A DNA stretch of 64,000 nucleotides from Lachnospiraceae bacterium (GTDB lineage Bacteria; Bacillota; Clostridia; Lachnospirales; Lachnospiraceae), in assembly GCA_021202075.1 (NCBI GenBank), contig JAJQDT010000031.1:1-64000 (forward strand), in the 5' to 3' direction. The notes below the pieces were generated by a model. It was not told where the DNA came from, ran no database searches, and saw nothing but the letters and a program-made list of their open reading frames with translations. The stretch's first letter is position 1. Each line of letters begins with the position of its first letter. A program made the translations under genes and the position numbers. This document shows, one piece after another, positions 1 through 64,000 of the stretch.

Positions 1-8
1 TCAGAAAA

Positions 9-276
9 ATGAGCGATATACTTGGGTTGAGTAAGCATTATCCGACTTTCAGGTTATGATACGGATACGAAACTGGTAGCCAAGAGAAAAAATATTTATG
101 AGAGCGTCTGTCAGGAATTTGAAAGATGGGATAGGCAAAAACGGCTGACACGGGACTTTCTGAAGGATATCATTGAAAAATGTGAGGACATGATTAATGG
201 GGATGGCATTGCGGAAGAATACATAGGCGAAAGGCTGTATTTTTACAGAAAAAAATATAGGAAGATGGAAAGATAA
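9..276 (+). pseudogene. Broken gene: ABC-ATPase-like start joined to an unrelated C-terminal tail
   Basis: From 9 a short reading frame gives MSDILGLSKHYPTFRL, which resembles the first residues of an ABC transporter ATPase, and stops at 57-59. A second frame, open from 31, runs to a TAA at 274-276 and encodes about 75 charged residues ending KKYRKMER. I do not recognise that tail. The two frames overlap near 50, so this is either one frameshifted gene or two gene pieces joined by a deletion. The upstream part lies outside the window. Confidence 0.35.
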
Positions 277-320
277 GGGATCAGGGATTTGTCGAAAAAA
301 GAAAGGTGATAGTTGTAACA

Positions 321-1040
321 ATGGATTTCATACACGGCAAAAAAATCCTCATCGTAGACGACGATGAGGGAATCCGCAATATGATTCGCGTCATTCTGGG
401 AAAGGAGCAGTTCCGCAGTCTCTCCGTAGCGGAGACGGGAACGGACGCTGTGCGGCATTGCCGGGAATGGCAGCCCGACCTGGTGATTCTGGACATCATG
501 CTCCCCGACATGGATGGATATGAGGTCTGCCGCAGGATACGGGAATTTTCCATGTGTCCTGTCCTGTTTCTGTCCGCAAAGTCGGAGGAGACTGACCGGA
601 TCATTTCCTACACCATCGGCGGCGATGACTATATCACCAAGCCCTTCAGCCCGAAGGAGCTGGTTGCCCACATCAACGCCATTCTGCGGCGGCAAAGCTA
701 TTATGAAGGACGCAGTGATACCTCCTCATCCTATTCCTTTGGAGAATTCACGCTGGATTTTGACCGGAGAGAGCTTTTGCGGGGGCAGGTTCCGGTTGCC
801 CTGACAGCCAGGGAATATCTGCTGCTGGAATATCTGGTACGCAACCGGAATATCACGCTGAGCCGGGAGCAGATCGTCCGCAACGTGTGGGACAGCGATT
901 ATGACGGGTACGACAACACTGTCACTGTTCATATGCGCCATCTGCGGGAAAAGGTGGAGCCTGACCCGTCCCACCCCATCTGGCTGAAAACGGTCAAGGG
1001 CAGAGGATACATCTTTGATGATCGGAGCGCAAAGCGATGA
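321..1040 (+). CDS. OmpR/PhoB-family response regulator
   Basis: This is a DNA-binding response regulator of 239 residues. The receiver domain (about 5-115) carries the acidic pair in ILIVDDDEG, the phospho-acceptor Asp58 in VILDIMLPD, and the conserved Lys in ITKPFSP. A winged-helix domain (about 135-232) ends with the family signature TVKGRGYIF. A GTG at 306 would add five residues, but the ATG at 321 gives the usual start just before KKILIVDDD. Its stop overlaps the start of the sensor kinase by four bases (ATGA), so the two are translationally coupled. The converging ABC transporter genes downstream are its likely target, which is inferred from position only. Confidence 0.93.
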   Translation: MDFIHGKKILIVDDDEGIRNMIRVILGKEQFRSLSVAETGTDAVRHCREWQPDLVILDIMLPDMDGYEVCRRIREFSMCPVLFLSAKSEETDRIISYTIGGDDYITKPFSPKELVAHINAILRRQSYYEGRSDTSSSYSFGEFTLDFDRRELLRGQVPVALTAREYLLLEYLVRNRNITLSREQIVRNVWDSDYDGYDNTVTVHMRHLREKVEPDPSHPIWLKTVKGRGYIFDDRSAKR

Positions 1041-2395
1041 ACAGAAAAATTATCTCCGAATATCTGAAAACCCTTGTCTTTGCAGTTGTGGCGACGCTGG
1101 TGGTCGGAACGATCCTGTGCTACCTGCTCTTTAGCGGGAAATCTTTGGATATGTCCATGCCACAGTACCTGATCCTGAACATCAACCAGTATTTGAGCCA
1201 GTCGGAGACGGGCTTCTCTCTGGAGGAAGAAGGAATGGAGCAGCTGGATGTACATGACCTGTGGCTGCAAATCGTCGATGGGGACGGAGCTGTGGTCTAT
1301 GCCTATCACACAGGCTCTGACATCCCGGACACCTACACCAATTTTGAGCTGGTGAACATCACCCTGACCTCTGACCGGCTCCCCGGCTATACGGTGTATG
1401 CCAGCGCTTACGACAGCGACGCAGGGGAATATACGGTTCTGATCGGATGCAGCAGCTCCCTTGTCACTAAGGATTCCTACAATCTGTCCGGGGACAGAGT
1501 GACTGTGGCGATGCAATGTGTCGTTATCTTTCTGGTTGTGGCGGCATTGTTTGTTGCGGTAGCCTCTATCGCCTTTTCCAGAAAAATCTCCACACCTGTA
1601 GCGGATATGATGGAGGAAATCGAAGCTGTTTCCAGCGGCGGGGAACTGAACGTGCAAACCCGCAAAAACCTGTTTGCCGAGGTGTTTGAGCGAATCCGTA
1701 TTTTACGGGACAAGCTGGCTTATAACGATAGAATGCGGGCGGAATGGATTTCTAACATCTCTCACGACATCAAAACGCCCCTGTCTACCATAAAAGGATA
1801 TGGGGAGCTGCTGGCGGATGCAGATTATGCCTTTACAGAAGCGGAGGTTCAGCAGTATGCGACAGAAATCCTCAAGGCAGAGAAAACGCTGGAGGGTCTG
1901 GTGGACGATCTGAAAATCAGTCAGTCCATGATTGAAGGTCAGGTTTTGCTCAACTGGGAACAGGTAGAGCTTGGCGCACTGATCCAGGATTGCATCGGAA
2001 AGGTAAGCCCTAAACTGATGGGAACCTCTGAGATTCTTTTCTCACCATCGGAGCCTGTTTATCTGGACTGTGACCGGCGCTACATGGGCCGGTGCCTGCT
2101 CAATATCATCAGCAATGCCTTTGTCCACAACCCGAACACAAAAATCGCCGTCCGAATCAGTATGGCACAGGAAAACGGCCATGTTATCATCCGGATCGGC
2201 GATAATGGGAAAGGGATGTCTCCCGACGAGATCGACCATGCCTTTGAACGCTATTATCGTGGCACTTCCTCTGAACAGGCGGAAGGCACCGGCCTGGGGT
2301 TGGCTATCGCTAAGGAAACCGTCGCCGCCCACGGAGGCACCATTCAAATTGAGAGCAGTGTAGGCAGCGGCACAACGTTTATCATTACACTCTGA
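1037..2395 (+). CDS. Sensor histidine kinase
   Basis: This is a membrane histidine kinase of 452 residues that partners the preceding regulator. Two transmembrane segments (about 13-33 and 153-175) flank an extracellular sensor region of about 120 residues, followed by a HAMP-like linker. The phospho-acceptor is His243 in SNISHDIKTPLS. The ATP-binding domain shows the N box (NIISNAFVHNP), the G1 box (IGDNGKGM) and the G2 box (GTGLGLAIAKE). The stop lies ten bases from the end of the converging ABC ATPase gene. Regulator, kinase and a facing ABC-2 exporter form a layout common for antibiotic or peptide sensing and detoxification, but the ligand cannot be read from the sequence. Confidence 0.92.
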   Translation: MNRKIISEYLKTLVFAVVATLVVGTILCYLLFSGKSLDMSMPQYLILNINQYLSQSETGFSLEEEGMEQLDVHDLWLQIVDGDGAVVYAYHTGSDIPDTYTNFELVNITLTSDRLPGYTVYASAYDSDAGEYTVLIGCSSSLVTKDSYNLSGDRVTVAMQCVVIFLVVAALFVAVASIAFSRKISTPVADMMEEIEAVSSGGELNVQTRKNLFAEVFERIRILRDKLAYNDRMRAEWISNISHDIKTPLSTIKGYGELLADADYAFTEAEVQQYATEILKAEKTLEGLVDDLKISQSMIEGQVLLNWEQVELGALIQDCIGKVSPKLMGTSEILFSPSEPVYLDCDRRYMGRCLLNIISNAFVHNPNTKIAVRISMAQENGHVIIRIGDNGKGMSPDEIDHAFERYYRGTSSEQAEGTGLGLAIAKETVAAHGGTIQIESSVGSGTTFIITL

Positions 2396-2404
2396 CAAAA
2401 AATC

Positions 2405-3079
2405 TCAGACGGAGAAGTATTGTGCCCTGATTTCCTCGGTGAATGGGACGATGTCTCCATCGCAGATGAAGTAAATCTTGTCACAGAGCTTCTCCAGATA
2501 CTGGTGCTGATGGCTGGTCAGCAGGATCGTTTTCCCCTGGCCTTTCAGCCGTTCCAGAATCTGTGTGACTTCCCGGTTTGCCTCAAAATCCAGAGCATTG
2601 TATGGTTCATCCAGAATCACAATGCTCTGGTTTTCCATAATAGCCTGTGCAATGCCCAGCTTTTGCTTCATTCCCATGGAGTATTTCCGAACCGGCGTCC
2701 TGTCCACATCGTCCAGCCCGACAGAACGCATAGTCTCCCGAATCGTTTCGTCATTTACGATATTCCGGATCTGCGCCAGCATTTTCAGGTTCTGAAATCC
2801 GGAAAGATATCCGATAAAGCCGGTTTCATTGATAAGAATCCCCACGTCCTTGGGAAAATTCTCTCCGCCGCTGCCCAGCAGTTCACCGTTGACCCGAACC
2901 TCTCCGCTGTCGGGTTGGAGCAGCCCCACCATCAGCTGGAACAGCACGGATTTTCCGGCGCCGTTGCGCCCTGCAAACCCGATGCACTCGCCTTCATTTA
3001 CTTTCAAATTCACATCTCGATAAATTTGTTTGCCTCCAAAGCTCTTACCGATATGCTTCAACTCGATCACAGTCTTCAT
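2405..3079 (-). CDS. ABC transporter ATP-binding protein
   Basis: This 224-residue ATPase should energise the two membrane proteins encoded just upstream on the same strand. It shows Walker A (AGRNGAGKSVLF), the signature (YSMGMKQKLGIAQA), Walker B (SIVILDEPYNALD) and the switch His (LLTSHQ). The frame is open further upstream, but the ATG at 3079 is preceded by AAGGAGG at proper spacing and begins MKTVIELKHIGKSF, a normal ABC start. It lies 31 bases after the stop of the large permease gene and is last in the operon. The short form lacking a C-terminal domain fits ABC-2 exporters. Confidence 0.92.
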   Translation of the reverse strand: MKTVIELKHIGKSFGGKQIYRDVNLKVNEGECIGFAGRNGAGKSVLFQLMVGLLQPDSGEVRVNGELLGSGGENFPKDVGILINETGFIGYLSGFQNLKMLAQIRNIVNDETIRETMRSVGLDDVDRTPVRKYSMGMKQKLGIAQAIMENQSIVILDEPYNALDFEANREVTQILERLKGQGKTILLTSHQHQYLEKLCDKIYFICDGDIVPFTEEIRAQYFSV

Positions 3080-3110
3080 CTGTTTTTCCTCCTTGCGATA
3101 TTGGATAATT

Positions 3111-4661
3111 TCAGGGCAACAAGTATACAAGTATCCCCGCCATACACAGCACAGCGGCAGCATAGCCGCTCCAGCCGTCAGGGGCAAGCCGCAAAAGCTG
3201 ATATGCTGCTGAGATACCAAAGGGGTACCAGCGGAATGGAAGCAGAAGCCCCATCCCATAGCCGAGAAACGGGACAAAGAAGGACAGCAACGTATTCCCG
3301 GACAAGCCATACAGAGCAAGAGACAGCTCGTACAACAACAGCAGCTCCGGCAGCTTGAGCAGTACGGAGGCGAGCAGCGCGGCGATAAAGTTTACCTCCG
3401 AGACGCCGAAATAACTGTAATACTCTGCCGCCGATTCTGCCCCATAGCCATACAGGAAATACAAAACCGCCATCGTGCCCGCCAGCAGAGCTACATACCA
3501 GAGCCAATAGCGCAGGATAAACCGAACACATCCCCGGTCTGTCAGGGTGCGCCACTGACGAAAGCTGCCTGTGCGGAGCAATGCCGCATCGTTTTTTCGC
3601 TCCCGTTCCGCCTGCCAGAACACGCTGATCTGTATCAGCGGAAAGGCAAACCAGGCAAGCGTATACAATAGCTCGATCAGGTTGATGTTCTCTGCGGAGT
3701 AGCCCTTCATCAGCGACCACGCAAAATCGATAAGGTTGCCGTCGGAGGAAAGCTGCGGGAACACCCCAAGGACAATCAGAAGGATCAGGTAGAGCGGTAC
3801 AAGCCACCTTCTCGGTGCTGGAGAGAAAAAGGCGGAACGATTCTTTCCGCTTATTCCGACTTGCGTTCGGCCTTTTTTCCGTATTTTGCGGGGAAGATCG
3901 TTTGTTGCCGCCAGAAGGAACGCCCCCATGACTGCCAGATTGACTGCCACCGCCAACGGCGAAACCAGCAGCAGCGCATGATGCAGAATATAATAATTGT
4001 TGACAAAAAGGAATTCCAGGGGCGACTCATCAAAATGCGATACAAACCCAACAATGGCGCTCACGATGATAAGAACGCAGGCTGTCAGCATCCCCTTGCT
4101 TCCCCAGAATTGATTGGTAAGAAAAATCACAGCGTAAAGAAACAGGCTGCCCAGCCACAGATACCCCGCCGCACAGACCAATGCCGGCAAAGGGCTTCCA
4201 AAACAGCGTTGATAGCCGGCCAGCAGATCCAGGAAGCCGCCGCTATCATAGCTTGACGCTTCGCTCACGGTAAAGGCATTGAACGGTGCCAGACGAAAAG
4301 CACCGATGATGGTTGCAAGCAGGATATGGACAGCGATCAACAGCGCAAGTCTGACCGCAGCAGCAGTAAGCGTCACGGAATTGTAGCGGGAAAACGAACC
4401 ATACCGTATGATCTCTGAATTGGCGTGGTTTCGCACCTCCTTCCCGGTCACAAACACCAGGAAGAACAGCCATCCATAAATCAGATAATAGTGGTCTGCC
4501 AGCGCACACAGGACATATTCGAACAGAGATAGCCCGGCTGACTGTGCCATCGTCAGCGTCAGGTTGCTGCTGCTCATAGCCATAAACACCGCTAAAATGA
4601 TAAAATATGCGGGAACATCATCCTTTTTCCATAGCTTACTTTTTATGAGCTTTAACTTCAT
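3111..4661 (-). CDS. ABC-2 type permease-like membrane protein (large)
   Basis: This is a polytopic membrane protein of 516 residues with many hydrophobic segments spread over its length. It has a soluble charged stretch in the middle (around residues 250-275, RKIRKKGRTQVGISGKN). No catalytic motif is visible. Its position between a smaller membrane protein and an ABC ATPase on one strand, with its start overlapping the previous gene by 26 bases, argues that it is a permease subunit of that transporter. The substrate is unknown. The assignment rests on hydropathy and context rather than on a recognised signature. Confidence 0.75.
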   Translation of the reverse strand: MKLKLIKSKLWKKDDVPAYFIILAVFMAMSSSNLTLTMAQSAGLSLFEYVLCALADHYYLIYGWLFFLVFVTGKEVRNHANSEIIRYGSFSRYNSVTLTAAAVRLALLIAVHILLATIIGAFRLAPFNAFTVSEASSYDSGGFLDLLAGYQRCFGSPLPALVCAAGYLWLGSLFLYAVIFLTNQFWGSKGMLTACVLIIVSAIVGFVSHFDESPLEFLFVNNYYILHHALLLVSPLAVAVNLAVMGAFLLAATNDLPRKIRKKGRTQVGISGKNRSAFFSPAPRRWLVPLYLILLIVLGVFPQLSSDGNLIDFAWSLMKGYSAENINLIELLYTLAWFAFPLIQISVFWQAERERKNDAALLRTGSFRQWRTLTDRGCVRFILRYWLWYVALLAGTMAVLYFLYGYGAESAAEYYSYFGVSEVNFIAALLASVLLKLPELLLLYELSLALYGLSGNTLLSFFVPFLGYGMGLLLPFRWYPFGISAAYQLLRLAPDGWSGYAAAVLCMAGILVYLLP

Positions 4662-5418
4662 ATCGGCTCTTTTCCCTCCTGCTCAATGCCAGCATGATCA
4701 CGGTTGCGACAATGGCAAAGGAAATCGTTCCGGCAAAATAATTATAAACGTGCATACTGTTGGGGCTCAGCCGATTCAACTGGATTGACGTGACAACGCT
4801 GTACTCCGATATCTGGAGCAGAGAGGTAATCAAATTCTCCGCCACAAAGTACACAAAAGGGGCAACGCTCACGATAAAAACATTTTCCGCATACAGAGCC
4901 AAACCGTACCCGAACAGCGTAAACAGCCCCGCATTGAACCCTTCCCACAGGCACCACACAAGGCCGAAGGCCATCGGATGCGAAACCATCATGCCACCGA
5001 ACACATAGTTTTCCAATCCGGAATGATAGCCAGGAGTCGCCTCAAATGGCAGGATGTACTCCGAAAACAGAAGTCCACAAAAATAGGTCAAGGCAATTCC
5101 CGCCATACAAAGCAGGAAGCCCGCCAGCATATGGTGTACCACATACCGTTTGCGCGACATCCTTGTGCTGGAATAATGCAGAAATCCATCCGATTTTTTG
5201 TAATACAGTGTGAAGGAAAAAGGCAGCGAGGCCAGCAGCGGCAAAAAGAAGTCCAGCGGTTCACAGCCATAAATCCAAATCTGAATCCTGTGTTCTATCG
5301 CCGTATTTCCTGCAAACACCATGCAGGAAACGAGAAGGGCAACTAGCGCAATGCCAAACGCTGCCAATGCGGGGAAAAGCTGCTCCTTCATAAGAGTTTT
5401 CAATAATCTAAGGTTCAT
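4636..5418 (-). CDS. ABC-2 type permease-like membrane protein (small)
   Basis: This is a 260-residue membrane protein with about six hydrophobic segments, starting MNLRLLKTLMKEQLFPALAAF, a usual opening for ABC-2 permeases with a short cytoplasmic arm. It is first in the leftward operon that continues with the larger permease and the ATPase. The reading frame ends inside the start of the next gene, so translation is probably coupled. The paired large and small permeases suggest a heteromeric exporter. The upstream non-coding stretch presumably holds the operon promoter. Confidence 0.75.
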   Translation of the reverse strand: MNLRLLKTLMKEQLFPALAAFGIALVALLVSCMVFAGNTAIEHRIQIWIYGCEPLDFFLPLLASLPFSFTLYYKKSDGFLHYSSTRMSRKRYVVHHMLAGFLLCMAGIALTYFCGLLFSEYILPFEATPGYHSGLENYVFGGMMVSHPMAFGLVWCLWEGFNAGLFTLFGYGLALYAENVFIVSVAPFVYFVAENLITSLLQISEYSVVTSIQLNRLSPNSMHVYNYFAGTISFAIVATVIMLALSRREKSRYEVKAHKK

Positions 5419-5624
5419 AGGTCTGCCTCCTGTATAACGAAACGCTCCTTGTTCGTGTTTTGGTATGGGTTTAGTATATAGCAGGTGGGTTAAGGCGAGA
5501 TTATCGCAAGATTAATTCTGGCTTAACTCATCCTACACTTATTAGATGGATAAAAACAGATTTTCCTTACAAAATTTTTCAAAGAATTTTATTTTGATGT
5601 CGCTTTTTAGACTCGCCAAACGTT

Positions 5625-5630
5625 TATAAT
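5625..5630 (+). promoter_or_regulatory. Candidate -10 box for the ECF sigma factor gene
   Basis: A perfect TATAAT lies 130 bases before the sigma factor start. No good -35 hexamer sits 16-18 bases upstream, so the promoter may depend on another factor. The rest of the gap 5419-5760 holds no gene, only the leftward operon's leader and a short repeat at 5640-5705. Confidence 0.4.
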
Positions 5631-5639
5631 GTGACCAGA

Positions 5640-5705
5640 AGAAATTTGCGGCGCTTGCGTCAGGAAATTTCGATGGTCAACGAGCAACGCAGTTGCGAGT
5701 AAGAA
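5640..5705 (+). repeat. Dispersed intergenic repeat, copy 1
   Basis: This stretch contains TTTGCGGCGCTTGCGTCAG followed by AACGAGCA and TTGCGAGTAA. The same arrangement, with changed stem sequences, recurs at 11040-11105. In both copies AAATTT-type arms flank the conserved core, which suggests a small foldable repeat rather than coding sequence. Confidence 0.45.
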
Positions 5706-5760
5706 TGTAAAAGCATATTTTTGTCGGCTCAAATTACAGAGCAGAGGGAGGGTGAGGAAG

Positions 5761-6252
5761 ATGAATGAGGAGTATCCGGACAGCTGGATCGAATTACTGT
5801 ATTTGAAATACAGTACGGATCTGTTTCGTTTTCTTTTTTCAATCCTCGGTGACAGGTTTCAGGCAGAGGATCTGATGCAGGAAGTATTTTTGAAAGCATG
5901 GCAAAAGCATCCAAACTTTCAGAACGAAAAAGCCGAAAAAGTCTGGCTGTTCCGGGTGGCCAGAAATTTAGCCATGGATGAGTTTCGACGCAAGAAACGT
6001 GAGATGGTTGGGCTTCCCGGAACATTTCCGGAAGACAATCCGAATGCTTCGGAGCCAGTTTTAAGCATGAGGGAACTGCTGCTCTTGATTGATGCATTGA
6101 AGGAACCGGATCGCGAAATCGTGCGCTTAAAGTTATTGGGGCAGCTGTCCCATCAGGAGATTGCGTGGGTTATGAATCGTTCTGTGCATAGTGTAAAAAA
6201 ACGTTATGAGAGAGCAATCGGACATTTACGTAAAATGTTTGAGGAGGGATGA
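5761..6252 (+). CDS. ECF-type sigma-70 family sigma factor
   Basis: This 163-residue protein has the two-domain layout of extracytoplasmic-function sigma factors. Region 2 (about 10-75) includes GDRFQAEDLMQEVFLKAW and WLFRVARNLAMDEFRRKKR. Region 4 (about 105-160) includes REIVRLKLLGQLSHQEIAWV followed by NRSVHSVKKRYERAIGHLR as the recognition helix. An in-frame GTG at 5752 is possible, but the ATG at 5761 has a GGAGG site ten bases upstream. Its stop overlaps the following gene, which encodes a single-pass membrane protein, a common pairing of sigma factor and membrane-bound regulator. Confidence 0.9.
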   Translation: MNEEYPDSWIELLYLKYSTDLFRFLFSILGDRFQAEDLMQEVFLKAWQKHPNFQNEKAEKVWLFRVARNLAMDEFRRKKREMVGLPGTFPEDNPNASEPVLSMRELLLLIDALKEPDREIVRLKLLGQLSHQEIAWVMNRSVHSVKKRYERAIGHLRKMFEEG

Positions 6253-7010
6253 TGATGACGAATTTAGAATTTGAAAATATGGCAGTTAACATAGTAAAAA
6301 ACTTTCCTGGGCCAGATGCTTCTTTTGAAGATTTAAAAAAGAAAAAAGAGAAGAGGATACGTCATACTATGGCCAGGCCGTCTGGCAACAGGAAGAAGGT
6401 TCTTGTTGCAGTTTTGGTTATAGCATTGGTGATCGTTTCCGGCTTTTCTGTATATGCCGGTCAGGCCGGAAATGGAATGTGGGCATTTTACAGTGCATCC
6501 TCCACGTATCTGGCAAGATTTGACTTAGAGCTTCCGGAGCAGCTGGCGTCAGCTTCCATGAGTGAAGAAATCCAATGGCTTAAAATAGTTCCTCACGGGA
6601 CTTCCTGGAAAAACGCATTGATCAATCCGTTGTATACGGTAGCAAGCGTGACCTATTATCTGGATAATTCGGAAGCATATTGTGATATAAGCGTTGGGTC
6701 AACAAAGAATGCGTATTGGGAATCTTATTTTTCATATGATGATGATGTATGGGCTCCGAGAGGTTCAACAGGGAGAAACAATAACTATAGCTATGGAACA
6801 GTACAGACAGAGGAATTTGAAGGAATGATTTTGTATTTTTCTCAAAAGACAATGTGGGGGACAGCGTATGAAAATGGCTCAACTTCCAATGTCATAGTGA
6901 CATGGATTGATTCGGAGAATCGTATTTGTATGAATCTGAACCTTTTAAATTCAACAGATATGGATGCCGCTGTAGCCTGTGCAAAGGAAATCATAAAGAT
7001 GAACAGATGA
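6249..7010 (+). CDS. Membrane-anchored protein partner of the ECF sigma factor (anti-sigma candidate)
   Basis: This protein of about 253 residues has a charged cytoplasmic N-terminus of about 52 residues, one transmembrane helix (about 53-72, KVLVAVLVIALVIVSGFSVY) and a large extracellular domain rich in Tyr, Ser and Asn. Three ATGs in a row (6249, 6252, 6255) follow GAGGAGGG. The third has the best spacing. The stop of the sigma factor gene lies inside this start, so the two are coupled. The topology fits an anti-sigma factor that holds the sigma factor at the membrane. No zinc-type anti-sigma motif is visible, so the role is inferred from topology and context. Confidence 0.7.
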   Translation: MMMTNLEFENMAVNIVKNFPGPDASFEDLKKKKEKRIRHTMARPSGNRKKVLVAVLVIALVIVSGFSVYAGQAGNGMWAFYSASSTYLARFDLELPEQLASASMSEEIQWLKIVPHGTSWKNALINPLYTVASVTYYLDNSEAYCDISVGSTKNAYWESYFSYDDDVWAPRGSTGRNNNYSYGTVQTEEFEGMILYFSQKTMWGTAYENGSTSNVIVTWIDSENRICMNLNLLNSTDMDAAVACAKEIIKMNR

Positions 7011-7317
7011 TGTATGAAATCTTGCCATACTGATCTTCTGCTTTAACAAATCCCCAGTCCATCTGGTAAGATTCGCCAGTGGCGCTCCGGTACCGTCTTC
7101 CGCGGTTACCGTGCGGGGCTGCAATCTGGCGCTTAGCGGGCACCAGGTTTTTGTGCGCGGAAATATAATCCTTTACGGCCGTTTTCCCACCTTTATACCT
7201 GTGCTCATTCTGCTTGTCAAAACAAACAGATGAATTGGTGACATACCTTCTAAGAAGGTTGTCAAGGATACCCGTGTGGCCACTAAGAACCGTTGTTTCC
7301 GCTTTATGGCCAGTCAA
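6991..7317 (-). mobile_element. Remnant of an IS21-family transposase (IstA)
   Basis: On the minus strand about 100 residues match the central part of IstA transposases: AVKDYISAHKNLVPAKRQ, then PHGNRGRRYRSATGESYQMD followed by WGFVKAEDQYG, which is the start of the catalytic core around its first Asp. The helix-turn-helix region before it and most of the catalytic domain after it are missing, and no IstB partner is present. The piece abuts the end of the preceding gene, so it is an inactive insertion-sequence fragment. It marks the left edge of the accessory region. Confidence 0.75.
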
Positions 7318-7338
7318 GCCATGCGGCCGGTCAGCAAT

Positions 7339-7365
7339 TGTGAATATCTGTGAATTAGATATAAT
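7339..7365 (+). promoter_or_regulatory. Candidate promoter of the ATPase/TOPRIM pair
   Basis: TTGTGA (7339-7344) and TATAAT (7360-7365) are separated by 15 bases, slightly tight but plausible. They lie about 75 bases before the GTG start of the ATPase gene. Confidence 0.35.
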
Positions 7366-7438
7366 AAAAATCGAAAAACAGACTATATTTAATTAATAGA
7401 GTATGCTATACTGCTTCTATGAATGGAGGTGTCTGTAC

Positions 7439-8428
7439 GTGAAATTAAAGAATATCAGTTTCGGTAATTTTAAATCTTTATACAATACCTCATTTGAGCC
7501 GGGAAGAGTGAATGTGCTTATTGGTGCCAATGGTTCCGGTAAGTCTACGATACTGGAAGGAATAGGGTTATTAAGCGCGGCGATGACCGACCGGGTGGAT
7601 GCTGGAAGCCTGCAGAGAAAGGGAGTTCGCTTAAGTACCTCTGATTTGTACAAATCTGCCTTTAAAAGCATAAAGCGTGCAAAATCTACCGTTGATCTGT
7701 CTTTAGAGTGGGAAGATACAAAAACGGGCAGCTGTTTTCAGTACGACGTTCATTTGACAACGCCGAAGGAGTCCGAGTATTGGAAATATCATTCTGAAGC
7801 GTTGTATCAGAATGGCGAGAAAAAATGGGGTCGAAGCAATGCTTCCTCCCAATCCATGAATAATTATATTGGCTTTTTCCTGATTGATGATAAGCCGGAG
7901 CTTCTGGAAGCACGAAGCATTGCGTCTGATTTTTCAAAATATGGCATTTTTCAACCCGGGACAGCCGTGTTGCGCGGAATTATTCCTGACACGAATCAGA
8001 TGGCACCGGTTGGTTTAAATGGCGGACGTTTGGCGGAAGCCTTGCAGGACCTGATAGAGGAAAGGGATGGGGATCTGATGTTTGGGTCTCTTTACATGGA
8101 AGATGTGCTGGAAATGATTGACTGGGCATCGGACATTTCGATCGACGCGCCAAAGAAAAAAAGCATTCATCCAAATGTGCCAACGACACGGCAGGTGATT
8201 GAGTTTAGTGACCGGTTTATGAAAAATATGTCGAAATTTACGGGATATGACGCAAGTGAAGGTGCGTTGTATGTCTTATTTATGCTTTGCCTGGCAATGC
8301 ATCCACAAAGCCCATCTATATTTGCGGTTGACAGCTTTGACCATGCACTAAATCCGCGGCTGGCAAAAAAGATGATAGAGGTATTTTGCGAGCAAATTAT
8401 CAGGAATGAAAAGCATGTATTTGAATGA
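7439..8428 (+). CDS. AAA/SMC-like ATPase of a defence-type module, N-terminal part (frameshifted)
   Basis: This is an ABC/SMC-type ATPase of the kind found in OLD, Gabija and PARIS modules. It has Walker A (LIGANGSGKSTILEG), a Gly-rich signature-like GGRLAEAL and Walker B-like SIFAVDSFDHALNP. The GTG at 7439 follows GGAGG at nine bases and begins VKLKNISFGNFKSL, the normal opening of the family, so it is preferred over an ATG at 7403. The frame ends early at 8428 inside a 19-bp tandem repeat. The missing C-terminus, with the His switch LTTHNPLVLDGL, continues in another frame from 8425. One repeat unit instead of three would restore a single 400-residue protein. Confidence 0.8.
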   Translation: MKLKNISFGNFKSLYNTSFEPGRVNVLIGANGSGKSTILEGIGLLSAAMTDRVDAGSLQRKGVRLSTSDLYKSAFKSIKRAKSTVDLSLEWEDTKTGSCFQYDVHLTTPKESEYWKYHSEALYQNGEKKWGRSNASSQSMNNYIGFFLIDDKPELLEARSIASDFSKYGIFQPGTAVLRGIIPDTNQMAPVGLNGGRLAEALQDLIEERDGDLMFGSLYMEDVLEMIDWASDISIDAPKKKSIHPNVPTTRQVIEFSDRFMKNMSKFTGYDASEGALYVLFMLCLAMHPQSPSIFAVDSFDHALNPRLAKKMIEVFCEQIIRNEKHVFE

Positions 8429-8460
8429 AAAGCATGTATTTGAATGAAAAGCATGTATTT
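8406..8460 (+). repeat. 19-bp tandem repeat, nearly three copies, inside the ATPase gene
   Basis: The unit ATGAAAAGCATGTATTTGA occurs at 8406-8424, 8425-8443 and 8444-8460, the last lacking its final two bases. Nineteen bases per unit shifts the reading frame with every copy. Units one and three encode the same peptide NEKHVF. The array both ends the upstream frame and supplies the ATG of the downstream frame. Confidence 0.95.
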
Positions 8461-8661
8461 TTGACTACCCATAATCCTCTGGTTCTTGACGGACTGAATC
8501 TGGCAAATGATGACATTCGCCTGTTTGCGGTAGATCGGGATAAGGATGGTTTTGCACAGATACAGCGGATTATGGTTTCGCAGAATCTGATTGATACCGG
8601 CCTTCCGCTTTCCAGGCTTTGGATTAGCGGACGATTGGGAGGTGTTCCGGAACTCCTATGA
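8425..8661 (+). CDS. C-terminal part of the frameshifted ATPase
   Basis: This segment encodes the end of the ATPase: the switch region KHVFLTTHNPLVLDGL followed by about 55 residues typical of the OLD-type ATPase tail. It begins with an ATG that overlaps the stop of the first part as ATGA, so re-initiation could in principle give two separate subunits. More likely it is the displaced 3' end of one gene. Its stop overlaps the start of the TOPRIM gene by four bases. Confidence 0.75.
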   Translation: MKSMYLNEKHVFLTTHNPLVLDGLNLANDDIRLFAVDRDKDGFAQIQRIMVSQNLIDTGLPLSRLWISGRLGGVPELL

Positions 8662-9029
8662 AAAACGTTGGAATTGTCTGTGAAGGCCCTACGGATTATA
8701 TCCTTTTACAATCTGTGACGGATTATGTTCTGGGAAGTAATAACCACTATAAGCTTCTTCAGCCGGAGCCAAACCTGATGGGGGAATATGGAAATGGCTG
8801 GAAAGGAGTCTGGAAGTGGTGCGCGGATAACGCTCTGATAAAGGGACAGATTATGAAAGAGATTGAGCCCAGACTGGATTTTCTGATTGTCCAGATGGAC
8901 GGAGATGTATCCCGTAAAGAACAGATTTCCCATTGCTGGTGTAATTCTAATACATGTGTACTTAAGGGTATCAGGAATCCTCTGGACTGTGATTCGTTGG
9001 GGAAAACGCGAGGCGGGATTGCCCGTTGA
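8658..9029 (+). CDS. TOPRIM-type nuclease partner, N-terminal part (frameshifted)
   Basis: The protein starts MKNVGIVCEGPTDYILLQ and later has DFLIVQMDGDVS. The invariant Glu followed by a D-x-D pair is the metal-binding signature of TOPRIM nucleases such as those paired with SMC-like ATPases in anti-phage modules and DUF4276-type proteins. It is coupled to the ATPase by a four-base overlap. The frame breaks at 9029 and the rest continues in another frame from about 9020, so a single-base change is likely. The exact family could not be settled by eye. Confidence 0.65.
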   Translation: MKNVGIVCEGPTDYILLQSVTDYVLGSNNHYKLLQPEPNLMGEYGNGWKGVWKWCADNALIKGQIMKEIEPRLDFLIVQMDGDVSRKEQISHCWCNSNTCVLKGIRNPLDCDSLGKTRGGIAR

Positions 9030-9400
9030 CGTTGCCTTGCAAAGATCATGAACGATCTGCCGGAGGTTATCAGAAACATTTAAAGTCGTTAATAACGGCT
9101 TTGCTGAAAGATTTGGAGGACACCTGTGTCGTGATCCCATGTGACAGCACGGATGCCTGGATTGCGGCAGCGTATGATAAAACGGATAATATTGAAATGG
9201 TAGAGAATCCATGGGAAACTTTGATTGCCAAGGGCAAGTATTATCACGGACTGCGTATTCCAGGGAAAAAGAAACATACCCTGACTTATCGGGAAATGTC
9301 AGCGACTGTTTGCGATAACTGGGAAGAGGTAAAGAAATTATGTACAAGTGCGGACTGTTTTGAGTCCGATATTGTAAGGCTTGCCGCTATGCACAGATAA
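9026..9400 (+). CDS. C-terminal part of the TOPRIM-type partner
   Basis: This is a continuation of the previous gene after a frameshift. The stretch before LPCKDHERSAGGYQKHL reads on from the upstream frame if one base is added or removed near 9020. It includes the likely conserved CDSTDAWIAAAYD segment. A TTG at 9026 is available but has no ribosome site, so independent translation is doubtful. With the ATPase also split, the module is probably inactive or conditionally active. Confidence 0.6.
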   Translation: MTLPCKDHERSAGGYQKHLKSLITALLKDLEDTCVVIPCDSTDAWIAAAYDKTDNIEMVENPWETLIAKGKYYHGLRIPGKKKHTLTYREMSATVCDNWEEVKKLCTSADCFESDIVRLAAMHR

Positions 9401-9423
9401 GAGAGAAACTCAGCGAAGATAAA

Positions 9424-9455
9424 GAAATAACGAAATAACGAAATAACGAAATAAC
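9424..9455 (+). repeat. Octanucleotide repeat GAAATAAC x4
   Basis: Four perfect copies of GAAATAAC follow the end of the TOPRIM gene within 25 bases. The rest of 9401-9645 shows no gene I can support. Confidence 0.9.
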
Positions 9456-9645
9456 TGCTATTATTTGCCGCGTTCTAACATTCATTCTAACACTTTGTAA
9501 AATGAATTATGCTTCCGTTTCTCTGAGGTTTTCCGGGATGGTTCTGAAAATGCCCGGATTTAAAGGCATTTCAGGCTTATACGTGCCATTTGGTTCCGCC
9601 AGAGAAACCACCATTTGTTTCGTTCGGGACGCAGAGGCGCTGGGC

Positions 9646-9691
9646 GGTCCTGCGTGCCAGTGGCACGCGTTAAGGACCGACCGAAGCGGAG
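9646..9691 (+). repeat. Cruciform repeat with GACCGAAGCGGA tail, copy 1
   Basis: Outer stem GGTCCT (9646-9651) pairs with AGGACC (9673-9678). Inner stem GCGTGCCA pairs with TGGCACGC across a single G. It is followed by GACCGAAGCGGA. A second copy with different outer stem bases but the same plan lies at 10892-10937, which shows covarying arms. Confidence 0.6.
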
Positions 9692-9705
9692 ACAGTTGAA
9701 GAGTG

Positions 9706-9740
9706 CCGGGAATCCTTTAAAATCAAGGGTTCCCGGTATT
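9706..9740. terminator. Hairpin terminator candidate
   Basis: CCGGGAATCCTT (9706-9717) pairs with AAGGGTTCCCGG (9725-9736) around seven bases, followed by TATTTCTTT. It would end rightward transcription from the ATPase/TOPRIM genes. Confidence 0.5.
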
Positions 9741-9745
9741 TCTTT

Positions 9746-9777
9746 ACCCGTCAAAGCAACCTTAAAATTTGACGGGT
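9746..9777. terminator. Second hairpin, possibly for the leftward integrase remnant
   Basis: ACCCGTCAAA (9746-9755) pairs perfectly with TTTGACGGGT (9768-9777). On the minus strand it follows the end of the integrase fragment by 30 bases. It lacks a long U run. Confidence 0.4.
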
Positions 9778-9806
9778 GAAAGGGCGCTTAAAAAAATTCA
9801 GCAAAA

Positions 9807-10094
9807 TTATTCGAAAAGATCCGAGACACTTTCTGACATTGCAGTCAGATCATTTTCAGCCGAGTTTGCCTTATGCTTCATATATTGCGCATAAATATTC
9901 ATTACAGTCGAAGCATCACTGTCCCCGAGCCAGTACTGCACCTTCTTTACGTCCCAGCCTTTGTCAATCAGAATTGAGGCGCATGTATAACGCAGTTTTT
10001 TGCCCGTCTCTTTGAAACTCATGATAGTCCTTTCCGGGTAAAAGAATTTAAAAATATTTTTCATGGATTGATGCGTCAGGAATTCCTTTATCAT
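9807..10094 (-). pseudogene. C-terminal fragment of a tyrosine recombinase/phage integrase
   Basis: About 95 residues on the minus strand match the end of tyrosine recombinases: KLRYTCASILIDKGWDVKKV carries the second catalytic Arg, and YWLGDSDASTVMNIYAQYMK carries the WLGxSD motif and the nucleophilic Tyr. The N-terminal SAM-like and core domains are missing, so it cannot be active. It suggests a former prophage or integrative element next to the ATPase/TOPRIM genes. Confidence 0.75.
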
Positions 10095-10276
10095 TTACCC
10101 CTTTAAAAATCTGATTGCAGACAAGGTGAACGTAAATTCCTTGTCTATTTCAATATGTCGAATTTTTAAAAAGATATCGAAAAACCATGACACAGCCAGC
10201 TGAGCGTTTTTTCTTTTGATATTTAGAAAAAATGTTCGGTAAAAATTAACTGAGATAGGAGAGCTGTGAAAAATAT

Positions 10277-10553
10277 TTATCATATATGATAAAAAGAACA
10301 GGCTGCTGCTTGAGCCTGTTCTTTTGATGAACTTAAATGAATAGATTTTTTACAATTTATCATAATTGATAATTAATTTATCTTTTTTTTGATCAGATAA
10401 AATTTTGGTATTGTGCGCAGATTGGTCTTATTATTAGTGATAAATTATCTCGAGAAAATTATCGTAAATGATAATTTCCAGAAAGAGGGGAAGTTAGAGT
10501 GTATAATTTATTTTTATTGATAATTCATTTCTGGCTTTTATCAGATAAGATAA
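10277..10553. promoter_or_regulatory. Cluster of four TTATCA/TGATAA palindromes
   Basis: Sixteen-base palindromes lie at 10277-10292 (TTATCATATATGATAA, perfect), 10357-10372 (TTATCATAATTGATAA), 10459-10474 (TTATCGTAAATGATAA) and 10538-10553 (TTATCAGATAAGATAA). Further half-sites sit at 10431-10443 and 10514-10523. The common plan TTATC-N6-GATAA suggests operators for one dimeric protein. The cluster lies upstream of the leftward integrase remnant and in an otherwise empty AT-rich stretch. Confidence 0.55.
10292..10325. terminator. Bidirectional intrinsic terminator
   Basis: AAAAGAACAGGCT (10292-10304) pairs with AGCCTGTTCTTTT (10313-10325) around eight bases, with an A run before and a T run after. 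Confidence 0.7.
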
Positions 10554-10865
10554 TTTAGAAGAAACGGAATAGATGTTATTCCTGCAAGATCCTGCAGGCG
10601 CGGTGGCCGGCGGCAGTTTGACTTAAAAAGAATTATTTTGAAAAAAAGATATGGCGGAGTGATTTATCGTATCGTCATATGATTATGCATGAAAAATGTT
10701 TTATTCATTGAACCGATAGCATAATTTAAATCAAGGAATTAGGTACTTATGAACAATTTCTTGCTTAAAAATATAAAATGTTTTCTTGAGCAAAATCGCA
10801 TATGCTGTGCGATAGCTCCTTATATTTTAAATCAATCCGAGATTGAATTTGGGCACTCTTATTGT

Positions 10866-11105
10866 TATAATATAACTTATCGGAAGGAGAGGGTGCTGAG
10901 CGCCAGTGGCGCTCGTTTAGCACCGACCGGAGCGGAAGCGGAGAGCTTGCGTACTCTCACCCGATAAGCTAGCGACAGAATCTTCAGATTCTGGAGCATT
11001 ATGGGAAGTGGTTTTCTTCCCATAATATAACTTGCAAGAAACTTGCGGTGCTTGCAGCAGCGAACTTTGTAAGTTAACGAGCAGCTGGTTTTGCCGCGAG
11101 TAATT
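10866..11105 (+). repeat. Nested multi-hairpin region in a 1.1-kb gene-free stretch
   Basis: Between 10095 and 11235 I see no gene. This part contains an outer pair CTTATCGG/CCGATAAG enclosing the cruciform GGTGCT-GAGCGCCA-TGGCGCTC-AGCACC (10892-10924) and GGAGAG/CTCTC. It is followed by CAGAATC/GATTCTG, ATTATGGGAAG/CTTCCCATAAT and then a second copy of the repeat seen at 5640-5705. The stacking of hairpins suggests nested repeat insertions or one large folded RNA. A 72-codon frame from 10749 crosses it but has no family resemblance. Confidence 0.5.
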
Positions 11106-11235
11106 TTAGAATATGGTGGTGGTCAAGCTAGTGATCAGGCGGTTACTGAAAGGAAACGATGATGTGACACTGGAATGATGTTTTGTGCGTTTCCGGTTTT
11201 AATATTTGATGATACAAAGCAGGAGGATATAAGAA

Positions 11236-12027
11236 ATGGGACAGATATGTATCAAGATACAAGATGAGTCCGGCTGGACAAAAGCCGTTTCCAGAGGCTG
11301 CGACGAAGTCAGCCTGGTTTACTCGGATGTTTATCGCGAGGGAGATCAGATTATTATAGAAATTGAAGAGAAACCATCATTTTACCAGGTACGCCTGGAT
11401 GATGCGGGAGAAAGTGCTCTTCTTTATCTGACGGGAGATTTGCATTACTGGATTCCATTTGGAGAGAAAAGGATCAACCGTTCGCTGAAGGTGTTTACCG
11501 GAGAAAAACATTTGCTGTATGCAAGGAAAGCCAGAGACTATGAGGCAACAGCTTATCGTAACCTGGCATACAACCCATGGGATCAGCATAGGGATTCCGG
11601 CTGCTTTCCGCATGCGTCCGCAAACGTGGAGACGCGCGGCGAATCTGTGTTTGCGGCGATGAACGCGATAGATGGGATCAAAGCGACTTCTTGCCATGGT
11701 GAATGGCCTTATCAGTCCTGGGGAATTAATCAGAGGGAGGACGCCGGGTTTCGGCTGGATTTTGGCAGAAAAGCAGCAGTTGACCGTCTGATTCTCTATA
11801 CCAGGGCGGATTATCCCCATGACAATTGGTGGAAGAGTGCTGTGGTCACTTTTTCGGATGGAAGCGATATGACACTGGAGCTTCAAAAGAGCGGGGAGGC
11901 GCAGGAGTTTCTTTTCGAGGAGAAACAGATTGAATGGCTGACGCTGGACCATCTGGTCAAAGGAGAAGAAGGAGGCTCGCCATTTCCGGCACTTTCCCAG
12001 ATAGAGGTATATGGGAGACCCTGCTGA
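11236..12027 (+). CDS. Discoidin-like (F5/8 type C) carbohydrate-binding protein
   Basis: This 263-residue protein has no signal peptide or membrane segment. The N-terminal part (1-100) is a beta-rich unknown domain. The C-terminal part (about 110-262) resembles an F5/8 type C/galactose-binding fold: NAIDGIKATSCHGEWPYQSWG, GFRLDFGRKAAVDRLILYTR and the closing LSQIEVYGRP are typical of that family. The start follows AGGAGG at nine bases. It stands alone, with no carbohydrate-active neighbour, and the ligand is unknown. A cytoplasmic conserved protein of this kind is common in gut clostridia, as far as I recall. Confidence 0.65.
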   Translation: MGQICIKIQDESGWTKAVSRGCDEVSLVYSDVYREGDQIIIEIEEKPSFYQVRLDDAGESALLYLTGDLHYWIPFGEKRINRSLKVFTGEKHLLYARKARDYEATAYRNLAYNPWDQHRDSGCFPHASANVETRGESVFAAMNAIDGIKATSCHGEWPYQSWGINQREDAGFRLDFGRKAAVDRLILYTRADYPHDNWWKSAVVTFSDGSDMTLELQKSGEAQEFLFEEKQIEWLTLDHLVKGEEGGSPFPALSQIEVYGRPC

Positions 12028-12246
12028 TGAGAAATAGCCCCGATTTTCAAATGTGCTCAGCAGACATCTTCTCCCTGAAAATGTCCGCGGGGTGATTGCC
12101 GGCAGTGCAGAAAAATCACCTGATGTGAAGAAATTTGCAATCTACTATTTGAATAATATGATACATTTGAAGCGATAGATTGATGTGTAGAGGGTGAATC
12201 CGTATTGAAGGGAGTATTTTGGTCAGTATGAACGGGGGGTTTTTGG

Positions 12247-12963
12247 ATGATCTATGTAATTTCGGATCCGCATGGCTGTCTTGCGGAGTTTAAACAGCTG
12301 CTCAAAGAGATACAGTTTTGTGATGAGGATGAACTCTATATTCTGGGAGATATGATGGATCGTGGTCCGGAGCCTCTGAAGCTTGTCCAGCTGCTGATGA
12401 TGTATGGAAATATTTACCCGGTTCTGGGTAATCACGATTACATGGCACTTAAGGTTTTGTCTAGGCTGAATCTTGAGATTACGGAAGAAAGTCTGGAGAA
12501 GCTGTCCGCTGACGACCTGATGGATTATCTGTACTGGACACAGGATGGAGGGGATGTCACAGCACGGCTGTTTGCCTCCTTGGACAGAGATGGCCGGGAG
12601 GAGATTCTGGATTATCTGGGCGAGTGCTCATTTTATGAGGACATCCGCTTGAATGGAAACCGATATGTACTCGTACACGCAGGACTGGATCACTTTGAGG
12701 AAGGAAGAGCGCTGGACGACTATGAGTTGGCAGAGCTGATCTTTGTCCGTGCGGATTATACGCAAAGATACTTTCATGAGAAAAATACGTATATGGTCAC
12801 GGGGCATACGCCTACCCGCACGATCCGTTCGGATCAGAAGGATCTGATCTATCAGGGAAATGGGCATATCGCGCTGGATTGCGGCTGCGTCTACGGCGGA
12901 AAGCTGGCAGCCTTTCGTCTGGATGATCAAAAGGTCTGGTACGTGGACGCGCTGGGAGGCTGA
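12247..12963 (+). CDS. PPP-family metallophosphoesterase (Ser/Thr phosphatase-like)
   Basis: This 238-residue protein carries the full set of two-metal phosphoesterase motifs: SDPHG (Asp and His ligands), GDMMDRG, GNHD, HAGL and GHTP. The order and spacing match PPP-type phosphatases and diadenosine-tetraphosphate hydrolases of bacteria. It may act on phosphoproteins or nucleotides in the cytoplasm, but specificity cannot be read. The start follows a G-rich site 6-11 bases upstream. It appears to be a single-gene unit. Downstream to 13232 I see nothing coding. Confidence 0.88.
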   Translation: MIYVISDPHGCLAEFKQLLKEIQFCDEDELYILGDMMDRGPEPLKLVQLLMMYGNIYPVLGNHDYMALKVLSRLNLEITEESLEKLSADDLMDYLYWTQDGGDVTARLFASLDRDGREEILDYLGECSFYEDIRLNGNRYVLVHAGLDHFEEGRALDDYELAELIFVRADYTQRYFHEKNTYMVTGHTPTRTIRSDQKDLIYQGNGHIALDCGCVYGGKLAAFRLDDQKVWYVDALGG

Positions 12964-13195
12964 GAGGAAAAAACTGAGAGGGCGGGCGAGAAAACGACCA
13001 ATAGATCGGCTGCGGAAACTATTGCTGGCGCATATTTACAGCGAATGTGCGAGTGCTCTCATGTAGTATAACAAAATTCCTTGGGAAGATGGGGCTCCCG
13101 GGGGATTAATGAAGAGCAAATGTTTTCACAGGAGCTGAAGCGAAAAGCGAAAATTCATATAATGAACGATTGGCGTTAATAGAATTCACCTGAAA

Positions 13196-13282
13196 AAAGG
13201 GAGGGCCGGGATCAGTCCTGACCCCGGCGAGTATGAAAAAGAAAGATTTAAAGCACTTGCTGTCTGCTTCTTGTTTAAAAGA
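13196..13282 (+). repeat. Direct repeat copy A (partner at 23949)
   Basis: About 80 bases starting AAAGGGAGGGCCGGGATCA are nearly identical to 23949-24028. The repeat includes a GCCGGG/CCCCGGC hairpin and the start of a small reading frame (MKKKDLKHLLSAS). Weaker similarity continues for another 60-80 bases. The two copies bracket the pseudogene-rich stretch between them. Confidence 0.85.
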
Positions 13283-13370
13283 ATACAATAGTTTTGTGAA
13301 GAAAAAATGGCTGCGCTGTGGAAAAACGGTAAACAGATTGTGGCTGTTTTGTGTTTTTTATATTGTGTAA
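13233..13370 (+). CDS. Small hypothetical protein (45 aa)
   Basis: A frame from the ATG at 13233 encodes 45 basic residues beginning MKKKDLKHLLSASCLKEYN and ending in a hydrophobic WLFCVFYIV. There is no good ribosome site. In the second repeat copy the equivalent frame is broken after five codons by a base change, which hints that the sequence once coded. It could equally be part of a non-coding repeat. No family is recognised. Confidence 0.3.
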   Translation: MKKKDLKHLLSASCLKEYNSFVKKKWLRCGKTVNRLWLFCVFYIV

Positions 13371-13423
13371 AAGAAGAAGGTAGGCCATATGAAGCCAAAG
13401 TCAGGAGTGTGTCAAAAACAGTA

Positions 13424-13744
13424 TCAGATTATGCTGGACAGGGTGAGCACGAAACATCCTCTGTCCAGCTGAAAGATACGAAAAGTTATTTGATTGCTGC
13501 AACCGTCAAAGGTTCCTTCTTCAATGCATGTAACATGTTCTGGAATTGTTATTTCTGCAAGTGCACATTTGAAAAACGCATATTTCCCGATTTTTGTAAT
13601 TCCATTTGGAAGAATTATTTCACTTAGGCTGTTACAGCTGAAGAAAGCGTTCCCTTCAATTTCAGTCACACTGTCGGGCAGGATAACGGTTGTCAAACGC
13701 GTGCATGCAAAGCGCAGGCGGAAGCTTTGAGAATAAATGTGACA
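13424..13744 (-). pseudogene. Fragment of a BspA-type leucine-rich repeat (LRR_5) protein
   Basis: The minus strand encodes three LRR_5 units: ACTRLTTVILPDSVTEIEGN, FFSCNSLSEIILPNGITKIG and FFKCALAEITIPEHVTCIEE. The frame stays open a little upstream of the first ATG, to about 13744. It ends shortly after the third unit in unrelated residues. Such proteins normally have a signal peptide and many repeats, both missing here, so this is a truncated remnant of a surface protein gene. Confidence 0.7.
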
Positions 13745-13841
13745 GTGTGCGGCGGATGTGCTATAGTGTTTTAGAAGAGACTTTCAGGTTTTTACATATT
13801 GGAGTTTCAAAAGGATACCATAAAGTGGCAGAAGGAGAATG

Positions 13842-14074
13842 ATGGTTATGGAAGCTATCAGGGAAATGCTGGAGACGAATCCCATGCTGAAAAAAATGCA
13901 GGCCGCAGAAGAAGTGATCTGGATCAATCCAGTCCTGAGACACGCAGCTATCTGGAGAGAAATGGCCTGATGGATAAAATGAACAGCGCTTCCCATATCG
14001 TGTGGGCAACCGGGGGAAGCCTTGTGCCCGAAGAAATCAGGGAGGAATATAAAAATATGTTCATTCGGGAGTGA
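13842..14074 (+). pseudogene. dsdA: D-serine ammonia-lyase remnant with a large internal deletion
   Basis: The frame from 13842 (GAAGGAG site upstream) gives MEAIREMLETNPMLKKMQAA then EEVIWINPVL, matching the N-terminus of DsdA-type D-serine dehydratases, and stops at 13970. The overlapping frame from 13970 gives NSASHIVWATGGSLVPEEI, the known C-terminal motif of the same family (HLVWATGGxMVPEEE). Some 370 central codons, including the pyridoxal-phosphate Lys, are gone. The two ends have fused out of frame. Confidence 0.7.
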
Positions 14075-14137
14075 GATAACTATAACGAAATTTATTCAGC
14101 AACAGGAGAGAGAAGTCATGCAAGGACATTTGCTCTA

Positions 14138-14242
14138 CTGATCAGTATTTCAACGTTGTTTGTAAAGCAGCATTCAGTCATAGATGTTGTATGCGGCGTG
14201 TCAGTAAGCTTTGTTTTTCTGAAAATCGTAATATGCATTTGA
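14138..14242 (+). pseudogene. C-terminal fragment of a PAP2-family phosphatase
   Basis: This frame encodes LISISTLFVKQHSVIDVVCG and a hydrophobic tail. KQHSxxD is the third motif of PAP2 membrane phosphatases. Nothing upstream in this frame matches the first two motifs. The second motif (PSIHVSSS) is found at 23.1 kb next to a second copy of ISISTLF. Confidence 0.5.
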
Positions 14243-14283
14243 CTATTTTGTAAATTTGTACTAAACTTTTCAATGACAAGGAC

Positions 14284-14321
14284 GTCGTAAATACCGGGCC
14301 GGTATTTTGCGGCGTTTTTTT
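14284..14321 (+). terminator. Intrinsic terminator
   Basis: CGTAAATACCGG pairs with CCGGTATTTTGCG around a single G, followed by GCGTTTTTTT. Confidence 0.6.
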
Positions 14322-14406
14322 GCATGATGGGGGAAATTTTCTATTAAGAATGCCAGAGGTATATACACTGGTTCTGGCGGTGTTTTGTCAGAAAGGAGCT
14401 TGCAAA

Positions 14407-15342
14407 ATGAAGATTGTGGTAATTGGCGCGGGCGCGATGGGGTGTCTCTATGGAGCCTGCTTGAGTGAGAAAAATGAGGTCATCATGCTGGATTCTTATG
14501 AGCCGCAGGTGGACGTGATCAGAAAAAACGGGATTACGATTGAAGAGAAAGGGCAGGAGAGAAACTATCCGAATGCGGCGGCATGCCTCTCCGGGAACTA
14601 TTCGGCGGGAGCAGATCTTGTGATTCTTTTTGTCAAATCTATCTATACGGAAGATGCCCTTGCTCTGAACAGCGGCTTATTTGGGGAAAACACATTGGTG
14701 ATGACACTGCAGAATGGAGCCGGAAATGACCGGAAGATTGCAAAATATGTGAAGCCGGAAAACATCATCATTGGAACGACAAAGCACAACTGCGTGAACC
14801 TCGGATCAGGAAAAAGCCGGCATACCGCGTCTGGCATGACGACAATTGGAAGCAACCATAATGCGGTTGATAACCTGAACCGGGTGGCGGAGACGCTGCG
14901 TGAGGCCGGGTTTGAGGTGGAGGTTTCAGAGGATATCCAGCGTATCCTGTGGAGCAAGCTGTTTGTGAACCTGTCTATCAATACATTCACTGCGATCACC
15001 AGGACAAAGATCGGATTTATGGTGGAAGATAAGTCTGCCTGGGATTTTGCAAAGCGGCTGATCTATGAGGCGGTGGAAGTGGCAGAGGCTGACGGTACCT
15101 ATTTCGACCGGCGTGAAGCACTGGAGAGCGTTCGGCAGGTATGCATTGATGCTGCAGACGGCTACTCTTCCATGTATCAGGATGTCATGCGAGGGAACAA
15201 GACAGAGATTGATGCGATCAATGGAGCGATTGTGGAACAGGCAAAGCTATATGGTGTGCCGGTACCTTATAACTCTCTGATTGTGGATTTGATGCATGCC
15301 ATTGAAAGCGCGTACAAATACAACCAGCAGGAGAGAACATGA
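14407..15342 (+). CDS. panE: 2-dehydropantoate 2-reductase (ketopantoate reductase family)
   Basis: This 311-residue enzyme should reduce 2-dehydropantoate to pantoate with NADPH in the pantothenate/CoA pathway. The Rossmann motif is VVIGAGAMGCLYG. The family Lys lies in LFVKSIYTED and the C-terminal substrate domain contains WSKLFVNLSIN. The frame is open further up, but the ATG at 14407 follows AAAGGAG at eight bases. No other pantothenate gene is near, and related reductases act on other 2-ketoacids, so the substrate is less certain than the family. Confidence 0.85.
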   Translation: MKIVVIGAGAMGCLYGACLSEKNEVIMLDSYEPQVDVIRKNGITIEEKGQERNYPNAAACLSGNYSAGADLVILFVKSIYTEDALALNSGLFGENTLVMTLQNGAGNDRKIAKYVKPENIIIGTTKHNCVNLGSGKSRHTASGMTTIGSNHNAVDNLNRVAETLREAGFEVEVSEDIQRILWSKLFVNLSINTFTAITRTKIGFMVEDKSAWDFAKRLIYEAVEVAEADGTYFDRREALESVRQVCIDAADGYSSMYQDVMRGNKTEIDAINGAIVEQAKLYGVPVPYNSLIVDLMHAIESAYKYNQQERT

Positions 15343-15354
15343 CAGTGAGTTAAA

Positions 15355-15746
15355 ATGATCCGTGAAGAATTGATTGAGGAGCTTTCTGGCTTACGGGATT
15401 ATCATACTGTGACGCAGAGAACCTGCGATTTTCTGAAGATGGATCTTCTGCGGAAGGATGATCATTACAATGCCGGAAAGGATTCCCGCATTGTGGATTT
15501 GTTTGAGTATATTTCGCCGACAGAGAAGGATTTTTCGAAGTATATTGATTTTTTCGCATTCGCTGTCATTGCGAATCTGTCGCGGTTCGCGGGAAGCCGC
15601 GCCACTGGACCGTCTGCGACGCCTGCAAAAACAGCGGCGTGCCATATATTCATCTGAACTATGCCAGCGCAAAACGATGCGCCGGGGTGATGGTGGAAGA
15701 GATACGGAAAATCGAGGGAGAAAAGGTGAAAGAACAGAGCGGGTAG
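15355..15746 (+). pseudogene. Frameshifted unidentified gene
   Basis: The first frame (15355 to about 15610) encodes MIREELIEELSGLRDYHTV and then DLFEYISPTEKDFSKYIDFF. A second frame (about 15612-15746) encodes ACKNSGVPYIHLNYASAKRC and a charged tail. The join lies in a GC-rich stretch containing GGAAGCCGCGCCACTGG that looks like a partial palindromic insertion. I do not recognise the family. Confidence 0.3.
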
Positions 15747-15862
15747 AAACAGCTAAGAAGGCTAAGCATCTGCAGCATCAGGAAACATCAGCGAAAAAAA
15801 GTATTTCCTGAACGAGCATGAGCTGTAGTTAAGTAGAAGTCCTGGAGGTGCAAGGAGATAAA

Positions 15863-16671
15863 ATGGCAAATGAAAACGGAGAATGGATTATGTACGGAAT
15901 GGACTGGAACGACCCTATGCGCATTCGCAACTGGCGCGACTTGATCAGTTGGATCAATGAGATTGGCTTTCTTCCACTGTTCAAGAATGAGATCGAGGGC
16001 TTCTCGGTGGAAGAGCATACATCGAACCTGTTCTGGTGGACGGGAGATCCGGAGCAGGACCCGTGGGAGTGGCGGGAACTGATTGCCCGGAGCCACGAGG
16101 TAGCAAAGGAGAGCCTCGCCATGCAAAATCGCGCTAAAGCGCGATGGCTCGGCCTACGTCCATGATTCCCTGGCGTGAATCATGGACAAACTACGGAAAG
16201 TTTTTCGGGAAAAAGTCAGCCTTTGTCAGTCTGGAATGGTTTCCAATCTTTGCGAATTACCGTAGAGACGGCTATGATTTCGATGCCAGATGGGATGACG
16301 AGTTGGCCAATATCCGCAGTAAGAAGATCATGGACTGCTTTGAGGATCAGGATGAATTGATTGGTCTGGAATTGAAAAGACGCGCCGGCTTCGGCAAAGG
16401 TGGGGAAAAGAACTTCAACGGGATTCTGACGGACCTTCAGATGCAGACGTATCTGGTGACTAAAGACTTTCGACGCAAAGTAAACAAGCGCGGCGGGGAA
16501 TATGGAATGCCGGTATGTGTCTATTCAAAGCCGGAAGATTTGTGGGGCTATGACATGGTGAGCTCGAATTATAAGGAAGAACCGGCAGAGAGCCGGGAAA
16601 AGATATTTGAGCATTTAAGCCACAGCTATCCATTTGCATCGGAAGCGCAGATGAAGAGGCTTTTGAAATAA
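15863..16671 (+). pseudogene. AlkZ-related protein gene interrupted by a palindromic element
   Basis: The first part (15863-16105) encodes NWRDLISWINEIGFLPLFKN then TGDPEQDPWEWRELIARSHE. The second (16192-16671) continues YGKFFGKKSAFVSLEWFPIF, then GFGKGGEKNFNGILTDLQMQ, and near the end CVYSKPEDLWGYDMVSS. Together they match a conserved clostridial family that I recall being named AlkZ-related (YcaQ-like, a possible DNA-glycosylase relative). An 83-base insertion between near-identical 5-mers (CAAAG and CAAAC) separates them and shifts the frame. Removing it gives ...EVANYGKFF... A good AAGGAGAT site precedes the start. Confidence 0.65.
16104..16191 (+). repeat. Double-hairpin element, copy in the AlkZ-related gene
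   Basis: It starts GGAGAGCCTCGCCAT. Stem ATCGCGCT/AGCGCGAT lies inside a GCCxxGCCAT/ATGGCxxGGC stem with a four-base bulge after CCAT. Then CTAC and a perfect second hairpin GTCCATGATTC/GAATCATGGAC. It is flanked by CAAAG (16104-16108) and CAAAC (16187-16191), an 83-base net insertion that breaks the host frame. Confidence 0.8.
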
Positions 16672-16708
16672 AAGAGAGTATTTTTGCGTATAAAAGAGGA
16701 TGTTTTTT

Positions 16709-17935
16709 ATGGCAATGGATAAGAGGAATAAGACAGAAAATAATCAGACACAGCTTGAAGCATCTTTCGGAATGGCTCTTGTAGATGCGTTACCGGTCAT
16801 ATGTTTCAGCATCTCGATAGCTCTGATTGCGTCTATGTACCATTCAACGGTATTTTTGATTGGTGCGTTGCTGTGTATCATAGCCGGTCTTGGAAAAGTA
16901 TTGTGGAAATTAATTCTGGCTGCAGCCCATAAGGATATACAATTGTTATACAAGCAATTTCATTATCTGATGCCGGGCAGTTTTGTATTGATTCTTCTTT
17001 CCCTGATTATCAGCCGCCCGCCTTTATCTGTGCTGTGTAAAAACATATCCTCATTTCCGTGCAATATCCTGTTTCTGTTAGCTATTGTCGGATTTGCTGC
17101 GATGGGAATTCTTGGTGCAACAGCGGAGAGCCATGCCATGAAAAATTGTGCTTCGCACAATGGCATGGCCTACGTCCTCGATTCGCACAGCGAATCGGGA
17201 CAGGAGATGGATTCCGCCAGTAAACGTGCAAACTGGATTGAGCAGTTGGTAAATCTGGCGGCGCAGCTTTGTATTTTGCTAGGTGTGCTGATGATCTGGT
17301 ATGCGAGCGATTACTACAGGGCTGATGCGGAAGTTGCAGACTATCTGAAAAGTAACGGCAGTGTAGAGATTATTGAGACTGATGGCGGACTCTATTTTGA
17401 TGGCAGCGGAGAGGACAGCGCGATTATATTTTATCCGGGAGCAAAGGTCGAGTATACAGCTTACGCCCCACTGATGATGGAACTGGCAGAGAATGGTGTG
17501 GACTGCTTTTTACTTGAAATGCCTTACAACATGGCTATTTTCGGAATCAACAGAGCCGATGTTGTGATGGAAGAGTATGATTATGAGCATTGGTATATTT
17601 CTGGTCATTCTCTGGGAGGCGCAATGGCTGCGTCCTATGCGGCAGGAAATACAGAAGAACTGGATGGTGTAATCCTGCTGGCTGCTTACGCAACAAAAGA
17701 CCTGGGGGATATTGCAGTGCTTTCCATCTATGGCAGCAACGATGGTGTTCTGAGCATGGAAAAAGTTGAGACAGGCAGAGCGTATTCAACAAATTACGCG
17801 GAAGTATGCATAGAAGGCGGTTGTCATGCATGGTTCGGCTATTATGGAGAACAGAATGGGGATGGAACCGCTTCAATTTCCAGAGAGGATCAGTGGCAGC
17901 AGACCGTGGATGCGGTGTTGGAAGTGGTTGGATGA
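16709..17935 (+). CDS. Membrane-anchored alpha/beta hydrolase
   Basis: This protein of about 408 residues has an N-terminal half with four to five transmembrane segments (about 20-190). The C-terminal half is an alpha/beta hydrolase: nucleophile Ser in YISGHSLGGAMAASYA, acid Asp in SIYGSNDGVLS, and the catalytic His in GGCHAWFGYYG. The domain resembles Abhydrolase_5/dienelactone-hydrolase-like families. The ATG at 16709 follows AAAAGAGGA, and an ATG at 16700 is too close to it. A palindromic element (17125-17204) is read through in frame between two membrane segments as about 26 extra residues (ESHAMKNCASHNGMAYVLDS and onward). Confidence 0.75.
   Translation: MAMDKRNKTENNQTQLEASFGMALVDALPVICFSISIALIASMYHSTVFLIGALLCIIAGLGKVLWKLILAAAHKDIQLLYKQFHYLMPGSFVLILLSLIISRPPLSVLCKNISSFPCNILFLLAIVGFAAMGILGATAESHAMKNCASHNGMAYVLDSHSESGQEMDSASKRANWIEQLVNLAAQLCILLGVLMIWYASDYYRADAEVADYLKSNGSVEIIETDGGLYFDGSGEDSAIIFYPGAKVEYTAYAPLMMELAENGVDCFLLEMPYNMAIFGINRADVVMEEYDYEHWYISGHSLGGAMAASYAAGNTEELDGVILLAAYATKDLGDIAVLSIYGSNDGVLSMEKVETGRAYSTNYAEVCIEGGCHAWFGYYGEQNGDGTASISREDQWQQTVDAVLEVVG
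17125..17207 (+). repeat. Double-hairpin element inside the hydrolase gene, read in frame
   Basis: GGAGAGCCATGCCAT begins the element. GCCATGCCAT pairs perfectly with ATGGCATGGC around ATTGTGC-TTC-GCACAAT, with the usual bulge after CCAT. CTAC then leads to the second hairpin GTCCTCGATTCGC/GCGAATCGGGAC. GGAGA at 17125 recurs at 17203, giving a net insertion of 78 bases (26 codons) if that is the target duplication. The host frame stays open. Confidence 0.8.
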
Positions 17936-17969
17936 GTATAGCATGATTTTTTGATGGAGGATAGACAGT

Positions 17970-18305
17970 ATGGATGAAAAGCGCTTGGGACGGGTTCGTT
18001 CCTTTATAGAGGAGCGGGGCTGGAATTATAATTATTCCGAAGAGGATGGATGCGGAAGTATTGATTTTGAATATCGCGGGCTTGCTTATCATATATATTG
18101 TCCATGATTTGCGAAGCAAATCATGGACGTAGGCCGAGCCATTGCGCGTAAGCGCAATTTGGAATGGCGAGGCTCTCCTTGTATCTGGGAATTTGATGAT
18201 GGAGAACGCGGAGTGGAGACCAACCTGCGGCATGGAGGACGGAACGAGGATCTATTCGGAGATTACGAGGCTGAGATACTCGCGATTATGCGGGACTGGC
18301 GTTAA
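17970..18305 (+). pseudogene. Small hypothetical gene interrupted by a palindromic element
   Basis: The ATG at 17970 follows GGAGG. The first part encodes 45 residues (MDEKRLGRVRSFIEERGWNY and onward) and ends at an in-frame TGA (18105-18107) supplied by the inserted element. The second part, in the same frame, gives WEFDDGERGVETNLRHGGRN and ends MRDWR. Removing 81 bases between the TTGT repeats gives YHIYCIWEFDDGE, a continuous acidic protein of about 84 residues. I do not recognise the family. Confidence 0.6.
18098..18182 (-). repeat. Double-hairpin element, reverse orientation, introducing a stop codon
   Basis: Read on the minus strand it is GGAGAGCCTCGCCATTCCAA, ATTGCGC/GCGCAAT, then CTACGTCCATGATTTGC and the matching GCAAATCATGGAC. 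It is flanked on the plus strand by TTGT at 18098-18101 and 18179-18182. The 81-base net insertion keeps the frame but brings a TGA. Confidence 0.8.
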
Positions 18306-18330
18306 GGCAAAAAAATTTTGACAAAACATA

Positions 18331-18359
18331 TTGACAAAAAAATAACAAAAGATTATAAT
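18331..18359 (+). promoter_or_regulatory. Consensus sigma-A promoter
   Basis: TTGACA (18331-18336), a 17-base spacer and TATAAT (18354-18359) match the consensus fully. Another TTGACA lies at 18318. It drives the leader described next. Confidence 0.85.
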
Positions 18360-18365
18360 TTGAAT

Positions 18366-18487
18366 CATCAAAAGGGAGTAGTTGGCCGACAGGCTTTCGC
18401 ACCGACTATCATGCAGAACCTTCTGCATGGGATGAATTAAAAACAAGACTTTTGCGACAACGTATATTGTGGCAGAAGTCTTTTTTT
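18366..18487 (+). ncRNA. Structured leader, possible yybP-ykoY (Mn2+) riboswitch, with terminator
   Basis: The predicted transcript starts near AAAAGGGAGTAGTTGGCCGA. AGTTGG pairs with CCGACT, CATGCAGAA pairs with TTCTGCATG, and a terminator follows: AAGACTTTTGC with GCAGAAGTCTT and seven Ts (18445-18487). The GGGAGTAG opening and the later GACTTTTGC terminator resemble yybP-ykoY manganese riboswitches of clostridia as I remember them. The match was not checked against a covariance model. No metal exporter follows. Only remnants do, so the leader seems orphaned. A stand-alone small RNA is the alternative. Confidence 0.5.
18445..18487 (+). terminator. Intrinsic terminator of the leader RNA
   Basis: AAGACTTTTGC and GCAGAAGTCTT form the stem and seven Ts follow. 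Confidence 0.75.
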
Positions 18488-18501
18488 ATTATCAAGACGG
18501 C

Positions 18502-18628
18502 TGCCACCATCCAAAGAAAGCTGCGGCCAACGCAAAGCGTTTTCAAAATGGCCGCAGCAAGCTGCCCTCGCCGGGTGGCATCCTCGCCCTTCGGGCGGGA
18601 TATCCGCCGAATGAAATGAGGGGTGGCA
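18502..18628 (+). repeat. Composite nested palindrome 1
   Basis: Outer arms TGCCACC (18502-18508) and GGTGGCA (18622-18628) enclose GCTGCGGCCA/TGGCCGCAGC (18520-18558) and a GCCGGGTGGCATCC...GGGATATCC hairpin with CTTCGG-type loop. A similar GCCGGGxGGCATCCCG hairpin is nested in the element at 19.8 kb. Confidence 0.6.
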
Positions 18629-18639
18629 TTTCCTCTGTT

Positions 18640-18903
18640 TCTCCATTTGAGCAGGGCTTTTTCAACGTACAGCCCAGGTATCACATTTCAAACGAACGTA
18701 TTAAGAAGTATTATCCGGTGGATCTGCAGAAACTGTGCCAGATAGCAGATACACAGATGGAGAGTGTCATTACAGAGCTGATTGTCGGGCCGGAGTCCAC
18801 GCAGTCAGTACCCATTCTGCAGGATTATCTGAGAGATATGGGTTATGAAAAACTGGCTGAAAAAGTGACTCATTCGGCTTGCCCGTTGCGGCAGAAATTA
18901 TAG
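18640..18903 (+). pseudogene. C-terminal remnant of a DUF2971-like protein
   Basis: Residues ITELIVGPESTQSVPILQDY followed by LRDMGYEKLAEKVTHS resemble the end of DUF2971 proteins, where a conserved IxGP motif precedes an amphipathic helix. The N-terminal two thirds are replaced by the palindromic composite upstream. An open frame runs through the composite but has no family resemblance there. Confidence 0.4.
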
Positions 18904-18950
18904 AATTTGATTAAAGAACCAATATTGAACGAGTATTATGATTTGAGGGA

Positions 18951-19049
18951 GTGCCTGGCAGCGTGTGGGTGCTGCCAGAGCGTCTGCGAAACGCGAAGCG
19001 TTTTTTGCATCGCAGACGCGATTTGCCGCTGATCGAAAGGAAGTGGCAT
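18951..19049 (+). repeat. Composite nested palindrome 2
   Basis: CTGGCAGC/GCTGCCAG (18955-18978) and GCGTCTGCG/CGCAGACGC (18980-19019, with ACGC/GCGT inside) lie between TGCC and GGCA arms. The end AGTGGCATTTCC recalls the GGTGGCATTTCC end of composite 1. No gene is visible from 18904 to 19282. Confidence 0.55.
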
Positions 19050-19282
19050 TTCCATATGTGAGTTATGAAATGACGTTGGAATAAATCTAACATCTACATA
19101 ATGTTTAACACCGATTTTTGACGAAAGTATGTCAGAATTATAAAATTTCAAAAAGGTGGCTTCTTTATTGAAGCTGCCTGTTTTTTATGATAAGATGGTT
19201 TCGATTTTTATGGCGTGGATTGAGAGACAGATGAAAGCGAACGAAGGGAGTCAGAATCAGATATGATACAGGAGGGATGATT

Positions 19283-20040
19283 TTGAAAATTACATGGAAG
19301 GGCATTCGTGCTTCAAATTGGAGAAGGATGGTTACACGATCATAACTGACCCTTATGCAGATGGAAGTGTTCCTGGATACGCTCCGATATGCGAGAAAGC
19401 AGACATGGTTCTCTGCAGTCATGAACATGCAGACCACAATTTTCGTGATGGGGTAGAGTTGATCGAAAGGCAGGGGCTTCCGTTTCATGTGGAAGTAATT
19501 GAAACTTATCATGATGAGGTGTGTGGGAAAAAGCGCGGCCCGAATAAGATATTCATTATTGATGATGGAGAAAACCGTGTTGCTCATTTTGGAGATTTAG
19601 GGTGTGAGCTTACGCCAGAGCAGATGGAAAAACTGCAGAATCTGGATGTGGCTATGCTTCCTGTCGGAGGTTATTTTACGATAGATGCGAGACAGGCGGC
19701 AGACATTGTCCTTTCATTAAAGCCTGGAATTGTGATACCGATGCATTACAGGAGTGTGAAGTACAGTTTTGGATATGATGTGATAGGAACAGTTGACGAG
19801 TTTACGGAAGCTATGGAGAGCCGCGCCCTCGCCGGGAGGCATCCCGCACTTCGTACGGGATATTCCATGCAGAATCGCCTGACGGCGATGGCGCGGCCTG
19901 CGTCCATGATTCGCTCTGCGAATCACGGACATATTATGGATAACGTTAAGACATTATCCGGAAGTGAGCTCGAAATCGGATCTACGAATGCTTCAGGACC
20001 ACAGGTAACCGTACTACAGCCCAGAAATATAGCAATATAA
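19283..20040 (+). CDS. Metallo-beta-lactamase-fold hydrolase (UPF0173/UlaG-like), with in-frame element and N-terminal frameshift
   Basis: The zinc motif HEHADH, DDGENRVAHFGDLG and VIPMHYRS mark an MBL-fold hydrolase of the UlaG/UPF0173 type. The natural start seems to be TTG 19283 (GGAGGG site), reading KITW, but one base is missing near 19293, so the GHSCFKLEKDGY frame now opens at ATG 19294. After DEFTEAM a 123-base insertion (41 codons, flanked by TATGG at 19812 and 19935) adds an Arg/Ala-rich stretch and then the protein resumes DNVKTLSGSELEI. Removing it restores TEAMDNVKT exactly. Activity is uncertain. Confidence 0.75.
19812..19939 (+). repeat. Double-hairpin element with a nested second palindrome, in frame
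   Basis: It starts AGAGCCGCGCC and continues, after a nested GCCGGGAGGCATCCCG...CGGGATATT hairpin, with CCATGCAGAATCGCC/GGCGATGG, GGCGCGGCCTGC and the second hairpin GTCCATGATTCGC/GCGAATCACGGAC. TATGG lies on both sides (19812-19816, 19935-19939). The net insertion is 123 bases. Confidence 0.8.
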
Positions 20041-20066
20041 AGCAGAACCTAAGCCGGAGGTATGGA

Positions 20067-21026
20067 ATGGAAATTGCGGAGATGCTGGATGAAATCAAGA
20101 AAAAAGCGCAGGAAGATGCCGATCTGAAGGAAGAACTGCTTCGCACAAGAGAGCAGAAAAACCCTCTTTCCGCTTTTTGTTCGAAGTGCCGGGAATTGGG
20201 TTATTCAATATATGAAATGGACGTAATTGCAGCGGGAGAAGAATCCTATGCGGCAATGAAGCGCAGCACACGGGAGAGCCACGCATTCCGAATCGCGCTT
20301 GCGCGTGATGGCGTGGCTCACTCGTGGGATATCGAATCAGGAGGTCTGTATCAGAAGGTGACTCATGGGAAGTATATGTGGGATCCAGACGAGGAAGAAT
20401 TTCCATTGTTTCTGCGGAGTATTTATCATGCTGCACGTGATTTACTGGATGCAGCCGAAGCGGAATGTAATGTTACCGGAAATACAGATGCACTTCGCAT
20501 CTCCAGCCAGGAACGCCTGTTTCACTGCCTGGCAATGCAGTTTGTGGAACCGGCAGATTGCCTGCCCAAAATAGCCGAACCGGATATGGTTGATAAAGAG
20601 AACCGCAAAATTTATCGTTTTCGTGCCTATGTCGGAGAAAAGCAAAATCTGGATATCATGAGAAGAATTGCTTCTCTGCGTGCCGCTGAAAGTGTCTACC
20701 CGGCGGCACTCCGAAATGGAAGATTGATGATTGCTGATAAAAACGGGGGCAGCCTCGGACATCTTTCCTTCGCTGAGGATGAACTGTATTATTGTCTGTT
20801 TCCATTTATGAGTGCGCATATGGCTCAAGTCCAGCTGACCGTAAAGAAGGTTCAGAGGAATAAGGGGAATTATCTGCGCCATGCAAAAGCAGAGATAGAG
20901 TTTTTGATACGCTTGAATCAGGAAGCGGACAACTATCGGAATCCGGACATGAACGAACGAATAGAGAGAATCTTATCTGATTATCGGAATCAGCTTCGTG
21001 GAGCCGTGTATGCTGGAATCCTATAG
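20067..21026 (+). CDS. Nif11-like N-terminal domain protein of unknown function, carrying an element
   Basis: This 319-residue soluble protein has an N-terminal 65 residues (LDEIKKKAQEDADLKEELLR and on to LGYSIYEMDVIAAGEE) that resemble the Nif11 leader-type domain found in clostridial RiPP-associated proteins. The stretch RESHAFRIALARDGVAHS is encoded by half of a double-hairpin element (20271-20320). The following 230 residues are charged, mostly helical and unfamiliar. The start follows GGAGG-like GCCGGAGG. The element may have fused two formerly separate reading frames. No maturation enzyme for a RiPP is nearby, so a precursor role is not supported. Confidence 0.5.
   Translation: MEIAEMLDEIKKKAQEDADLKEELLRTREQKNPLSAFCSKCRELGYSIYEMDVIAAGEESYAAMKRSTRESHAFRIALARDGVAHSWDIESGGLYQKVTHGKYMWDPDEEEFPLFLRSIYHAARDLLDAAEAECNVTGNTDALRISSQERLFHCLAMQFVEPADCLPKIAEPDMVDKENRKIYRFRAYVGEKQNLDIMRRIASLRAAESVYPAALRNGRLMIADKNGGSLGHLSFAEDELYYCLFPFMSAHMAQVQLTVKKVQRNKGNYLRHAKAEIEFLIRLNQEADNYRNPDMNERIERILSDYRNQLRGAVYAGIL
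20271..20320 (+). repeat. Half double-hairpin element, in frame
   Basis: Only the first hairpin is present: GGGAGAGCCACGC, bulge, ATCGCGC-TT-GCGCGTGAT, GCGTGGCT. The GTCC hairpin is missing. The host frame remains open. Confidence 0.7.
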
Positions 21027-21028
21027 CA

Positions 21029-21139
21029 GACCCTGGGTGTGATGTTTCCCAAAAGGTGCTGGATAAGTATTTTGACGGAGAGAAAGACCCGAAGACAATT
21101 GTTATCCTGGAGCGGCAAAATCCATCAGTCAGGGAATGA
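21029..21139 (+). pseudogene. Short C-terminal gene remnant
   Basis: An open stretch encodes 36 residues (DVSQKVLDKYFDGEKDPKTI, then VILERQNPSVRE) with protein-like composition but no start. It may be the tail of a gene lost by deletion. The family is not recognised. Confidence 0.25.
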
Positions 21140-21163
21140 AGGAAAGGAAAAAGAGCAAGTGAA

Positions 21164-22063
21164 ATGACAATGAAGTATGACCTGCGCCCGGAATTTCAAA
21201 AATACAGTTGGATTTATTTGCCGACACAGTCCTGGATGCTAAAGGCAGCCAATGCACTGATGCCTGTAATACAGCATGGAAGAAGACTGGATGCCTGTCT
21301 GCAATCCAGAAAAATTAAAATCGGAGAATGCAGCGCAGACCTGATTTGGCCAAAATCCGGCAGAAAAGATGCGCTGCTGATTTATTATCACGGCGGAGCA
21401 TTTCTGATGAAAGCAGCTGCTTATCATAAGAATCTGGCACAGACGTATGCCCTGAGGACAAATTGTACGGTGCTGTTCGTTGATTACCGCCTGGCTCCGG
21501 ATTATAAATTTCCTGTTCCGGTAAAAGACTGCTTTCGGGCTTATTCATGGGCACTGAAAAATTTATCATTTGACAGACTGGCAATCGGCGGCGACAGTGC
21601 GGGGGCCGACCTGGCGATGTCGGTCATGCTTCTGGCAAAGAAAAACCAGATGCGGATGCCGGACGGTCAGATGCTGATTTATCCGGGGTGTGCTGGTGAT
21701 CCGGCAACAGAGTCTATGCGCAGGTATACGGACACGCCTTTATGGAATTCAATATTGAATCGAAAGGCTCTGGCACTTTATGGAGCCGAAAAGGATTATC
21801 AGAATCCTCTGTTCAGGCCGATTTTGACTGACTGCTTTTCTGGATTTCCAAAAGCGTATATAGAAACTGCAGAATTTGACTGTCTTCATGATGCGGGAGC
21901 TCAGATTGCTGAACGTTACAGTAAGGATGGGATACCGGTTATCCGGAACGATACAAAACGAACCATGCATGGATATGACATTGCAGAGAAATCATCATAT
22001 GTGCAGAAACAGGTGGATAAAAGAATTCGCTTTCTCAATGAGATTTTCAAAGAAGCTGATTAA
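21164..22063 (+). CDS. HSL-family alpha/beta hydrolase (esterase/lipase)
   Basis: This 299-residue cytoplasmic esterase of the hormone-sensitive-lipase family has the oxyanion motif YYHGGAFLMK, nucleophile Ser in IGGDSAGADLAMS, acid Asp in ETAEFDCLHDAG and His in TMHGYD, all at normal spacing. The length is typical for the family. An ATG six bases downstream (21170) is an alternative start. No signal peptide is visible. It is intact, unlike its neighbours on both sides, and its substrate is likely a small acyl ester. Confidence 0.88.
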   Translation: MTMKYDLRPEFQKYSWIYLPTQSWMLKAANALMPVIQHGRRLDACLQSRKIKIGECSADLIWPKSGRKDALLIYYHGGAFLMKAAAYHKNLAQTYALRTNCTVLFVDYRLAPDYKFPVPVKDCFRAYSWALKNLSFDRLAIGGDSAGADLAMSVMLLAKKNQMRMPDGQMLIYPGCAGDPATESMRRYTDTPLWNSILNRKALALYGAEKDYQNPLFRPILTDCFSGFPKAYIETAEFDCLHDAGAQIAERYSKDGIPVIRNDTKRTMHGYDIAEKSSYVQKQVDKRIRFLNEIFKEAD

Positions 22064-22118
22064 TTTTGCAAAAGCGGAGATTGTCCTTTGAAACAATTGT
22101 ATGTCTCCTGTTTAATAC

Positions 22119-22990
22119 ATGATTGACGGCTGTGCACAGGCAGTCATCCGTTGTGTCCTGTCTGAGGATATCCGTTATGAGACTGACCCGGCAACAGGAA
22201 ACACAGTCAACAACAAATTTACCGGAGAGGATGCTGTCGATGGGGTAAGCCTGAATGGCAGTGATTCCGGACAGGAGATTGTCTGGCTGACGAGGGCGGA
22301 TTTTGAAGGCACCTTTCCGGCGGAGAATATTGACAGCCGCGCCATGCCGGAAAACATAGCTGAACTGAATATCTATACAGAAGGAATGGCAGAAAGCTGG
22401 ATTGACCCGGATGATGATCCAATCACCACTGGCCCGGCAGATGGGACGAGCTATTGCTACAGAAGCTTTGCAAAACGGTATCAGCGGCTGGTATGTGCCC
22501 ACGGCAAACCTGCACCGCAGCCCGCTTGGCGGGCGGAATTATGAATATTTTCCGAAGACAGTCTGCTCACCGGCGAATTCTGCGGCAACGTCATTGCCGG
22601 TTCGCTGGAGGTGGGGGGGGCTACTGCTACACTAAACACTTTGTTTGCAACGAACAGGAGTCCGGCGTTTACCGGGACGGCGTTTATACCTGGATGACGG
22701 AACAGACCCTGCGGGAACTCTATCGGGAAGCGTTTCGCATTGCCGTCGAAGAGTATGGCGCGACCGGAATCATGACGTCTTATAATCGGCTGGGTACCGT
22801 CTGGAGCGGCGGCAATGGAGCACTGCTGACCGGGATTCTGCGTGAAGAGTGGAACTTCCAGGGAGCAGTCATCACCGACTACAGCGACCATCACACCTAC
22901 ATGAACGGAGATCAGGCTATCCACGCGGGCGGAGACCTCTGGATGGACGGATATGGCGGCAGCCTTTCTTTTGCCAGGGCTTCTTACCGC
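22119..22990 (+). pseudogene. Glycoside hydrolase family 3 beta-glucosidase remnant
   Basis: Three reading frames together encode parts of a GH3 enzyme: GSDSGQEIVWLTRADFEGTF, GWYVPTANLHRSPLGGRNYE, KHFVCNEQESGVYRDGVYTW and GAVITDYSDHHTYMNGDQAI, which holds the catalytic Asp region, ending at AGGDLWMDGYGG. Frames change near 22450 and at a run of eight Gs (22613-22620). The start and the rest of the enzyme are missing, so it is inactive. Confidence 0.75.
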
Positions 22991-23039
22991 AGTGTTTATG
23001 GAGAGGCGGAAAGCGGCTGGGAGCGGAACGGAGAAAAAA

Positions 23040-23240
23040 AGTGTTTACAGGGAAGTGTGCTGGTGAATTTGGTGCGTGGCGTGGATGCACCGGTCAATGT
23101 GTGTCCGTCAATTCATGTGTCTTCATCCGTCTCTATTACGCTGGTGACGGTAAAACCAAAGCTGTTTCAGGGACACAAAGGGCGTAGGGCTGCAATCATA
23201 TTGCTGATGATTTTGATCAGTATTTCAACATTGTTTGACG
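23040..23240 (+). pseudogene. Internal PAP2-family phosphatase fragment fused behind the GH3 remnant
   Basis: In the frame that continues from the GH3 remnant, VLVNLVRGVDAPVNVCPSIH then VSSSVSITL carries the PSxHxxxS motif of PAP2 phosphatases, followed by IILLMILISISTLF. After that the sequence diverges to DERTGNPCSTYHTFS, and the normal third motif is absent. That motif follows ISISTLF in the fragment at 14138-14242. This supports a chimeric origin of the 22454-23440 frame. Confidence 0.5.
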
Positions 23241-23432
23241 AAAGAACAGGCAATCCGTGCAGCACTTACCACACGTTCTCACTGGTTACGACAGGGCGCA
23301 GAAACAACGCTTGGACAGTGGAAGCGATCTGGCAGTATTGCGGAGACTGTTTTCTCGGAGAGAACAAGATGAGGGGAGAAAAGATTCCGGATGTGGAGCT
23401 GTGCGACTGTGTTGTGAAGATGGAGGGCAGCA

Positions 23433-23711
23433 ATGATTAAGGTATGAAGGAAGAAAAGCCTTGGCGCGTACTTTCCGAGCTACAGAGAGCGGTTCTACGC
23501 GCCGGAAGTCGAGAAGATCCCACTGGTCGGGGAGACATTCGAGGGCAAGGAAGTTACGATGTGTGAGAGATGCTCACCAGAAGCGGAGCCGGGATTCGAT
23601 ATTTACCAGATCGCGCTCACGGCAAAGAAGGACATGAAGCGGGGGAAAGAGGGTGATTACTCCGTAGAGGAAGTTTTCTACATTGCGATAAAAAAGGATT
23701 CTGAATCCTGA
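23433..23711 (+). pseudogene. Small hypothetical gene with an in-frame TGA at codon 5
   Basis: ATG 23433 follows GGAGGG at normal spacing and reads MIKV, then TGA (23445-23447), then RKKSLGAYFPSYRERFYAPE and about 65 further residues (MCERCSPEAEPGFDIYQIAL and on) to the stop at 23709-23711. The body looks like a real small protein with a CxxC pair. The TGA makes it a nonsense mutant unless translation starts elsewhere or TGA is read through. The family is not recognised. From 23712 to 24148 no gene is visible. Confidence 0.45.
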
Positions 23712-23948
23712 TAAAACGAAAAAGGGGCTTGAAACGGAATGCGGAAACCTGATATTTTATATATATGAAGGTTTTCCGTACCGTTTCCAGGGAGAAAAGG
23801 ACACGGAAAACCGCAAAGTAAAGAAAAGTAAAGAGAAAGAAATACAAAAGAAAGAGCGAATCCGAGCCGTGCCGGTTTTCTATCTCACTTATCTGTAAGA
23901 GTGCAGCAAAAAAAATGAAATCTTCTCACACACAGATTACGTGCCGAA

Positions 23949-24028
23949 AAAGGGAGGGCCGGGATCATTCCTGACCCCGGCGAGTATGAAAAAGAAAGAT
24001 TAAAAAGCACTTGCTGTCTGCTTCTGAG
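23949..24028 (+). repeat. Direct repeat copy B (partner at 13196)
   Basis: This is nearly identical to 13196-13282. It differs by a few bases, one of which breaks the small frame (MKKKD then a stop). Similar sequence (GTGAAGAAAAAATGGCT) follows in both copies. Confidence 0.85.
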
Positions 24029-24148
24029 ATATAAGATACTATTCCTCTGTGAAGAAAAAATGGCTGAATTGTGGGAAAACAGTTAATAAATTGCGGTTCC
24101 ATTGTGAAAGGCGAAGTAGGGGAATCTCCTGAAATAGCATAAATATTC

Positions 24149-24676
24149 TTATTTGTCATATCGCAGAAACGTATTTTCATGTTCGAGATGCCGGAACCGG
24201 TATCCCTGGGAGATCAGTGTATCGTTTTTCAGGGCGACCAGATTGATATCGGAATTCATAATGCTGGCAATCTGCTGGATGTCATATCCGCTTTCAATGT
24301 AATCAAGGATCTCTTCATCCGGCAGGGAGATCTGCGATGCGAAGATATTGGCTTCATATTCCATGCGGCTGACACTCATATCAAAGATGTTAAACTCCTG
24401 AAAGCCGCCTGTGGCTATGGCGGAATCCCTGTGAAGCTGATCATGACCGAGTTCATGGAGCAGCACGATAGTTTCAAGAACCGGATCCATGTTTTCTTTG
24501 ACGAAAATAAAACGGTTATTCAGAATTACCTTGTACGCACCTTTTTGGGATTTGAAAGCCCGGGGAGGCATAATAATAACACCCAGCGCGTCGGCAAGCT
24601 CTCTGGGATTCCGTGTCTGGTACTTTGCATATAATTGATTGGCAAGATCAACAATTTTTGTGGTTGGTATTCCCAT
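24149..24676 (-). CDS. ImmA/IrrE-family metallopeptidase
   Basis: This 175-residue protein carries the zinc signature HELGH in LLHELGHDQLHRDS and the downstream Glu in YEANIFASQISLPDEE, typical of ImmA/IrrE peptidases that cleave a partner repressor to relieve repression. It lies just downstream of an XRE-type regulator gene on the same strand, the usual partner and target. The length matches ImmA. The pair is found both on mobile elements and in stress circuits. Here it faces a Y-family polymerase, so control of that gene is an attractive inference. Confidence 0.88.
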   Translation of the reverse strand: MGIPTTKIVDLANQLYAKYQTRNPRELADALGVIIMPPRAFKSQKGAYKVILNNRFIFVKENMDPVLETIVLLHELGHDQLHRDSAIATGGFQEFNIFDMSVSRMEYEANIFASQISLPDEEILDYIESGYDIQQIASIMNSDINLVALKNDTLISQGYRFRHLEHENTFLRYDK

Positions 24677-24694
24677 CCGTATACAACTCCCCGG

Positions 24695-25132
24695 TTACTG
24701 CTTTTTGGGTGCATATTTTTGATTGTTCTTTTTGGCCATCCAGTAGGCGTCCTGGATGGCCTTCATCATTTCATCTTTATCTTCTTCTGATAATTCTCCT
24801 CCGGCAAAGCAGCCGGAAACTTCTTCAATTAACTTTTCTGCCTGCCGTTTTCCGCGGCTGCCGTATTGCGCCGCGGCCTCGGAAATGAAAACAGCTTCTT
24901 CCTGACTGTATTCCTGATTGTCTGCGGCCTCAGAACCGGCGATGAGCAGATCATTCACATCACAGGACAGAATCTCTGCCAGCTTCCGGTAAGTCTCACG
25001 ATATCTGGGGAAACTTTTTCCGGATTCATAGAATTGTATCGTCCGGGAAGTAACGCCGATTGCTTGAGCCAGCTCAATCTGCGACATCCTTTTTTCTTTC
25101 CTCAGCTGCCTTATCTTTTCTGCAAAATTCAT
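24695..25132 (-). CDS. XRE-family transcriptional regulator
   Basis: This 145-residue protein has an N-terminal helix-turn-helix (about 5-60, RQLRKEKRMSQIELAQAIGV and SRTIQFYESGKSFPR). The C-terminal half is helical and acidic with no known fold visible. It is first in the leftward operon with the ImmA-like peptidase. The 240-base divergent region upstream contains TTCG-type inverted repeats over the opposing promoter, so it likely represses itself and the polymerase operon. Confidence 0.88.
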   Translation of the reverse strand: MNFAEKIRQLRKEKRMSQIELAQAIGVTSRTIQFYESGKSFPRYRETYRKLAEILSCDVNDLLIAGSEAADNQEYSQEEAVFISEAAAQYGSRGKRQAEKLIEEVSGCFAGGELSEEDKDEMMKAIQDAYWMAKKNNQKYAPKKQ

Positions 25133-25166
25133 CCTCGTACCTCTTCATATGTAAAGACACCAAAAT

Positions 25167-25183
25167 GCGAAAATAAAATTCGC
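25167..25183. promoter_or_regulatory. Inverted repeat GCGAA-N7-TTCGC (operator candidate)
   Basis: The GCGAA and TTCGC arms lie between the XRE start and the polymerase promoter. Related ATTTCGCATT occurs again at about 25277-25286. Confidence 0.45.
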
Positions 25184-25200
25184 AAATAAACAAAAAATGC

Positions 25201-25245
25201 TTGACACCGGAAATTTAAATTCGTATAATACCAGGCAAATACGAA
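25201..25245 (+). promoter_or_regulatory. Promoter of the polymerase operon with overlapping operator
   Basis: TTGACA (25201-25206), 17 bases and TATAAT (25224-25229) form a consensus promoter. TTCGTAT (25221-25227) and ATACGAA (25239-25245) make an inverted repeat across the -10 box, an ideal position for repression by the divergent XRE protein. Confidence 0.75.
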
Positions 25246-25373
25246 AGCTAATTTCACAATGAAGTATAAAAGGAATTTCGCATTATGTCAAGCTTTTTAT
25301 GCACAGAGCCGGGCAGGGGAGAAGAGCGTCCCCCTGTCCGATTGAAAAAGTGCCATGATGGGAGGATGAACAG

Positions 25374-26735
25374 ATGGCTTCTGTGAAAGATAGAAACTAT
25401 ATAGCAATTGACCTGAAGTCGTTTTACGCTTCTGTTGAATGTGTGGAACGGGGACTTGACCCTTTTCAGGTGAACCTGGTAGTTGCAGATCCGACCAGGT
25501 CGGTTTCTACGATCTGTCTGGCTATTACGCCCGCAATGAAAAAGCTGGGTGTTAAGAACCGCTGCAGGATCCATGAGATTCCGCCGGATGTGAAGTATAT
25601 TACGGCAATGCCCAGGATGCAGCTGTATATTGACTATTCTGTCCGGATATACGGGATCTACCTCAGATATTTCAGCCCGGATGACATCCATGTGTATTCG
25701 ATAGACGAATGCTTCATTGACGTTTCCGACTATATGGACCTGTATGGCAAAACAGCAAGAGAGCTTGCGGTTCTGCTGATGAAGGAAGTGATGCGGGAGA
25801 CCGGGATATGCGCCACGGCAGGGATTGGCACGAATCTTTATCTGTGCAAGATCGCTATGGATATTGTGGCAAAGCATGTGGATGACCATATCGGTTTTCT
25901 GGATGAAATGGAGTACCGGGAAAAGATGTGGGGGCATCGGCCGCTGACAGACTTTTGGAGAATCGGCCCCGGGACTGCGAGGACATTAGGGCGTTATGGA
26001 ATTTTTACAATGGGCGATATCGCCCGCACCAGTTTAAAACAGCCGGAATGGCTGCAGAAATTGTTCGGGATAGATGCGGAGCTGCTGATTGACCATGCAT
26101 GGGGCTATGAACCATGCACGATGAAAGATATCAAAACATACGTGCCTGAGACGAACAGTCTGTCTTCCGGCCAGGTACTTATGCGGAATTATTCTTTTGA
26201 AGAAGCATGGGTGATTGTCCGGGAAATGACGGATCAGCTGATTCTTGATCTGGTGGATAAGGGCCTGGTGACAAATTCCGTCTCGCTTTATATCAGTTAT
26301 GACCATCGGTCCGGAGTCCCTTCCGGCGGGAAAGGAACAGGGCTGAATTCCTTCACGAACAGTACCTCACTGCTCCTCGCGACAGTAGAAGCTCTGTATA
26401 AGGAAATCACTGACCGGTATACCGGTATCCGTAGAATCAATGTCTGCTTCGGCAGGCTGCGGCCGGAAGAATTTGAACAGCTTGATCTGTTTACAGACGA
26501 TGCTGTGAATCCGCATTGCGAATCCATGCTGTTGGACGCGCCATTGTGCGAAGCACCGTCCGGAATGGCGTGGGTTTCCCGCCGGGAAGCGAGAATCCGT
26601 GAAAAAAATATACAGAACGCGATTCTGGAAATCCGGCGCCGGTATGGAGCCAATGCAATTATGCGGGGATGCAATCTGCTGAAGTGTTCCAATTACAGAG
26701 AGCGAAACATGCAGATAGGCGGCCATCGTGCATGA
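25374..26735 (+). CDS. Y-family DNA polymerase (UmuC/DinB-like)
   Basis: This 453-residue translesion polymerase shows the first catalytic Asp in YIAIDLKSFYASVECVERG, the steric-gate Phe/Tyr pair in the same motif, and the second acidic pair in VYSIDECFIDVSDY. Helix-hairpin-helix and little-finger domains follow, with the usual tail INVCFGRLRPEEFEQLDLFT. Residues of about 379-405 (PHCESMLLDAPLCEAPSGMA and on) are encoded by a palindromic element read in frame between the little finger and the conserved C-terminal NAILEIRRRYGANAIM. A GGGAGGAT site precedes the ATG. An SOS-type role is inferred, and no LexA box was recognised. Confidence 0.9.
   Translation: MASVKDRNYIAIDLKSFYASVECVERGLDPFQVNLVVADPTRSVSTICLAITPAMKKLGVKNRCRIHEIPPDVKYITAMPRMQLYIDYSVRIYGIYLRYFSPDDIHVYSIDECFIDVSDYMDLYGKTARELAVLLMKEVMRETGICATAGIGTNLYLCKIAMDIVAKHVDDHIGFLDEMEYREKMWGHRPLTDFWRIGPGTARTLGRYGIFTMGDIARTSLKQPEWLQKLFGIDAELLIDHAWGYEPCTMKDIKTYVPETNSLSSGQVLMRNYSFEEAWVIVREMTDQLILDLVDKGLVTNSVSLYISYDHRSGVPSGGKGTGLNSFTNSTSLLLATVEALYKEITDRYTGIRRINVCFGRLRPEEFEQLDLFTDDAVNPHCESMLLDAPLCEAPSGMAWVSRREARIREKNIQNAILEIRRRYGANAIMRGCNLLKCSNYRERNMQIGGHRA
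26509..26580 (-). repeat. Double-hairpin element inside the Y-family polymerase gene
   Basis: On the minus strand CCACGCCATTCC, GGACG, GTGC-TTC-GCAC and AATGGCG form the first hairpin (26539-26570), matching the family's CGCCAT-bulge-ATGGCG plan. The second hairpin is degenerate (GCAT/ATGC around 26515-26530). The host frame is kept through the insertion. Confidence 0.6.
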
Positions 26736-26748
26736 TGGGAGCATGGTT

Positions 26749-26958
26749 ATGGAAGCGGAAAGAAATAATAACGGGAAAGATCGTAAGAGCGACTATGAAG
26801 ATATTTTGCATTGCGACAGACCGGTTTCGTATAAAAGAAATCCGATGCAAAGATCGCATCGCGCAAAACAGTTTGCTACTTTTGACGCGTTGAAGGGATA
26901 CAAAGAGGCAGTACAGGCGCAGGAACGCCTGTATGAGTCACATAGAGAAGACAGCTGA
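26749..26958 (+). CDS. YolD-like family protein
   Basis: This small hydrophilic protein of about 69 residues contains DRPVSYKRNPMQRSHRAKQF and TFDALKGYKEAV, matching the YolD-like family that commonly lies next to Y-family polymerases (UvrX/YolD pairs). The ATG at 26749 has GGGAG eight bases upstream. ATGs at 26728 and 26743 are alternatives, the first overlapping the polymerase stop. It is cotranscribed with the polymerase and followed by a terminator. Confidence 0.8.
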   Translation: MEAERNNNGKDRKSDYEDILHCDRPVSYKRNPMQRSHRAKQFATFDALKGYKEAVQAQERLYESHREDS

Positions 26959-26971
26959 CATTTTCCATTTT

Positions 26972-27006
26972 AAAAAGCCTGATTTGCTTGCGCAGCCAGG
27001 CTTTTT
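26972..27006 (+). terminator. Intrinsic terminator of the polymerase operon
   Basis: AAAAAGCCTG (26972-26981) pairs perfectly with CAGGCTTTTT (26997-27006). Confidence 0.8.
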
Positions 27007-27135
27007 ATAGTAAACTTACCATAAACATAGTAAGATTTTGTAATTTGTAATTATTCCGGACAGGACTTTGCACTTGCTGCGAAGCCCGTATGAAATGCAT
27101 ATTTAGCAAGATTTTTTGCCTGAGGAAGAGGAACC

Positions 27136-30100
27136 ATGGAGTGGAAGGATAAATTTTCGAGTCTCACGCTTCGGGCGGGACTTGAACTTTATGAGAATGG
27201 TAAGGTTAGTTGCCTGACACGCACAGAGAAAAGAATTGAAGCGCGTGTTGACGACGGCCATTTCTGTCATGTAAAGATCGGTTTGAACAGAGACCGCATC
27301 ACATCGCTGTCTTGCGACTGCAGCGCTGCGAAATCGCAGGTGTGGTGTAAACATGTGGCGGCGGTTCTTTATGCTGTGGAGCATTCGAGGGAGGGGTGGT
27401 CGTTAGAGGAAGATGGGGGAGCCTCTGCGGAAGGCGAAAGCCCGTATTTTCAGACTGACCGGCTGCGGGAGTCTCTGGATATGTCGGATTTTCTGATGGA
27501 TCGCGGAGAATTTCTGATTGAGGATGGAAAGATTATGCTTCAGTCGGTCCGCACGGAGTATACCTGTCTGGGTCAGGAGATGATTGGCATCGCGACCGGG
27601 TCTGTGAAAGAGGGAGGGGATACCCATCAGGTGCAGCTTGTGTTCGGACCTGACAGGGTGCTGCAGAGGAAATGCGACTGCCCGGAATGTTCACGCCATT
27701 ATTTTTATGCGAATCGGAGCTCGGAAAGAAGCTGTGAGCATCTGGCGGCTCTTTTTCAGCTCCTCGAGAAGTACCTGGAAGGAAAAGAGATCGGAGATGC
27801 GACGGACCGGTCCGGGGATAAACTGATTGCTTCTTTTCGGGAGCGGAAGGCGTCTCACCGCCGGAATGAGAATAATATGCAGGTGAGTTATCTGGAGCTG
27901 GAACCTCGATTGCTGCAAAAGGAAGGGGAGCTTTATGCGGATTTCCGCATCCTGGTGCAGGGCGGGAAGGGCTTTTCCATCAAGGCGTTGTCAAGGTTTC
28001 TTTCTCTTGTGGATGGGAGCCAGGAAGCGCGTTATGGAGCTTCTACCTGTATCAATCACAATATCCGGAATTTCACACCGAAGGCTCGGGAGTATATTGC
28101 TTTTATCAGGGATATCGCCGAGGAAGAAACCGGATATACAGGCGATCCTGACAGGCGCGCCGATGCAGGAACCGATGATGAAAGGCTGAAAGAACTGTGG
28201 AGAGCCGGGGAGCTGCCTTATTCCTCCTGGCACTATCTGCAATACGAGGCGCAGCAGCAGACGAATGAGATCGGACAACAGATTCGCCTCGACGGCAAAC
28301 GGATGGATGATTTTTATGAGCTGGCCGGAGCCTCTCCGCTGCCGTATGAGTACCGGGAAAATGGGTTTAAAAAGAAAAAAATTCTGACCTGCAGGGAACA
28401 TAACCCTCAGGTTACCATGCGAATTGACAGCATCGGGGACAGACCGGGGATCTTTATGGGGATTGAGGCGTCGGCTGATCTGCCCTGCATGATTCATGGA
28501 AAGAGCGGATATTATTATATTGAAGGGACGCATCTGAACCGGATGGGTTCGGAGTATATAAAAGCAATTGATCCTCTGCTCGCTCTTTCCGGCAGGGATG
28601 GAACGGCCAGCTTCCGCGTAGGCCGCCATCAGCTGCAGACATTTTATTATACGGTGCTTCCCATGCTTGCAGAGTATCTGAACATAGAACAGACAGATGA
28701 AGAGGTGATCAGCCGGCATCTTCTGCCGGAGGCGCGCTTTGTTTTTTTCCTGGACACGGAAAAAGGCAAAACCTCCTGTCGGGCGAGAGCTGTCTATGGA
28801 GAAAATGAATTTACCCTGATGGATGCTCTGTCAGAGGAAAGCAGGGAATCGTTCCGCGATACGTTTTCTGAGAGAGAAGTGCTTGAAGTTGTGCGCGATT
28901 ATTTCTCAATTGCGGACCGCTCGGCGGATGAATTTCTGTGCGGGGAAGAGGAGGGAGCGCTGTACCGGCTTCTCCTGGATGGGGTCACGGAGCTGATGAA
29001 GTACGGTGAGGTGCAGTGCTCGGAAGAGTTCCGCAAGCTGCGCCTGATCCGCCATTCCAAACTCAACGTCGCTGTTTCGCTGCGCAGCGGGCTTCTGGAT
29101 CTGGATATTGCCTCAGACACGCTTTCTCCGGAAGAGCTTCTGGACGTACTGGCCAGCTATCGGAGGAAAAAGAGGTTCCATCGCCTGAAAAACGGGGATT
29201 TCCTGTCTCTCGAATCGGATGTCTATGCCATGTTGGACGATCTGTTTGAGACGCTGCACATCAGCCCCAAAGAGTTCGTGAGTGGGAATATGCATATCCC
29301 TGCGTACCGTGCGCTGTATCTGGACCGGATGCTCGAAGGGCAGGAAAATGTTTATATGGAACGGGATACGCGCTTCAAGCAGCTGATCCGTGATTTTGGC
29401 ACGGTGCAGGACGCGGATTATGAGGTCCCGGCGGCACTGCAGCCGATTCTGCGCGGGTATCAGAAAACGGGCTACCGCTGGCTTCGGACGCTGCAGGCCG
29501 GGCATTTCGGCGGTATTCTCGCTGACGAAATGGGCCTTGGCAAGACCCTGCAGGTGATTGCGGTGCTGCTGGCAAATAAAAATGAGCGGGACAAAAACAC
29601 AACTAAGGACACAGGTAAGGGCACAGCTGAGAACAAAGCCGCGGCAGAGAATCATCCTTCGCCGGAACAAAATTTATTGTGCGCGGGAAATCCGGTCCGC
29701 CCATCCCTCATCGTCTGCCCGGCGTCTCTGGTATATAACTGGGGAGAGGAATTTTCACACTATGCGCCATCCCTTTCCGTCTGCTATGTGACAGGCACGC
29801 AGGCGGAGCGGCACAAAAAAATTCATACCGCGTCCATGTGGGATGTGCTGATTACCTCGTATGATTTGCTGAAGCGGGATATTGACGTGTATGAAGACAT
29901 TGAATTTGCCTTTGAAGTGATCGATGAAGCGCAGTACATCAAGAACCATGAGACAGCGGCGGCGAAAGCCGTGAAGCTGATCTGTGCCGGGACACGGTAT
30001 GCGCTGACCGGAACGCCGATTGAGAACCGGCTGTCCGAGCTCTGGAGCATCTTTGATTTTCTGATGCCCGGATTTCTTTTCTCATACAAAGAATTCCGGA

Positions 30101-30939
30101 CAAACTACGAAACCAGTATCATGAAGGAACAGGATGAGGAAGCAGCGAAGCGGCTTGGGCGCCTCGTTTCGCCGTTTATTCTGCGGCGTCTGAAGAAGGA
30201 TGTACTGAAGGACCTGCCGGATAAGATGGAGGAGACAAGATATGCCCGGTTTGAGGAAGAACAGCAAACGCTTTACGACGCACAGGTCGTACATATGAGG
30301 CAGACCATTGCGCAGCAGAATCCCTCCGAATTCCAGAAAAATAAGCTGGAGATATTAAAGGAGCTTACTCGGCTCCGCCAGATTTGCTGCGATCCGGCGC
30401 TGATTTTTGACCAGTACAGCGGTGGGTCGGCGAAGCTGGAAGCCTGCCTTGACCTGATAGAAAGCGCGATAGAAGGCGGGCATAGAATGCTGCTGTTTTC
30501 CCAGTTTACGTCCATGCTGGAGCGGATCCGAACGAAGCTGGATGAGCGCGGCGTCGCCTACTATGAGATCACAGGCAGCACACCGAAGGAAAAGCGCCTC
30601 GCGCTCGTGCGGCAGTTTAATCATGATGAGACCCCGGTATTCCTGATTTCGCTCAAAGCCGGAGGCACCGGATTAAACCTGACCGGAGCGGATATCGTCA
30701 TCCATTATGATCCATGGTGGAATGTAGCCGTGCAGAATCAGGCAACGGACCGCGCGCACCGCATCGGGCAGGAAAAAGTCGTGACCGTCTTCAAGCTGAT
30801 TGTGAAGGGCACCATCGAAGAGAAGATTCAAAAGCTTCAGGAGAGCAAACAGAATCTGGCCGATCAGATCATTGGCCAGGGAGAGGGCGGCAGCCTTACT
30901 TCCATGTCCCAGGAAGAACTGCTGGAACTGCTGGGGTAA
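27136..30939 (+). CDS. SNF2-family helicase with SWIM zinc finger
   Basis: This 1267-residue DNA-dependent ATPase has an N-terminal SWIM finger (SCDCSAAKSQVWCKHVAA, about 57-75). A second CxC/CxH cluster (CDCPECSRHYFYANRSSERS then CEHLAA, about 179-207) follows. After a long middle region comes the Swi2/Snf2 core: Walker A in ILADEMGLGKTLQVIAVL (about 793), DEAQ, and the C-terminal lobe with SLKAGGTGLNLTGADIVIHY and ATDRAHRIGQ. Between motifs I and Ia there is a polar insert of about 45 residues. Family members of this architecture are common in Firmicutes, with a role in DNA remodelling or transcription. It seems monocistronic. Confidence 0.92.
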   Translation: MEWKDKFSSLTLRAGLELYENGKVSCLTRTEKRIEARVDDGHFCHVKIGLNRDRITSLSCDCSAAKSQVWCKHVAAVLYAVEHSREGWSLEEDGGASAEGESPYFQTDRLRESLDMSDFLMDRGEFLIEDGKIMLQSVRTEYTCLGQEMIGIATGSVKEGGDTHQVQLVFGPDRVLQRKCDCPECSRHYFYANRSSERSCEHLAALFQLLEKYLEGKEIGDATDRSGDKLIASFRERKASHRRNENNMQVSYLELEPRLLQKEGELYADFRILVQGGKGFSIKALSRFLSLVDGSQEARYGASTCINHNIRNFTPKAREYIAFIRDIAEEETGYTGDPDRRADAGTDDERLKELWRAGELPYSSWHYLQYEAQQQTNEIGQQIRLDGKRMDDFYELAGASPLPYEYRENGFKKKKILTCREHNPQVTMRIDSIGDRPGIFMGIEASADLPCMIHGKSGYYYIEGTHLNRMGSEYIKAIDPLLALSGRDGTASFRVGRHQLQTFYYTVLPMLAEYLNIEQTDEEVISRHLLPEARFVFFLDTEKGKTSCRARAVYGENEFTLMDALSEESRESFRDTFSEREVLEVVRDYFSIADRSADEFLCGEEEGALYRLLLDGVTELMKYGEVQCSEEFRKLRLIRHSKLNVAVSLRSGLLDLDIASDTLSPEELLDVLASYRRKKRFHRLKNGDFLSLESDVYAMLDDLFETLHISPKEFVSGNMHIPAYRALYLDRMLEGQENVYMERDTRFKQLIRDFGTVQDADYEVPAALQPILRGYQKTGYRWLRTLQAGHFGGILADEMGLGKTLQVIAVLLANKNERDKNTTKDTGKGTAENKAAAENHPSPEQNLLCAGNPVRPSLIVCPASLVYNWGEEFSHYAPSLSVCYVTGTQAERHKKIHTASMWDVLITSYDLLKRDIDVYEDIEFAFEVIDEAQYIKNHETAAAKAVKLICAGTRYALTGTPIENRLSELWSIFDFLMPGFLFSYKEFRTNYETSIMKEQDEEAAKRLGRLVSPFILRRLKKDVLKDLPDKMEETRYARFEEEQQTLYDAQVVHMRQTIAQQNPSEFQKNKLEILKELTRLRQICCDPALIFDQYSGGSAKLEACLDLIESAIEGGHRMLLFSQFTSMLERIRTKLDERGVAYYEITGSTPKEKRLALVRQFNHDETPVFLISLKAGGTGLNLTGADIVIHYDPWWNVAVQNQATDRAHRIGQEKVVTVFKLIVKGTIEEKIQKLQESKQNLADQIIGQGEGGSLTSMSQEELLELLG

Positions 30940-30959
30940 TAAAAATTCAGAATTTCCTC

Positions 30960-30989
30960 TTTACAACTCCCCGGTGAATGTTTTACAAT
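30960..30989 (+). promoter_or_regulatory. Promoter of the small coiled-coil gene
   Basis: TTTACA (30960-30965) and TACAAT (30984-30989) are spaced by 18 bases, 35 bases before the start codon. Confidence 0.5.
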
Positions 30990-31024
30990 GGGGAAAATAA
31001 ATATCCACAAGGAGGAATTACACT

Positions 31025-31288
31025 ATGGCAGAAAAGAGAATCAGACGCAGTAAGAAGGATATTATTCTGGATAATATCGCGAAGCTGGATGAAAAGATCG
31101 GCACTTATGAGCAGAAGATTCAGGATCTGGAGGCGGACAAGCAGGAGCTGCAGGGCGAACTGGAAGCACTGGAGGCTGCTGCCAATGAAGCCAAAAAGAA
31201 AGAAGAAGAGGAAGCCGTTCTGAAGCTGATTCGTGAGAAAGGCATTACGGCAGACGATATTAAGAAAATGCTGGAAAAAACGGAGTAA
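31025..31288 (+). CDS. Small coiled-coil protein
   Basis: This 87-residue protein has a strong AAGGAGGA ribosome site. Residues 15-65 form an uninterrupted charged coiled coil (KLDEKIGTYEQKIQDLEADK then QELQGELEALEAAANEAKKK). The C-terminal IREKGITADDIKKMLEK resembles a short helical tip. There is no membrane segment. Similar short proteins occur in many clostridia, but the function is unknown. Confidence 0.75.
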   Translation: MAEKRIRRSKKDIILDNIAKLDEKIGTYEQKIQDLEADKQELQGELEALEAAANEAKKKEEEEAVLKLIREKGITADDIKKMLEKTE

Positions 31289-31548
31289 GATGCCTGGTTC
31301 TGGCAGATCGTATTGGAATAGCTTGTGCATAATATGCAGAATGCACATGGAATTACGATACGGGTACACTGGTTTCGTATCACACGATTTTGCAGCTGTA
31401 TAATTCCCGAAAAGATGGTCATAGACTGGCCATCTTTTTTTGCACACGGGAAAATATATATGCAGTCTGCATTGCATTTTCATCCAAAACCGGTTGCAAA
31501 TCAAATGTATACTGTGTTAATATGGTGGAAGACTATACAGGGGGAACA

Positions 31549-31670
31549 GCTGCGCGGGAATGGACTGCACATGGATACCGTGAGGCGGACGGCTGCGTGG
31601 GAATGGACTGCGCATGGATACCGGAAAACGGATGGTTGCGCGGAAACGGACTGTGCGTGGCTCCGGGATG
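31549..31670 (+). repeat. 43-bp minisatellite, about 2.8 copies
   Basis: Units at 31549-31591, 31592-31634 and 31635-31670 share GCTGCGxGGGAATGGACTGC and CATGGATACCG. Because 43 is not a multiple of three, no frame encodes a constant peptide in all copies. Open frames crossing it are likely fortuitous. No gene was found in 31289-31850. Confidence 0.8.
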
Positions 31671-31693
31671 GCTGTTTCGGGTTGGAATTCATT

Positions 31694-31781
31694 AGGAACT
31701 GTTAAGAATTGACTTTGCAGACAACGCAGCATAGAAAGATTTAGACAAGTCAGATGTAAAGATTAATTCTTAACAGCTCCT
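31694..31781. repeat. Inverted repeat around 54 bases, part of a dispersed AACAGTTCCT family
   Basis: AGGAACTGTTAAGAATT (31694-31710) and AATTCTTAACAGCTCCT (31765-31781) are inverted copies with one mismatch. The arm resembles TTATTTCGTAACAGTTCCT at 55978 and 56744. Confidence 0.7.
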
Positions 31782-31850
31782 TAGATTAGCGGAAGATACA
31801 TGCGGGGGCGCGGGGGGGGGAGTGCTTCCGGATATGAAAGGGGTTTTGGT

Positions 31851-32858
31851 ATGCCGGCTTCGGATGTTGGGATTGATCTGGGCACAGCCAGTATTCTGGT
31901 CTATGTCAGGGGAAAAGGTGTTGTTTTAAAGGAACCATCGGTCGTGGCGTATGACCGCGATACGAATAAAATCAAGGCGATCGGTGAGGAAGCGCGGCTG
32001 ATGCTTGGCCGGACGCCCGGAAATATTATTGCGGTCCGCCCGATGCGCAAGGGTGTGATTTCGGATTACACTGTGACGGAGCAGATGCTCAAATATTTTA
32101 TCCAGAAGGCGATCGGAAAGATGTCGTTTCGGAAGCCGCGGGTGAGCATCTGTGTGCCGAGCAGCGTGACAGAGGTGGAGAAAAAGGCCGTGGAGGACGC
32201 GACCTACCAGGCGGGTGCGCGCGAGGTGCATATTATTGAGGAGCCGGTCGCGGCGGCCATCGGGGCGGGGATTGACATCTCGCGCCCGTGTGGGAATATG
32301 ATTGTGGACATCGGGGGCGGCACCTGCGATGTGGCGGTGATTTCGCTGGACGGGATTGTCGTCAGCACCTCGATCAAAGTGGCGGGGGATGATTTTGACG
32401 AGGCGATTGTCAAATATGTCCGGAAAAAGTACAGCCTGATGATCGGGGAACAGACGGCGGAGGAGATCAAGATTACGATTGGAACGGCGTTCGAGAAGCC
32501 GGAGCCGAAGGTGATGGAGGTCAAGGGGCGCGATCTGGTGACCGGCCTGCCGAAGACCATCCGAGTGACCTCGGAGGATACGCGCGACGCGCTCAAAGAG
32601 GTGACCGGGCAGATTGTCGACGCGGTGCACAGTGTGCTGGAGCGCACGCCGCCGGAGCTGGCGGCGGATGTTGTGGACCGAGGCATTGTGATGACCGGCG
32701 GAGGTTCCCTGCTTTCCGGCCTGGAGGAGCTGATTGAGGCGCGAACCGGCATTAATACGATGGTCGCTGAGGATCCGATGACGGCGGTCGCGGTCGGCAC
32801 GGGGCGGTTTGTGGAGCTGACAGCGGCGAACAATACGAAGCCGATGGAGAGTAAGTAA
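31851..32858 (+). CDS. mreB: Rod-shape determining protein MreB/Mbl
   Basis: This 335-residue actin-like ATPase organises cell-wall synthesis along the inner membrane. It shows phosphate-1 (VGIDLGTASILVYVRG), phosphate-2 (MIVDIGGGTCDVAVISLDG), the adenosine motif (VMTGGGSLLSGLEEL) and the MreB-typical IIEEPVAAAIGAGIDI. The ATG at 31851 follows AAAGGGG at seven bases. The frame extends upstream through a run of nine Gs but without a good start. No mreC/mreD follows, so it may be an extra paralogue (Mbl/MreBH type) rather than the operon copy. Confidence 0.92.
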   Translation: MPASDVGIDLGTASILVYVRGKGVVLKEPSVVAYDRDTNKIKAIGEEARLMLGRTPGNIIAVRPMRKGVISDYTVTEQMLKYFIQKAIGKMSFRKPRVSICVPSSVTEVEKKAVEDATYQAGAREVHIIEEPVAAAIGAGIDISRPCGNMIVDIGGGTCDVAVISLDGIVVSTSIKVAGDDFDEAIVKYVRKKYSLMIGEQTAEEIKITIGTAFEKPEPKVMEVKGRDLVTGLPKTIRVTSEDTRDALKEVTGQIVDAVHSVLERTPPELAADVVDRGIVMTGGGSLLSGLEELIEARTGINTMVAEDPMTAVAVGTGRFVELTAANNTKPMESK

Positions 32859-32889
32859 TAGACTAAGTAAGAGATCGTGACGGAGTTTT

Positions 32890-35196
32890 ATGGAAAAGCT
32901 GGAAGGGTATATTGACCATATTATATTCAGAAACAGTGAGAACGGGTATACCGTATTTGTGCTTACGGCGCAGGAGGTGGAGACGCCTCCTGCTTATGCG
33001 CGGAGCAGGAAAAAGTCTGCGGGTGCAGGGAAATCCGGGCAGGAAGAGAACACGATTACCTGCGTGGGCTCGCTTTCATACATAGGTGAGGGAGAAAAGG
33101 TCGAGCTGGAGGGGGAGTTCATTTCCCACCCGTCGTATGGGGATCAGTTCAAGGTGGCAAACTGTATGGTAAAGACCCCGGATGACGCGGAGTCGGTGGA
33201 GCGCTATCTGGGCAGCGGAGCGATCAAAGGCGTCGGTGCGGCGCTGGCCGCGCGGATTGTCCGCCATTTCGGGGAGGACACGTTTCGGATTATTGAGGAA
33301 GAGCCGGAGCGGCTGGCTGAGATTAAGGGCATCAGCGGCAGGATGGCGCGGGAGATCGCGGATCAGGTCTATGAGAAGCGCGATATGCGCAAGGCGATGA
33401 TTTACCTGCAGCAGTTCGGCGTCTCAACGGCACTGGCCGTGAAGATTTATCAGAAATACGGCATGGAGATGTATCAGGTACTCGCGGAGAATCCGTATCG
33501 GCTGGCGGATGATATCGTCGGTGTGGGTTTTCGGATTGCGGATGAGATCGCGAAGCGGGCGGGAGTCCGCATTGATTCCGAGTATCGCCTGAAGAGCGGT
33601 GTTTTTTATGTGCTGCAGCAGGCGGGCGGCGAGGGGCATGTGTTTCTGCCAAAGGAGCGGCTGCTGGCGCGCTCCGGTGAGCTGCTCGGCGTGGAGCTGG
33701 AGGACATTGATCAGTTCCTTAAGGATCTGGCAATCGATAAGAAAATTGTGGTGAAGCAGGAGCAGGCGCAGACACGCATCTACACGGCCTCTTCTTATTA
33801 TATAGAGATGGGTACGGCGCGGATGCTGTGCGACTTAAATATTACATGTGAAATTGACCGGAATGTGATTTCCCGCAAGATTGCGGAGATTGAAAAAAAG
33901 ACAAACACGACGCTGGATGAGAAACAGAAGCTGGCGGTTCTGGAAGCGGCGCGGTGCGGCCTTCTGGTGATTACGGGCGGACCCGGCACCGGAAAGACCA
34001 CAACGATCAATACTCTGATTTCTTATTTTGAGTCGGAGGGGCTGCGCATTTTGCTGGCGGCGCCGACCGGGCGTGCGGCGAAGCGCATGACGGAGGCGAC
34101 CGGGTGGGAGGCAAAGACCATCCACCGGCTTCTGGAAATCAGCGGGCCGACGGAGGAAAATAGCGCGGAAAGTTTTGGACGGAATGAGGAGAATCCACTG
34201 GATGCGGATGTGATCATCGTCGATGAGATGTCGATGGTGGACATATATCTGATGCATTCACTGCTAAAGGCGGTGACCATCGGTACCCGCCTGATCATGG
34301 TGGGGGATGTGAACCAGCTTCCGTCCGTCGGGCCGGGCAGTGTTCTGAAGGATATCATTGCGTCGGAGCAGGTGCCTGTCGTGCGCCTGACACGGATTTT
34401 TCGGCAGGCGTCGGAGAGCGACATTGTGGTGAATGCGCACAAAATCAACCGGGGCGAGCATATTTTGCTTGATAATAAAAGTAAGGATTTTTTCTTCCTG
34501 AAACGGCAGGACGCGAATGTCATCATCAGCGTCGTGATCCAGCTGATCCGGGAAAAGCTGCCCCGCTATGTGGATGCGGAGCCGTTTGACATTCAGGTGC
34601 TGACGCCGATGCGCAAGGGTCTGCTCGGCATGGAGCGGCTGAACCGGATTTTGCAGGAATATTTGAACCCGCCGGACCGAAACAGGCGGGAGCATGAACA
34701 CAATGGCGTAATCTTCCGCGAGGGAGATAAGGTCATGCAGGTGAAGAACAACTACCAGCTGGAGTGGGAGATCCGCGGCCGCTATGGGATCCCGGTGGAA
34801 AAAGGCGTCGGCATCTTCAATGGCGATATGGGGATTATCCGCGAAATTGATTTGCAGTCAGAGCGGATTACGGTTGAATTTGACGAACACCGCATGGTAG
34901 AATATACATATAATACGTTAGAGGAGCTGGAGCTGTCCTACGCGGTGACGATTCACAAGTCACAGGGCAGCGAGTATCCGGCCGTGGTGATTCCGCTCCT
35001 GACCGGACCGCGGATGCTGATGAACCGGAACCTGCTCTATACGGCCGTCACCCGCGCCCGCAAATGTGTTACGCTGGTCGGGGACGCGAATACATTTGAC
35101 CAGATGATCGATAACATCGTAGAGCAGAGGCGCTATACGGCGCTGGACGAGCGGATCCGTGAGATCGCGGAGGAGGATGCCAGGAGATTGCCCTGA
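32890..35196 (+). CDS. recD2: RecD2-type ATP-dependent helicase (SF1B)
   Basis: This 768-residue 5'-3' DNA helicase of the RecD2 family acts outside RecBCD. An N-terminal OB-like region and helix-hairpin-helix repeats (about 90-220, IKGVGAALAARIVRHFGE, IKGISGRMAREIADQVYE) precede Walker A (TGGPGTGKTTTINTLI, about 362), Walker B (IIVDEMSMVDIYL), and the C-terminal SF1 motifs YAVTIHKSQGSEYPAVV and LLYTAVTRARK. A short polar insert (about 36-58) breaks the first OB strand region. It lies 31 bases after mreB, possibly in one transcript. Confidence 0.93.
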   Translation: MEKLEGYIDHIIFRNSENGYTVFVLTAQEVETPPAYARSRKKSAGAGKSGQEENTITCVGSLSYIGEGEKVELEGEFISHPSYGDQFKVANCMVKTPDDAESVERYLGSGAIKGVGAALAARIVRHFGEDTFRIIEEEPERLAEIKGISGRMAREIADQVYEKRDMRKAMIYLQQFGVSTALAVKIYQKYGMEMYQVLAENPYRLADDIVGVGFRIADEIAKRAGVRIDSEYRLKSGVFYVLQQAGGEGHVFLPKERLLARSGELLGVELEDIDQFLKDLAIDKKIVVKQEQAQTRIYTASSYYIEMGTARMLCDLNITCEIDRNVISRKIAEIEKKTNTTLDEKQKLAVLEAARCGLLVITGGPGTGKTTTINTLISYFESEGLRILLAAPTGRAAKRMTEATGWEAKTIHRLLEISGPTEENSAESFGRNEENPLDADVIIVDEMSMVDIYLMHSLLKAVTIGTRLIMVGDVNQLPSVGPGSVLKDIIASEQVPVVRLTRIFRQASESDIVVNAHKINRGEHILLDNKSKDFFFLKRQDANVIISVVIQLIREKLPRYVDAEPFDIQVLTPMRKGLLGMERLNRILQEYLNPPDRNRREHEHNGVIFREGDKVMQVKNNYQLEWEIRGRYGIPVEKGVGIFNGDMGIIREIDLQSERITVEFDEHRMVEYTYNTLEELELSYAVTIHKSQGSEYPAVVIPLLTGPRMLMNRNLLYTAVTRARKCVTLVGDANTFDQMIDNIVEQRRYTALDERIREIAEEDARRLP

Positions 35197-35268
35197 GTGC
35201 TTTGCATGCAGCAGGGCAGCTGGCGTTTACCATTGATGTATGATGTGATTGATGTGATTCGCGCGTCA

Positions 35269-35303
35269 GGCGCAAAGTAAAACGACTTACGTTGTTTACT
35301 ATA
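35269..35303 (+). repeat. Dispersed palindromic repeat, copy 1 (partner at 53262)
   Basis: Thirty-five bases match the reverse complement of 53262-53296 at 31 positions. The core GTAAAACGACTTACGTTGTT is itself nearly palindromic. Confidence 0.65.
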
Positions 35304-35381
35304 TACAGAGCCGGAAATTGACAGATGTACCGGAATGTGCGATAAAGATTGTCAGGTGCAATTCGGAAGATAGAACAGAAT

Positions 35382-36524
35382 ATGTCAGTCGAACCCGGGG
35401 AAACGTTCGATATGGACATGATGATAAAAAAAGAAAAAGTAAATAGGGCTGCTCGAAGGATCGGCGGCACGGCGGTGCGGCTTCTCTACCCACCGCGGTG
35501 TCCCCTTTGTGACCAGATCCGCCCCGCGCGAAGCGCCTTTGACTGGGAAGCCGCGCCATTTGAAGCTGCGCAGATGCGCAGGGGCGCGGCCTGCGTCCTG
35601 CATCAAAAACCGATGCAGGACAAAAAATGGGCGGATCAATCTGCCGCCGACCGAAGGGAGGGGGCGTTACCTTGTGACCAGATCCGCCCCGCGCGAAGCG
35701 CAAAGATTAATCTGGTATGTGACTCTTGCCGTCCCACTCTGCCCTGGGTGTCGGAGCCCGCGTGCATGAAATGCGGCAAGCCGCTTGACCGTGCAGAATC
35801 GGAGTATTGCGAGGACTGCACCCGGACGCCGCATCTGTTTGACCAGGGACGCGCGGCGTTTGCCTATTCGGGCGCGATGCGGCACAGTGTTTACCGGATG
35901 AAATTCCAGAACCGCCGTGATTATCTGGACTTTTATGCGGAGGCGATGGTGCAGGCGGGGCAGCGCTGCCTGTGTCTCTGGCAGCCGCAGGTGATCGTGC
36001 CGGTTCCGATGCACTGGAAAAAACGGGCCGCGCGCGGATACAATCAGTCGGAGCTTCTGGCAGTCCGGATCAGCCGCCTGACCGGGATTCCCTGTGACCG
36101 GAAGCTGCTTCGCTGCGTCCGCTATACAGGAAATCAGAAGGAACTGAACCGCAGGGAGCGGCTTGAGAATCTGCGCGGGAGCTTTGAGGTCCGGCTGCCG
36201 GAATCCGCGCCGAAAGACGCTGCATTTCGCAGATCTAATTTGCGGACGCCGGAATCTTCGCCGGGAAGCGCTGCATCCCGAAGATCTGTGGGAGCGCGGG
36301 AAGGCGCGGGGGGAATGCCTGAAAGAAGAGGGACATATGATTTTATGCCTTCGCGCGTCCTTCTGGTGGATGACGTCTATACGACCGGCAGCACGATGGA
36401 TGAGGCGGCGCGGGCGCTGCGGGAGGCGGGAGCCCAGCAGATTTATTTTCTGACCATCTGCATTGGAAAAGGGAAAAAAAGTTTGGGAAAAAGTTTGCAT
36501 GACACGAAATCTGTGCTATACTGA
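35382..36524 (+). CDS. comF: ComF-family phosphoribosyltransferase-like protein with repeat insertions
   Basis: This is a ComF homologue, linked in other bacteria to DNA uptake during competence. It has an N-terminal zinc ribbon (CPLC ... CDSC, CMKCGKPLD, CEDC). The PRTase domain includes VIVPVPMHWKKRAARGYNQS and the pyrophosphate-loop motif VLLVDDVYTTGSTMDEAA. At about 380 residues it is far longer than the usual 220-250. The excess comes from a 165-base insertion inside the zinc ribbon bounded by a 30-base direct repeat, and a 51-base imperfect tandem duplication (PESAPKDAAFRRSNLRT / PESSPGSAASRRSVGA) before the PRTase motif. The start is uncertain: ATG 35382 or 35412. Confidence 0.82.
   Translation: MSVEPGETFDMDMMIKKEKVNRAARRIGGTAVRLLYPPRCPLCDQIRPARSAFDWEAAPFEAAQMRRGAACVLHQKPMQDKKWADQSAADRREGALPCDQIRPARSAKINLVCDSCRPTLPWVSEPACMKCGKPLDRAESEYCEDCTRTPHLFDQGRAAFAYSGAMRHSVYRMKFQNRRDYLDFYAEAMVQAGQRCLCLWQPQVIVPVPMHWKKRAARGYNQSELLAVRISRLTGIPCDRKLLRCVRYTGNQKELNRRERLENLRGSFEVRLPESAPKDAAFRRSNLRTPESSPGSAASRRSVGAREGAGGMPERRGTYDFMPSRVLLVDDVYTTGSTMDEAARALREAGAQQIYFLTICIGKGKKSLGKSLHDTKSVLY
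35507..35701 (+). repeat. Direct repeat pair enclosing a double-hairpin element inside comF
   Basis: The 30 bases at 35507-35536 recur at 35672-35701 (start TTGTGACCAGATCCGCCCCG). Between them lie GATCCGCCC/GGGCGGATC outer arms and a double-hairpin element (35545-35624): GCCGCGCC...GGCGCGGC and GTCCTGCATC/GATGCAGGAC. The spacing of 165 bases (55 codons) keeps the frame. Confidence 0.85.
36199..36300 (+). repeat. 51-bp imperfect tandem repeat in comF
   Basis: Two units beginning CCGGAATC share CGCCG, GACGCTGCAT/AGCGCTGCAT and AGATCT at equal spacing. Each encodes 17 residues, so the frame is kept. Confidence 0.65.
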
Positions 36525-36563
36525 GATGGCATCACGAGGAGGAGCGCAAGAGGGGAGCGTAAA

Positions 36564-37445
36564 ATGAGCAGTATTCTTTTCTGGCTGAGTGACAACCTGT
36601 CATGGCTGACAATACCGACCGTGTCGATTACGGTCACGGATCTTCTTGAGATTCTGATTCTGGCGTTTCTCGTATATAATCTCCTGCTCTGGATTAAAAA
36701 TACGCGGGCCTGGAGCCTGATGAAGGGCATGGCGGTTCTGGCGGGATGCATCGCACTGGTCTATCTGCTGCAGATGACCACGCTGATGTATCTGGTGAAC
36801 CGGATTGTCGATATCGCGATTACGGCCGCGGTCGTTGTCTTTCACCCGGAAATCCGCAAGGCGCTGGAGCGGCTTGGGGAGAGGCCGATTTTTTCCGGCC
36901 TGATTCTGTTTGGCGACAGTGATAAGAATGTGTCGGAGCGGTTCAGTGATAAGACGATTAATGAGATTGTCAAGGCGTCGGTCGAGATGAGTAAAGTGAA
37001 GACGGGCGCATTGATGGTTATCGAACAGAACATCCGGCTGGAAGAATATGAGCGGACCGGGATTATGCTGGATTCGATTGTGACGAGCCAGCTGCTGATC
37101 AATATTTTTGAACACAATACGCCGCTTCACGACGGCGCTGTGATCATCAAGGGGAACCGTATCACTGCGGCGACCTGTTACCTCCCGCTGTCGGACAATA
37201 TGATGCTTAATAAAGCGTTGGGCACCCGGCACCGCGCGGGCGTCGGCATCAGCGAGGAGACGGATTCGATGACTGTCATCGTATCGGAGGAGACGGGGGC
37301 GGTTTCCGTCGCCTATAAGGGCGAGCTGATGCATGGAATTTCATCGGAAGAGCTGAAGCGGCAGCTGGAGATTTTACAGAACAAAAAACCGGTTGCTCCC
37401 AGAAAATTCAGATTCTGGAAAGGGTGGACGAAGAATGAAGCATAA
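36564..37445 (+). CDS. cdaA: Diadenylate cyclase CdaA
   Basis: This 293-residue membrane enzyme makes c-di-AMP from two ATP. Three transmembrane segments (about 20-95) precede the DAC domain (about 100-265), with the DGA motif in TPLHDGAVIIKGNRI (near 187) and the RHR motif in LGTRHRAGVGISEETD. The domain order and length match CdaA rather than DisA or CdaS. A GGGGAG site lies eight bases upstream. The stop overlaps the next gene, CdaR, its known partner, by 11 bases. The usual glmM neighbour is not present here. Confidence 0.95.
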   Translation: MSSILFWLSDNLSWLTIPTVSITVTDLLEILILAFLVYNLLLWIKNTRAWSLMKGMAVLAGCIALVYLLQMTTLMYLVNRIVDIAITAAVVVFHPEIRKALERLGERPIFSGLILFGDSDKNVSERFSDKTINEIVKASVEMSKVKTGALMVIEQNIRLEEYERTGIMLDSIVTSQLLINIFEHNTPLHDGAVIIKGNRITAATCYLPLSDNMMLNKALGTRHRAGVGISEETDSMTVIVSEETGAVSVAYKGELMHGISSEELKRQLEILQNKKPVAPRKFRFWKGWTKNEA

Positions 37446-38760
37446 GATACCCTTAAAGATTCCGAAACGCCTGACCAGGAACCTGGGGCTGAAGCTGTTG
37501 TCGGTGGGCGTGGCGTTCCTGATCTGGCTGGTGGTGGCGAATGTTGACAACCCCACCAAATCCAAGTTGTTTCGGGATATTAAAATAGAGATTGTCAATG
37601 AGGACAGTGTGACGGAGATTGACAAGGCGTTTGATATTGTTTCAGAGGACTCGGTTACGATCAAGGTGACGGAGCGCAGGAGAGTGCTGGAAAGTCTGTC
37701 CTCATCGGATTTTACGGTCGTCGCGGACATGGAGAATCTGACGGAGATGAACACGGTGCCTTTGACGGTCACCTGCAGCAATTCTGCGGTCACTCTGGAT
37801 GAGATGACGGTGGTGCCGGCTTCTATGAAGGTCGAGCTGGAGCAGATTGTTGAAAGCGAATTCGTGGTAACGGTAGAGACGACAGGGACGACCGAGACCG
37901 GGTATGAGGTCGGTACGACGGAGGTTGTCGAGGGCAAAACCGTGCAGATCGCGGGTCCTGAGAGCCTTCTGGAGCGCATCGGGCAGGTGACGGCATCCGT
38001 GTCGGTGGACGGCATTTCGACGGATCAGCGAATCACTTCGACATTGTCTATTTCGGATAAAAATGGAGATGCTTTAAGCGAGACGCAGATGAGCCGTCTG
38101 CAGATCAAGGATTCCTCCGGAGTGCTGCTTTCTGACAACGAGGTATCGGTCAATGTAGTGCTCTGGGAGGTAAAATATGAGGTCCCGATCGTGATTGAGA
38201 CGAGCGGAACGCCGACGAGCGGCTATGAGGTGACTTCTGTGACTACCGTGCCGACGACGGTGAATCTGGTCGGCACAACAGAGGCGCTTGCCAATATTTC
38301 GGAAATTGTGGTGAGTACCCCCGTTTCTGTCGCCGGGGCTACGGAGACCTGGACCGAGGAGGTGGATCTGACGGAGACCATCGGGGCGTTCGAAAATGTT
38401 CGCCTCGCCTCAGGCGTGGATTCCGTGATTTCGGTTACGGTGCAGGTGGAGCGGCGGGAGGATCAGACGGTGCAGCTTGCCCTTTCGGAGCTGGTTGTCC
38501 TGAACCGGCCGGACGATATGATCCTGACCTTTTCACCGGCGGATGTGATTTCGGTGACGGTTCGCGCGGATGATGAAGAGAGCACGATTACATCCGGCGA
38601 GATTACGGCGACCATAGACCTGTCTGTATGCACCGAGCCGGGCGATTACGAGATTCCGGTGGAAATCGAGCTGCCGGACGGATACACGCTGGTATCCGAG
38701 GTAACACTGATGGTAAACGCGGCGGAGTCCGAGCAAATAGAAGCATCAACGGAGGAATAA
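37435..38760 (+). CDS. cdaR: CdaA regulatory protein CdaR (YbbR-domain protein)
   Basis: This 441-residue protein has one N-terminal transmembrane helix (about 18-36, LLSVGVAFLIWLVVANV). A large extracellular part follows, made of four YbbR-like repeats of about 85-95 residues, each with the pattern of short beta strands around VxVTGPxxxL (for example VQIAGPESLLERIG). In Firmicutes CdaR binds and modulates CdaA. The ATG at 37435 lies inside cdaA with AAAGGGTGG upstream, so the two are translationally coupled. Confidence 0.92.
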   Translation: MKHKIPLKIPKRLTRNLGLKLLSVGVAFLIWLVVANVDNPTKSKLFRDIKIEIVNEDSVTEIDKAFDIVSEDSVTIKVTERRRVLESLSSSDFTVVADMENLTEMNTVPLTVTCSNSAVTLDEMTVVPASMKVELEQIVESEFVVTVETTGTTETGYEVGTTEVVEGKTVQIAGPESLLERIGQVTASVSVDGISTDQRITSTLSISDKNGDALSETQMSRLQIKDSSGVLLSDNEVSVNVVLWEVKYEVPIVIETSGTPTSGYEVTSVTTVPTTVNLVGTTEALANISEIVVSTPVSVAGATETWTEEVDLTETIGAFENVRLASGVDSVISVTVQVERREDQTVQLALSELVVLNRPDDMILTFSPADVISVTVRADDEESTITSGEITATIDLSVCTEPGDYEIPVEIELPDGYTLVSEVTLMVNAAESEQIEASTEE

Positions 38761-38765
38761 TTCAG

Positions 38766-39023
38766 ATGGAGAAAAGAATGACGGTAAAAAATGAGCTGGG
38801 TCTCCATTTACGTCCGGCCGGAGAGCTGTGTACAATGGCGATGGAGTATGAGTCAAAGATCATGATTCATTTCAGAGACCGGGAATTTAACGCGAAAAGC
38901 CTGCTGAGCGTGTTGAGCGCCTGTGTGCAGTGCGGCGATGAGATTGTCATGGAGTTTGAGGGACCGGACGAGGAAGAAGCGGCGGAGCGGATTTCTGCGT
39001 ATATTAATGGTCTGCATGGATGA
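38766..39023 (+). CDS. HPr-family phosphocarrier protein
   Basis: This 85-residue HPr-like protein has the phospho-acceptor His14 in LGLHLRPAGEL, and Ser45 in NAKSLLSVLSA corresponds to the regulatory Ser46 site of HPr. The ribosome site GGAGGA overlaps the stop of cdaR, so it is likely cotranscribed with cdaA-cdaR. This is an unusual place for ptsH, and the C-terminal half is more acidic than in classical HPr. It may be a second, specialised HPr rather than the general phosphotransferase carrier. Confidence 0.85.
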   Translation: MEKRMTVKNELGLHLRPAGELCTMAMEYESKIMIHFRDREFNAKSLLSVLSACVQCGDEIVMEFEGPDEEEAAERISAYINGLHG

Positions 39024-39054
39024 TCGTTCTGATCTGATACATGGATAACTGATT

Positions 39055-39100
39055 ACCAGAGCCAGAGGTGGTTCACACAAGAGGCCTTTTGGCTCTGGTA
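39055..39100 (+). terminator. Long hairpin after the HPr gene
   Basis: ACCAGAGCCA and TGGCTCTGGT pair perfectly, with an inner GAGG/CCTTT. The following bases are not a clear U run, so termination is plausible but not certain. Confidence 0.5.
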
Positions 39101-39222
39101 TTGTAGTATTATACTATGTGTTGTCAGTTTGCATTTTAAGTCGACGATGACTATATTGTTTTATTTCTTATGACTGGCGGCGAACCGGCGCCGGTTTGCC
39201 GGAAAGGGGAATTTCGTACTTC

Positions 39223-41628
39223 ATGAAGAAGAGGGAACAGTACAAGAGACTGATTATGTTTCTGGCTTCCGTACTGATTGTGGCAATCCAGACAGCGGTA
39301 TTTGCGTATGCCTGGTTTCATGATTATCATTTCAAAGCCGTCATCGGGAGAAGATACAGCTTCTGGGGCCATCTGGCCCTTATTTCGCTGTATGCATTTC
39401 TGGTGGTTGCAATTTCACAGCTCTTTTCTGCTTTTAAGGTGGGATACCAGAGAGTGCTGGATGTCCTGCTCTCACAGATTTTTTCCGTATTGATTGTCAA
39501 CGCCATTGTATATGTCCAGCTGGCGCTGATCGGTCGGTGGAAGTTCCTGGAACACATCCGGCCGATGCTTCGTACAGGCGCGGTGAATCTGGTCGCGGTG
39601 ATTTTGTGGGTGCTTTTCATGCGCTGGATTTATGTGCGGATTTATCCCCCGCATGCGATTCTGCTGATATACGGAAAGGCCAATCCGAAATCCCTGATTG
39701 AAAAGATGAAAAAGCGCAAGGATAAGTACGTCATTCAGGGTACGATTTCTCTGAACCGGGGGATTGATGCCATTGAAAAGGAAATTCTGAAGCATCAGGC
39801 GGTGATGATCTGCGATATTCCGTCGCATGAGCGCAACCTGTTTCTCAAGTTTTGTTTTGAACACGATATTCGCTGCTATTGCCAGCCGAAGATTTCGGAT
39901 ATCATGATTATGAGCTCCGAGGAAATCAATATGTTTGATACGCCGTTGTTGCTGTTTCGAAATCGCGGTCTGACGGTGGAGCAGCAGGCAATCAAGCGGA
40001 TATTTGACGTGATCGTGTCGGCGGCGGCGCTGGTGATTCTGCTGCCGCTGTTTTTGGTGATTGCGATTCTGATTAAGGGCTACGACGGCGGCCCGGTTTT
40101 TTACCGTCAGAAGCGTCTGACAAAGGATGGCAGGCTTTTCATGGTCTTTAAATTCCGCAGTATGCGCGTCGATTCGGAAAAGCAGGGTGCGCGCCTGGCC
40201 GCGAAGGGCGACAGCCGCATCACGCCGGTCGGAAATGTGCTGCGCAACATTCATTTTGACGAGCTTCCGCAGCTTCTAAATATCCTCGCCGGAGATATGT
40301 CTCTGGTGGGACCGCGCCCGGAACGCCCGGAGATTGCCGCGGAATATGAGAAAGAGATTCCTGAGTTTTCCTATCGCCTGAAGGTAAAAGCAGGTCTGAC
40401 CGGCTATGCACAGGTCTATGGGAAATACAACACAAAGCCTTATGACAAGCTGAAGCTTGACCTGACCTACATCGAGAACTTTTCCTTTTTGCTCGATCTG
40501 CAGCTGATCGCAACGACCGTAAAAATCCTGTTCCAGAAAGAAAATACCGAGGGAGTGGAGCAGTGGCAGAAGACCGCCTCCACCGGAGACGCGAGAAAGA
40601 CGGGTGCAGCAGGCACGGACGATGCCAGATCGCCGGATTCGGGTGTGGCGGATACGGCGGCAGGAATCCGATCGTCAGATTCGGAAGCAGCAGGCATGGA
40701 AACTACAGAGTCTGCAGTTCCCCTCGTCTCCGTGATCATACCGGCCTGCGGCTGCGCGGGCACGATTCAGAAGGCAATCGATTCCGCATTGCTCCAGGAG
40801 GTTCCGCTGGAGATTCTGGTTTTTAATGACCGTTCCCCGGATCAGCTGGATTCTGTAATGGAACAATATCGGTCAGCCCGGCGGGTTCATTACTATAAAA
40901 ATGAACAAAGCCTCGGAGCAGCCGGCTCCCGCAACCGCGGCGTGCAGCTGGCGAAGGGCAAATACGTTGCGTTCCTGGACGCGGACGACTGGTGGGAGCA
41001 GGATAAATTAAAAAAACAGCTTGCGCTGCTGGGGGAGAAGGAATCTGATATCGTTTCATCGCGGCAATCAAATGATGCCGGAGCAAAGTCTCCGAAGCAG
41101 GTGAGTGAAGCGGAACCGGAAACAGAATTTTCGCAGCAGCCGCTTCAGGACACTTCGTTCCAGTCGGAGGATTTGAAACAGGCAAATGTTCCGGTATTGT
41201 GCGCGACCGCGCGGGAGCTGATTACGCCGGATGGTGAGCTGACCGGACATGTGATCCCGGTGCATGATAAAATCACATATCGGCGGCTTTTGCTGCACAA
41301 TTGCATCAATTGCTCTTCGGTCGTGTTGCGATCGGACGTCGCGCGGGAGTTTCCGATGGAGCATGAGGACAGCCATGAGGACTATATTGCGTGGCTGGGC
41401 ATTTTGAAAAAATATGGATATGCCGTTGCGGTGAATGAGCCGCTTTTGAAATATCGTCTGACCGCTTCCGGGAAATCCGGCAGCAAGCTGCGCTCGGCGC
41501 GGATGACGTACCGGGCCTACCGCTATGCGGGATTTGGAGTTATCCCATCCGCGTGCCTGTTCTGCGCATACGCAGTGAATGGAGTGCTGAAATATTCCGC
41601 GGCCTTTCTGAGCCGGTGGGAAAACTGA
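39223..41628 (+). CDS. Fusion of a polyprenyl glycosylphosphotransferase and a family 2 glycosyltransferase
   Basis: This is an 801-residue bifunctional membrane protein. The N-terminal part has about four transmembrane segments and a CoA-binding-like domain. The bacterial sugar transferase domain (about 245-440) contains KRIFDVIVSAAALVILLPLF, VFKFRSMRVDSEKQG, RNIHFDELPQLLNILAG and MSLVGPRPERPE. After a Thr/Ala/Asp-rich linker (about 445-495) a GT2 domain follows: LVSVIIPACGCAGTIQKAID and YVAFLDADDWWEQDKL. It would place the first sugar-phosphate on undecaprenyl phosphate and add a second sugar. No other exopolysaccharide genes are adjacent. Confidence 0.85.
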   Translation: MKKREQYKRLIMFLASVLIVAIQTAVFAYAWFHDYHFKAVIGRRYSFWGHLALISLYAFLVVAISQLFSAFKVGYQRVLDVLLSQIFSVLIVNAIVYVQLALIGRWKFLEHIRPMLRTGAVNLVAVILWVLFMRWIYVRIYPPHAILLIYGKANPKSLIEKMKKRKDKYVIQGTISLNRGIDAIEKEILKHQAVMICDIPSHERNLFLKFCFEHDIRCYCQPKISDIMIMSSEEINMFDTPLLLFRNRGLTVEQQAIKRIFDVIVSAAALVILLPLFLVIAILIKGYDGGPVFYRQKRLTKDGRLFMVFKFRSMRVDSEKQGARLAAKGDSRITPVGNVLRNIHFDELPQLLNILAGDMSLVGPRPERPEIAAEYEKEIPEFSYRLKVKAGLTGYAQVYGKYNTKPYDKLKLDLTYIENFSFLLDLQLIATTVKILFQKENTEGVEQWQKTASTGDARKTGAAGTDDARSPDSGVADTAAGIRSSDSEAAGMETTESAVPLVSVIIPACGCAGTIQKAIDSALLQEVPLEILVFNDRSPDQLDSVMEQYRSARRVHYYKNEQSLGAAGSRNRGVQLAKGKYVAFLDADDWWEQDKLKKQLALLGEKESDIVSSRQSNDAGAKSPKQVSEAEPETEFSQQPLQDTSFQSEDLKQANVPVLCATARELITPDGELTGHVIPVHDKITYRRLLLHNCINCSSVVLRSDVAREFPMEHEDSHEDYIAWLGILKKYGYAVAVNEPLLKYRLTASGKSGSKLRSARMTYRAYRYAGFGVIPSACLFCAYAVNGVLKYSAAFLSRWEN

Positions 41629-41647
41629 GAAAGGGAGGACAACAGAT

Positions 41648-42631
41648 ATGATACAGAAGCTGATTGAGAATATCAAAAAGACGAACGCGCCGATCGTGGT
41701 AGGGCTGGACCCGATGCTGGGTTACATTCCGGAGCATATTAAAAAAGCTGCTTTTGCGGAGTGCGGCGAGACACTCGAAGGGGCGGCCGAGGCCGTCTGG
41801 CAGTTTAACAGGAAAATTATCGACGCGGTTTATGACCTGATTCCGGCAGTGAAGCCGCAGATCGCCATGTATGAGCAGTTTGGTCTTCCTGGGCTTACCG
41901 TGTTCAAAAAGACCATTGATTATTGCAAAGAGAAGAATCTGGTTGTGATCGGCGACGTCAAGCGCGGCGACATTGGTTCCACCTCCGCTGCATATGCGGC
42001 AGCTCATCTGGGAAGGGTAACCGTCGGCACACAGCAGCTGACACCGTTCGGCGAGGACTTTGCGACCGTGAATCCGTATCTGGGTACGGACGGCATTCAG
42101 CCGTTTCTGGACGTCTGCAGGGAAGAGAAAAAAGGCATTTTTATTCTGGTCAAGACATCCAATCCGTCGAGCGGGGAATTTCAGGATCGCCGGTTTATGG
42201 GATCTGCCGGTTCCGATGCTCTGGTTCACGGAGAAGAGGGGGCGAATGGAAGTGATTCCCGCACCCTTTATGAGATGGTGGGCGAAAAGGTAGCCGAGTG
42301 GGCTGATTCCTGCATGGGAGAGACCTACAGCTATGTCGGTGCGGTCGTTGGCGCGACGTATCCTGAGGTGGGGAAGGTGCTGCGGCGCGTGATGCCGAAA
42401 TCCTATATCCTGGTGCCCGGCTATGGCGCGCAGGGCGGAACCGCTGCGGATCTGGCGCCTTATTTTAATGAAGACGGACTTGGCGCTATCGTCAATTCCT
42501 CACGCGGAATCATCGCCGCCTATAAGCAGGAAAAATACGCTTCCTTCGGTCCGGAGCATTTCGCGGAGGCGAGCCGGGCTGCGGTCGTGGATATGATTGA
42601 GGATATAGACCGGGCGCTCGCGGGCAGGTGA
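41648..42631 (+). CDS. pyrF: Orotidine 5'-phosphate decarboxylase (type 2)
   Basis: This 327-residue enzyme catalyses the last step of UMP synthesis, OMP to UMP. The active-site signature VIGDVKRGDIGSTSAAYA carries the catalytic Asp-Lys-Asp. The N-terminal VVGLDPMLGYIP and C-terminal NSSRGIIAAYK are typical of the longer type 2 enzymes. A GGGAGG site precedes the start. It heads a pyrF-pyrK-pyrD cluster. Gaps of 92 and 66 bases between the genes leave room for internal control, but no attenuator was recognised. Confidence 0.95.
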   Translation: MIQKLIENIKKTNAPIVVGLDPMLGYIPEHIKKAAFAECGETLEGAAEAVWQFNRKIIDAVYDLIPAVKPQIAMYEQFGLPGLTVFKKTIDYCKEKNLVVIGDVKRGDIGSTSAAYAAAHLGRVTVGTQQLTPFGEDFATVNPYLGTDGIQPFLDVCREEKKGIFILVKTSNPSSGEFQDRRFMGSAGSDALVHGEEGANGSDSRTLYEMVGEKVAEWADSCMGETYSYVGAVVGATYPEVGKVLRRVMPKSYILVPGYGAQGGTAADLAPYFNEDGLGAIVNSSRGIIAAYKQEKYASFGPEHFAEASRAAVVDMIEDIDRALAGR

Positions 42632-42723
42632 CGATATGATTATCCGCCCGGTTGAAAAGCTGTTTTTGAATGATTGCTATATGTCTGAGGCAAAGTACGT
42701 GACAAGAGTTTGATCTGTACAGA

Positions 42724-43566
42724 ATGATCAGAGGAAAGATGAGAGAAACTATGGGAGAAAAAACAATGCTGCGGGCAGCCGTCCTCTCACAGGAGAGGAT
42801 CGCAGACCAAATCTACAGTATGTGGCTTTCGGCAGAGCCAATCGCGCGCGTGGCCCGGCCGGGGCAGTTTGTATCCGTATACAGCAACGACACCGGGCGG
42901 CTGCTGCCGCGCCCCATCAGCATTTGTGAGACGGATAAAGGACGGGGCGCGCTGCGTCTGGTTTATCGCATTGCCGGAAGAGGGACCGCGGAATTTGCCG
43001 GCCGCCGGGCCGGAGAAACGCTGGAGCTTCTCGGACCGCTCGGCAACGGATTTCCTCCGGAGCGTTGTCCGGAGGGAAAAACTGCATTCCTGATTGGCGG
43101 TGGAATCGGCCTTCCGCCGATGGCAGAGCTGTCGAAACAGATTCGAGGGAAAGTACAGGTCATCGCCGGGTATCGGGATGAGCTGTTTCTGACAGAAGAG
43201 CTGGCGGCAAACGGGAAGCTGTTTCTTTCCGCCGAGAGCGAGGCACTTGTAGCCTCGTATACGCGCGATCACGGGCAGGGCTCCATCACACATGGCAATG
43301 TATTGGACTGCATCCGCGAAAATCAGCTGCAGGCAGACGTCATTTATGCCTGCGGTCCGACCCCGATGCTGCGGGCGGTCAAAGCTTTCGCATTGGAGCA
43401 TAACATCGAGTGCTGGCTGTCGCTCGAAGAGCGGATGGCGTGCGGAATCGGAGCCTGTCTGGCCTGTGTCTGCGAATCAACAGAAATCGACACGCATTCA
43501 CAGGTGAAAAATAAGCGCATCTGCAAAGAAGGCCCGGTATTTGCGGCGGAGGAGATCGTTTTATAG
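42724..43566 (+). CDS. pyrK: Dihydroorotate dehydrogenase electron transfer subunit PyrK
   Basis: This iron-sulfur flavoprotein links PyrD to NAD. FAD binding is shown by LLPRPISICETDKGRG, the NAD site by FLIGGGIGLPPMAEL and CGPTPMLRAV, and the 2Fe-2S cluster by the four Cys in ERMACGIGACLACVC and RICKEGP. At 265-280 residues it is of normal length. The start is uncertain. ATG 42724 lacks a clear ribosome site, while 42751 or 42766 would place the N-terminus at the usual point. Confidence 0.93.
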   Translation: MIRGKMRETMGEKTMLRAAVLSQERIADQIYSMWLSAEPIARVARPGQFVSVYSNDTGRLLPRPISICETDKGRGALRLVYRIAGRGTAEFAGRRAGETLELLGPLGNGFPPERCPEGKTAFLIGGGIGLPPMAELSKQIRGKVQVIAGYRDELFLTEELAANGKLFLSAESEALVASYTRDHGQGSITHGNVLDCIRENQLQADVIYACGPTPMLRAVKAFALEHNIECWLSLEERMACGIGACLACVCESTEIDTHSQVKNKRICKEGPVFAAEEIVL

Positions 43567-43632
43567 AATATGCTGTGCCTGCGTCAGAGCGAACGATGTT
43601 TGATTGTTTTAGACAATTGAGGAAATCAGACC

Positions 43633-44541
43633 ATGTTAAATACAAAAGTAACCATTGCGGGTGTGGAATTAAAGAATCCGGTCATGACCGCTTCCGGTAC
43701 CTTCGGATCCGGCATGGAATACAGCGAATTTGTCGATTTGTCCAGACTGGGCGCGGTTGTGACAAAGGGAGTTGCGAATGTGCCATGGCCCGGCAATCCG
43801 ACTCCGCGTGTGGCGGAAATTCGCGGCGGCATGATGAACGCCATCGGCCTGCAGAACCCGGGCGTCGGGACATTCTGTCAGCGCGACCTGCCATTTCTCA
43901 GGCAATTCGATACAGCGGTGATTGTGAACGTCTGCGGAAGAACGACCGAGGACTATATCGAAGTGGCGGAGCGCCTCTCCGAAGAAGAGACGGTTCGCAT
44001 GCTGGAGATCAACATTTCCTGCCCGAATGTCAAATGCGGCGGCATCGCATTCGGCCAGAATCCGGACTCCGTGGAAGCCATCACCCGCGAGATAAAGAAG
44101 CACGCGAAACAGTCGGTCATCATGAAGCTCAGCCCGAACGTAACCGATATCACTGAGCTCGCCCGCGCAGCCGAGGCGGGAGGGGCCGACGCCATTTCCA
44201 TGATCAACACGCTGACCGGCATGAAAATTGATGTGAACCGCCGCACATTTGCACTGGCCAATCACACCGGCGGCGTCTCCGGCCCGGCGATCCACCCGAT
44301 CGCCGTGCGCATGGTCTACCAGAGCGCGCAGGCCGTAAAAATTCCCATCATCGGCATGGGCGGCATCACCTGTGCGGAGGACGCGCTCGAATTCCTCCTC
44401 GCCGGAGCCACGGCCGTCGCGGTCGGCACCGCGAACTTCCGCAACCCCCAGGCGACCGTCGACGTCATCGACGGCATCGAGGACTACATGCGCCGCCAGA
44501 ACGTCGAAGACATACGCAGCCTGATCGGGGCAGTGAACTAA
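43633..44541 (+). CDS. pyrD: Dihydroorotate dehydrogenase, class 1B catalytic subunit
   Basis: This 302-residue FMN enzyme oxidises dihydroorotate to orotate. The catalytic Cys lies in EINISCPNVKCGGIAFG. FMN contacts include TASGTFGSGMEY, NAIGLQNPGV and the phosphate motif GMGGITCAEDALEFLLAGAT. The class 1B type agrees with the PyrK gene just upstream, since the two form a heterotetramer. The start has a GAGGAAAT site. Confidence 0.96.
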   Translation: MLNTKVTIAGVELKNPVMTASGTFGSGMEYSEFVDLSRLGAVVTKGVANVPWPGNPTPRVAEIRGGMMNAIGLQNPGVGTFCQRDLPFLRQFDTAVIVNVCGRTTEDYIEVAERLSEEETVRMLEINISCPNVKCGGIAFGQNPDSVEAITREIKKHAKQSVIMKLSPNVTDITELARAAEAGGADAISMINTLTGMKIDVNRRTFALANHTGGVSGPAIHPIAVRMVYQSAQAVKIPIIGMGGITCAEDALEFLLAGATAVAVGTANFRNPQATVDVIDGIEDYMRRQNVEDIRSLIGAVN

Positions 44542-44615
44542 AAGACGTGGAACAAGAATACGGAAACGAAAAAGATCTGAAAATGAAACTGCGTTTTGAT
44601 TTTTGAAAAAATATA

Positions 44616-44717
44616 TTGAAAATATGGTCAGTGTATGTTATAGTAACTATCGTATTGTAAGAATGGTTTTCAAGTACCATAACGAAAACCCCGGATGCTG
44701 CCTACATCCGGGGTTTT
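44616..44717 (+). ncRNA. Promoter plus terminator unit, possible small RNA
   Basis: TTGAAA (44616-44621), 17 bases and TATAGT (44639-44644) are followed 40 bases later by a strong terminator, AAAACCCCGGATG/CATCCGGGGTTTT (44685-44717). The predicted RNA is about 65-70 bases and contains GTAAGAATGGTTTTCA. The same 16 bases recur at 44920-44935 at the start of a small peptide gene on the other strand, so the RNA could pair with that mRNA, like the antisense RNA of a type I toxin. Confidence 0.5.
44685..44717 (+). terminator. Strong intrinsic terminator
   Basis: AAAACCCCGGATG pairs with CATCCGGGGTTTT over thirteen bases around a seven-base loop. Confidence 0.85.
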
Positions 44718-44763
44718 CTATGCCTTTTTAATGTGGAGGCCTATACCACAGGCTGACTACCGA

Positions 44764-44936
44764 TTACCGTTTATCACTGTCCAGCCATTTGATGATACAA
44801 TGAAAGCCGCGCAACTGAGAATCGCTTCGCGATTGGCGCGGCCTTCGTCCATACTCGCAAGCGAGTACGGACATATGATATAGTATCCGACGATATCACC
44901 CGTGACAGCAACCAGAACGGTAAGAATGGTTTTCAT
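44764..44936 (-). pseudogene. Small hydrophobic (type I toxin-like) peptide gene split by a palindromic element
   Basis: On the minus strand ATG 44936 (AGGTG site upstream) encodes MKTILTVLVAVTGDIVGYYI, then element-derived residues. Deleting 83 bases between the ATGAT repeats joins it to KWLDSDKR and a TAA at 44764-44766, giving a 29-residue peptide with one membrane helix and a charged YYxxKWLD tail. I recall such peptides as common in clostridia and resembling type I toxins, but no family was verified. The facing small RNA candidate shares 16 bases with its start. Confidence 0.6.
44792..44879 (+). repeat. Double-hairpin element with 5-bp target duplication
   Basis: ATGAT at 44792-44796 and 44875-44879 flank AAAGCCGCGC...GAATCGC-TTC-GCGATT...GCGCGGC and the second hairpin GTCCATACTCGC/GCGAGTACGGAC. 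The net insertion of 83 bases interrupts the peptide gene. Confidence 0.85.
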
Positions 44937-45128
44937 ATGTGTTCACCTCCCTTCTGTACCATATGTAGGGTCGGTAACAAGCATATAATAGCACTAAAAA
45001 TATATAAAATCAATAAAATAATAAAATTAATAACATGCTGGATGAAACGAAAAATAAAATACTTTATAATTGGAATAACAGAAATAAAACAGGCAACACT
45101 CCGAATAGAGTTCAGGAGGTTGCCTGTT

Positions 45129-45935
45129 ATGCATAGATATCAAATTTGTAAAACAGATGTTAGAAAAATGGATGGTAAGAAAAAAGTCAATCCCGCAGCA
45201 GCACGGATGGCGTGGGCTGCATGGATCGGCAGAGGTCTTGTAACCGTTTTGTTAGTTGTATTTCTCAATGCCGCCGCTACAGCGGCACATTTTGGTATGC
45301 TCCAGCAGGGCATTGCGGAGGAGGTTTTGCGCTTTCATGTCCTCGCCAACAGCGACAGCGAAGAAGACCAGGCTGTGAAATATCTTGTCCGCGACGCGGT
45401 GTTAAGCTGGATTTCCGAAGCGATGGACGAGAATTCATCAGAAAGATATTCGCCGGTACATGAGATCAGTATTCTGACAGAAACCGGCGAAAACGAGATG
45501 GCTAGAGAGGAAAACGAAACCCAAAACGAGTCCCAAAACGGAATGTCCATTGCCATGGATTCGCGCGGGGATATGCTGCAATTCCTGACGGACAATCTCT
45601 CAGAAATAGAAGGAACCGCTAACTCCGTCCTTGAAAAACAGGATGTGTCCTACCGCGCAATCGCTGAGATCACTTGGAGTTACTTCCCCGACCGGACCTA
45701 CGGAGACTGCACCTTCCCAGCAGGCTGGTACCAGGCCCTTCGCATCTGCCTCGGCGCCGCCAAAGGCCGCAACTGGTGGTGCCTGCTTTACCCTAGCCTG
45801 TGTTTCACCGACGCACTGCACGCAGTAGTGGACGAAACATCCCGGGAAAAACTCGAAGAAGTCCTGACCGTCGAAGAATACCAGAGCCTTCTGGCGAGCC
45901 CGGGAAAGTGGAAGATTGCATTTCGATGGTTTTAA
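45129..45935 (+). CDS. spoIIR: Stage II sporulation protein R
   Basis: This 268-residue SpoIIR homologue is made in the forespore and secreted to trigger pro-sigma-E processing by SpoIIGA. A membrane/signal segment (about 35-60) precedes the conserved region: LRFHVLANSDSEEDQAVKYL near the N-terminus and FPAGWYQALRICLGAAKGRN then WWCLLYPSLCF near the C-terminus. An acidic Asn/Glu-rich insert lies between them. ATG 45129 follows GGAGG at nine bases. It shows that the organism belongs to a spore-forming lineage. Confidence 0.92.
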   Translation: MHRYQICKTDVRKMDGKKKVNPAAARMAWAAWIGRGLVTVLLVVFLNAAATAAHFGMLQQGIAEEVLRFHVLANSDSEEDQAVKYLVRDAVLSWISEAMDENSSERYSPVHEISILTETGENEMAREENETQNESQNGMSIAMDSRGDMLQFLTDNLSEIEGTANSVLEKQDVSYRAIAEITWSYFPDRTYGDCTFPAGWYQALRICLGAAKGRNWWCLLYPSLCFTDALHAVVDETSREKLEEVLTVEEYQSLLASPGKWKIAFRWF

Positions 45936-45944
45936 GTAACAGCG

Positions 45945-47771
45945 CTACCCCCTCTTAAACCCGGCCCGTTTCCGCAGGGTCGGGTCGAGTATTTTTTTCC
46001 GGATCCGCAGGCTCTTCGGGGTGACCTCGAGCAGCTCATCGGTGTCAATGAATTCCAGCGCCTGCTCCAGGCTCAGAATTTTCGGCGGCGTCAGCTTCAG
46101 CGCCTCGTCCGAGCCGGACGCACGCGTATTGGTCAGGTGCTTGGTTTTGCAGACATTCAGCTCAATGTCTTCGGGCTTTGCGCTCTGCCCGATGACCATG
46201 CCGGAGTAAACCTTTTCGCCCGGACCGATGAAAAGAGTACCGCGGTCCTGTGCGTTAAACAGTCCGTACGCGACGGATTCCCCGGATTCAAAAGCGATCA
46301 GTGAGCCGAGATTCCGGTAGGTGAGGTCGCCCTTGTAAGGGCCGTAGCCATCAAAGATGGTGTTCATGATGCCATTGCCCTTCGTATCCGTCAGGAACTC
46401 GCCCCGGTATCCGATCAGGCCGCGCGACGGGATGGAAAACTCCAGGCGGGAATAGCCGCCCTGTCCGAGACTCATGCCCTGCAGCTCGCCCTTTCGGAGA
46501 CTGAGCTTCTGGATAACAGTGCCGGAAAATTCTTCGGGCACATCGATATAGCAGAGCTCCATCGGCTCCAGCTTTTTGCCGCGCTCATCGGTTTTATAGA
46601 TGACCTCCGCCTTGCTGACCGCGAACTCAAAGCCCTCACGGCGCATGGTCTCAATCAGGATGGACAGATGTAGCTCTCCGCGCCCGGAAACCTTGAAGGT
46701 ATCGGTGTCCTGCGTGTCTTCGACCCGCAGGCTGACGTCGGTATTCAGCTCGCGGTACAGGCGGTCGCGGATGTGGCGTGAGGTGACGTATTTGCCTTCC
46801 TGGCCGGCCAGCGGGCTGTCGTTGACGATAAAGTTCATCGAGATTGTCGGCTCGGAAATCTTCTGGAACGGGATGGCCTCCGGCGCCTCCGGCGCACAGA
46901 TGGTATCGCCGATGTGCAGATCCGCGATGCCGGAGATCGCGACGATCGATCCGATTGTGGCGTACGGCACATCTACCTTATTTAGTGCATCAAATTCGTA
47001 AAGCTTGCTGATTTTTACCTTGTGTTTTTTATCCGGATCATGATGGTTGACAATCACAGCCTCCTGATTGACGGAGATCGTACCCCGGTCGACCTTGCCG
47101 ACGCCGATGCGGCCGACGTATTCGTTGTAATCGATCGTGCTGATGAGCACCTGGGTCGGGCCGTTTTCATCCCCTTCGGGAGCCGGAATATAGTTCACAA
47201 TCGTCTCAAACAGCGGTTCCATGCTGGTTCCCGGCACATCCGGATCCATACTGGCATAGCCGCCCTTTGCGGATGCATAGACAAACGGGCAGTCGAGCTG
47301 CTCGTCGGAGGCATCCAGCTCGATAAACAGCTCCAGGACCTCGTCAACCACCTCAGCCGGCCGGGCTTCCGGCCGGTCAATTTTATTGATACAGACAATG
47401 ACCGGCAAGCTCATTTCCAGTGCCTTGCGCAGAACAAATTTCGTCTGCGGCATCGCGCCTTCGAACGCATCCACGACCAGGATCACGCCGTTCACCATTT
47501 TCAGGACGCGCTCCACCTCGCCGCCGAAATCCGCGTGGCCGGGGGTGTCGATAATGTTGATTTTTGTGTTTTTATAAGTGACCGCAGTATTCTTTGAAAG
47601 GATGGTGATGCCGCGCTCGCGCTCCAGGTCGTTGGAGTCCATGATGCGCTCCGCCACCTCCTGATTCTGCCGGAACACGCCGCTCTGCTTCAGGAGCTCG
47701 TCCACCAGAGTCGTCTTGCCGTGGTCAACATGTGCAATGATTGCGATATTTCTTACATTTTCTCTTACCAT
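45945..47771 (-). CDS. typA: Translational GTPase TypA/BipA
   Basis: This 608-residue ribosome-binding GTPase acts in ribosome assembly and stress. Its G motifs are [14 protein letters not shown] (G1), [12 protein letters not shown] (G2), [14 protein letters not shown] (G3) and [10 protein letters not shown] (G4). EF-G-like domains III and V and the TypA-specific C-terminal domain follow ([20 protein letters not shown]). It converges on spoIIR with only ten bases between the stops. The start has AGGAGAG upstream. The 330-base gap above it holds no further gene. Confidence 0.97.
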
Positions 47772-48130
47772 TAAATTCTCTCTCCTGACAATTCTTCATT
47801 TCTGACTGCCTGGTTTTCATCAGACTGTGAAAAACAGGCATCATCTTTAGGAAACGGCATTCGCCGCTCGCTATAAAAAGATTTCATATACCCATAGGCG
47901 CCGATTTTCCATTGTACGGCTCCCATTCCGGGGAAATTCCGGTTTCAGTTTATCCGGCTTTGGGCACACCGTAGCAAGTTTAGCACAAATTCCTCAGAAT
48001 ACAAGTGTGAAAGAAAAAATTTTCCCCAAAAAACAGGAAAACAGTTCTAAAACCGAATTTCCCTGAATAAACATAGTTTATATACAGGAAGATAGTTTCC
48101 TTGATACGAAGGAAGGGAGAGTTTTTAACT

Positions 48131-48757
48131 ATGACAGATAAAATCATTGAAAACAATCAGGTATCCATCATGGGCAAAATCATATCCGGCTTTTCATTTA
48201 GTCACGAGGTGTTCGGAGAAGGATTTTACATGGTGGATATTTCCGTGCAGAGACTGAGCGACTCAACTGATATTATTCCTGTGATGATCTCGGAGCGGCT
48301 GATTGACATTACGAAAGATTATCAGGGGTCTTACATACAGGTGTTCGGCCAGTTTCGTTCTTATAACCGGCACGAGGAAAAGAGAAACCGTCTGGTGCTC
48401 TCGGTGTTTGCCAGAGAGGCCGCCTTTGTGGAGGATGTCAGTGATAAGGTAAAAAGCAATCAGATTTACCTGGACGGCTATATCTGCAAAACGCCGGTGT
48501 ATCGGCGCACCCCGCTTGGGCGGGAAATCGCGGATATGCTGCTGGCGGTCAACCGTCCATATGGAAAGTCCGATTATATTCCCTGCATCTGCTGGGGGAG
48601 AAATGCCCGCTTTGCCTCGGGATTCGAGATAGGTGGCCATGTGCAGATCTGGGGCCGTATACAAAGCAGGGAGTATGTGAAAAAGCTGGACGAGGAAACC
48701 GCCCAGAGACGTATTGCATATGAGGTGTCCATCAGCAAGCTGGAGTACCTGGACTGA
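48131..48757 (+). CDS. Single-strand DNA-binding-like protein with two OB folds
   Basis: This 208-residue protein has two tandem OB-fold-like halves (about 8-98 and 105-205): VSIMGKIISGFSFSHEVFGE ... VFGQFRSYNRHEEKRNRLVL, and IYLDGYICKTPVYRRTPLGR ... YIPCICWGRNARFASGFEIG with HVQIWGRIQSR. The second half is the more SSB-like. There is no acidic C-terminal tip, so it is probably not the replication SSB. GGGAG lies twelve bases before the chosen ATG. A TTG at 48101 would lengthen it. It is monocistronic. Confidence 0.75.
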   Translation: MTDKIIENNQVSIMGKIISGFSFSHEVFGEGFYMVDISVQRLSDSTDIIPVMISERLIDITKDYQGSYIQVFGQFRSYNRHEEKRNRLVLSVFAREAAFVEDVSDKVKSNQIYLDGYICKTPVYRRTPLGREIADMLLAVNRPYGKSDYIPCICWGRNARFASGFEIGGHVQIWGRIQSREYVKKLDEETAQRRIAYEVSISKLEYLD

Positions 48758-49006
48758 ACAGCCGCGGCGCTTCATCTGCATCGGTACCATACGCAGGAAG
48801 ATACTGCTATTCGCAGACAGGCGTATATAGGAAGGCAGAAATATACAGCTTGAATTTTGTAATAAATTAAATAACTAACGTAATGAAAAACATTGCAGCA
48901 ACTTATAATTTGCATTTTGTAATGAAATGGTGTAAAATATACAGGACATCTTTTTTCAGGACAGAATGGTAAAGAAAGGTTGCCGGAAGGAATCCGGAGG
49001 GATCAT

Positions 49007-49510
49007 ATGAACAAAGGAAAAATCCATATATTTTGTGGAAAAGGTACGGGAAAGACTTCGGCAGCGCTTGGCAAGGGAATCCGCGAAGCGGGCGCCGGAA
49101 GAAGCGTGATTGTGATTCAGTTTCTAAAAGGAAAGAATAATGAGAGAGCGGCAGAGTATTTCCGGCGGCTCGAGCCGGAGCTTCGGCTGTTCCGGTTTGA
49201 GAAGTCGCCGGAGAATTACGAGAGCCTGACGGAACGCGAGCGGGAGGACGAGTGCCGGAACATCAAAAACGGATTGAACTTCGCGAGGAAGGTGCTGGTG
49301 ACAGAGGAGTGCGACATCCTGATTCTGGACGAGATTCTGGGGCTGACAGACCGGGGTATTGTCACTCTGGAGGAGCTGCGCGGATTGATGGATGCGGTTC
49401 CGGAGAGCATGGAGCTCTACCTGACAGGTATGAGCAGATGCGAGGAGCTCTGGCCGGCCGCGGATGAGGTGACGGTGATGACGTCCCCGTGCTCCGTCCC
49501 TGTTTCGTGA
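49007..49510 (+). CDS. Corrinoid adenosyltransferase-like P-loop protein (CobA/CobO family)
   Basis: This 167-residue protein has an N-terminal P-loop FCGKGTGKTSAALGKGIREA, IVIQFLKGKNNERAAEYFRR and ILILDEILGLTDRGIV, which match CobA/CobO-type ATP:corrinoid adenosyltransferases. It is slightly shorter than typical members and has no B12 genes nearby, so it may be a stand-alone adenosyltransferase for cobalamin salvage or a divergent relative. GGAGG lies six bases before ATG 49007. Confidence 0.78.
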   Translation: MNKGKIHIFCGKGTGKTSAALGKGIREAGAGRSVIVIQFLKGKNNERAAEYFRRLEPELRLFRFEKSPENYESLTEREREDECRNIKNGLNFARKVLVTEECDILILDEILGLTDRGIVTLEELRGLMDAVPESMELYLTGMSRCEELWPAADEVTVMTSPCSVPVS

Positions 49511-49727
49511 TTTTTCGTAAATTTCGGGCTTGTTTTCGCTAAAAATCATTGCACGTTTTCCAATTCCTGTGTAAAATAAAACTGTGATGCCAACCATTCG
49601 ATTTTTCGTTGGCTTCTTTCTCTGATTTGTATATTTACATCGGCTGCATCATTGAGTAAGCGGCCGGGTGAAATGGGAACCGTATTGATTTTATTAACAG
49701 GCGGTTTATAGATGAGGCGGGATTATT

Positions 49728-50597
49728 TTGTCGGGAAAATGGGAGAATACCGGGATTTTGAGGATATGCACACGCGCGTTGCGGTTGTGTTTTCTCTGCC
49801 TGCTGGCGTGGGTGACAGTTTGCACAGCCGGGCAGGCGGAGACATCTGACGCGGATCAATGGATCAAAACGGAAATCTGTTTCTGGCAGACGAACCGCTT
49901 CCGGATGCTGATCGCTCTGGCGATTCTGCTGGCGTTGATTCTGATTTTTGCGGCGGCATACCGTTACCGGGTGAACAGCCTGAAAAAACGGCAGGCGGAG
50001 TACCGGCTGATTATTGAGCAGTCTCTGCACACCTTTGCGAACGCGATCGACGCAAAGGATAAGGACACCAATGGCCATTCGGTGCGTGTATCGAAATATT
50101 CCCGGGAAATTGCCCGGCGCATGGACTTTTCCGAGGAAGATCAGGAGGAAATCTCCTATATGGCTCTGCTGCATGACATCGGAAAAATCGGTATTCCGGA
50201 CAGCATTCTGAAAAAATCCGGAAAGCTGACGCCCGAAGAGTGGGAGACCGTGAAGACGCATCCGCGCATCGGCGGAGAGATTTTGAGTGAATTTACGGTA
50301 ATTCCGGATATCGCAGACGGGGCGAAATACCATCATGAACGCTATGACGGCAAGGGATATTGCGAAGGCCTGAAGGGGGAGGAGATTCCGCTGAAGGCCC
50401 GTATTATCGCGATTGCAGATTCCTTTGACGCGATGTGCAGCACCCGCCGCTATCAGGTGGGAAATACACTGGAATATGCCCGCGAGGAGCTGCTTCGCTG
50501 CAGCGGCGAACAGTTTGACCCGAATATCGTAGGGTACATGGTGGACATGATCGACGACGGGTTTGTGGATCTGGTAAAGCAGGAGAACGAAAGGTGA
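49728..50597 (+). CDS. Membrane-anchored HD-GYP-like phosphohydrolase
   Basis: This 289-residue protein has an N-terminal signal-like or membrane segment (about 14-35), a short outer loop, a second membrane helix (about 60-80) and a cytoplasmic HD domain. The metal motif is LLHDIGKIG. HHERYDGKGYCEGLKGEEIP replaces the GYP of classical HD-GYP c-di-GMP phosphodiesterases with GYC. The start is TTG 49728 with GAGGCGGG upstream, because the nearby ATGs are in other frames. No GGDEF gene is near, so the nucleotide substrate is open. Confidence 0.82.
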   Translation: MSGKWENTGILRICTRALRLCFLCLLAWVTVCTAGQAETSDADQWIKTEICFWQTNRFRMLIALAILLALILIFAAAYRYRVNSLKKRQAEYRLIIEQSLHTFANAIDAKDKDTNGHSVRVSKYSREIARRMDFSEEDQEEISYMALLHDIGKIGIPDSILKKSGKLTPEEWETVKTHPRIGGEILSEFTVIPDIADGAKYHHERYDGKGYCEGLKGEEIPLKARIIAIADSFDAMCSTRRYQVGNTLEYAREELLRCSGEQFDPNIVGYMVDMIDDGFVDLVKQENER

Positions 50598-50668
50598 GCG
50601 GAAAATGCGTAAAATGGCATAATTTGACTCCGGTTTATCCTGTTCAGGCCTATGAGAAATAAGATAAA

Positions 50669-50708
50669 AGAAAAAGCATCGGGGAATAAAATCCATCCGG
50701 TGCTTTTT
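50669..50708. terminator. Bidirectional terminator between the HD gene and glgD
   Basis: AAAAAGCATCGG and CCGGTGCTTTTTT form a stem with A and T runs on both sides, suited to convergent genes. A second perfect hairpin GAGCAGGAG/CTCCTGCTC lies at 50740-50769. Confidence 0.65.
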
Positions 50709-50894
50709 TGTGCGTAGAGTCATCCAGAGCCGCGCAAGTGAGCAGGAGCCGACAAACCGTCTCCTGCTCGATTAGCCAGGAAAAATAATTTAACCATCTT
50801 GAACTGCCAATGACTGCGGATACTCCGCTTAAATGCGGTTTCATCATTTTAATTACAAGAAGTCAGTCATTGATCATGCGTGTCTTTCATTTTC

Positions 50895-52037
50895 TTATAC
50901 CGTATGCCCCTTTGCGACATATACCGGGAAGCTGTCGGTGCCTTTCATTTCCTTGCCTGCGCTGACGCGCACATTCTTATCCGTGATCAGGTAATCGATG
51001 TTTGCGCCGGCTTCGACAACGGTATCCTGCATCAGGACGCAGTTCTTCACTACTGCACCCTTCTCAACTTTTACGCCGCGGAAGAGAACACTGTTCTCGA
51101 CTTCGCCCTCGATGACGCAGCCGTCGGCGCACATCACGTTCGATACCTTTGCGCCGTTGATGTAGCGGGTCGGGTTGTCGTCACGAATCTTTGTGTAAAT
51201 CGGCATCCCCTCGAACAGCGCGTTCAGATTGTAATCATCAAGAAGCTTGAGGTTCTCGTCGAAGTAGCTCTTCATGCCCGTGATGCGTGCGGTGTAGCCA
51301 TCATACTTGTATCCGTGGACGTTTCTCCAGGAGAGCTGGTTCAGCAGGACGTCGCGGTTGAAATGCTCCATCCCGCGCACGAATGCGGTGTTGATCATGT
51401 TGATCAGCAGCTCGCGCTCCAGCACGTAGATGTTCATCGAGTAATTCTGTACGCCGGTGACACGCGGATTTACATAAATATGATTAATCCGGCCCTTGTC
51501 AAGCGTAAAGGTATAATGGAAACCTCTGCTGTTATCCTGTGTGCGCATCAGATACTCCGGAAGCTCCTTCTCGCAGTAGGCGATGGATACGTCCGCACCG
51601 CTCTCAATGTGCTCATCGATCATCTTATTAAAATCAAAATTCACCGCGATGCTGGAGTCCGCCATGATGACATAGTGCTCCTTCTGCTCGCGAAGGAACG
51701 GGAGCAGGTTCGCCAGGGTGCCGATGCGGCCATTGTAGACCTTGTTGGACTTCTCCGCATACGGCGGGAAAATGTGGAGACCGCCGTTTTTGCGGGTCAG
51801 ATCCCACTCACGGCCGGTGCCGAGGTGGTCCATCAGCGAATGGTAATTGCTGTTTACCGGGATGACGATGTTGTCGATGTCACAGTTCACCATGCTCGAA
51901 AGAATAAAGTCGATCATGCGGTAACGGCTTGCAAAAGGGATGGAGGCCATGCTTCGGATGCTGACCAGCTCCGGAACAAGCGCGTCGTAATTGTTTGGGA
52001 AAATAATCCCGAGTGCGCTTTTGTTTGAAACTACCAT
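50895..52037 (-). CDS. glgD: Glucose-1-phosphate adenylyltransferase subunit GlgD
   Basis: This 380-residue subunit is paired with GlgC in Firmicutes. The nucleotidyltransferase core lacks the GGxGTRL loop of active GlgC and has [20 protein letters not shown] instead. A left-handed beta-helix of hexapeptide repeats ends the protein ([20 protein letters not shown]). It probably modulates the catalytic GlgC partner in ADP-glucose and glycogen synthesis. Its start overlaps the end of glgC by seven bases, so the two are coupled. No glgA or glgB is in the window. Confidence 0.95.
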
Positions 52038-53239
52038 TGTTCTTCACCACCTTCTACATTTTTATAAACCATTGCCTTCGGGCCGATGACCGCGCCCGCG
52101 CCGACAGAAACCCCTGAGCCTACCGTAGCCACCGCATTTTCCTCCTCGGTCGGCATCGCGCCTACGACCGCGTTCTCGCCGATCGTCACATTCTCCGCGA
52201 GGATGCAGTGCTTCACGACCGCGCCGGACTTCACGACCGTACCGCCCATAATAACCGCGTCTTCCACGATCGCGCCAGCCTCAACTTTAACGCCCGCGAA
52301 CAGAACAGAATGCTTCACTGTGCCGCCAATCCGGCAGCCGTCGGTGATCATGGAATTCTCCACGGTCGCTCCCGAACTGATCTTGTGGCCGGTCATGCCG
52401 CTGTTCCGGCTGAAAATCTTCCAGCCTTCCTCAAAGAGGTCGATTCCGCTGTGCTCCGGATCCAGGACCTCCATATTCGCCTCCCACAGAGAGGAGATCG
52501 TCCCGACATCCTTCCAGTAGCCGCTGAAGTGATACGCGTACATCCTGCGGTTGTCGCGGAGCAGGTTCGGGATGATATTGTTTCCAAAGTCATTCTCCGA
52601 GTTCGGGTCTGCCTCATCCTCGGTCAGATATTTCTTCAGGACATCCCAGTTGAAAATATAAATGCCCATGGATGCGAGGTTGGACTTCGGGTTCTTTGGC
52701 TTTTCCTGGAATTCGGTGATCTTGTCATTCTCGTCCGCGACCATCAGACCGAAGCGCGGCGCCTCTTCCCACGGCACCTCCATGACTGCGACGCTGAACT
52801 CTGCGTCCTTCTCCTTGTGGAAACGAAGGAAGTCGCTGTAGTCCTGCTTGCAGATCTGGTCGCCGGAGAGGATGATCACATACTTCGGATCATAGCGCTC
52901 GATGAAAGAAAGATTCTGGTAAATCGCATTCGCGGTTCCCTTGTACCAGTCAGAGCCGGAAGCCTGCTGATAAGGCGGAAGCACATGAACGCCTCCGTGC
53001 AGACGGTCCAGATCCCAGGGCTGTCCATTGCCGATGTACTCGTTGAGCACAAGCGGCTGATACTGCGTCAGAATACCGACGGTATCGATGCCGGAGTTTA
53101 CACAGTTCGAAAGCGGAAAATCGATAATACGATATTTTCCGCCAAAAGGAACTGCCGGTTTTGCAAGCTTCTGGGTCAGAGCATACAGCCTGGAACCCTG
53201 GCCGCCGGCAAGAAGCATTGCAATCATTTCCTTAGCCAT
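52031..53239 (-). CDS. glgC: Glucose-1-phosphate adenylyltransferase, catalytic subunit GlgC
   Basis: This 402-residue enzyme makes ADP-glucose from ATP and glucose-1-phosphate, the committed step of glycogen synthesis. The N-terminal loop [20 protein letters not shown], the region around [20 protein letters not shown], and YGTAN-like [12 protein letters not shown] with [12 protein letters not shown] are as in active enzymes. C-terminal beta-helix repeats follow. A strong ribosome site precedes the ATG. It is the first gene of a glgC-glgD unit. Confidence 0.96.
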
Positions 53240-53261
53240 AAGTAGATTTCCTCCTGTATTT

Positions 53262-53296
53262 TATAGTAAACGACATAAGTCGTCTTACTTTGCGTC
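53262..53296 (-). repeat. Dispersed palindromic repeat, copy 2 (partner at 35269)
   Basis: TATAGTAAACGACATAAGTC begins a 35-base stretch that matches 35269-35303 in inverse orientation at 31 positions. It lies in the leader of glgC. Confidence 0.65.
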
Positions 53297-53390
53297 GGGC
53301 GGACGTGAATAATCCGGCAGGAGCCTATAGCGCAGTCTAATCAGCGCGAGACGAAAATCCGCCCTTCACCAGAACTCACAGACTCACCCG

Positions 53391-53432
53391 GCGTGACGGA
53401 CAAGGGGAGAAGGGACTCTCCTGCGTCCGATT
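53391..53432 (+). repeat. GGGGAGAAG...CTCCT...GTCCGATTG hairpin, also before the polymerase gene
   Basis: GGACAAGGGGAGAAGGGA with CTCTCCTGCGTCCGATTG forms a hairpin. Its counterpart at 25307-25344 reads GGGCAGGGGAGAAGAGC with CCCCTGTCCGATTG. In both copies the sequence lies in a leader region. Confidence 0.5.
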
Positions 53433-53529
53433 GGCCTATGTCAGAATTGTATCATAGAAAATGGAAAAAGGGAATTTATTTGTGCAAAATTTTCGAAATT
53501 TTTTCGCGAAGATTACACGGGGTATACAT

Positions 53530-53698
53530 GGTTCTGCGAAAAGCCGGAGAAAAACTTGAGAAAACCTTGAGAAAACCGATGATCTGGCTGATGTTCTGCG
53601 AAAAGCTATCGAAAAACAGATACTTCGGTGGAAATTCTGGCTGAAATTCTGCGAAAAGCCGCAGAAAAAGGATTTTGCGAAAAGCCGCGGAAAAATGG
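53530..53698 (+). repeat. Imperfect array of TTCTGCGAAAAGCCG-like units
   Basis: CTGCGAAAAGCCGGAGAAAA, CTGCGAAAAGCTATCGAAAA, CTGCGAAAAGCCGCAGAAAA and TTGCGAAAAGCCGCGGAAAA occur at about 53536, 53595, 53648 and 53675. Open frames cross the array on both strands but encode only Phe/Arg-rich low-complexity peptides. The gap 53240-53866 contains no supported gene. Confidence 0.6.
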
Positions 53699-53699
53699 A

Positions 53700-53728
53700 T
53701 TGACAAATTGAGAACATGGGTATATGAT
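53700..53728 (+). promoter_or_regulatory. Promoter of the amidotransferase gene
   Basis: TTGACA (53700-53705), 17 bases and TATGAT (53723-53728) lie about 140 bases before the start codon. Confidence 0.75.
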
Positions 53729-53779
53729 ATCTCCATAAAAACCATACTTTATAAGTAGGATTACAGGGAAAAGAGACTT

Positions 53780-53824
53780 CCAATATATGTCCGTACTCGT
53801 GGAACGAGTATGGACATACATTGG
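53780..53824 (+). repeat. Half double-hairpin element in the amidotransferase leader
   Basis: TATGTCCGTACTCGT (53786-53800) pairs with ACGAGTATGGACATA (53804-53818), with CCAAT/ATTGG outside. It matches the second hairpin of the family, lies in the 5' untranslated region and might affect mRNA folding. Confidence 0.7.
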
Positions 53825-53866
53825 CAAAATTTTGGTTCCTGCTTGTTCGGATCAGGAGGAAAGGAC

Positions 53867-54637
53867 ATGTGTGAATTATTTGGAGTGTGCTCTGTGCGTC
53901 CGCTGGAGATAAACGAATATTTGAAAGAGTTCTACAGCCACAGTGATCGCAATCCGGACGGATGGGGAATGGCTGTACTCGATGGGACGGAGGCTTCGAC
54001 CGAGAAGGAACCGCTTCGGGCAGACAGGAGCGTCTATCTGCGCGAACGGATCTCTGTACCTGTGAGGGAGCGCATTGTGCTGGCGCATATCCGCCGCGCG
54101 TCGATTGGCTCGATCTCGTACAGGAACTGTCATCCTTTCAGCGGAAAGGACTGCTCGGGCAGGCGCTGGACTCTGATCCACAATGGCACGATTTTTGATT
54201 ATCCGCCACTGAATCGTTTATTTTACTGTCAGGAGGGCGGCACTGACAGCGAGCGCATCTTTCTGTTTCTGCTGGAGCGCGTCAATCAGGCAATCCAGGC
54301 GGCAGGCCCGCCGGATGCGCCGGAGCGGTTTCGGATTCTGAATGAGACCGTATGTGAGATGGCGCCCGGAAATCGGCTGAACCTGCTGATTTATGACGGG
54401 GAGTGCCTTTATGTGCATACCAATTACGCAAATTCTCTGTACCATCTGCAGAAGAAAGGGCAGGCGATTTTTTCAACGCAGCCGCTGAGTCGGGAAAACT
54501 GGGAGCCGGTGGCAATGACAACGTTGCTGGCCTATAAGGATGGGGAACTTCTGTTTCGCGGAACGGATCACGGGGCGGAGTACATCGACAATAACGAGGA
54601 TACAAAGTACCTTTACCAGATTTATTCGGAGCTGTAA
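53867..54637 (+). CDS. Class II glutamine amidotransferase
   Basis: This 256-residue stand-alone GATase_4-type domain has the nucleophile Cys2 (MCELFGVCSVRP), exposed after removal of Met1, and the family motifs NPDGWGMAVL, LAHIRRASIGSISYRNCHPF and LIHNGTIFDY. It matches the YafJ/class II amidotransferase family of unknown acceptor rather than GlmS or PurF, which carry a second domain. AGGAGGAAAGG lies just before the ATG. It has its own promoter and is likely monocistronic. Confidence 0.88.
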   Translation: MCELFGVCSVRPLEINEYLKEFYSHSDRNPDGWGMAVLDGTEASTEKEPLRADRSVYLRERISVPVRERIVLAHIRRASIGSISYRNCHPFSGKDCSGRRWTLIHNGTIFDYPPLNRLFYCQEGGTDSERIFLFLLERVNQAIQAAGPPDAPERFRILNETVCEMAPGNRLNLLIYDGECLYVHTNYANSLYHLQKKGQAIFSTQPLSRENWEPVAMTTLLAYKDGELLFRGTDHGAEYIDNNEDTKYLYQIYSEL

Positions 54638-54777
54638 AAGGTTGTAAATGAAAACAGGAAAAGAAAGCTTCAAAAGAAAGGACTTCAAAAGAATATTCAA
54701 AAAAATCTTCAAAAGACTACAAAAGAAAAAGCCACAAAAGATACAAAAAAGTACAAAAGAAAAATCCGATAAACCTA

Positions 54778-54806
54778 TTGACAAAGTGGGGAAACTGGGA
54801 TATAAT
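54778..54806 (+). promoter_or_regulatory. Consensus promoter of the amino-acid transporter operon
   Basis: TTGACA (54778-54783), 17 bases and TATAAT (54801-54806) match the consensus. An A-rich stretch with repeated TTCAAAAGA tracts (54650-54770) lies upstream and may act as an UP element. Confidence 0.85.
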
Positions 54807-54864
54807 GGCTGGCATCAGGAAACATAGTAACCATACTGAATAAGTGGGAAATAAGGAGGAAACA

Positions 54865-55803
54865 ATGATGAGAAATAAGAAAATAATTGCACTCATTCTT
54901 GCAACCGCTCTGACAGCCAGCTTCGGCGTATCCGCATTCGCGGAGGAATCGACCGAAGCGGAGACGGAAGATCTTTCCGTGGCAATTGATGCTGACGCGT
55001 TTGACGAACTGATTGCTTCCGGCAGTATCGCGGATGATGAAACGATCGCCTCAAGCGAATGGGCGACCGCTGTGAAGGAAGCAGGGGTGCTGAGGGTTGG
55101 CGGAACCAGAACCTCCTTCCTGTTCAGCCAGCTGGACGAGACGGATGACAGCCTCCGGGGATTTGACGCCGGACTTTATCAGCTGCTGGCGCGGTACATT
55201 CTGGGAGATGAGACCGCATATGAGCTGACGCAGGTGGATTCCAGTACCCGTGAAGCTGTCCTGCAGAGCGACCAGGTGGATGTAGTAGTGGCGACCTATT
55301 CGATCACGGAGGCGCGCCAGGAGGTGATCTCCTTTGCCGGTCCCTATTACACGTCGCAGCAGGCCGTACTTGTAGCGGCTGGAAATACCGAAATTACCGG
55401 TGTGGATGATCTTGCGGGCAAGACCGTTGCGACACAGGCGGGTTCTACAGGTCCGGAGATTCTGGCAGAATATGCGCCCGAGGCTACGGTACAGGAATTT
55501 GAGACCGACACAGAAGCGCGCACCGCACTGGAGCAGGGACGCGTGGACGCATACGTCACAGATTACACGCTGCTGTTGAATGCCATTGTAAAAAATCCGG
55601 ACGCCTATGAGATCGCCGGCGATGTGTTTGGCCCTGAGGACAATTATGGCATCGGGCTTCCACTGGATTCCGACGGAGTGGAGTTTGTAAATGAATTCCT
55701 GCAGCAGATTGTAGACGATGGCACCTGGGAGAGCCTGTGGCAGATCAGCCTTGGCGACCGTACCGGTATCGAGACTGCGCCGGAAGCTCCGGTAATTGGA
55801 TAA
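54865..55803 (+). CDS. Amino-acid ABC transporter substrate-binding protein (family 3)
   Basis: This 312-residue secreted binding protein of the polar amino-acid type has a signal peptide (about 1-26, MMRNKKIIALILATALTASF then GVSAFA). The SBP_bac_3 fold includes GVLRVGGTRTSFLFSQLDE, VDVVVATYSITEARQEVISF and VDAYVTDYTLLLNAIVKN. There is no Cys after the signal, so it lacks the lipoprotein anchor usual in Gram-positives and may be released or held otherwise. The ATG at 54865 follows AAGGAGG. Two permeases and an ATPase follow in order. Confidence 0.9.
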   Translation: MMRNKKIIALILATALTASFGVSAFAEESTEAETEDLSVAIDADAFDELIASGSIADDETIASSEWATAVKEAGVLRVGGTRTSFLFSQLDETDDSLRGFDAGLYQLLARYILGDETAYELTQVDSSTREAVLQSDQVDVVVATYSITEARQEVISFAGPYYTSQQAVLVAAGNTEITGVDDLAGKTVATQAGSTGPEILAEYAPEATVQEFETDTEARTALEQGRVDAYVTDYTLLLNAIVKNPDAYEIAGDVFGPEDNYGIGLPLDSDGVEFVNEFLQQIVDDGTWESLWQISLGDRTGIETAPEAPVIG

Positions 55804-55828
55804 TCGGATTTCATGACAGGATCTGAGG

Positions 55829-55866
55829 AAGGCTCTCTGGACGGAAGGCTTGAGAGCCTTTCCCTT
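55829..55866 (+). terminator. Hairpin after the binding-protein gene
   Basis: AAGGCTCTC and GAGAGCCTT pair, followed by TCCCTTTATA. A leaky stop here would explain a higher level of binding protein than of permeases, a common arrangement. Confidence 0.6.
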
Positions 55867-55977
55867 TATAGAGAAACTGTTTTGCCGAGTACTATTTCAC
55901 TGCATACTCCGCGAGCTGCGTCGAGACATTTATGGCCTGCGATTCGTGCGTCAGGCAGTGGAAGATGGATGTGCATG

Positions 55978-55996
55978 TTATTTCGTAACAGTTCCT
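55978..55996 (+). repeat. 19-bp repeat TTATTTCGTAACAGTTCCT, copy 1
   Basis: This is identical to 56744-56762. Each copy lies before a permease gene of the transporter. Confidence 0.8.
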
Positions 55997-56024
55997 TACT
56001 GTGATGATTTGAGATAAGGAGGGC

Positions 56025-56687
56025 ATGATGTCTGTCGCCGAGCTTCTTTCACAATATGGAGAAAAGTATCTGTCCGCACTGCTGGTGACATGGAGGCTTA
56101 CGTTCTTTTCGTTCGTGCTGGCGTTTGCCCTGGGGGTTATCATCACGGTCATGCGGGTCTGTCCGGTTCGCCCGCTTCGTTTCGCAGGGGATCTCTACGT
56201 GCAGATTTTCCGGAACATTCCAGGCGCGGCTCTTTTGATTCTTCTCGTGTACGCGCTGCCGTACCTGGGGGTAATCTGGTCGTATTTCACATGCGTACTG
56301 ATAGCGACGACGCTGATCCCGGCTGCTTTCTGCTCCGAATATCTGATGTCCGGCATGAATACGATTGACGTTGGGCAGATTGAGGCGGCGCGCTCGCTTG
56401 GAATGACTTTTTTCAAAATGATCCGGATCGTTGTTCTGCCGCAGGCGCTGCGCTCCTCCGTGCTGCCCATGACGAATCTGCTGGTGGCAACCATGCTGAC
56501 GACCGCCCTGGCCTCGCAGGTGCCGATGAATCCCACCGATCTGACCGGTATTGTTTCCTATATAAATACCCGGAGCGTGGGCGGTATCACCGCATTTGCC
56601 ATTTCCGCGGTACTGTACTGCGCGACGGCAGTCGTCATCGGCTGTGTAGGAAACAGAATCGACCGGAAGGTGAGGATTCTGCGCTAA
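56025..56687 (+). CDS. Amino-acid ABC transporter permease 1
   Basis: This 220-residue HisM/GlnP-type permease has about five membrane segments. The EAA-type loop ARSLGMTFFKMIRIVVLPQA contacts the ATPase. The N-terminal YLSALLVTWRLTFFSFVLAF is typical of His/Glu/Gln permeases. An AAGGAGG site lies before the ATG pair at 56025/56028. It probably forms a heterodimer with the second permease, which carries a longer N-terminus. Confidence 0.92.
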   Translation: MMSVAELLSQYGEKYLSALLVTWRLTFFSFVLAFALGVIITVMRVCPVRPLRFAGDLYVQIFRNIPGAALLILLVYALPYLGVIWSYFTCVLIATTLIPAAFCSEYLMSGMNTIDVGQIEAARSLGMTFFKMIRIVVLPQALRSSVLPMTNLLVATMLTTALASQVPMNPTDLTGIVSYINTRSVGGITAFAISAVLYCATAVVIGCVGNRIDRKVRILR

Positions 56688-56743
56688 TTATTCTGCGCCA
56701 GGTGAAGGTAAGAACTCTGCACTAAAATGTCGGAAAATAGAAA

Positions 56744-56762
56744 TTATTTCGTAACAGTTCCT
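56744..56762 (+). repeat. 19-bp repeat TTATTTCGTAACAGTTCCT, copy 2
   Basis: This is an exact copy of 55978-55996, located between the two permease genes. Confidence 0.8.
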
Positions 56763-56809
56763 AAGAGAGGATGAAAGCCGGGATGGCTCTGGCAGGGAGA
56801 GGGGACGCG

Positions 56810-57640
56810 ATGAAAACTGCGGCTGTTTCAATAAGAGATGTGTTATACGAACCGCCGGGGCCGAGGGCGCGCAGGCGGATTGCGATTGCTACGGCCATAT
56901 CCCTGGCGGCGGTTGCGGCAGTGATGGCCATGGTGATCCGACAGTTTTATGTGAGTGGGCAGCTGGACGCAAAATACTGGAAGCTTTTTACCCGATACAC
57001 GACGTGGCGTTTTCTGGGGCGCGGACTTGCCGGGACAATTGAGGTCGCACTGGCATCCGGGGCGCTTGCATTTGTGCTGGGCATGGCACTGATGCTTGGA
57101 CGAATCAGCAAATATAGAGCTGCACGCGGGATCAGCATGGCGCTGATCGAATTTACCCGGGGTGTGCCGACACTGCTTTTCATTTATTTCTTTTTCCTGA
57201 TCGCTCCGCAGTTTGGGCTGAAGCTTCCGGCATTCTGGAAAATCACCGCGCCGGTGGCAATCTCAGCGGCGGGCGTCGTCGCGGAAGTACTTCGTTCCGG
57301 CGTAAACGCAGTGCCGAAGGGACAGAGGGAGGCAGCTCTCTCCCTGGGAATGCGGGATGGCAGCGTGTTTTTTAAGATTGTATTTCCGCAGGCGATTCGT
57401 TATGTGATTCCCGCACTGATTTCCGAGCTGGTCATTGTTTTGAAGGATACGACATTTGCCTATGTAGTCAATTACTCCGATCTGATGCAGAACGCGAAGG
57501 TACTGATCAGCAACTATGACGCCCTGCTCTCTGTGTATCTGGTGACAGCAATCATTTATATTCTGATCAATTACGTACTGAATCAGATATCCGTGGCAGT
57601 TGCAAGGCGGACGAAAACTCCGGCGAAGATCGGAGCATAG
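56810..57640 (+). CDS. Amino-acid ABC transporter permease 2
   Basis: This 276-residue HisM-type permease has a cytoplasmic N-terminal extension, one extra membrane helix and the usual five-helix core. The EAA loop is ALSLGMRDGSVFFKIVFPQA, and EFTRGVPTLLFIYFFFLIAP is conserved. The frame is open from 56771, but GGAGAGGGG lies at the right distance before ATG 56810. It precedes the ATPase gene by 64 bases. Confidence 0.9.
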   Translation: MKTAAVSIRDVLYEPPGPRARRRIAIATAISLAAVAAVMAMVIRQFYVSGQLDAKYWKLFTRYTTWRFLGRGLAGTIEVALASGALAFVLGMALMLGRISKYRAARGISMALIEFTRGVPTLLFIYFFFLIAPQFGLKLPAFWKITAPVAISAAGVVAEVLRSGVNAVPKGQREAALSLGMRDGSVFFKIVFPQAIRYVIPALISELVIVLKDTTFAYVVNYSDLMQNAKVLISNYDALLSVYLVTAIIYILINYVLNQISVAVARRTKTPAKIGA

Positions 57641-57704
57641 TGGTTTCAGATCAAAATGAACAGAGTCCGGATTGAATTTAAAATTTATAGACAGGTGACA
57701 GAGA

Positions 57705-58493
57705 ATGAGCGAAAAGAATCAGAAGGAAACCCCACAGCCCGGAGCGGTTCCGGTCATTGAACTAAAACATATCGAAAAGCATTTTGGGGAGCTTCATGTT
57801 TTAAAGGACATCAGCCTTTCCGTCAAAAAAGGCGAGGTCGTGGTAATCATTGGGCCGTCCGGTTCCGGGAAATCGACGTTTTGTCGCACGATCAACCGGC
57901 TGGAGACGATCGATTCCGGAGAAATCTTTATTGACGGGGTTGCCATGCCGCAGGAAGGAAAAGAGCTGGCAAAGCTGCGCTCACAGGTGGGGATGGTATT
58001 TCAATCCTTCAACCTCTTTGCGCACAAAAATATTCTGGATAATGTCACCATCGGACCGGTCGACGTGCTTCATAAGCCAAAAAAAGAAGCGCAGAAAGAA
58101 GCGATGGAGCTTTTAAAACGGGTCGGCGTGGATAACCAGGCCGCCAAGGTACCGGCACAGCTCTCCGGAGGACAGCAGCAGCGGGTCGCCATCGCGCGTG
58201 CCCTTGCCATGCACCCGAAGGCAATCCTGTTCGACGAGCCGACAAGCGCCCTGGATCCGGAAATGATCGGCGAGGTGCTTTCCGTCATGACCGAGCTGGC
58301 CGCCGAAGGAATGACGATGGTAATCGTCACCCACGAGATGAACTTTGCCCGGCGGGTGGCGGATCGGGTTCTCTTTATGGACAATGGCAGCATCGTGGAA
58401 GAAAACACTCCCGAGGAATTCTTTGCGAGTCCAAAGACACAGCGTGCAAGAGACTTTCTGGAGACGGTCAGGAAGCATGGAACGAACGAATAA
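57705..58493 (+). CDS. Amino-acid ABC transporter ATP-binding protein (GlnQ-like)
   Basis: This 262-residue ATPase completes the transporter. It has Walker A ([20 protein letters not shown]), the Q loop ([20 protein letters not shown]), the signature [20 protein letters not shown], Walker [16 protein letters not shown] and the switch His in VTHEMNFA. The RLE after the P-loop and the QSFNLF motif are typical of the polar amino-acid (GlnQ/HisP) group. A terminator follows. Confidence 0.94.
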
Positions 58494-58518
58494 TATAGGA
58501 ACAGAACAGCATATGATA

Positions 58519-58576
58519 AAAACTGCGGAGACTGCGGATTTTCCATTCAATCAGGAAATTCCGCGGTTTTTTCTAT
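58519..58576 (+). terminator. Intrinsic terminator of the transporter operon
   Basis: AAACTGCGGA and TTCCGCGGTTTTTT pair across an inner ATTTTCC/GGAAAT stem, followed by a U run. Confidence 0.65.
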
Positions 58577-58610
58577 ATGGCCGCAGGGAAGAAAGTGATT
58601 GGCAACACAG

Positions 58611-58660
58611 TTTCAAATAAATATTGCCATTGGCACATAAAAATGTTATATTTATTAAAA
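58611..58660 (+). promoter_or_regulatory. Promoter-bearing 50-bp repeat, copy 1 (partner at 62728)
   Basis: TTGCCA and TATATT at 17-base spacing lie inside a 50-base stretch that recurs at 62728-62777 with one difference. It lies just before the secreted Ig-like protein gene. Confidence 0.75.
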
Positions 58661-58709
58661 ATGGATTGCGAATAATGATGATGCCAGGTGTATTCTATGA
58701 GGGGGATTA

Positions 58710-60734
58710 ATGATGAAAAATAGTAAATCAATCTTTTCATGTCTTGTATTTTCGATACTATTGACGGTTATGCTTCTGCCTTTGCACACGGAAGCATCCA
58801 CCGACCCAGGGGGTGTTCTTTTAACTGTGTTTTTAATTGAAAACGGTAATCCGGGACAGGTATATGCAACTGAAGCATCCGCATATATTCAGGTTGACGG
58901 TGGTGAAAAGGAGGTTCTGTCACCTGATTCTGTCAACCTCAGTAAATACTGGGAGCCTGGAGAAGTTGCATGGGTTCCGGGCACAGTGATTACAATAAGT
59001 GATGTTAGTCTTCCGGATGGTTATGTAGAGGACTCGGAAGATGGACCGTATACGATTACATTTACGGAGGAAGACTACGCAGAACTATATTCAATATATG
59101 GTGCGGATTTGACGTATTTTATTTATATTCATAAAAGCACGGAAGACATAGACATTACCCTCAAAAATTATAGCGTTGAAGTAACCGAGTTCGAAAGTGA
59201 TACCTCATTAAGTATTATAGTAAAGGACTATTATGGGAATGTTTTATCGCCGGATTATTATACCTACTCATCCGGATGGTATAATGCAGACGAATATTAC
59301 AGCGAGGATTGCGTATTTATTGAGGTAGAAGGATGTAATGGATATACAGGAGCTTTTACTGACTTCTATGAATGCGAACAGCAAAGCATATCTGACGCAA
59401 ACGTTGAATTGTCAGAGACGGACTTAACCTATACGGGTGAAGAACTGACACCGTCGGTGACAGTCACGGTAGGAAATCTGACATTAAATGAAGGTCATGA
59501 TTATACCGTTTCTTACAGCGATAATGTTAATATTGGGACTGGCTCGATTACAATCACTGGGAATAATTATTATACAGGCACAATAACAAAAACATTTAAT
59601 ATCATCAGCAACACGGTAGATATCTCATCCTGTAATTTATTACTTTCCTCGGAGAGTTTTACGTATGACGGGACAGCCAAAACACCGGATATAACAGCGG
59701 AATATGGTACTACAACACTTGTGAATGGTACAGATTATACCGTTGCGTATAGTAACAATGTTAATGCTGGTACAGCAACTGCAACTGCTACAGGGATTGG
59801 AAACTACACAGGTACGGCAGCTTTGGATTTTACCATTGACAAAGCTGAACTGTCATTAAATGCTACAGTAACTGATTCTACCATTAAGTTGGGAAGTACC
59901 ACACAGATTACGGCGACCTGTACGGGCGGCACAATTACATCATATGAGTCCAGCAATACATCCGTCGCTACGGTAGATGGGAATGGTCTCGTCACTGGTA
60001 TAAGTAATGGCACTGCTGCGATTTACGTGTCTGCGGATGGAGATGCTAATCATAATTCGGGTAAGGCACAAGTGATAATAACTGTGGCAGGCACTGATTC
60101 CGATTCGGATACTGGCTCAGGCAGTGAAAGCGGAGCAGCTACTGATGTTGGTGAGTCGTCTTCCGATCCTGATGCTGTTGCAATCAATAGCTTGTACAAC
60201 ACTTCCTCCGGCATAGCAATTATTTGGAACAAGATCAGCGGAGCGGATGGATATAATATTTACCGAAAGACCAGTGCTGCGAACAATTTCAAAAAGATTG
60301 CGGCTATAGACAATGCGTCCACAGTGAATTATATAGATGCGAATGTTAAAAATGGCACCATTTATACTTATAAGGTAGTTCCTTGCTTGAATGGTATAGA
60401 AGGAACAGAGAGCGAATCTGTGACAACAGCCAGGCTTGTTTCTGTTTCACTTTCCAGTGTAAAAAGTTCTTCATCGAAGAAGGCATCTGTCAAGTGGAAG
60501 AAGACAACGAAGGTGACTGGATATCAGATTCAGTATTCCACGAGCAAGAAGTTCAAGAGCGGGAACACGACAAAGACCGTCAAGGTTTCCGGTGCAAAGA
60601 AAACAAGCAAGGTGATTTCTAAACTGAAGGGCGGAAAGAAATATTACTTCAGGGTGAGGACTTATAAAAAAGTAAATGGCGTGACCTATTACAGCGCGTG
60701 GAGCGCAAAAAAATCGGTGAAGGTAAAAAAATAA
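58710..60734 (+). CDS. Secreted multidomain protein (Ig-like and fibronectin III repeats)
   Basis: This 674-residue exported protein has a signal peptide of about 31 residues ending LPLHTEASTD. A pair of repeats (about 235-298 and 305-370) shares LTYTGEELTPSVTVTVGNLT / FTYDGTAKTPDITAEYGTTT and HDYTVSYSDNVNIG. A Big_2-type domain follows (about 375-455, SYESSNTSVATVDGNGLVTG), then a Ser/Asp/Gly linker and two FN3-like domains up to the basic end SAWSAKKSVKVKK. There is no LPxTG motif and no C-terminal membrane helix, so it is released or held by charge. The first 200 residues are unfamiliar. Confidence 0.8.
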   Translation: MMKNSKSIFSCLVFSILLTVMLLPLHTEASTDPGGVLLTVFLIENGNPGQVYATEASAYIQVDGGEKEVLSPDSVNLSKYWEPGEVAWVPGTVITISDVSLPDGYVEDSEDGPYTITFTEEDYAELYSIYGADLTYFIYIHKSTEDIDITLKNYSVEVTEFESDTSLSIIVKDYYGNVLSPDYYTYSSGWYNADEYYSEDCVFIEVEGCNGYTGAFTDFYECEQQSISDANVELSETDLTYTGEELTPSVTVTVGNLTLNEGHDYTVSYSDNVNIGTGSITITGNNYYTGTITKTFNIISNTVDISSCNLLLSSESFTYDGTAKTPDITAEYGTTTLVNGTDYTVAYSNNVNAGTATATATGIGNYTGTAALDFTIDKAELSLNATVTDSTIKLGSTTQITATCTGGTITSYESSNTSVATVDGNGLVTGISNGTAAIYVSADGDANHNSGKAQVIITVAGTDSDSDTGSGSESGAATDVGESSSDPDAVAINSLYNTSSGIAIIWNKISGADGYNIYRKTSAANNFKKIAAIDNASTVNYIDANVKNGTIYTYKVVPCLNGIEGTESESVTTARLVSVSLSSVKSSSSKKASVKWKKTTKVTGYQIQYSTSKKFKSGNTTKTVKVSGAKKTSKVISKLKGGKKYYFRVRTYKKVNGVTYYSAWSAKKSVKVKK

Positions 60735-60837
60735 CGTGTTAATCTGATTCATATCATGCATAACATCATAGCGTTTATTGTGATAAAGGCTACCGCAGAA
60801 AACAAGGGGAAAACGATTATGAAGGAGGGAAACGATT

Positions 60838-61737
60838 ATGAGAGAAGAGAGAATTAAAACCTTTACAAAAGGCGTTTTTAAAATTTTCATGCTGTTCTTT
60901 GCGCTGTTTTTGAGTTTTATGCTGAAACCTGGGACTGCTTATGCGGCAAAGACAGAGTATGTAGAGGCTAAAACATATGAGTATACAACTGTAAACAGCG
61001 CAAAAATTAAAATTCAGTCTGGCTCGTCCAGTAATTATACGATTTACTTTATTAAAAATGGAAAGACTTATACGAAAAGTGTTACCAGTTCTTCGACCGT
61101 TCCTTCTGCTGTAACCAATGGAACGACTGTCTATTACAAGGCGGGCTTTTCCGGTGCACTTTATAAATGGTCTCCGGCTTCCGATAAAACAGAAAAAATT
61201 GGAACGGTCAAGGTCGGCAACGAAGGCTCCTTCCTGGTCGGCGGTTATGGAAATAATCTATATTATAGCTGTATGACAGAAGATTACGAAGCAGCGCAGG
61301 ATTTGTACGTATATTCGCTTAAAACAAAGAAATCGACACGAATCCGTAAATGGGCATTTTATGTTGGCGTTTCAGGGAAATATGTGATTTTGGAAGGCAG
61401 CCACGGAGATCCGTCCCCGACACCTATGTATGTTTACAATACAAGTACCAAAAAAAACAAAAAACTTGTCTCAAAACAATTGGGTGGAACTACTGTTTCG
61501 GGCAACTGGATTTATTATGCAAAGGTAACAAAGTCTGATTTATCAACTGGCATTTATACATTCAAGGTTCAGGGGTATAATCTTAAAACCGGAAAAACAA
61601 AAACATTTGCCGCCGGACTTAAAGGCTATTATTGCAGTGAGATTACAAATAAATACATTATATTTAATAAAGCGGGGAGCGGGTATTCATATAAATATAC
61701 GTACGCTACTAAAAAATACACACGATATAATGGTTGA
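60838..61737 (+). CDS. Secreted beta-propeller-like protein
   Basis: This 299-residue protein has a signal peptide (about 1-36, ending KPGTAYAAKTEY). The mature part consists of repeated short beta strands with alternating YY/W motifs (NNLYYSCMTEDYEAAQDLYV, GNWIYYAKVTKSDLSTGIYT, KYIIFNKAGSGYSYKYTY), as in DUF5050-type propellers. It is very rich in Lys, Thr, Ser and Tyr. GAAGGAGGGAAACG precedes the ATG, and the last part of that leader is a short direct repeat. It may work with the preceding secreted protein at the cell surface. Function unknown. Confidence 0.6.
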   Translation: MREERIKTFTKGVFKIFMLFFALFLSFMLKPGTAYAAKTEYVEAKTYEYTTVNSAKIKIQSGSSSNYTIYFIKNGKTYTKSVTSSSTVPSAVTNGTTVYYKAGFSGALYKWSPASDKTEKIGTVKVGNEGSFLVGGYGNNLYYSCMTEDYEAAQDLYVYSLKTKKSTRIRKWAFYVGVSGKYVILEGSHGDPSPTPMYVYNTSTKKNKKLVSKQLGGTTVSGNWIYYAKVTKSDLSTGIYTFKVQGYNLKTGKTKTFAAGLKGYYCSEITNKYIIFNKAGSGYSYKYTYATKKYTRYNG

Positions 61738-61844
61738 TTGTTGTATACAGCGGTGTGGGCTATGGCGAAAGTCAAAGCAAACCATTTTGCTGTATGAAAA
61801 TTATGGCTTAAATGACACCCTTTACACTCTATTATATTTTGAAA

Positions 61845-61882
61845 ATGAAATCGCGGCCTGCTGTTCGGCTGTGATTTCATTT
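61845..61882 (+). terminator. Hairpin downstream of the secreted-protein gene
   Basis: ATGAAATCGCGGCC and GGCTGTGATTTCAT pair across a short loop. The rest of 61738-62068 holds nothing I can support. Confidence 0.4.
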
Positions 61883-62068
61883 ATGTGTAAATGCAGTAAG
61901 GGCATAAAAAGAGCCTCTTAAGCGTCAGTATTGCGAGGATAGTGTGTGGTATGCTAATACGGATTACATAGAATACGGATGTTTCCGCAAAAGATTGTCT
62001 GATGCTGCGAGTTGGTTTGTGTTGTATTTTGGAGACAACAGGTAGTTGTTTGGCTCCATTCATCGGTC

Positions 62069-62380
62069 TTAAATTAAATTTTTATACTCTCTGCGTCCAT
62101 CTACGATAGCGTATATCACAACTCTGTGAGTTCGTTCTTCTACCTTATAAAAAATCAGGTGACGTTCCACAATTAATACCCGATAGTTTTGCTTTTTTAA
62201 TATAGTATATCGCGGAATACTTCCGGAGTATGGAAAATCTTCCAACCGCATGACAGCGGTCTCTATTTTATCCAGATAGCGGAGTGCTATATCTGCATCT
62301 CCAGAATCTTCTGCGATATAGAAGATGATTTCCCGCAATTGCTCTTCAAACTTATCCGTCCTTATAATCTGATAATTCAT
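62069..62380 (-). CDS. RelE/ParE-family toxin
   Basis: This 103-residue protein has the RelE/ParE fold pattern: MNYQIIRTDKFEEQLREIIF at the start, YLDKIETAVMRLEDFPYSGS in the middle, and the catalytic-end strands NYRVLIVERHLIFYKVEE and VVIYAIVDGRREY. The arginines and tyrosines near the C-terminus fit an mRNA interferase or gyrase-type toxin. Its start overlaps the antitoxin stop by four bases. Confidence 0.9.
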   Translation of the reverse strand: MNYQIIRTDKFEEQLREIIFYIAEDSGDADIALRYLDKIETAVMRLEDFPYSGSIPRYTILKKQNYRVLIVERHLIFYKVEERTHRVVIYAIVDGRREYKNLI

Positions 62381-62655
62381 TCGTTTTTCCTCTCCAGCAG
62401 TTCATTTCGCAGACTGGAAAAGGTATCTGATACAGGCGCAACACGGCCTGCTGCGACATCCTCCTCAGCTTCGGATAATGTACGCAATAACTCTAATTCA
62501 GCTTTCATCTGGTAATAATCCTGCAGTCCAAGAACAGCGGTGTCGCCACGTCCGTTTACGGTGATGATGACCGGCGTTCTTTCTTCATGGCATTGTCTTG
62601 AAATTTCATTGTAATGATTACGTAAATCGGAAGATGGTCTGATAACTGCTTCCAT
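62377..62655 (-). CDS. Phd/YefM-family antitoxin
   Basis: This 92-residue antitoxin starts MEAVIRPSSDLRNHYNEISR, then has TPVIITVNGRGDTAVLGLQD, the DNA-binding Phd/YefM pattern. The C-terminal acidic tail should wrap the toxin. It is first in the operon with a GGAGGGAT site and presumably represses its own promoter. Confidence 0.9.
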   Translation of the reverse strand: MEAVIRPSSDLRNHYNEISRQCHEERTPVIITVNGRGDTAVLGLQDYYQMKAELELLRTLSEAEEDVAAGRVAPVSDTFSSLRNELLERKNE

Positions 62656-62727
62656 GGTTTATCCCTCCTGACATTTATGGGCAAATTGTATCATGATATG
62701 ACTATTAGTTCAAGCATAAAAAGCAGA

Positions 62728-62840
62728 TTTCAAATAAATATTGCCATTGGCACATAAAAATGCTATATTTATTAAAACTGGCGGTAGTTTACAATATACC
62801 TGCGCTACTAAGAAATAGACACGGTACATTAGTTAATTGC
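62728..62840 (+). pseudogene. Ghost of a deleted paralogue: promoter repeat joined to a gene tail
   Basis: Bases 62728-62777 copy the promoter repeat of 58611-58660. Directly after it, from about 62797, CGCTACTAAGAAATAGACAC matches the end of the propeller gene (61700s, CGCTACTAAAAAATACACAC), with the last codons YATKKYTRY degraded by a stop. It looks like the two ends of a lost third copy of this secreted-protein locus. Confidence 0.6.
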
Positions 62841-62898
62841 TGCAAACTATTTGTCAGGAAAGAGTGATTTTATTCCGGGAAAGGTGGAGCGTACACAT

Positions 62899-64000
62899 AT
62901 GGCACGAAAGTTTAATATAAGTGGTACCTGCCTGCCGGACAGGCATTATATGGTAGATCTGAGTTCAAGACTTGCCGCGATTAAAGAGATGGTGGATGCC
63001 GGAGATTATTTCACGATTAATCGGGCCAGACAGTATGGCAAGACGACGACACTGAATGCTCTCGTCGCTTATCTGAAGCCTGAATATGACGTGATCAGTC
63101 TGGATTTTCAGGGGATCAGCAGTGCTGATTACGAGTCGGAGCAGCTATTTGTGGCTGCATTTTCAAGACAGATACTTCTGGAGGCAAAATTTCTTTCTGC
63201 TGCAGTAAGGGAGGAGCTTTCTGTTTACGCAACCGGAAAGGAACGGGAGGCAACGCTTTCTGTTTTGTTTATGACACTGCTCAAAGCCTGTGAAATGAAT
63301 AAGAAAAAGATTGTCTTATTGATTGACGAGGTTGATTCTGCTTCAAACAATCAGGTGTTTTTGGACTTTCTGGCGCAGCTGCGTTACTACTATTTAAAAA
63401 GACCGAATGCTTTCACTTTTCAGTCGGTTATTCTTGCCGGTGTTTATGATATCCGCAGCCTGAAAAGGAAAATACGCCCCGATGAATCGCATAAGGTAAA
63501 CAGTCCCTGGAATATTGCAGCGAAATTCCGTGTGAATATGGATTTTTCTGCGGAAGACATTGCAGGGATGCTGAATGACTATGAGGCGGATTACCACACA
63601 GGAATGGACGTGCAGTATATGTCCAGGCAGATTTTCGAAGTTACTTCCGGATACCCATATCTGGTATCGGATTTGTGTAAGATCATCGATGAAGACGTGA
63701 CAGGGAGCCGTGAGTTTCCGGAAAGAGCGGATGCCTGGACCGGGCAGGGCTTTCAGGAAGCAGTGAAGCTGATTGAAAAAGAGGATAATACTCTTTACGA
63801 ATCTTTGCTTGGGAAACTGACTGCATTTCCGGAAATTCGCTCCGTCTTGTACGATTTGCTTTTTACCGGCCGAATATTTCCTTATAATGCGAAAAGTGGG
63901 TATATGAAGGATGCCGCCATGTTTGGTTTTGTCCGAAATGAAAAGGAGAATGTAATCATCTCGAATCGGATTTTTGAAAACGTGCTTTATAATTTTTTCA
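62899..64000 (+). CDS. AAA-like ATPase family protein (partial, runs off the window)
   Basis: The first 367 residues of a protein start at ATG 62899 (AGGTGGAG site). After MARKFNISGTCLPDRHYMVD comes the P-loop INRARQYGKTTTLNALVAYL and Walker B IVLLIDEVDSAS, then VTSGYPYLVSDLCKII. The pattern matches the AAA-ATPase-like proteins common in Clostridia and Bacteroidetes (AAA_35/DUF1703 type), whose C-terminal part is often a PD-(D/E)XK nuclease. That part lies beyond the window. Role unknown. Confidence 0.85.
   Translation, partial: MARKFNISGTCLPDRHYMVDLSSRLAAIKEMVDAGDYFTINRARQYGKTTTLNALVAYLKPEYDVISLDFQGISSADYESEQLFVAAFSRQILLEAKFLSAAVREELSVYATGKEREATLSVLFMTLLKACEMNKKKIVLLIDEVDSASNNQVFLDFLAQLRYYYLKRPNAFTFQSVILAGVYDIRSLKRKIRPDESHKVNSPWNIAAKFRVNMDFSAEDIAGMLNDYEADYHTGMDVQYMSRQIFEVTSGYPYLVSDLCKIIDEDVTGSREFPERADAWTGQGFQEAVKLIEKEDNTLYESLLGKLTAFPEIRSVLYDLLFTGRIFPYNAKSGYMKDAAMFGFVRNEKENVIISNRIFENVLYNFF

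Follow-up and report, generated by a model that had tools for sequence, protein, structure and literature searches.

Two-hairpin palindromic elements with empty sites in a Lachnospiraceae genus: a candidate family of non-autonomous mobile DNA

A 64,000-nt stretch of a Lachnospiraceae genome (contig JAJQDT010000031.1, positions 1 to 64,000; the window) carries short double palindromes built to one plan, several of them inside genes, and the question is whether they are mobile DNA and, if so, what places them. The plan runs from GGAGAGCC through a first hairpin (HP1), a linker CTNCGTCC and a second hairpin (HP2, GTCC...GGAC) to the end ACATRT, and HP1 is laid out as a stem, a one-sided bulge 3' of CCAT and an inner stem. 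The insert measures 78-90 nt, and more where nested inserts are present. We consider the element to be a non-autonomous mobile DNA family of ~85 bp, a reading that includes recognition of its structure by an enzyme acting in trans and to which we assign a probability of about 0.55.

The first-pass annotation, made from the sequence alone, had listed nine full or partial copies. A covariance model, R1, built from eight of these finds 8 copies in the window (E from 9.2e-23 to 1.3e-9), a recovery that holds by construction because the model was built from them, and four further matches at E<=1 (0.17-0.8) overlap known copies on the opposite strand. The ninth, placed at 53780, is weaker, scoring only 11.9 bits with the filters off; its arms resemble, by eye, the reverse complement of the second hairpin of c8, and it is therefore kept as a probable HP2 fragment. 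The features are as follows, with R1 scores in bits.

c1, 16106..16191, forward strand: full element, 86 nt; 85.2 bits
c2, 17121..17204, forward strand: full element, 84 nt; 90 bits, match from 17123
c3, 18095..18184, reverse strand: full element, 90 nt; 94.4 bits, match 18180-18095; placement ambiguous by 3 nt
c4, 19813..19935, forward strand: full element with nested 39-nt insert, 123 nt; 68.8 bits; placement ambiguous by 8 nt
Nested second element, family B, 19826..19864, forward strand: inside hairpin 1 of c4, from alignment and a 39-nt difference
c5, 20271..20325, forward strand: hairpin-1 remnant, probably hybrid; 43.8 bits
c6, 26499..26581, reverse strand: diverged full element, antisense; 57.9 bits
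c7, 35543..35626, forward strand: full element; 78 bits
c8, 44799..44884, forward strand: full element with short inner stem; 53.8 bits, match 44799-44877
c9, 53787..53817, no strand assigned: lone hairpin like HP2 of c8

c1 cuts an AlkZ-related gene (PF24741) into two ORFs, with Pfam profile positions 1-61 matched on one side and 60-221 on the other. c2 is in frame within an alpha/beta-hydrolase gene (16700-17935), and c4 is in frame within a gene of the metallo-hydrolase fold (19294-20040; PF13483). c6 is located in an open frame of a gene for a Y-family DNA polymerase (25374-26735; PF00817, PF11799), directly past the IMS_C domain, and the flanks of c6 have no match among the loci compared. 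c7 falls within an open comF-like gene (35349-36524; DZR_2, Pribosyltran), adjoins a match to the Rfam family GA-cis at 35584-35675, and is flanked by 30-nt direct repeats (35507-35536 and 35672-35701). Excision of the copies had been said to restore a clean host frame, and the frame is indeed restored, with c2, c4, c5, c6 and c7 each within one open frame, but not every copy is harmless: c1 splits its gene, c3, inserted antisense within the small gene at 17970-18305, introduces a stop codon on translation, and c8, antisense in a small ORF, shifts the translated frame. The insert inside c4 has a pattern of its own, family B (CCTCGCCGGG.GGCATC-hairpin-GGGATA; 39 nt), seen as a 39-nt difference between loci L157 and L040, and B is also placed elsewhere. 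The copy at 20271 had been taken for a simple half copy. Its relatives (L041, L088) have one copy at each of two breakpoints, and c5 is probably a hybrid produced by deletion between a forward and a reverse copy.

Beyond the window, the R1 search of the 5.55-Mb genome gives at least 151 matches at E<=1, a lower bound because 150 of 1543 first-look candidates were scored. Mobility is shown by the 26 of 97 site clusters for which an orthologue or paralogue lacks the insert (one of the 26, L136:7281, is a poor alignment), among them c1 (L080, L084, L085, L091 and others), c2 (L084, L085), c3 (L035, L041, L080, L084) and c4 (L086, L087, L088). Such element-free counterparts, rather than the same insert in distant orthologues, together with the genome-wide matches, bear out the description of a dispersed, gene-invading family, copies of which have entered spacers too. 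The insert length is divisible by 3 at 14 of the 26 empty-site comparisons (p=0.025), with coding status not established for every site. A conserved reading frame within the element was considered and rejected; no frame is consistently open, the signal being weak (47-67% of 151 copies, depending on frame, vs 38-52% shuffled). Host-gene orientation from open frames was too noisy and is left out.

The 17 carriers form one clade (SH-aLRT 100) among 47 genomes of one uncultured Lachnospiraceae genus, not counting G018, whose one match is weak (E 8e-5). When 392 genomes of the order were scanned, with at most 11 candidates scored per genome and few carrier-genus genomes included, sister families turned up in two other genera, and two further genera gave one match each. 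Carriage by phages or plasmids is rejected: viral contigs scanned with four element patterns give 0 matches, and comparisons of phages with two elements and of plasmids with one element give none. Rfam scans of window positions 16000-20400 and of 12 sister-genus loci assign the element itself to no family, the latter giving one sub-threshold GA-cis match. The first-pass annotation knew of no named Lachnospiraceae family with such a plan, and we find none in the full-text literature open by licence; a literature search for GA-cis found no papers.

The objective is then to clarify how the element enters a site. Junctions at the empty sites have no consistent target-site duplication, and candidate duplications at c1, c2 and c3 are rejected by them. 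Of the four flanking repeats first noted, two dissolve on this comparison, with CAAAG/CAAAC at c1 and TTGT at c3 lying inside the inserted DNA; TATGG at c4 can be read either way, since the element itself starts with GGA, and for ATGAT at c8 there is no empty site in the loci examined. The junction of c2, set against L084 and L085, shows no repeat. A target preference, AYGRA, exists on the GGAC side only: AYGR stands at +6 in 23 of 94 independent sites, and no other offset has it in more than 5 of the 94. Leave-one-out scoring of the preference gives p=2e-31 in a Mann-Whitney test. These 94 are what remains of the 149 entries (among 201) in which both the AGCC and the GGAC anchor are exact once similar flanks are removed, and the anchor letters are fixed in them because the rows were selected on them. 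On the opposite side, bases are gained or lost relative to relatives, as judged by eye. No covariation that would indicate guide-target pairing at the GGAC end was seen in the flank list, read by eye and unscored. Of 81 element clusters, 55 run in the direction of the G-rich strand (p=0.0017); since target availability alone predicts 60-66%, this is no sign of a replication-strand bias, and we rejected it as support for single-strand insertion.

Uneven junctions with apparent small target losses are what one might expect if no enzyme were involved and fragments of broken hairpins were re-inserted via repair or template switching. The nested inserts, tandem copies and hybrid c5 fit with that, as does the failure to find a mobilising enzyme among the families searched (Y1, RVT_1), whereas the fixed offset of the target preference, the abrupt confinement to one clade and the precise common ends of the copies in sister genome G100 argue against it, and we consider it improbable. 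A ragged end opposite a defined one would also be left by RNA-mediated insertion, in which the target primes reverse transcription of the transcript in place, and the motif on one side with extra or lost bases on the other agrees with this to the eye.

The stems covary strongly, a point for the mobile-DNA reading. That the stems vary while keeping their pairing is upheld over 108 distinct rows, in which pairing is kept in 91.8% of cells vs 78.0% shuffled and at most 42.1% slid, and double changes occur in 23 of 27 stem pairs (0 of 500 shuffles). In an alignment-free test (n=79), the HP1 inner stem is perfect in 76% of own pairings vs 4.7% of between-copy pairings. Covariation in a palindrome can also arise when one arm is copied from the other. 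When pairs 179/225 and 181/223 are excluded (alignment shift, mixed wobble), stem mismatches number 44 A.C and 33 G.U, and 102 and 61 when they are included, so there is no G.U excess of the sort expected from a plus-strand RNA; decay after insertion alone may explain equal A.C and G.U. The missing G.U excess speaks against an RNA intermediate, as do the copies in both orientations relative to the host gene in the window.

The sister families in the two other Lachnospiraceae genera, represented by G100 and G391, have the same HP1 and an unrelated HP2. In G100, 9/9 copies are directly 5' of a Shine-Dalgarno sequence, and in G391, with counts covering copies in retrieved loci only, 21 of 27 HP1 ends are. 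All 28/28 starts found are on the HP1 side, with no Shine-Dalgarno or start on the opposite side in 27 copies tested, and the element, always in the same orientation, precedes the start codon by ~19-29 nt, with one copy at 44 nt. Seven G100 copies are 97-100% identical and one has an empty site in G447; this is recent spread outside the carrier genus. No longer, autonomous parent was recognised among 11 element matches in G100, and two end-only matches tried as such look like internal deletions and were rejected. A difficulty for the mobile-DNA reading is that the target side differs, being the HP1 side in the two sister genera and the HP2 side in the carrier genus, which is not explained by one simple mechanism.

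The fixed spot before the Shine-Dalgarno in two genera looks functional more than merely selfish, and a fixed position next to it is also a point for RNA-mediated insertion. It raises the thought that the element is an immobile cis-regulatory RNA family duplicated along with its genes, a thought that the spacing and single orientation in G100 and G391 favor, together with GA-cis matches in the window and the same genome. The relatives nevertheless have empty sites, 77 of 107 copies in the stretches of the window's genome that were examined have no gene start found alongside, and several disrupt genes; we regard this account as very unlikely, and for the carrier genus as a whole the empty sites and the gene-disrupting copies refute it. 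A leader function may be additional to mobility in the sister genera. In the carrier genus, an apparent gene-start orientation (25 forward vs 5 reverse in 107 copies) is not claimed because it falls to 14 vs 7 (p=0.19) once related sites are removed.

To ask what enzyme might move the element, Y1 transposases and RVT_1 reverse transcriptases were compared between genomes by presence alone, and no mobilising enzyme was found among these two families. The first-pass annotation had proposed a search for such an enzyme whose phylogeny would track element number. Y1 is found in 11/17 carriers vs 14/30 non-carriers and its presence does not track the element; RVT_1, in 15/17 vs 19/30, has a weak lean at most. 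Carriers without Y1 are G013, G028, G031, G035, G038 and G042, those without an RVT_1 match are G013 and G021 (G021 being 71% complete), and G013 (completeness 100) lacks both. In G100 and in G391, RVT_1 is present and a Y1 transposase is not.

These distributions weigh on a REP/PATE model, in which a Y1 transposase of the IS200/IS605 or RAYT type, supplied in trans, works on the hairpins. Duplication-free insertion beside a one-sided fixed target is characteristic of IS200/IS605-derived PATEs, and the element bears a one-sided bulge on one of its two hairpins, lacks a consistent duplication, and has a one-sided target, Y1 genes in 11 of its carriers, and a linker that reads GNAGG when reversed, giving GTAG in 29 of the 81 linkers read (94 sites). 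However, Y1 is absent from both sister genomes and from six carriers, R1 finds the element at only 1 of 30 Y1 loci examined, GTAG is not conserved (linkers CTTC 31, CTAC 29, CTGC 20, TTGC 1), and replication-strand bias is absent; we find the model implausible. As a separate observation, one element copy sits inside a Y1 gene. RNA-mediated insertion gains from RVT_1 in most carriers and both sister genomes, but it has to contend with the two carriers lacking a match and with the sole reverse transcriptase of G100, which is below every NCBIfam cut-off listed and lies beside a gene read as a putative DGR target. With the stem mismatches and orientations above, we see a slim chance for it.

We return to mobile DNA served by an enzyme in trans. 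Such an enzyme would recognise the folded hairpins as single-stranded DNA, cut and join on the target-specific side and leave the other end loosely closed, and it would be other than a Y1 (IS200/RAYT) transposase encoded by G100 or G391. Copies in genes would survive where the frame remains open or the gene is dispensable, and copies by gene starts where the ribosome-binding site is left intact. A bolder version is a mobile class whose enzyme is of neither the Y1/RAYT nor the DDE nor the reverse-transcriptase kind and places folded hairpin DNA directly 5' of purine-rich sequence resembling a translation start, the upstream Shine-Dalgarno edge serving as a safe haven in two genera and a related machinery, aimed more loosely at AYGRA, invading genes in the third; this we offer tentatively, as rather less than an even bet.

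How transposase-less palindromes such as RPEs and CGTC-REPs move was left open in the main text of a 2013 survey by Di Nocera et al. (PMC3733652). The present element makes a workable system, occurring in 17 of 47 sister genomes as one clade and having 26 sites with empty counterparts and a measurable target, and its sister families include almost identical copies in genomes that lack Y1 transposases altogether. The Shine-Dalgarno-locked position in two genera points either to a targeting rule that is new or to recruitment, more than once, as a leader RNA.

Among known systems, a classical MITE of a DDE transposon has terminal inverted repeats and a target duplication of fixed length, whereas the two ends of the element, GGAGAGCC and GGACAT, do not form an inverted repeat and its empty sites have no consistent duplication. 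Against the PATE definition, the AYGR preference is one-sided and not invariant, the other side is uneven, and no Y1 parent with the same ends was recognised in G100 and G391. GA-cis (RF02987) is likewise dispersed in the window's genome, with 11 matches above the gathering score in the window plus 278 kb of other stretches, and locus L245 scores with R1 (36 bits) as well as with GA-cis (28 bits, below cut-off), but no window copy reaches GA-cis except the c7 composite, and a closer look at 16000-20400 adds none. GTAG-REPs (PMC3733652) and REPINs share hairpin repeats, high copy number and dimers, and differ from the element in the unpaired GTAG that it does not conserve at the hairpin foot and in the RAYT, of which no linked copy was found here (0/2 sister-genus genomes with Y1).

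The nearest neighbors are two. CGTC-REPs in the main text of PMC3733652 have an unpaired tag, stems of 8-9 bp almost always starting AT and a tail that is mostly CCA, and are found mostly in alpha-Proteobacteria, including Rickettsia RPE-4 and RPE-6 and Neisseria dRS3; that main text does not contain 'Firmicutes' or 'Clostridi'. The element, like them, is a short palindrome, inside genes, found as dimers, with no associated transposase among the Y1 and RVT_1 searched. It also carries their CGTC, which stands at the foot of HP2 on the 5' side in at least 81 of the 94 sites; the pattern used has CGTC as a requirement, and 13 sites lie outside it. Unlike them, its tag is paired (a GTC/GAC G-C pair in 100/100 lettered cells), its commonest 9-mers after CGTC start with C, its tail after GGAC is ATRT with no CCA, its two hairpins are unlike, and its host genus belongs to Lachnospiraceae. 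Rickettsia palindromic elements, ~150 bp with a conserved peptide in the excerpted text of PMC10969869, are palindromic units inserted in frame in unrelated genes. The element too is a palindromic unit within unrelated genes, with some copies in frame while c1 and c8 break a frame and c3 brings a stop, and it is ~85 bp with no conserved encoded peptide. Lacking defining features of each, the element is like both in behavior, a likeness already suggested for the Rickettsia elements and supported here.

The element, of about 85 bp, is built as the first-pass annotation had described it, with a bulged first hairpin (HP1) and a second hairpin (HP2) that opens GTCC and closes GGAC. R1, a covariance model made from eight window copies, scores those same eight at 43.8-94.4 bits. 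The whole genome holds at least 151 R1 matches at E ≤ 1, and the true number is probably higher, since 150 of the 1543 first-look candidates were scored. The examined loci contain 201 copy entries, some of them one copy seen in overlapping loci; exact AGCC and GGAC anchors are present in 149, and 94 sites are left once similar flanks are removed. The plan of these sites is GGRG or GGAA, AGCC, NNGCC, AT with a 4-5-nt bulge and the inner stem, followed by GGCNNGGC, CTNCGTCC, HP2, and GGACATRT.

The claim that the stems differ in sequence and keep their pairing also held. Over 108 distinct rows, 91.8% of stem cells are paired versus a shuffled mean of 78.0, and slid versions of the alignment reach at most 42.1%. 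Double changes occur in 23 of 27 stem pairs, filling 352 cells versus 85.5 when shuffled, a level reached by 0 of 500 shuffles. Because this alignment had been fitted to the model, the pairing test was repeated free of alignment. The inner HP1 stem is then perfect in 76% of own pairings versus 4.7% when copies whose arms differ are paired with each other (n = 79, 30 arms), and HP2 forms 6.5 of 9 pairs with its own arm versus 4.1 between copies (n = 87, 40 arms). An exception within HP1 is a common TC/TC mismatch (38 of 104 rows; 20 of 78 sites). Among stem mismatches, G.U is not in excess of A.C, so nothing points to plus-strand RNA as the selected form.

The element is mobile. The 153 element entries in the examined loci fall into 97 site clusters, and for 26 of these an empty counterpart, orthologous or paralogous, is found, with the best empty site giving an insert of 78-90 nt at 25 of the 26. 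Window copies c1 to c4 measure 86, 84, 90, and 123 nt as inserts, and the cluster of the c4 site has 87, 123, or 138 nt depending on the copy, with nested inserts. Insert length is divisible by three at 14 of 26 sites (p = 0.025). No duplication is consistent across the junctions. The target signal lies on the GGAC side, as AYGRA at +6 to +10; on the GGAG side a few target bases seem to be lost at some sites, which is less certain, being judged by eye against diverged relatives.

The element is restricted to one clade. Searching 98 relatives with R1 gave matches in 18, namely 17 carrier genomes of one Lachnospiraceae genus, with 13 to at least 44 matches each, and the non-carrier G018 with one weak match; none was found in the 51 genomes searched from other genera. 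The G018 match (L047) is a different sequence, also with two hairpins arranged in a similar way. In a TypA tree of 47 genomes, a one-gene tree by a quick method with two rows holding a quarter of the columns, the carriers form one side of one branch (SH-aLRT 100). Scanning the genome collection for the pattern gave 31 stretches, every one from a MAG titled Lachnospiraceae or Clostridiales bacterium. Among 392 genomes sampled from the order, with at most 11 candidates scored per genome, four more Lachnospiraceae had matches: G100 (9 matches), G391 (10), G217 (1), and G415 (1).

The sister families in G100 and G391, from two other genera, retain the HP1 half and CTACGT, with an HP2 unrelated in sequence. 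Seven of the nine R1 copies in G100 are 97-100% identical, and in all seven HP1 ends 21-23 nt from a start codon, just 5' of the Shine-Dalgarno; the two diverged copies (L312, L313), outside the script's pattern, have the same layout by their printed sequence, and one precedes a gene read as ribosomal protein L3. In the fetched G391 loci, a start lies 19-29 nt beyond the HP1 end (one at 44) for 21 of 27 distinct ends, the other six including inner copies of tandem arrays. The same rule on the opposite side finds a start for 0 of 7 G100 copies and 0 of 20 G391 copies with a locatable other end, and random positions in these loci give one at 336 of 3903. The carrier genus has no such gene-start lock, its independent sites being 14 forward versus 7 reverse. 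At a gene read as der-like, the insert is missing from G447, which belongs to the G100 genus, with 33 versus 119 nt between aligned blocks. At that locus in G100 (L260:1500), by eye, the inserted element apparently supplies the upstream gene's stop codon.

Other repeats were also noticed.

Window 19826-19864; L028, L030, L141:2471, L157, L234:12386, L273: family B, about 39 nt, CCTCGCCGGGNGGCATC plus a hairpin and GGGATA, within hairpin 1
L083:2113-2250, L159:4067-4204, L129:5246-5382: a third nested sequence, GCTGAGCGCCAGTGGCGCTCGTTTAGCACCGACCGGAGCGG, within hairpin 1 of some copies
Window 18976-19057 and 35584-35675; L150, L146, L142, L153, L151: Rfam GA-cis

Family B also occurs next to GA-cis-like hairpins and as tandem copies; its pattern has 28 matches in the examined loci, G391 included, with one mismatch allowed, and at least two of these (L152, L239) appear to be chance hits. 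GA-cis is dispersed like a repeat: the window has 2 matches, and another 278 kb of this genome has 9. This suggests that GA-cis, a curated RNA family, could be a mobile palindrome in its own right. In a comF-like gene (window 35507-35701), an exact 30-nt repeat flanks a 135-nt stretch that contains copy c7 and a GA-cis match, and the reading frame is kept. Window 13194-13353 and 23947-24106, separated by about 10.7 kb, are a near-identical pair (repeats D3, D4, D12). One element copy (L143:5291-5372, G000:C136) lies midway in a gene for a Y1 transposase and is bounded by a repeat of 11-12 nt.

We take the element to be a selfish palindrome, spread in trans by an enzyme that would act on folded single strands. 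Its mobility, stem covariation, target side and confinement to one clade are observed, and the enzyme and its single-strand action are inferred. Presence of the Y1_Tnp transposase profile does not follow that of the element (11 of 17 carriers versus 14 of 30 others), and the reverse transcriptase profile RVT_1 leans weakly toward it (15 of 17 versus 19 of 30). Neither profile was found in carrier G013 (completeness 100, at least 44 matches). No Y1 was found in G100 or G391, which together have three RVT_1 genes; two were scanned, both below NCBIfam cut-offs, and the G100 gene adjoins one read as a DGR target. On these Y1 and RVT_1 searches the family has no evident transposase, like the CGTC-REPs surveyed in 2013 (PMC3733652). 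We do not file the element as a CGTC-REP or an RPE because the defining features tested, an unpaired tag, a CCA tail, and a conserved peptide, were not found in it. In the way it works, the element is like both.
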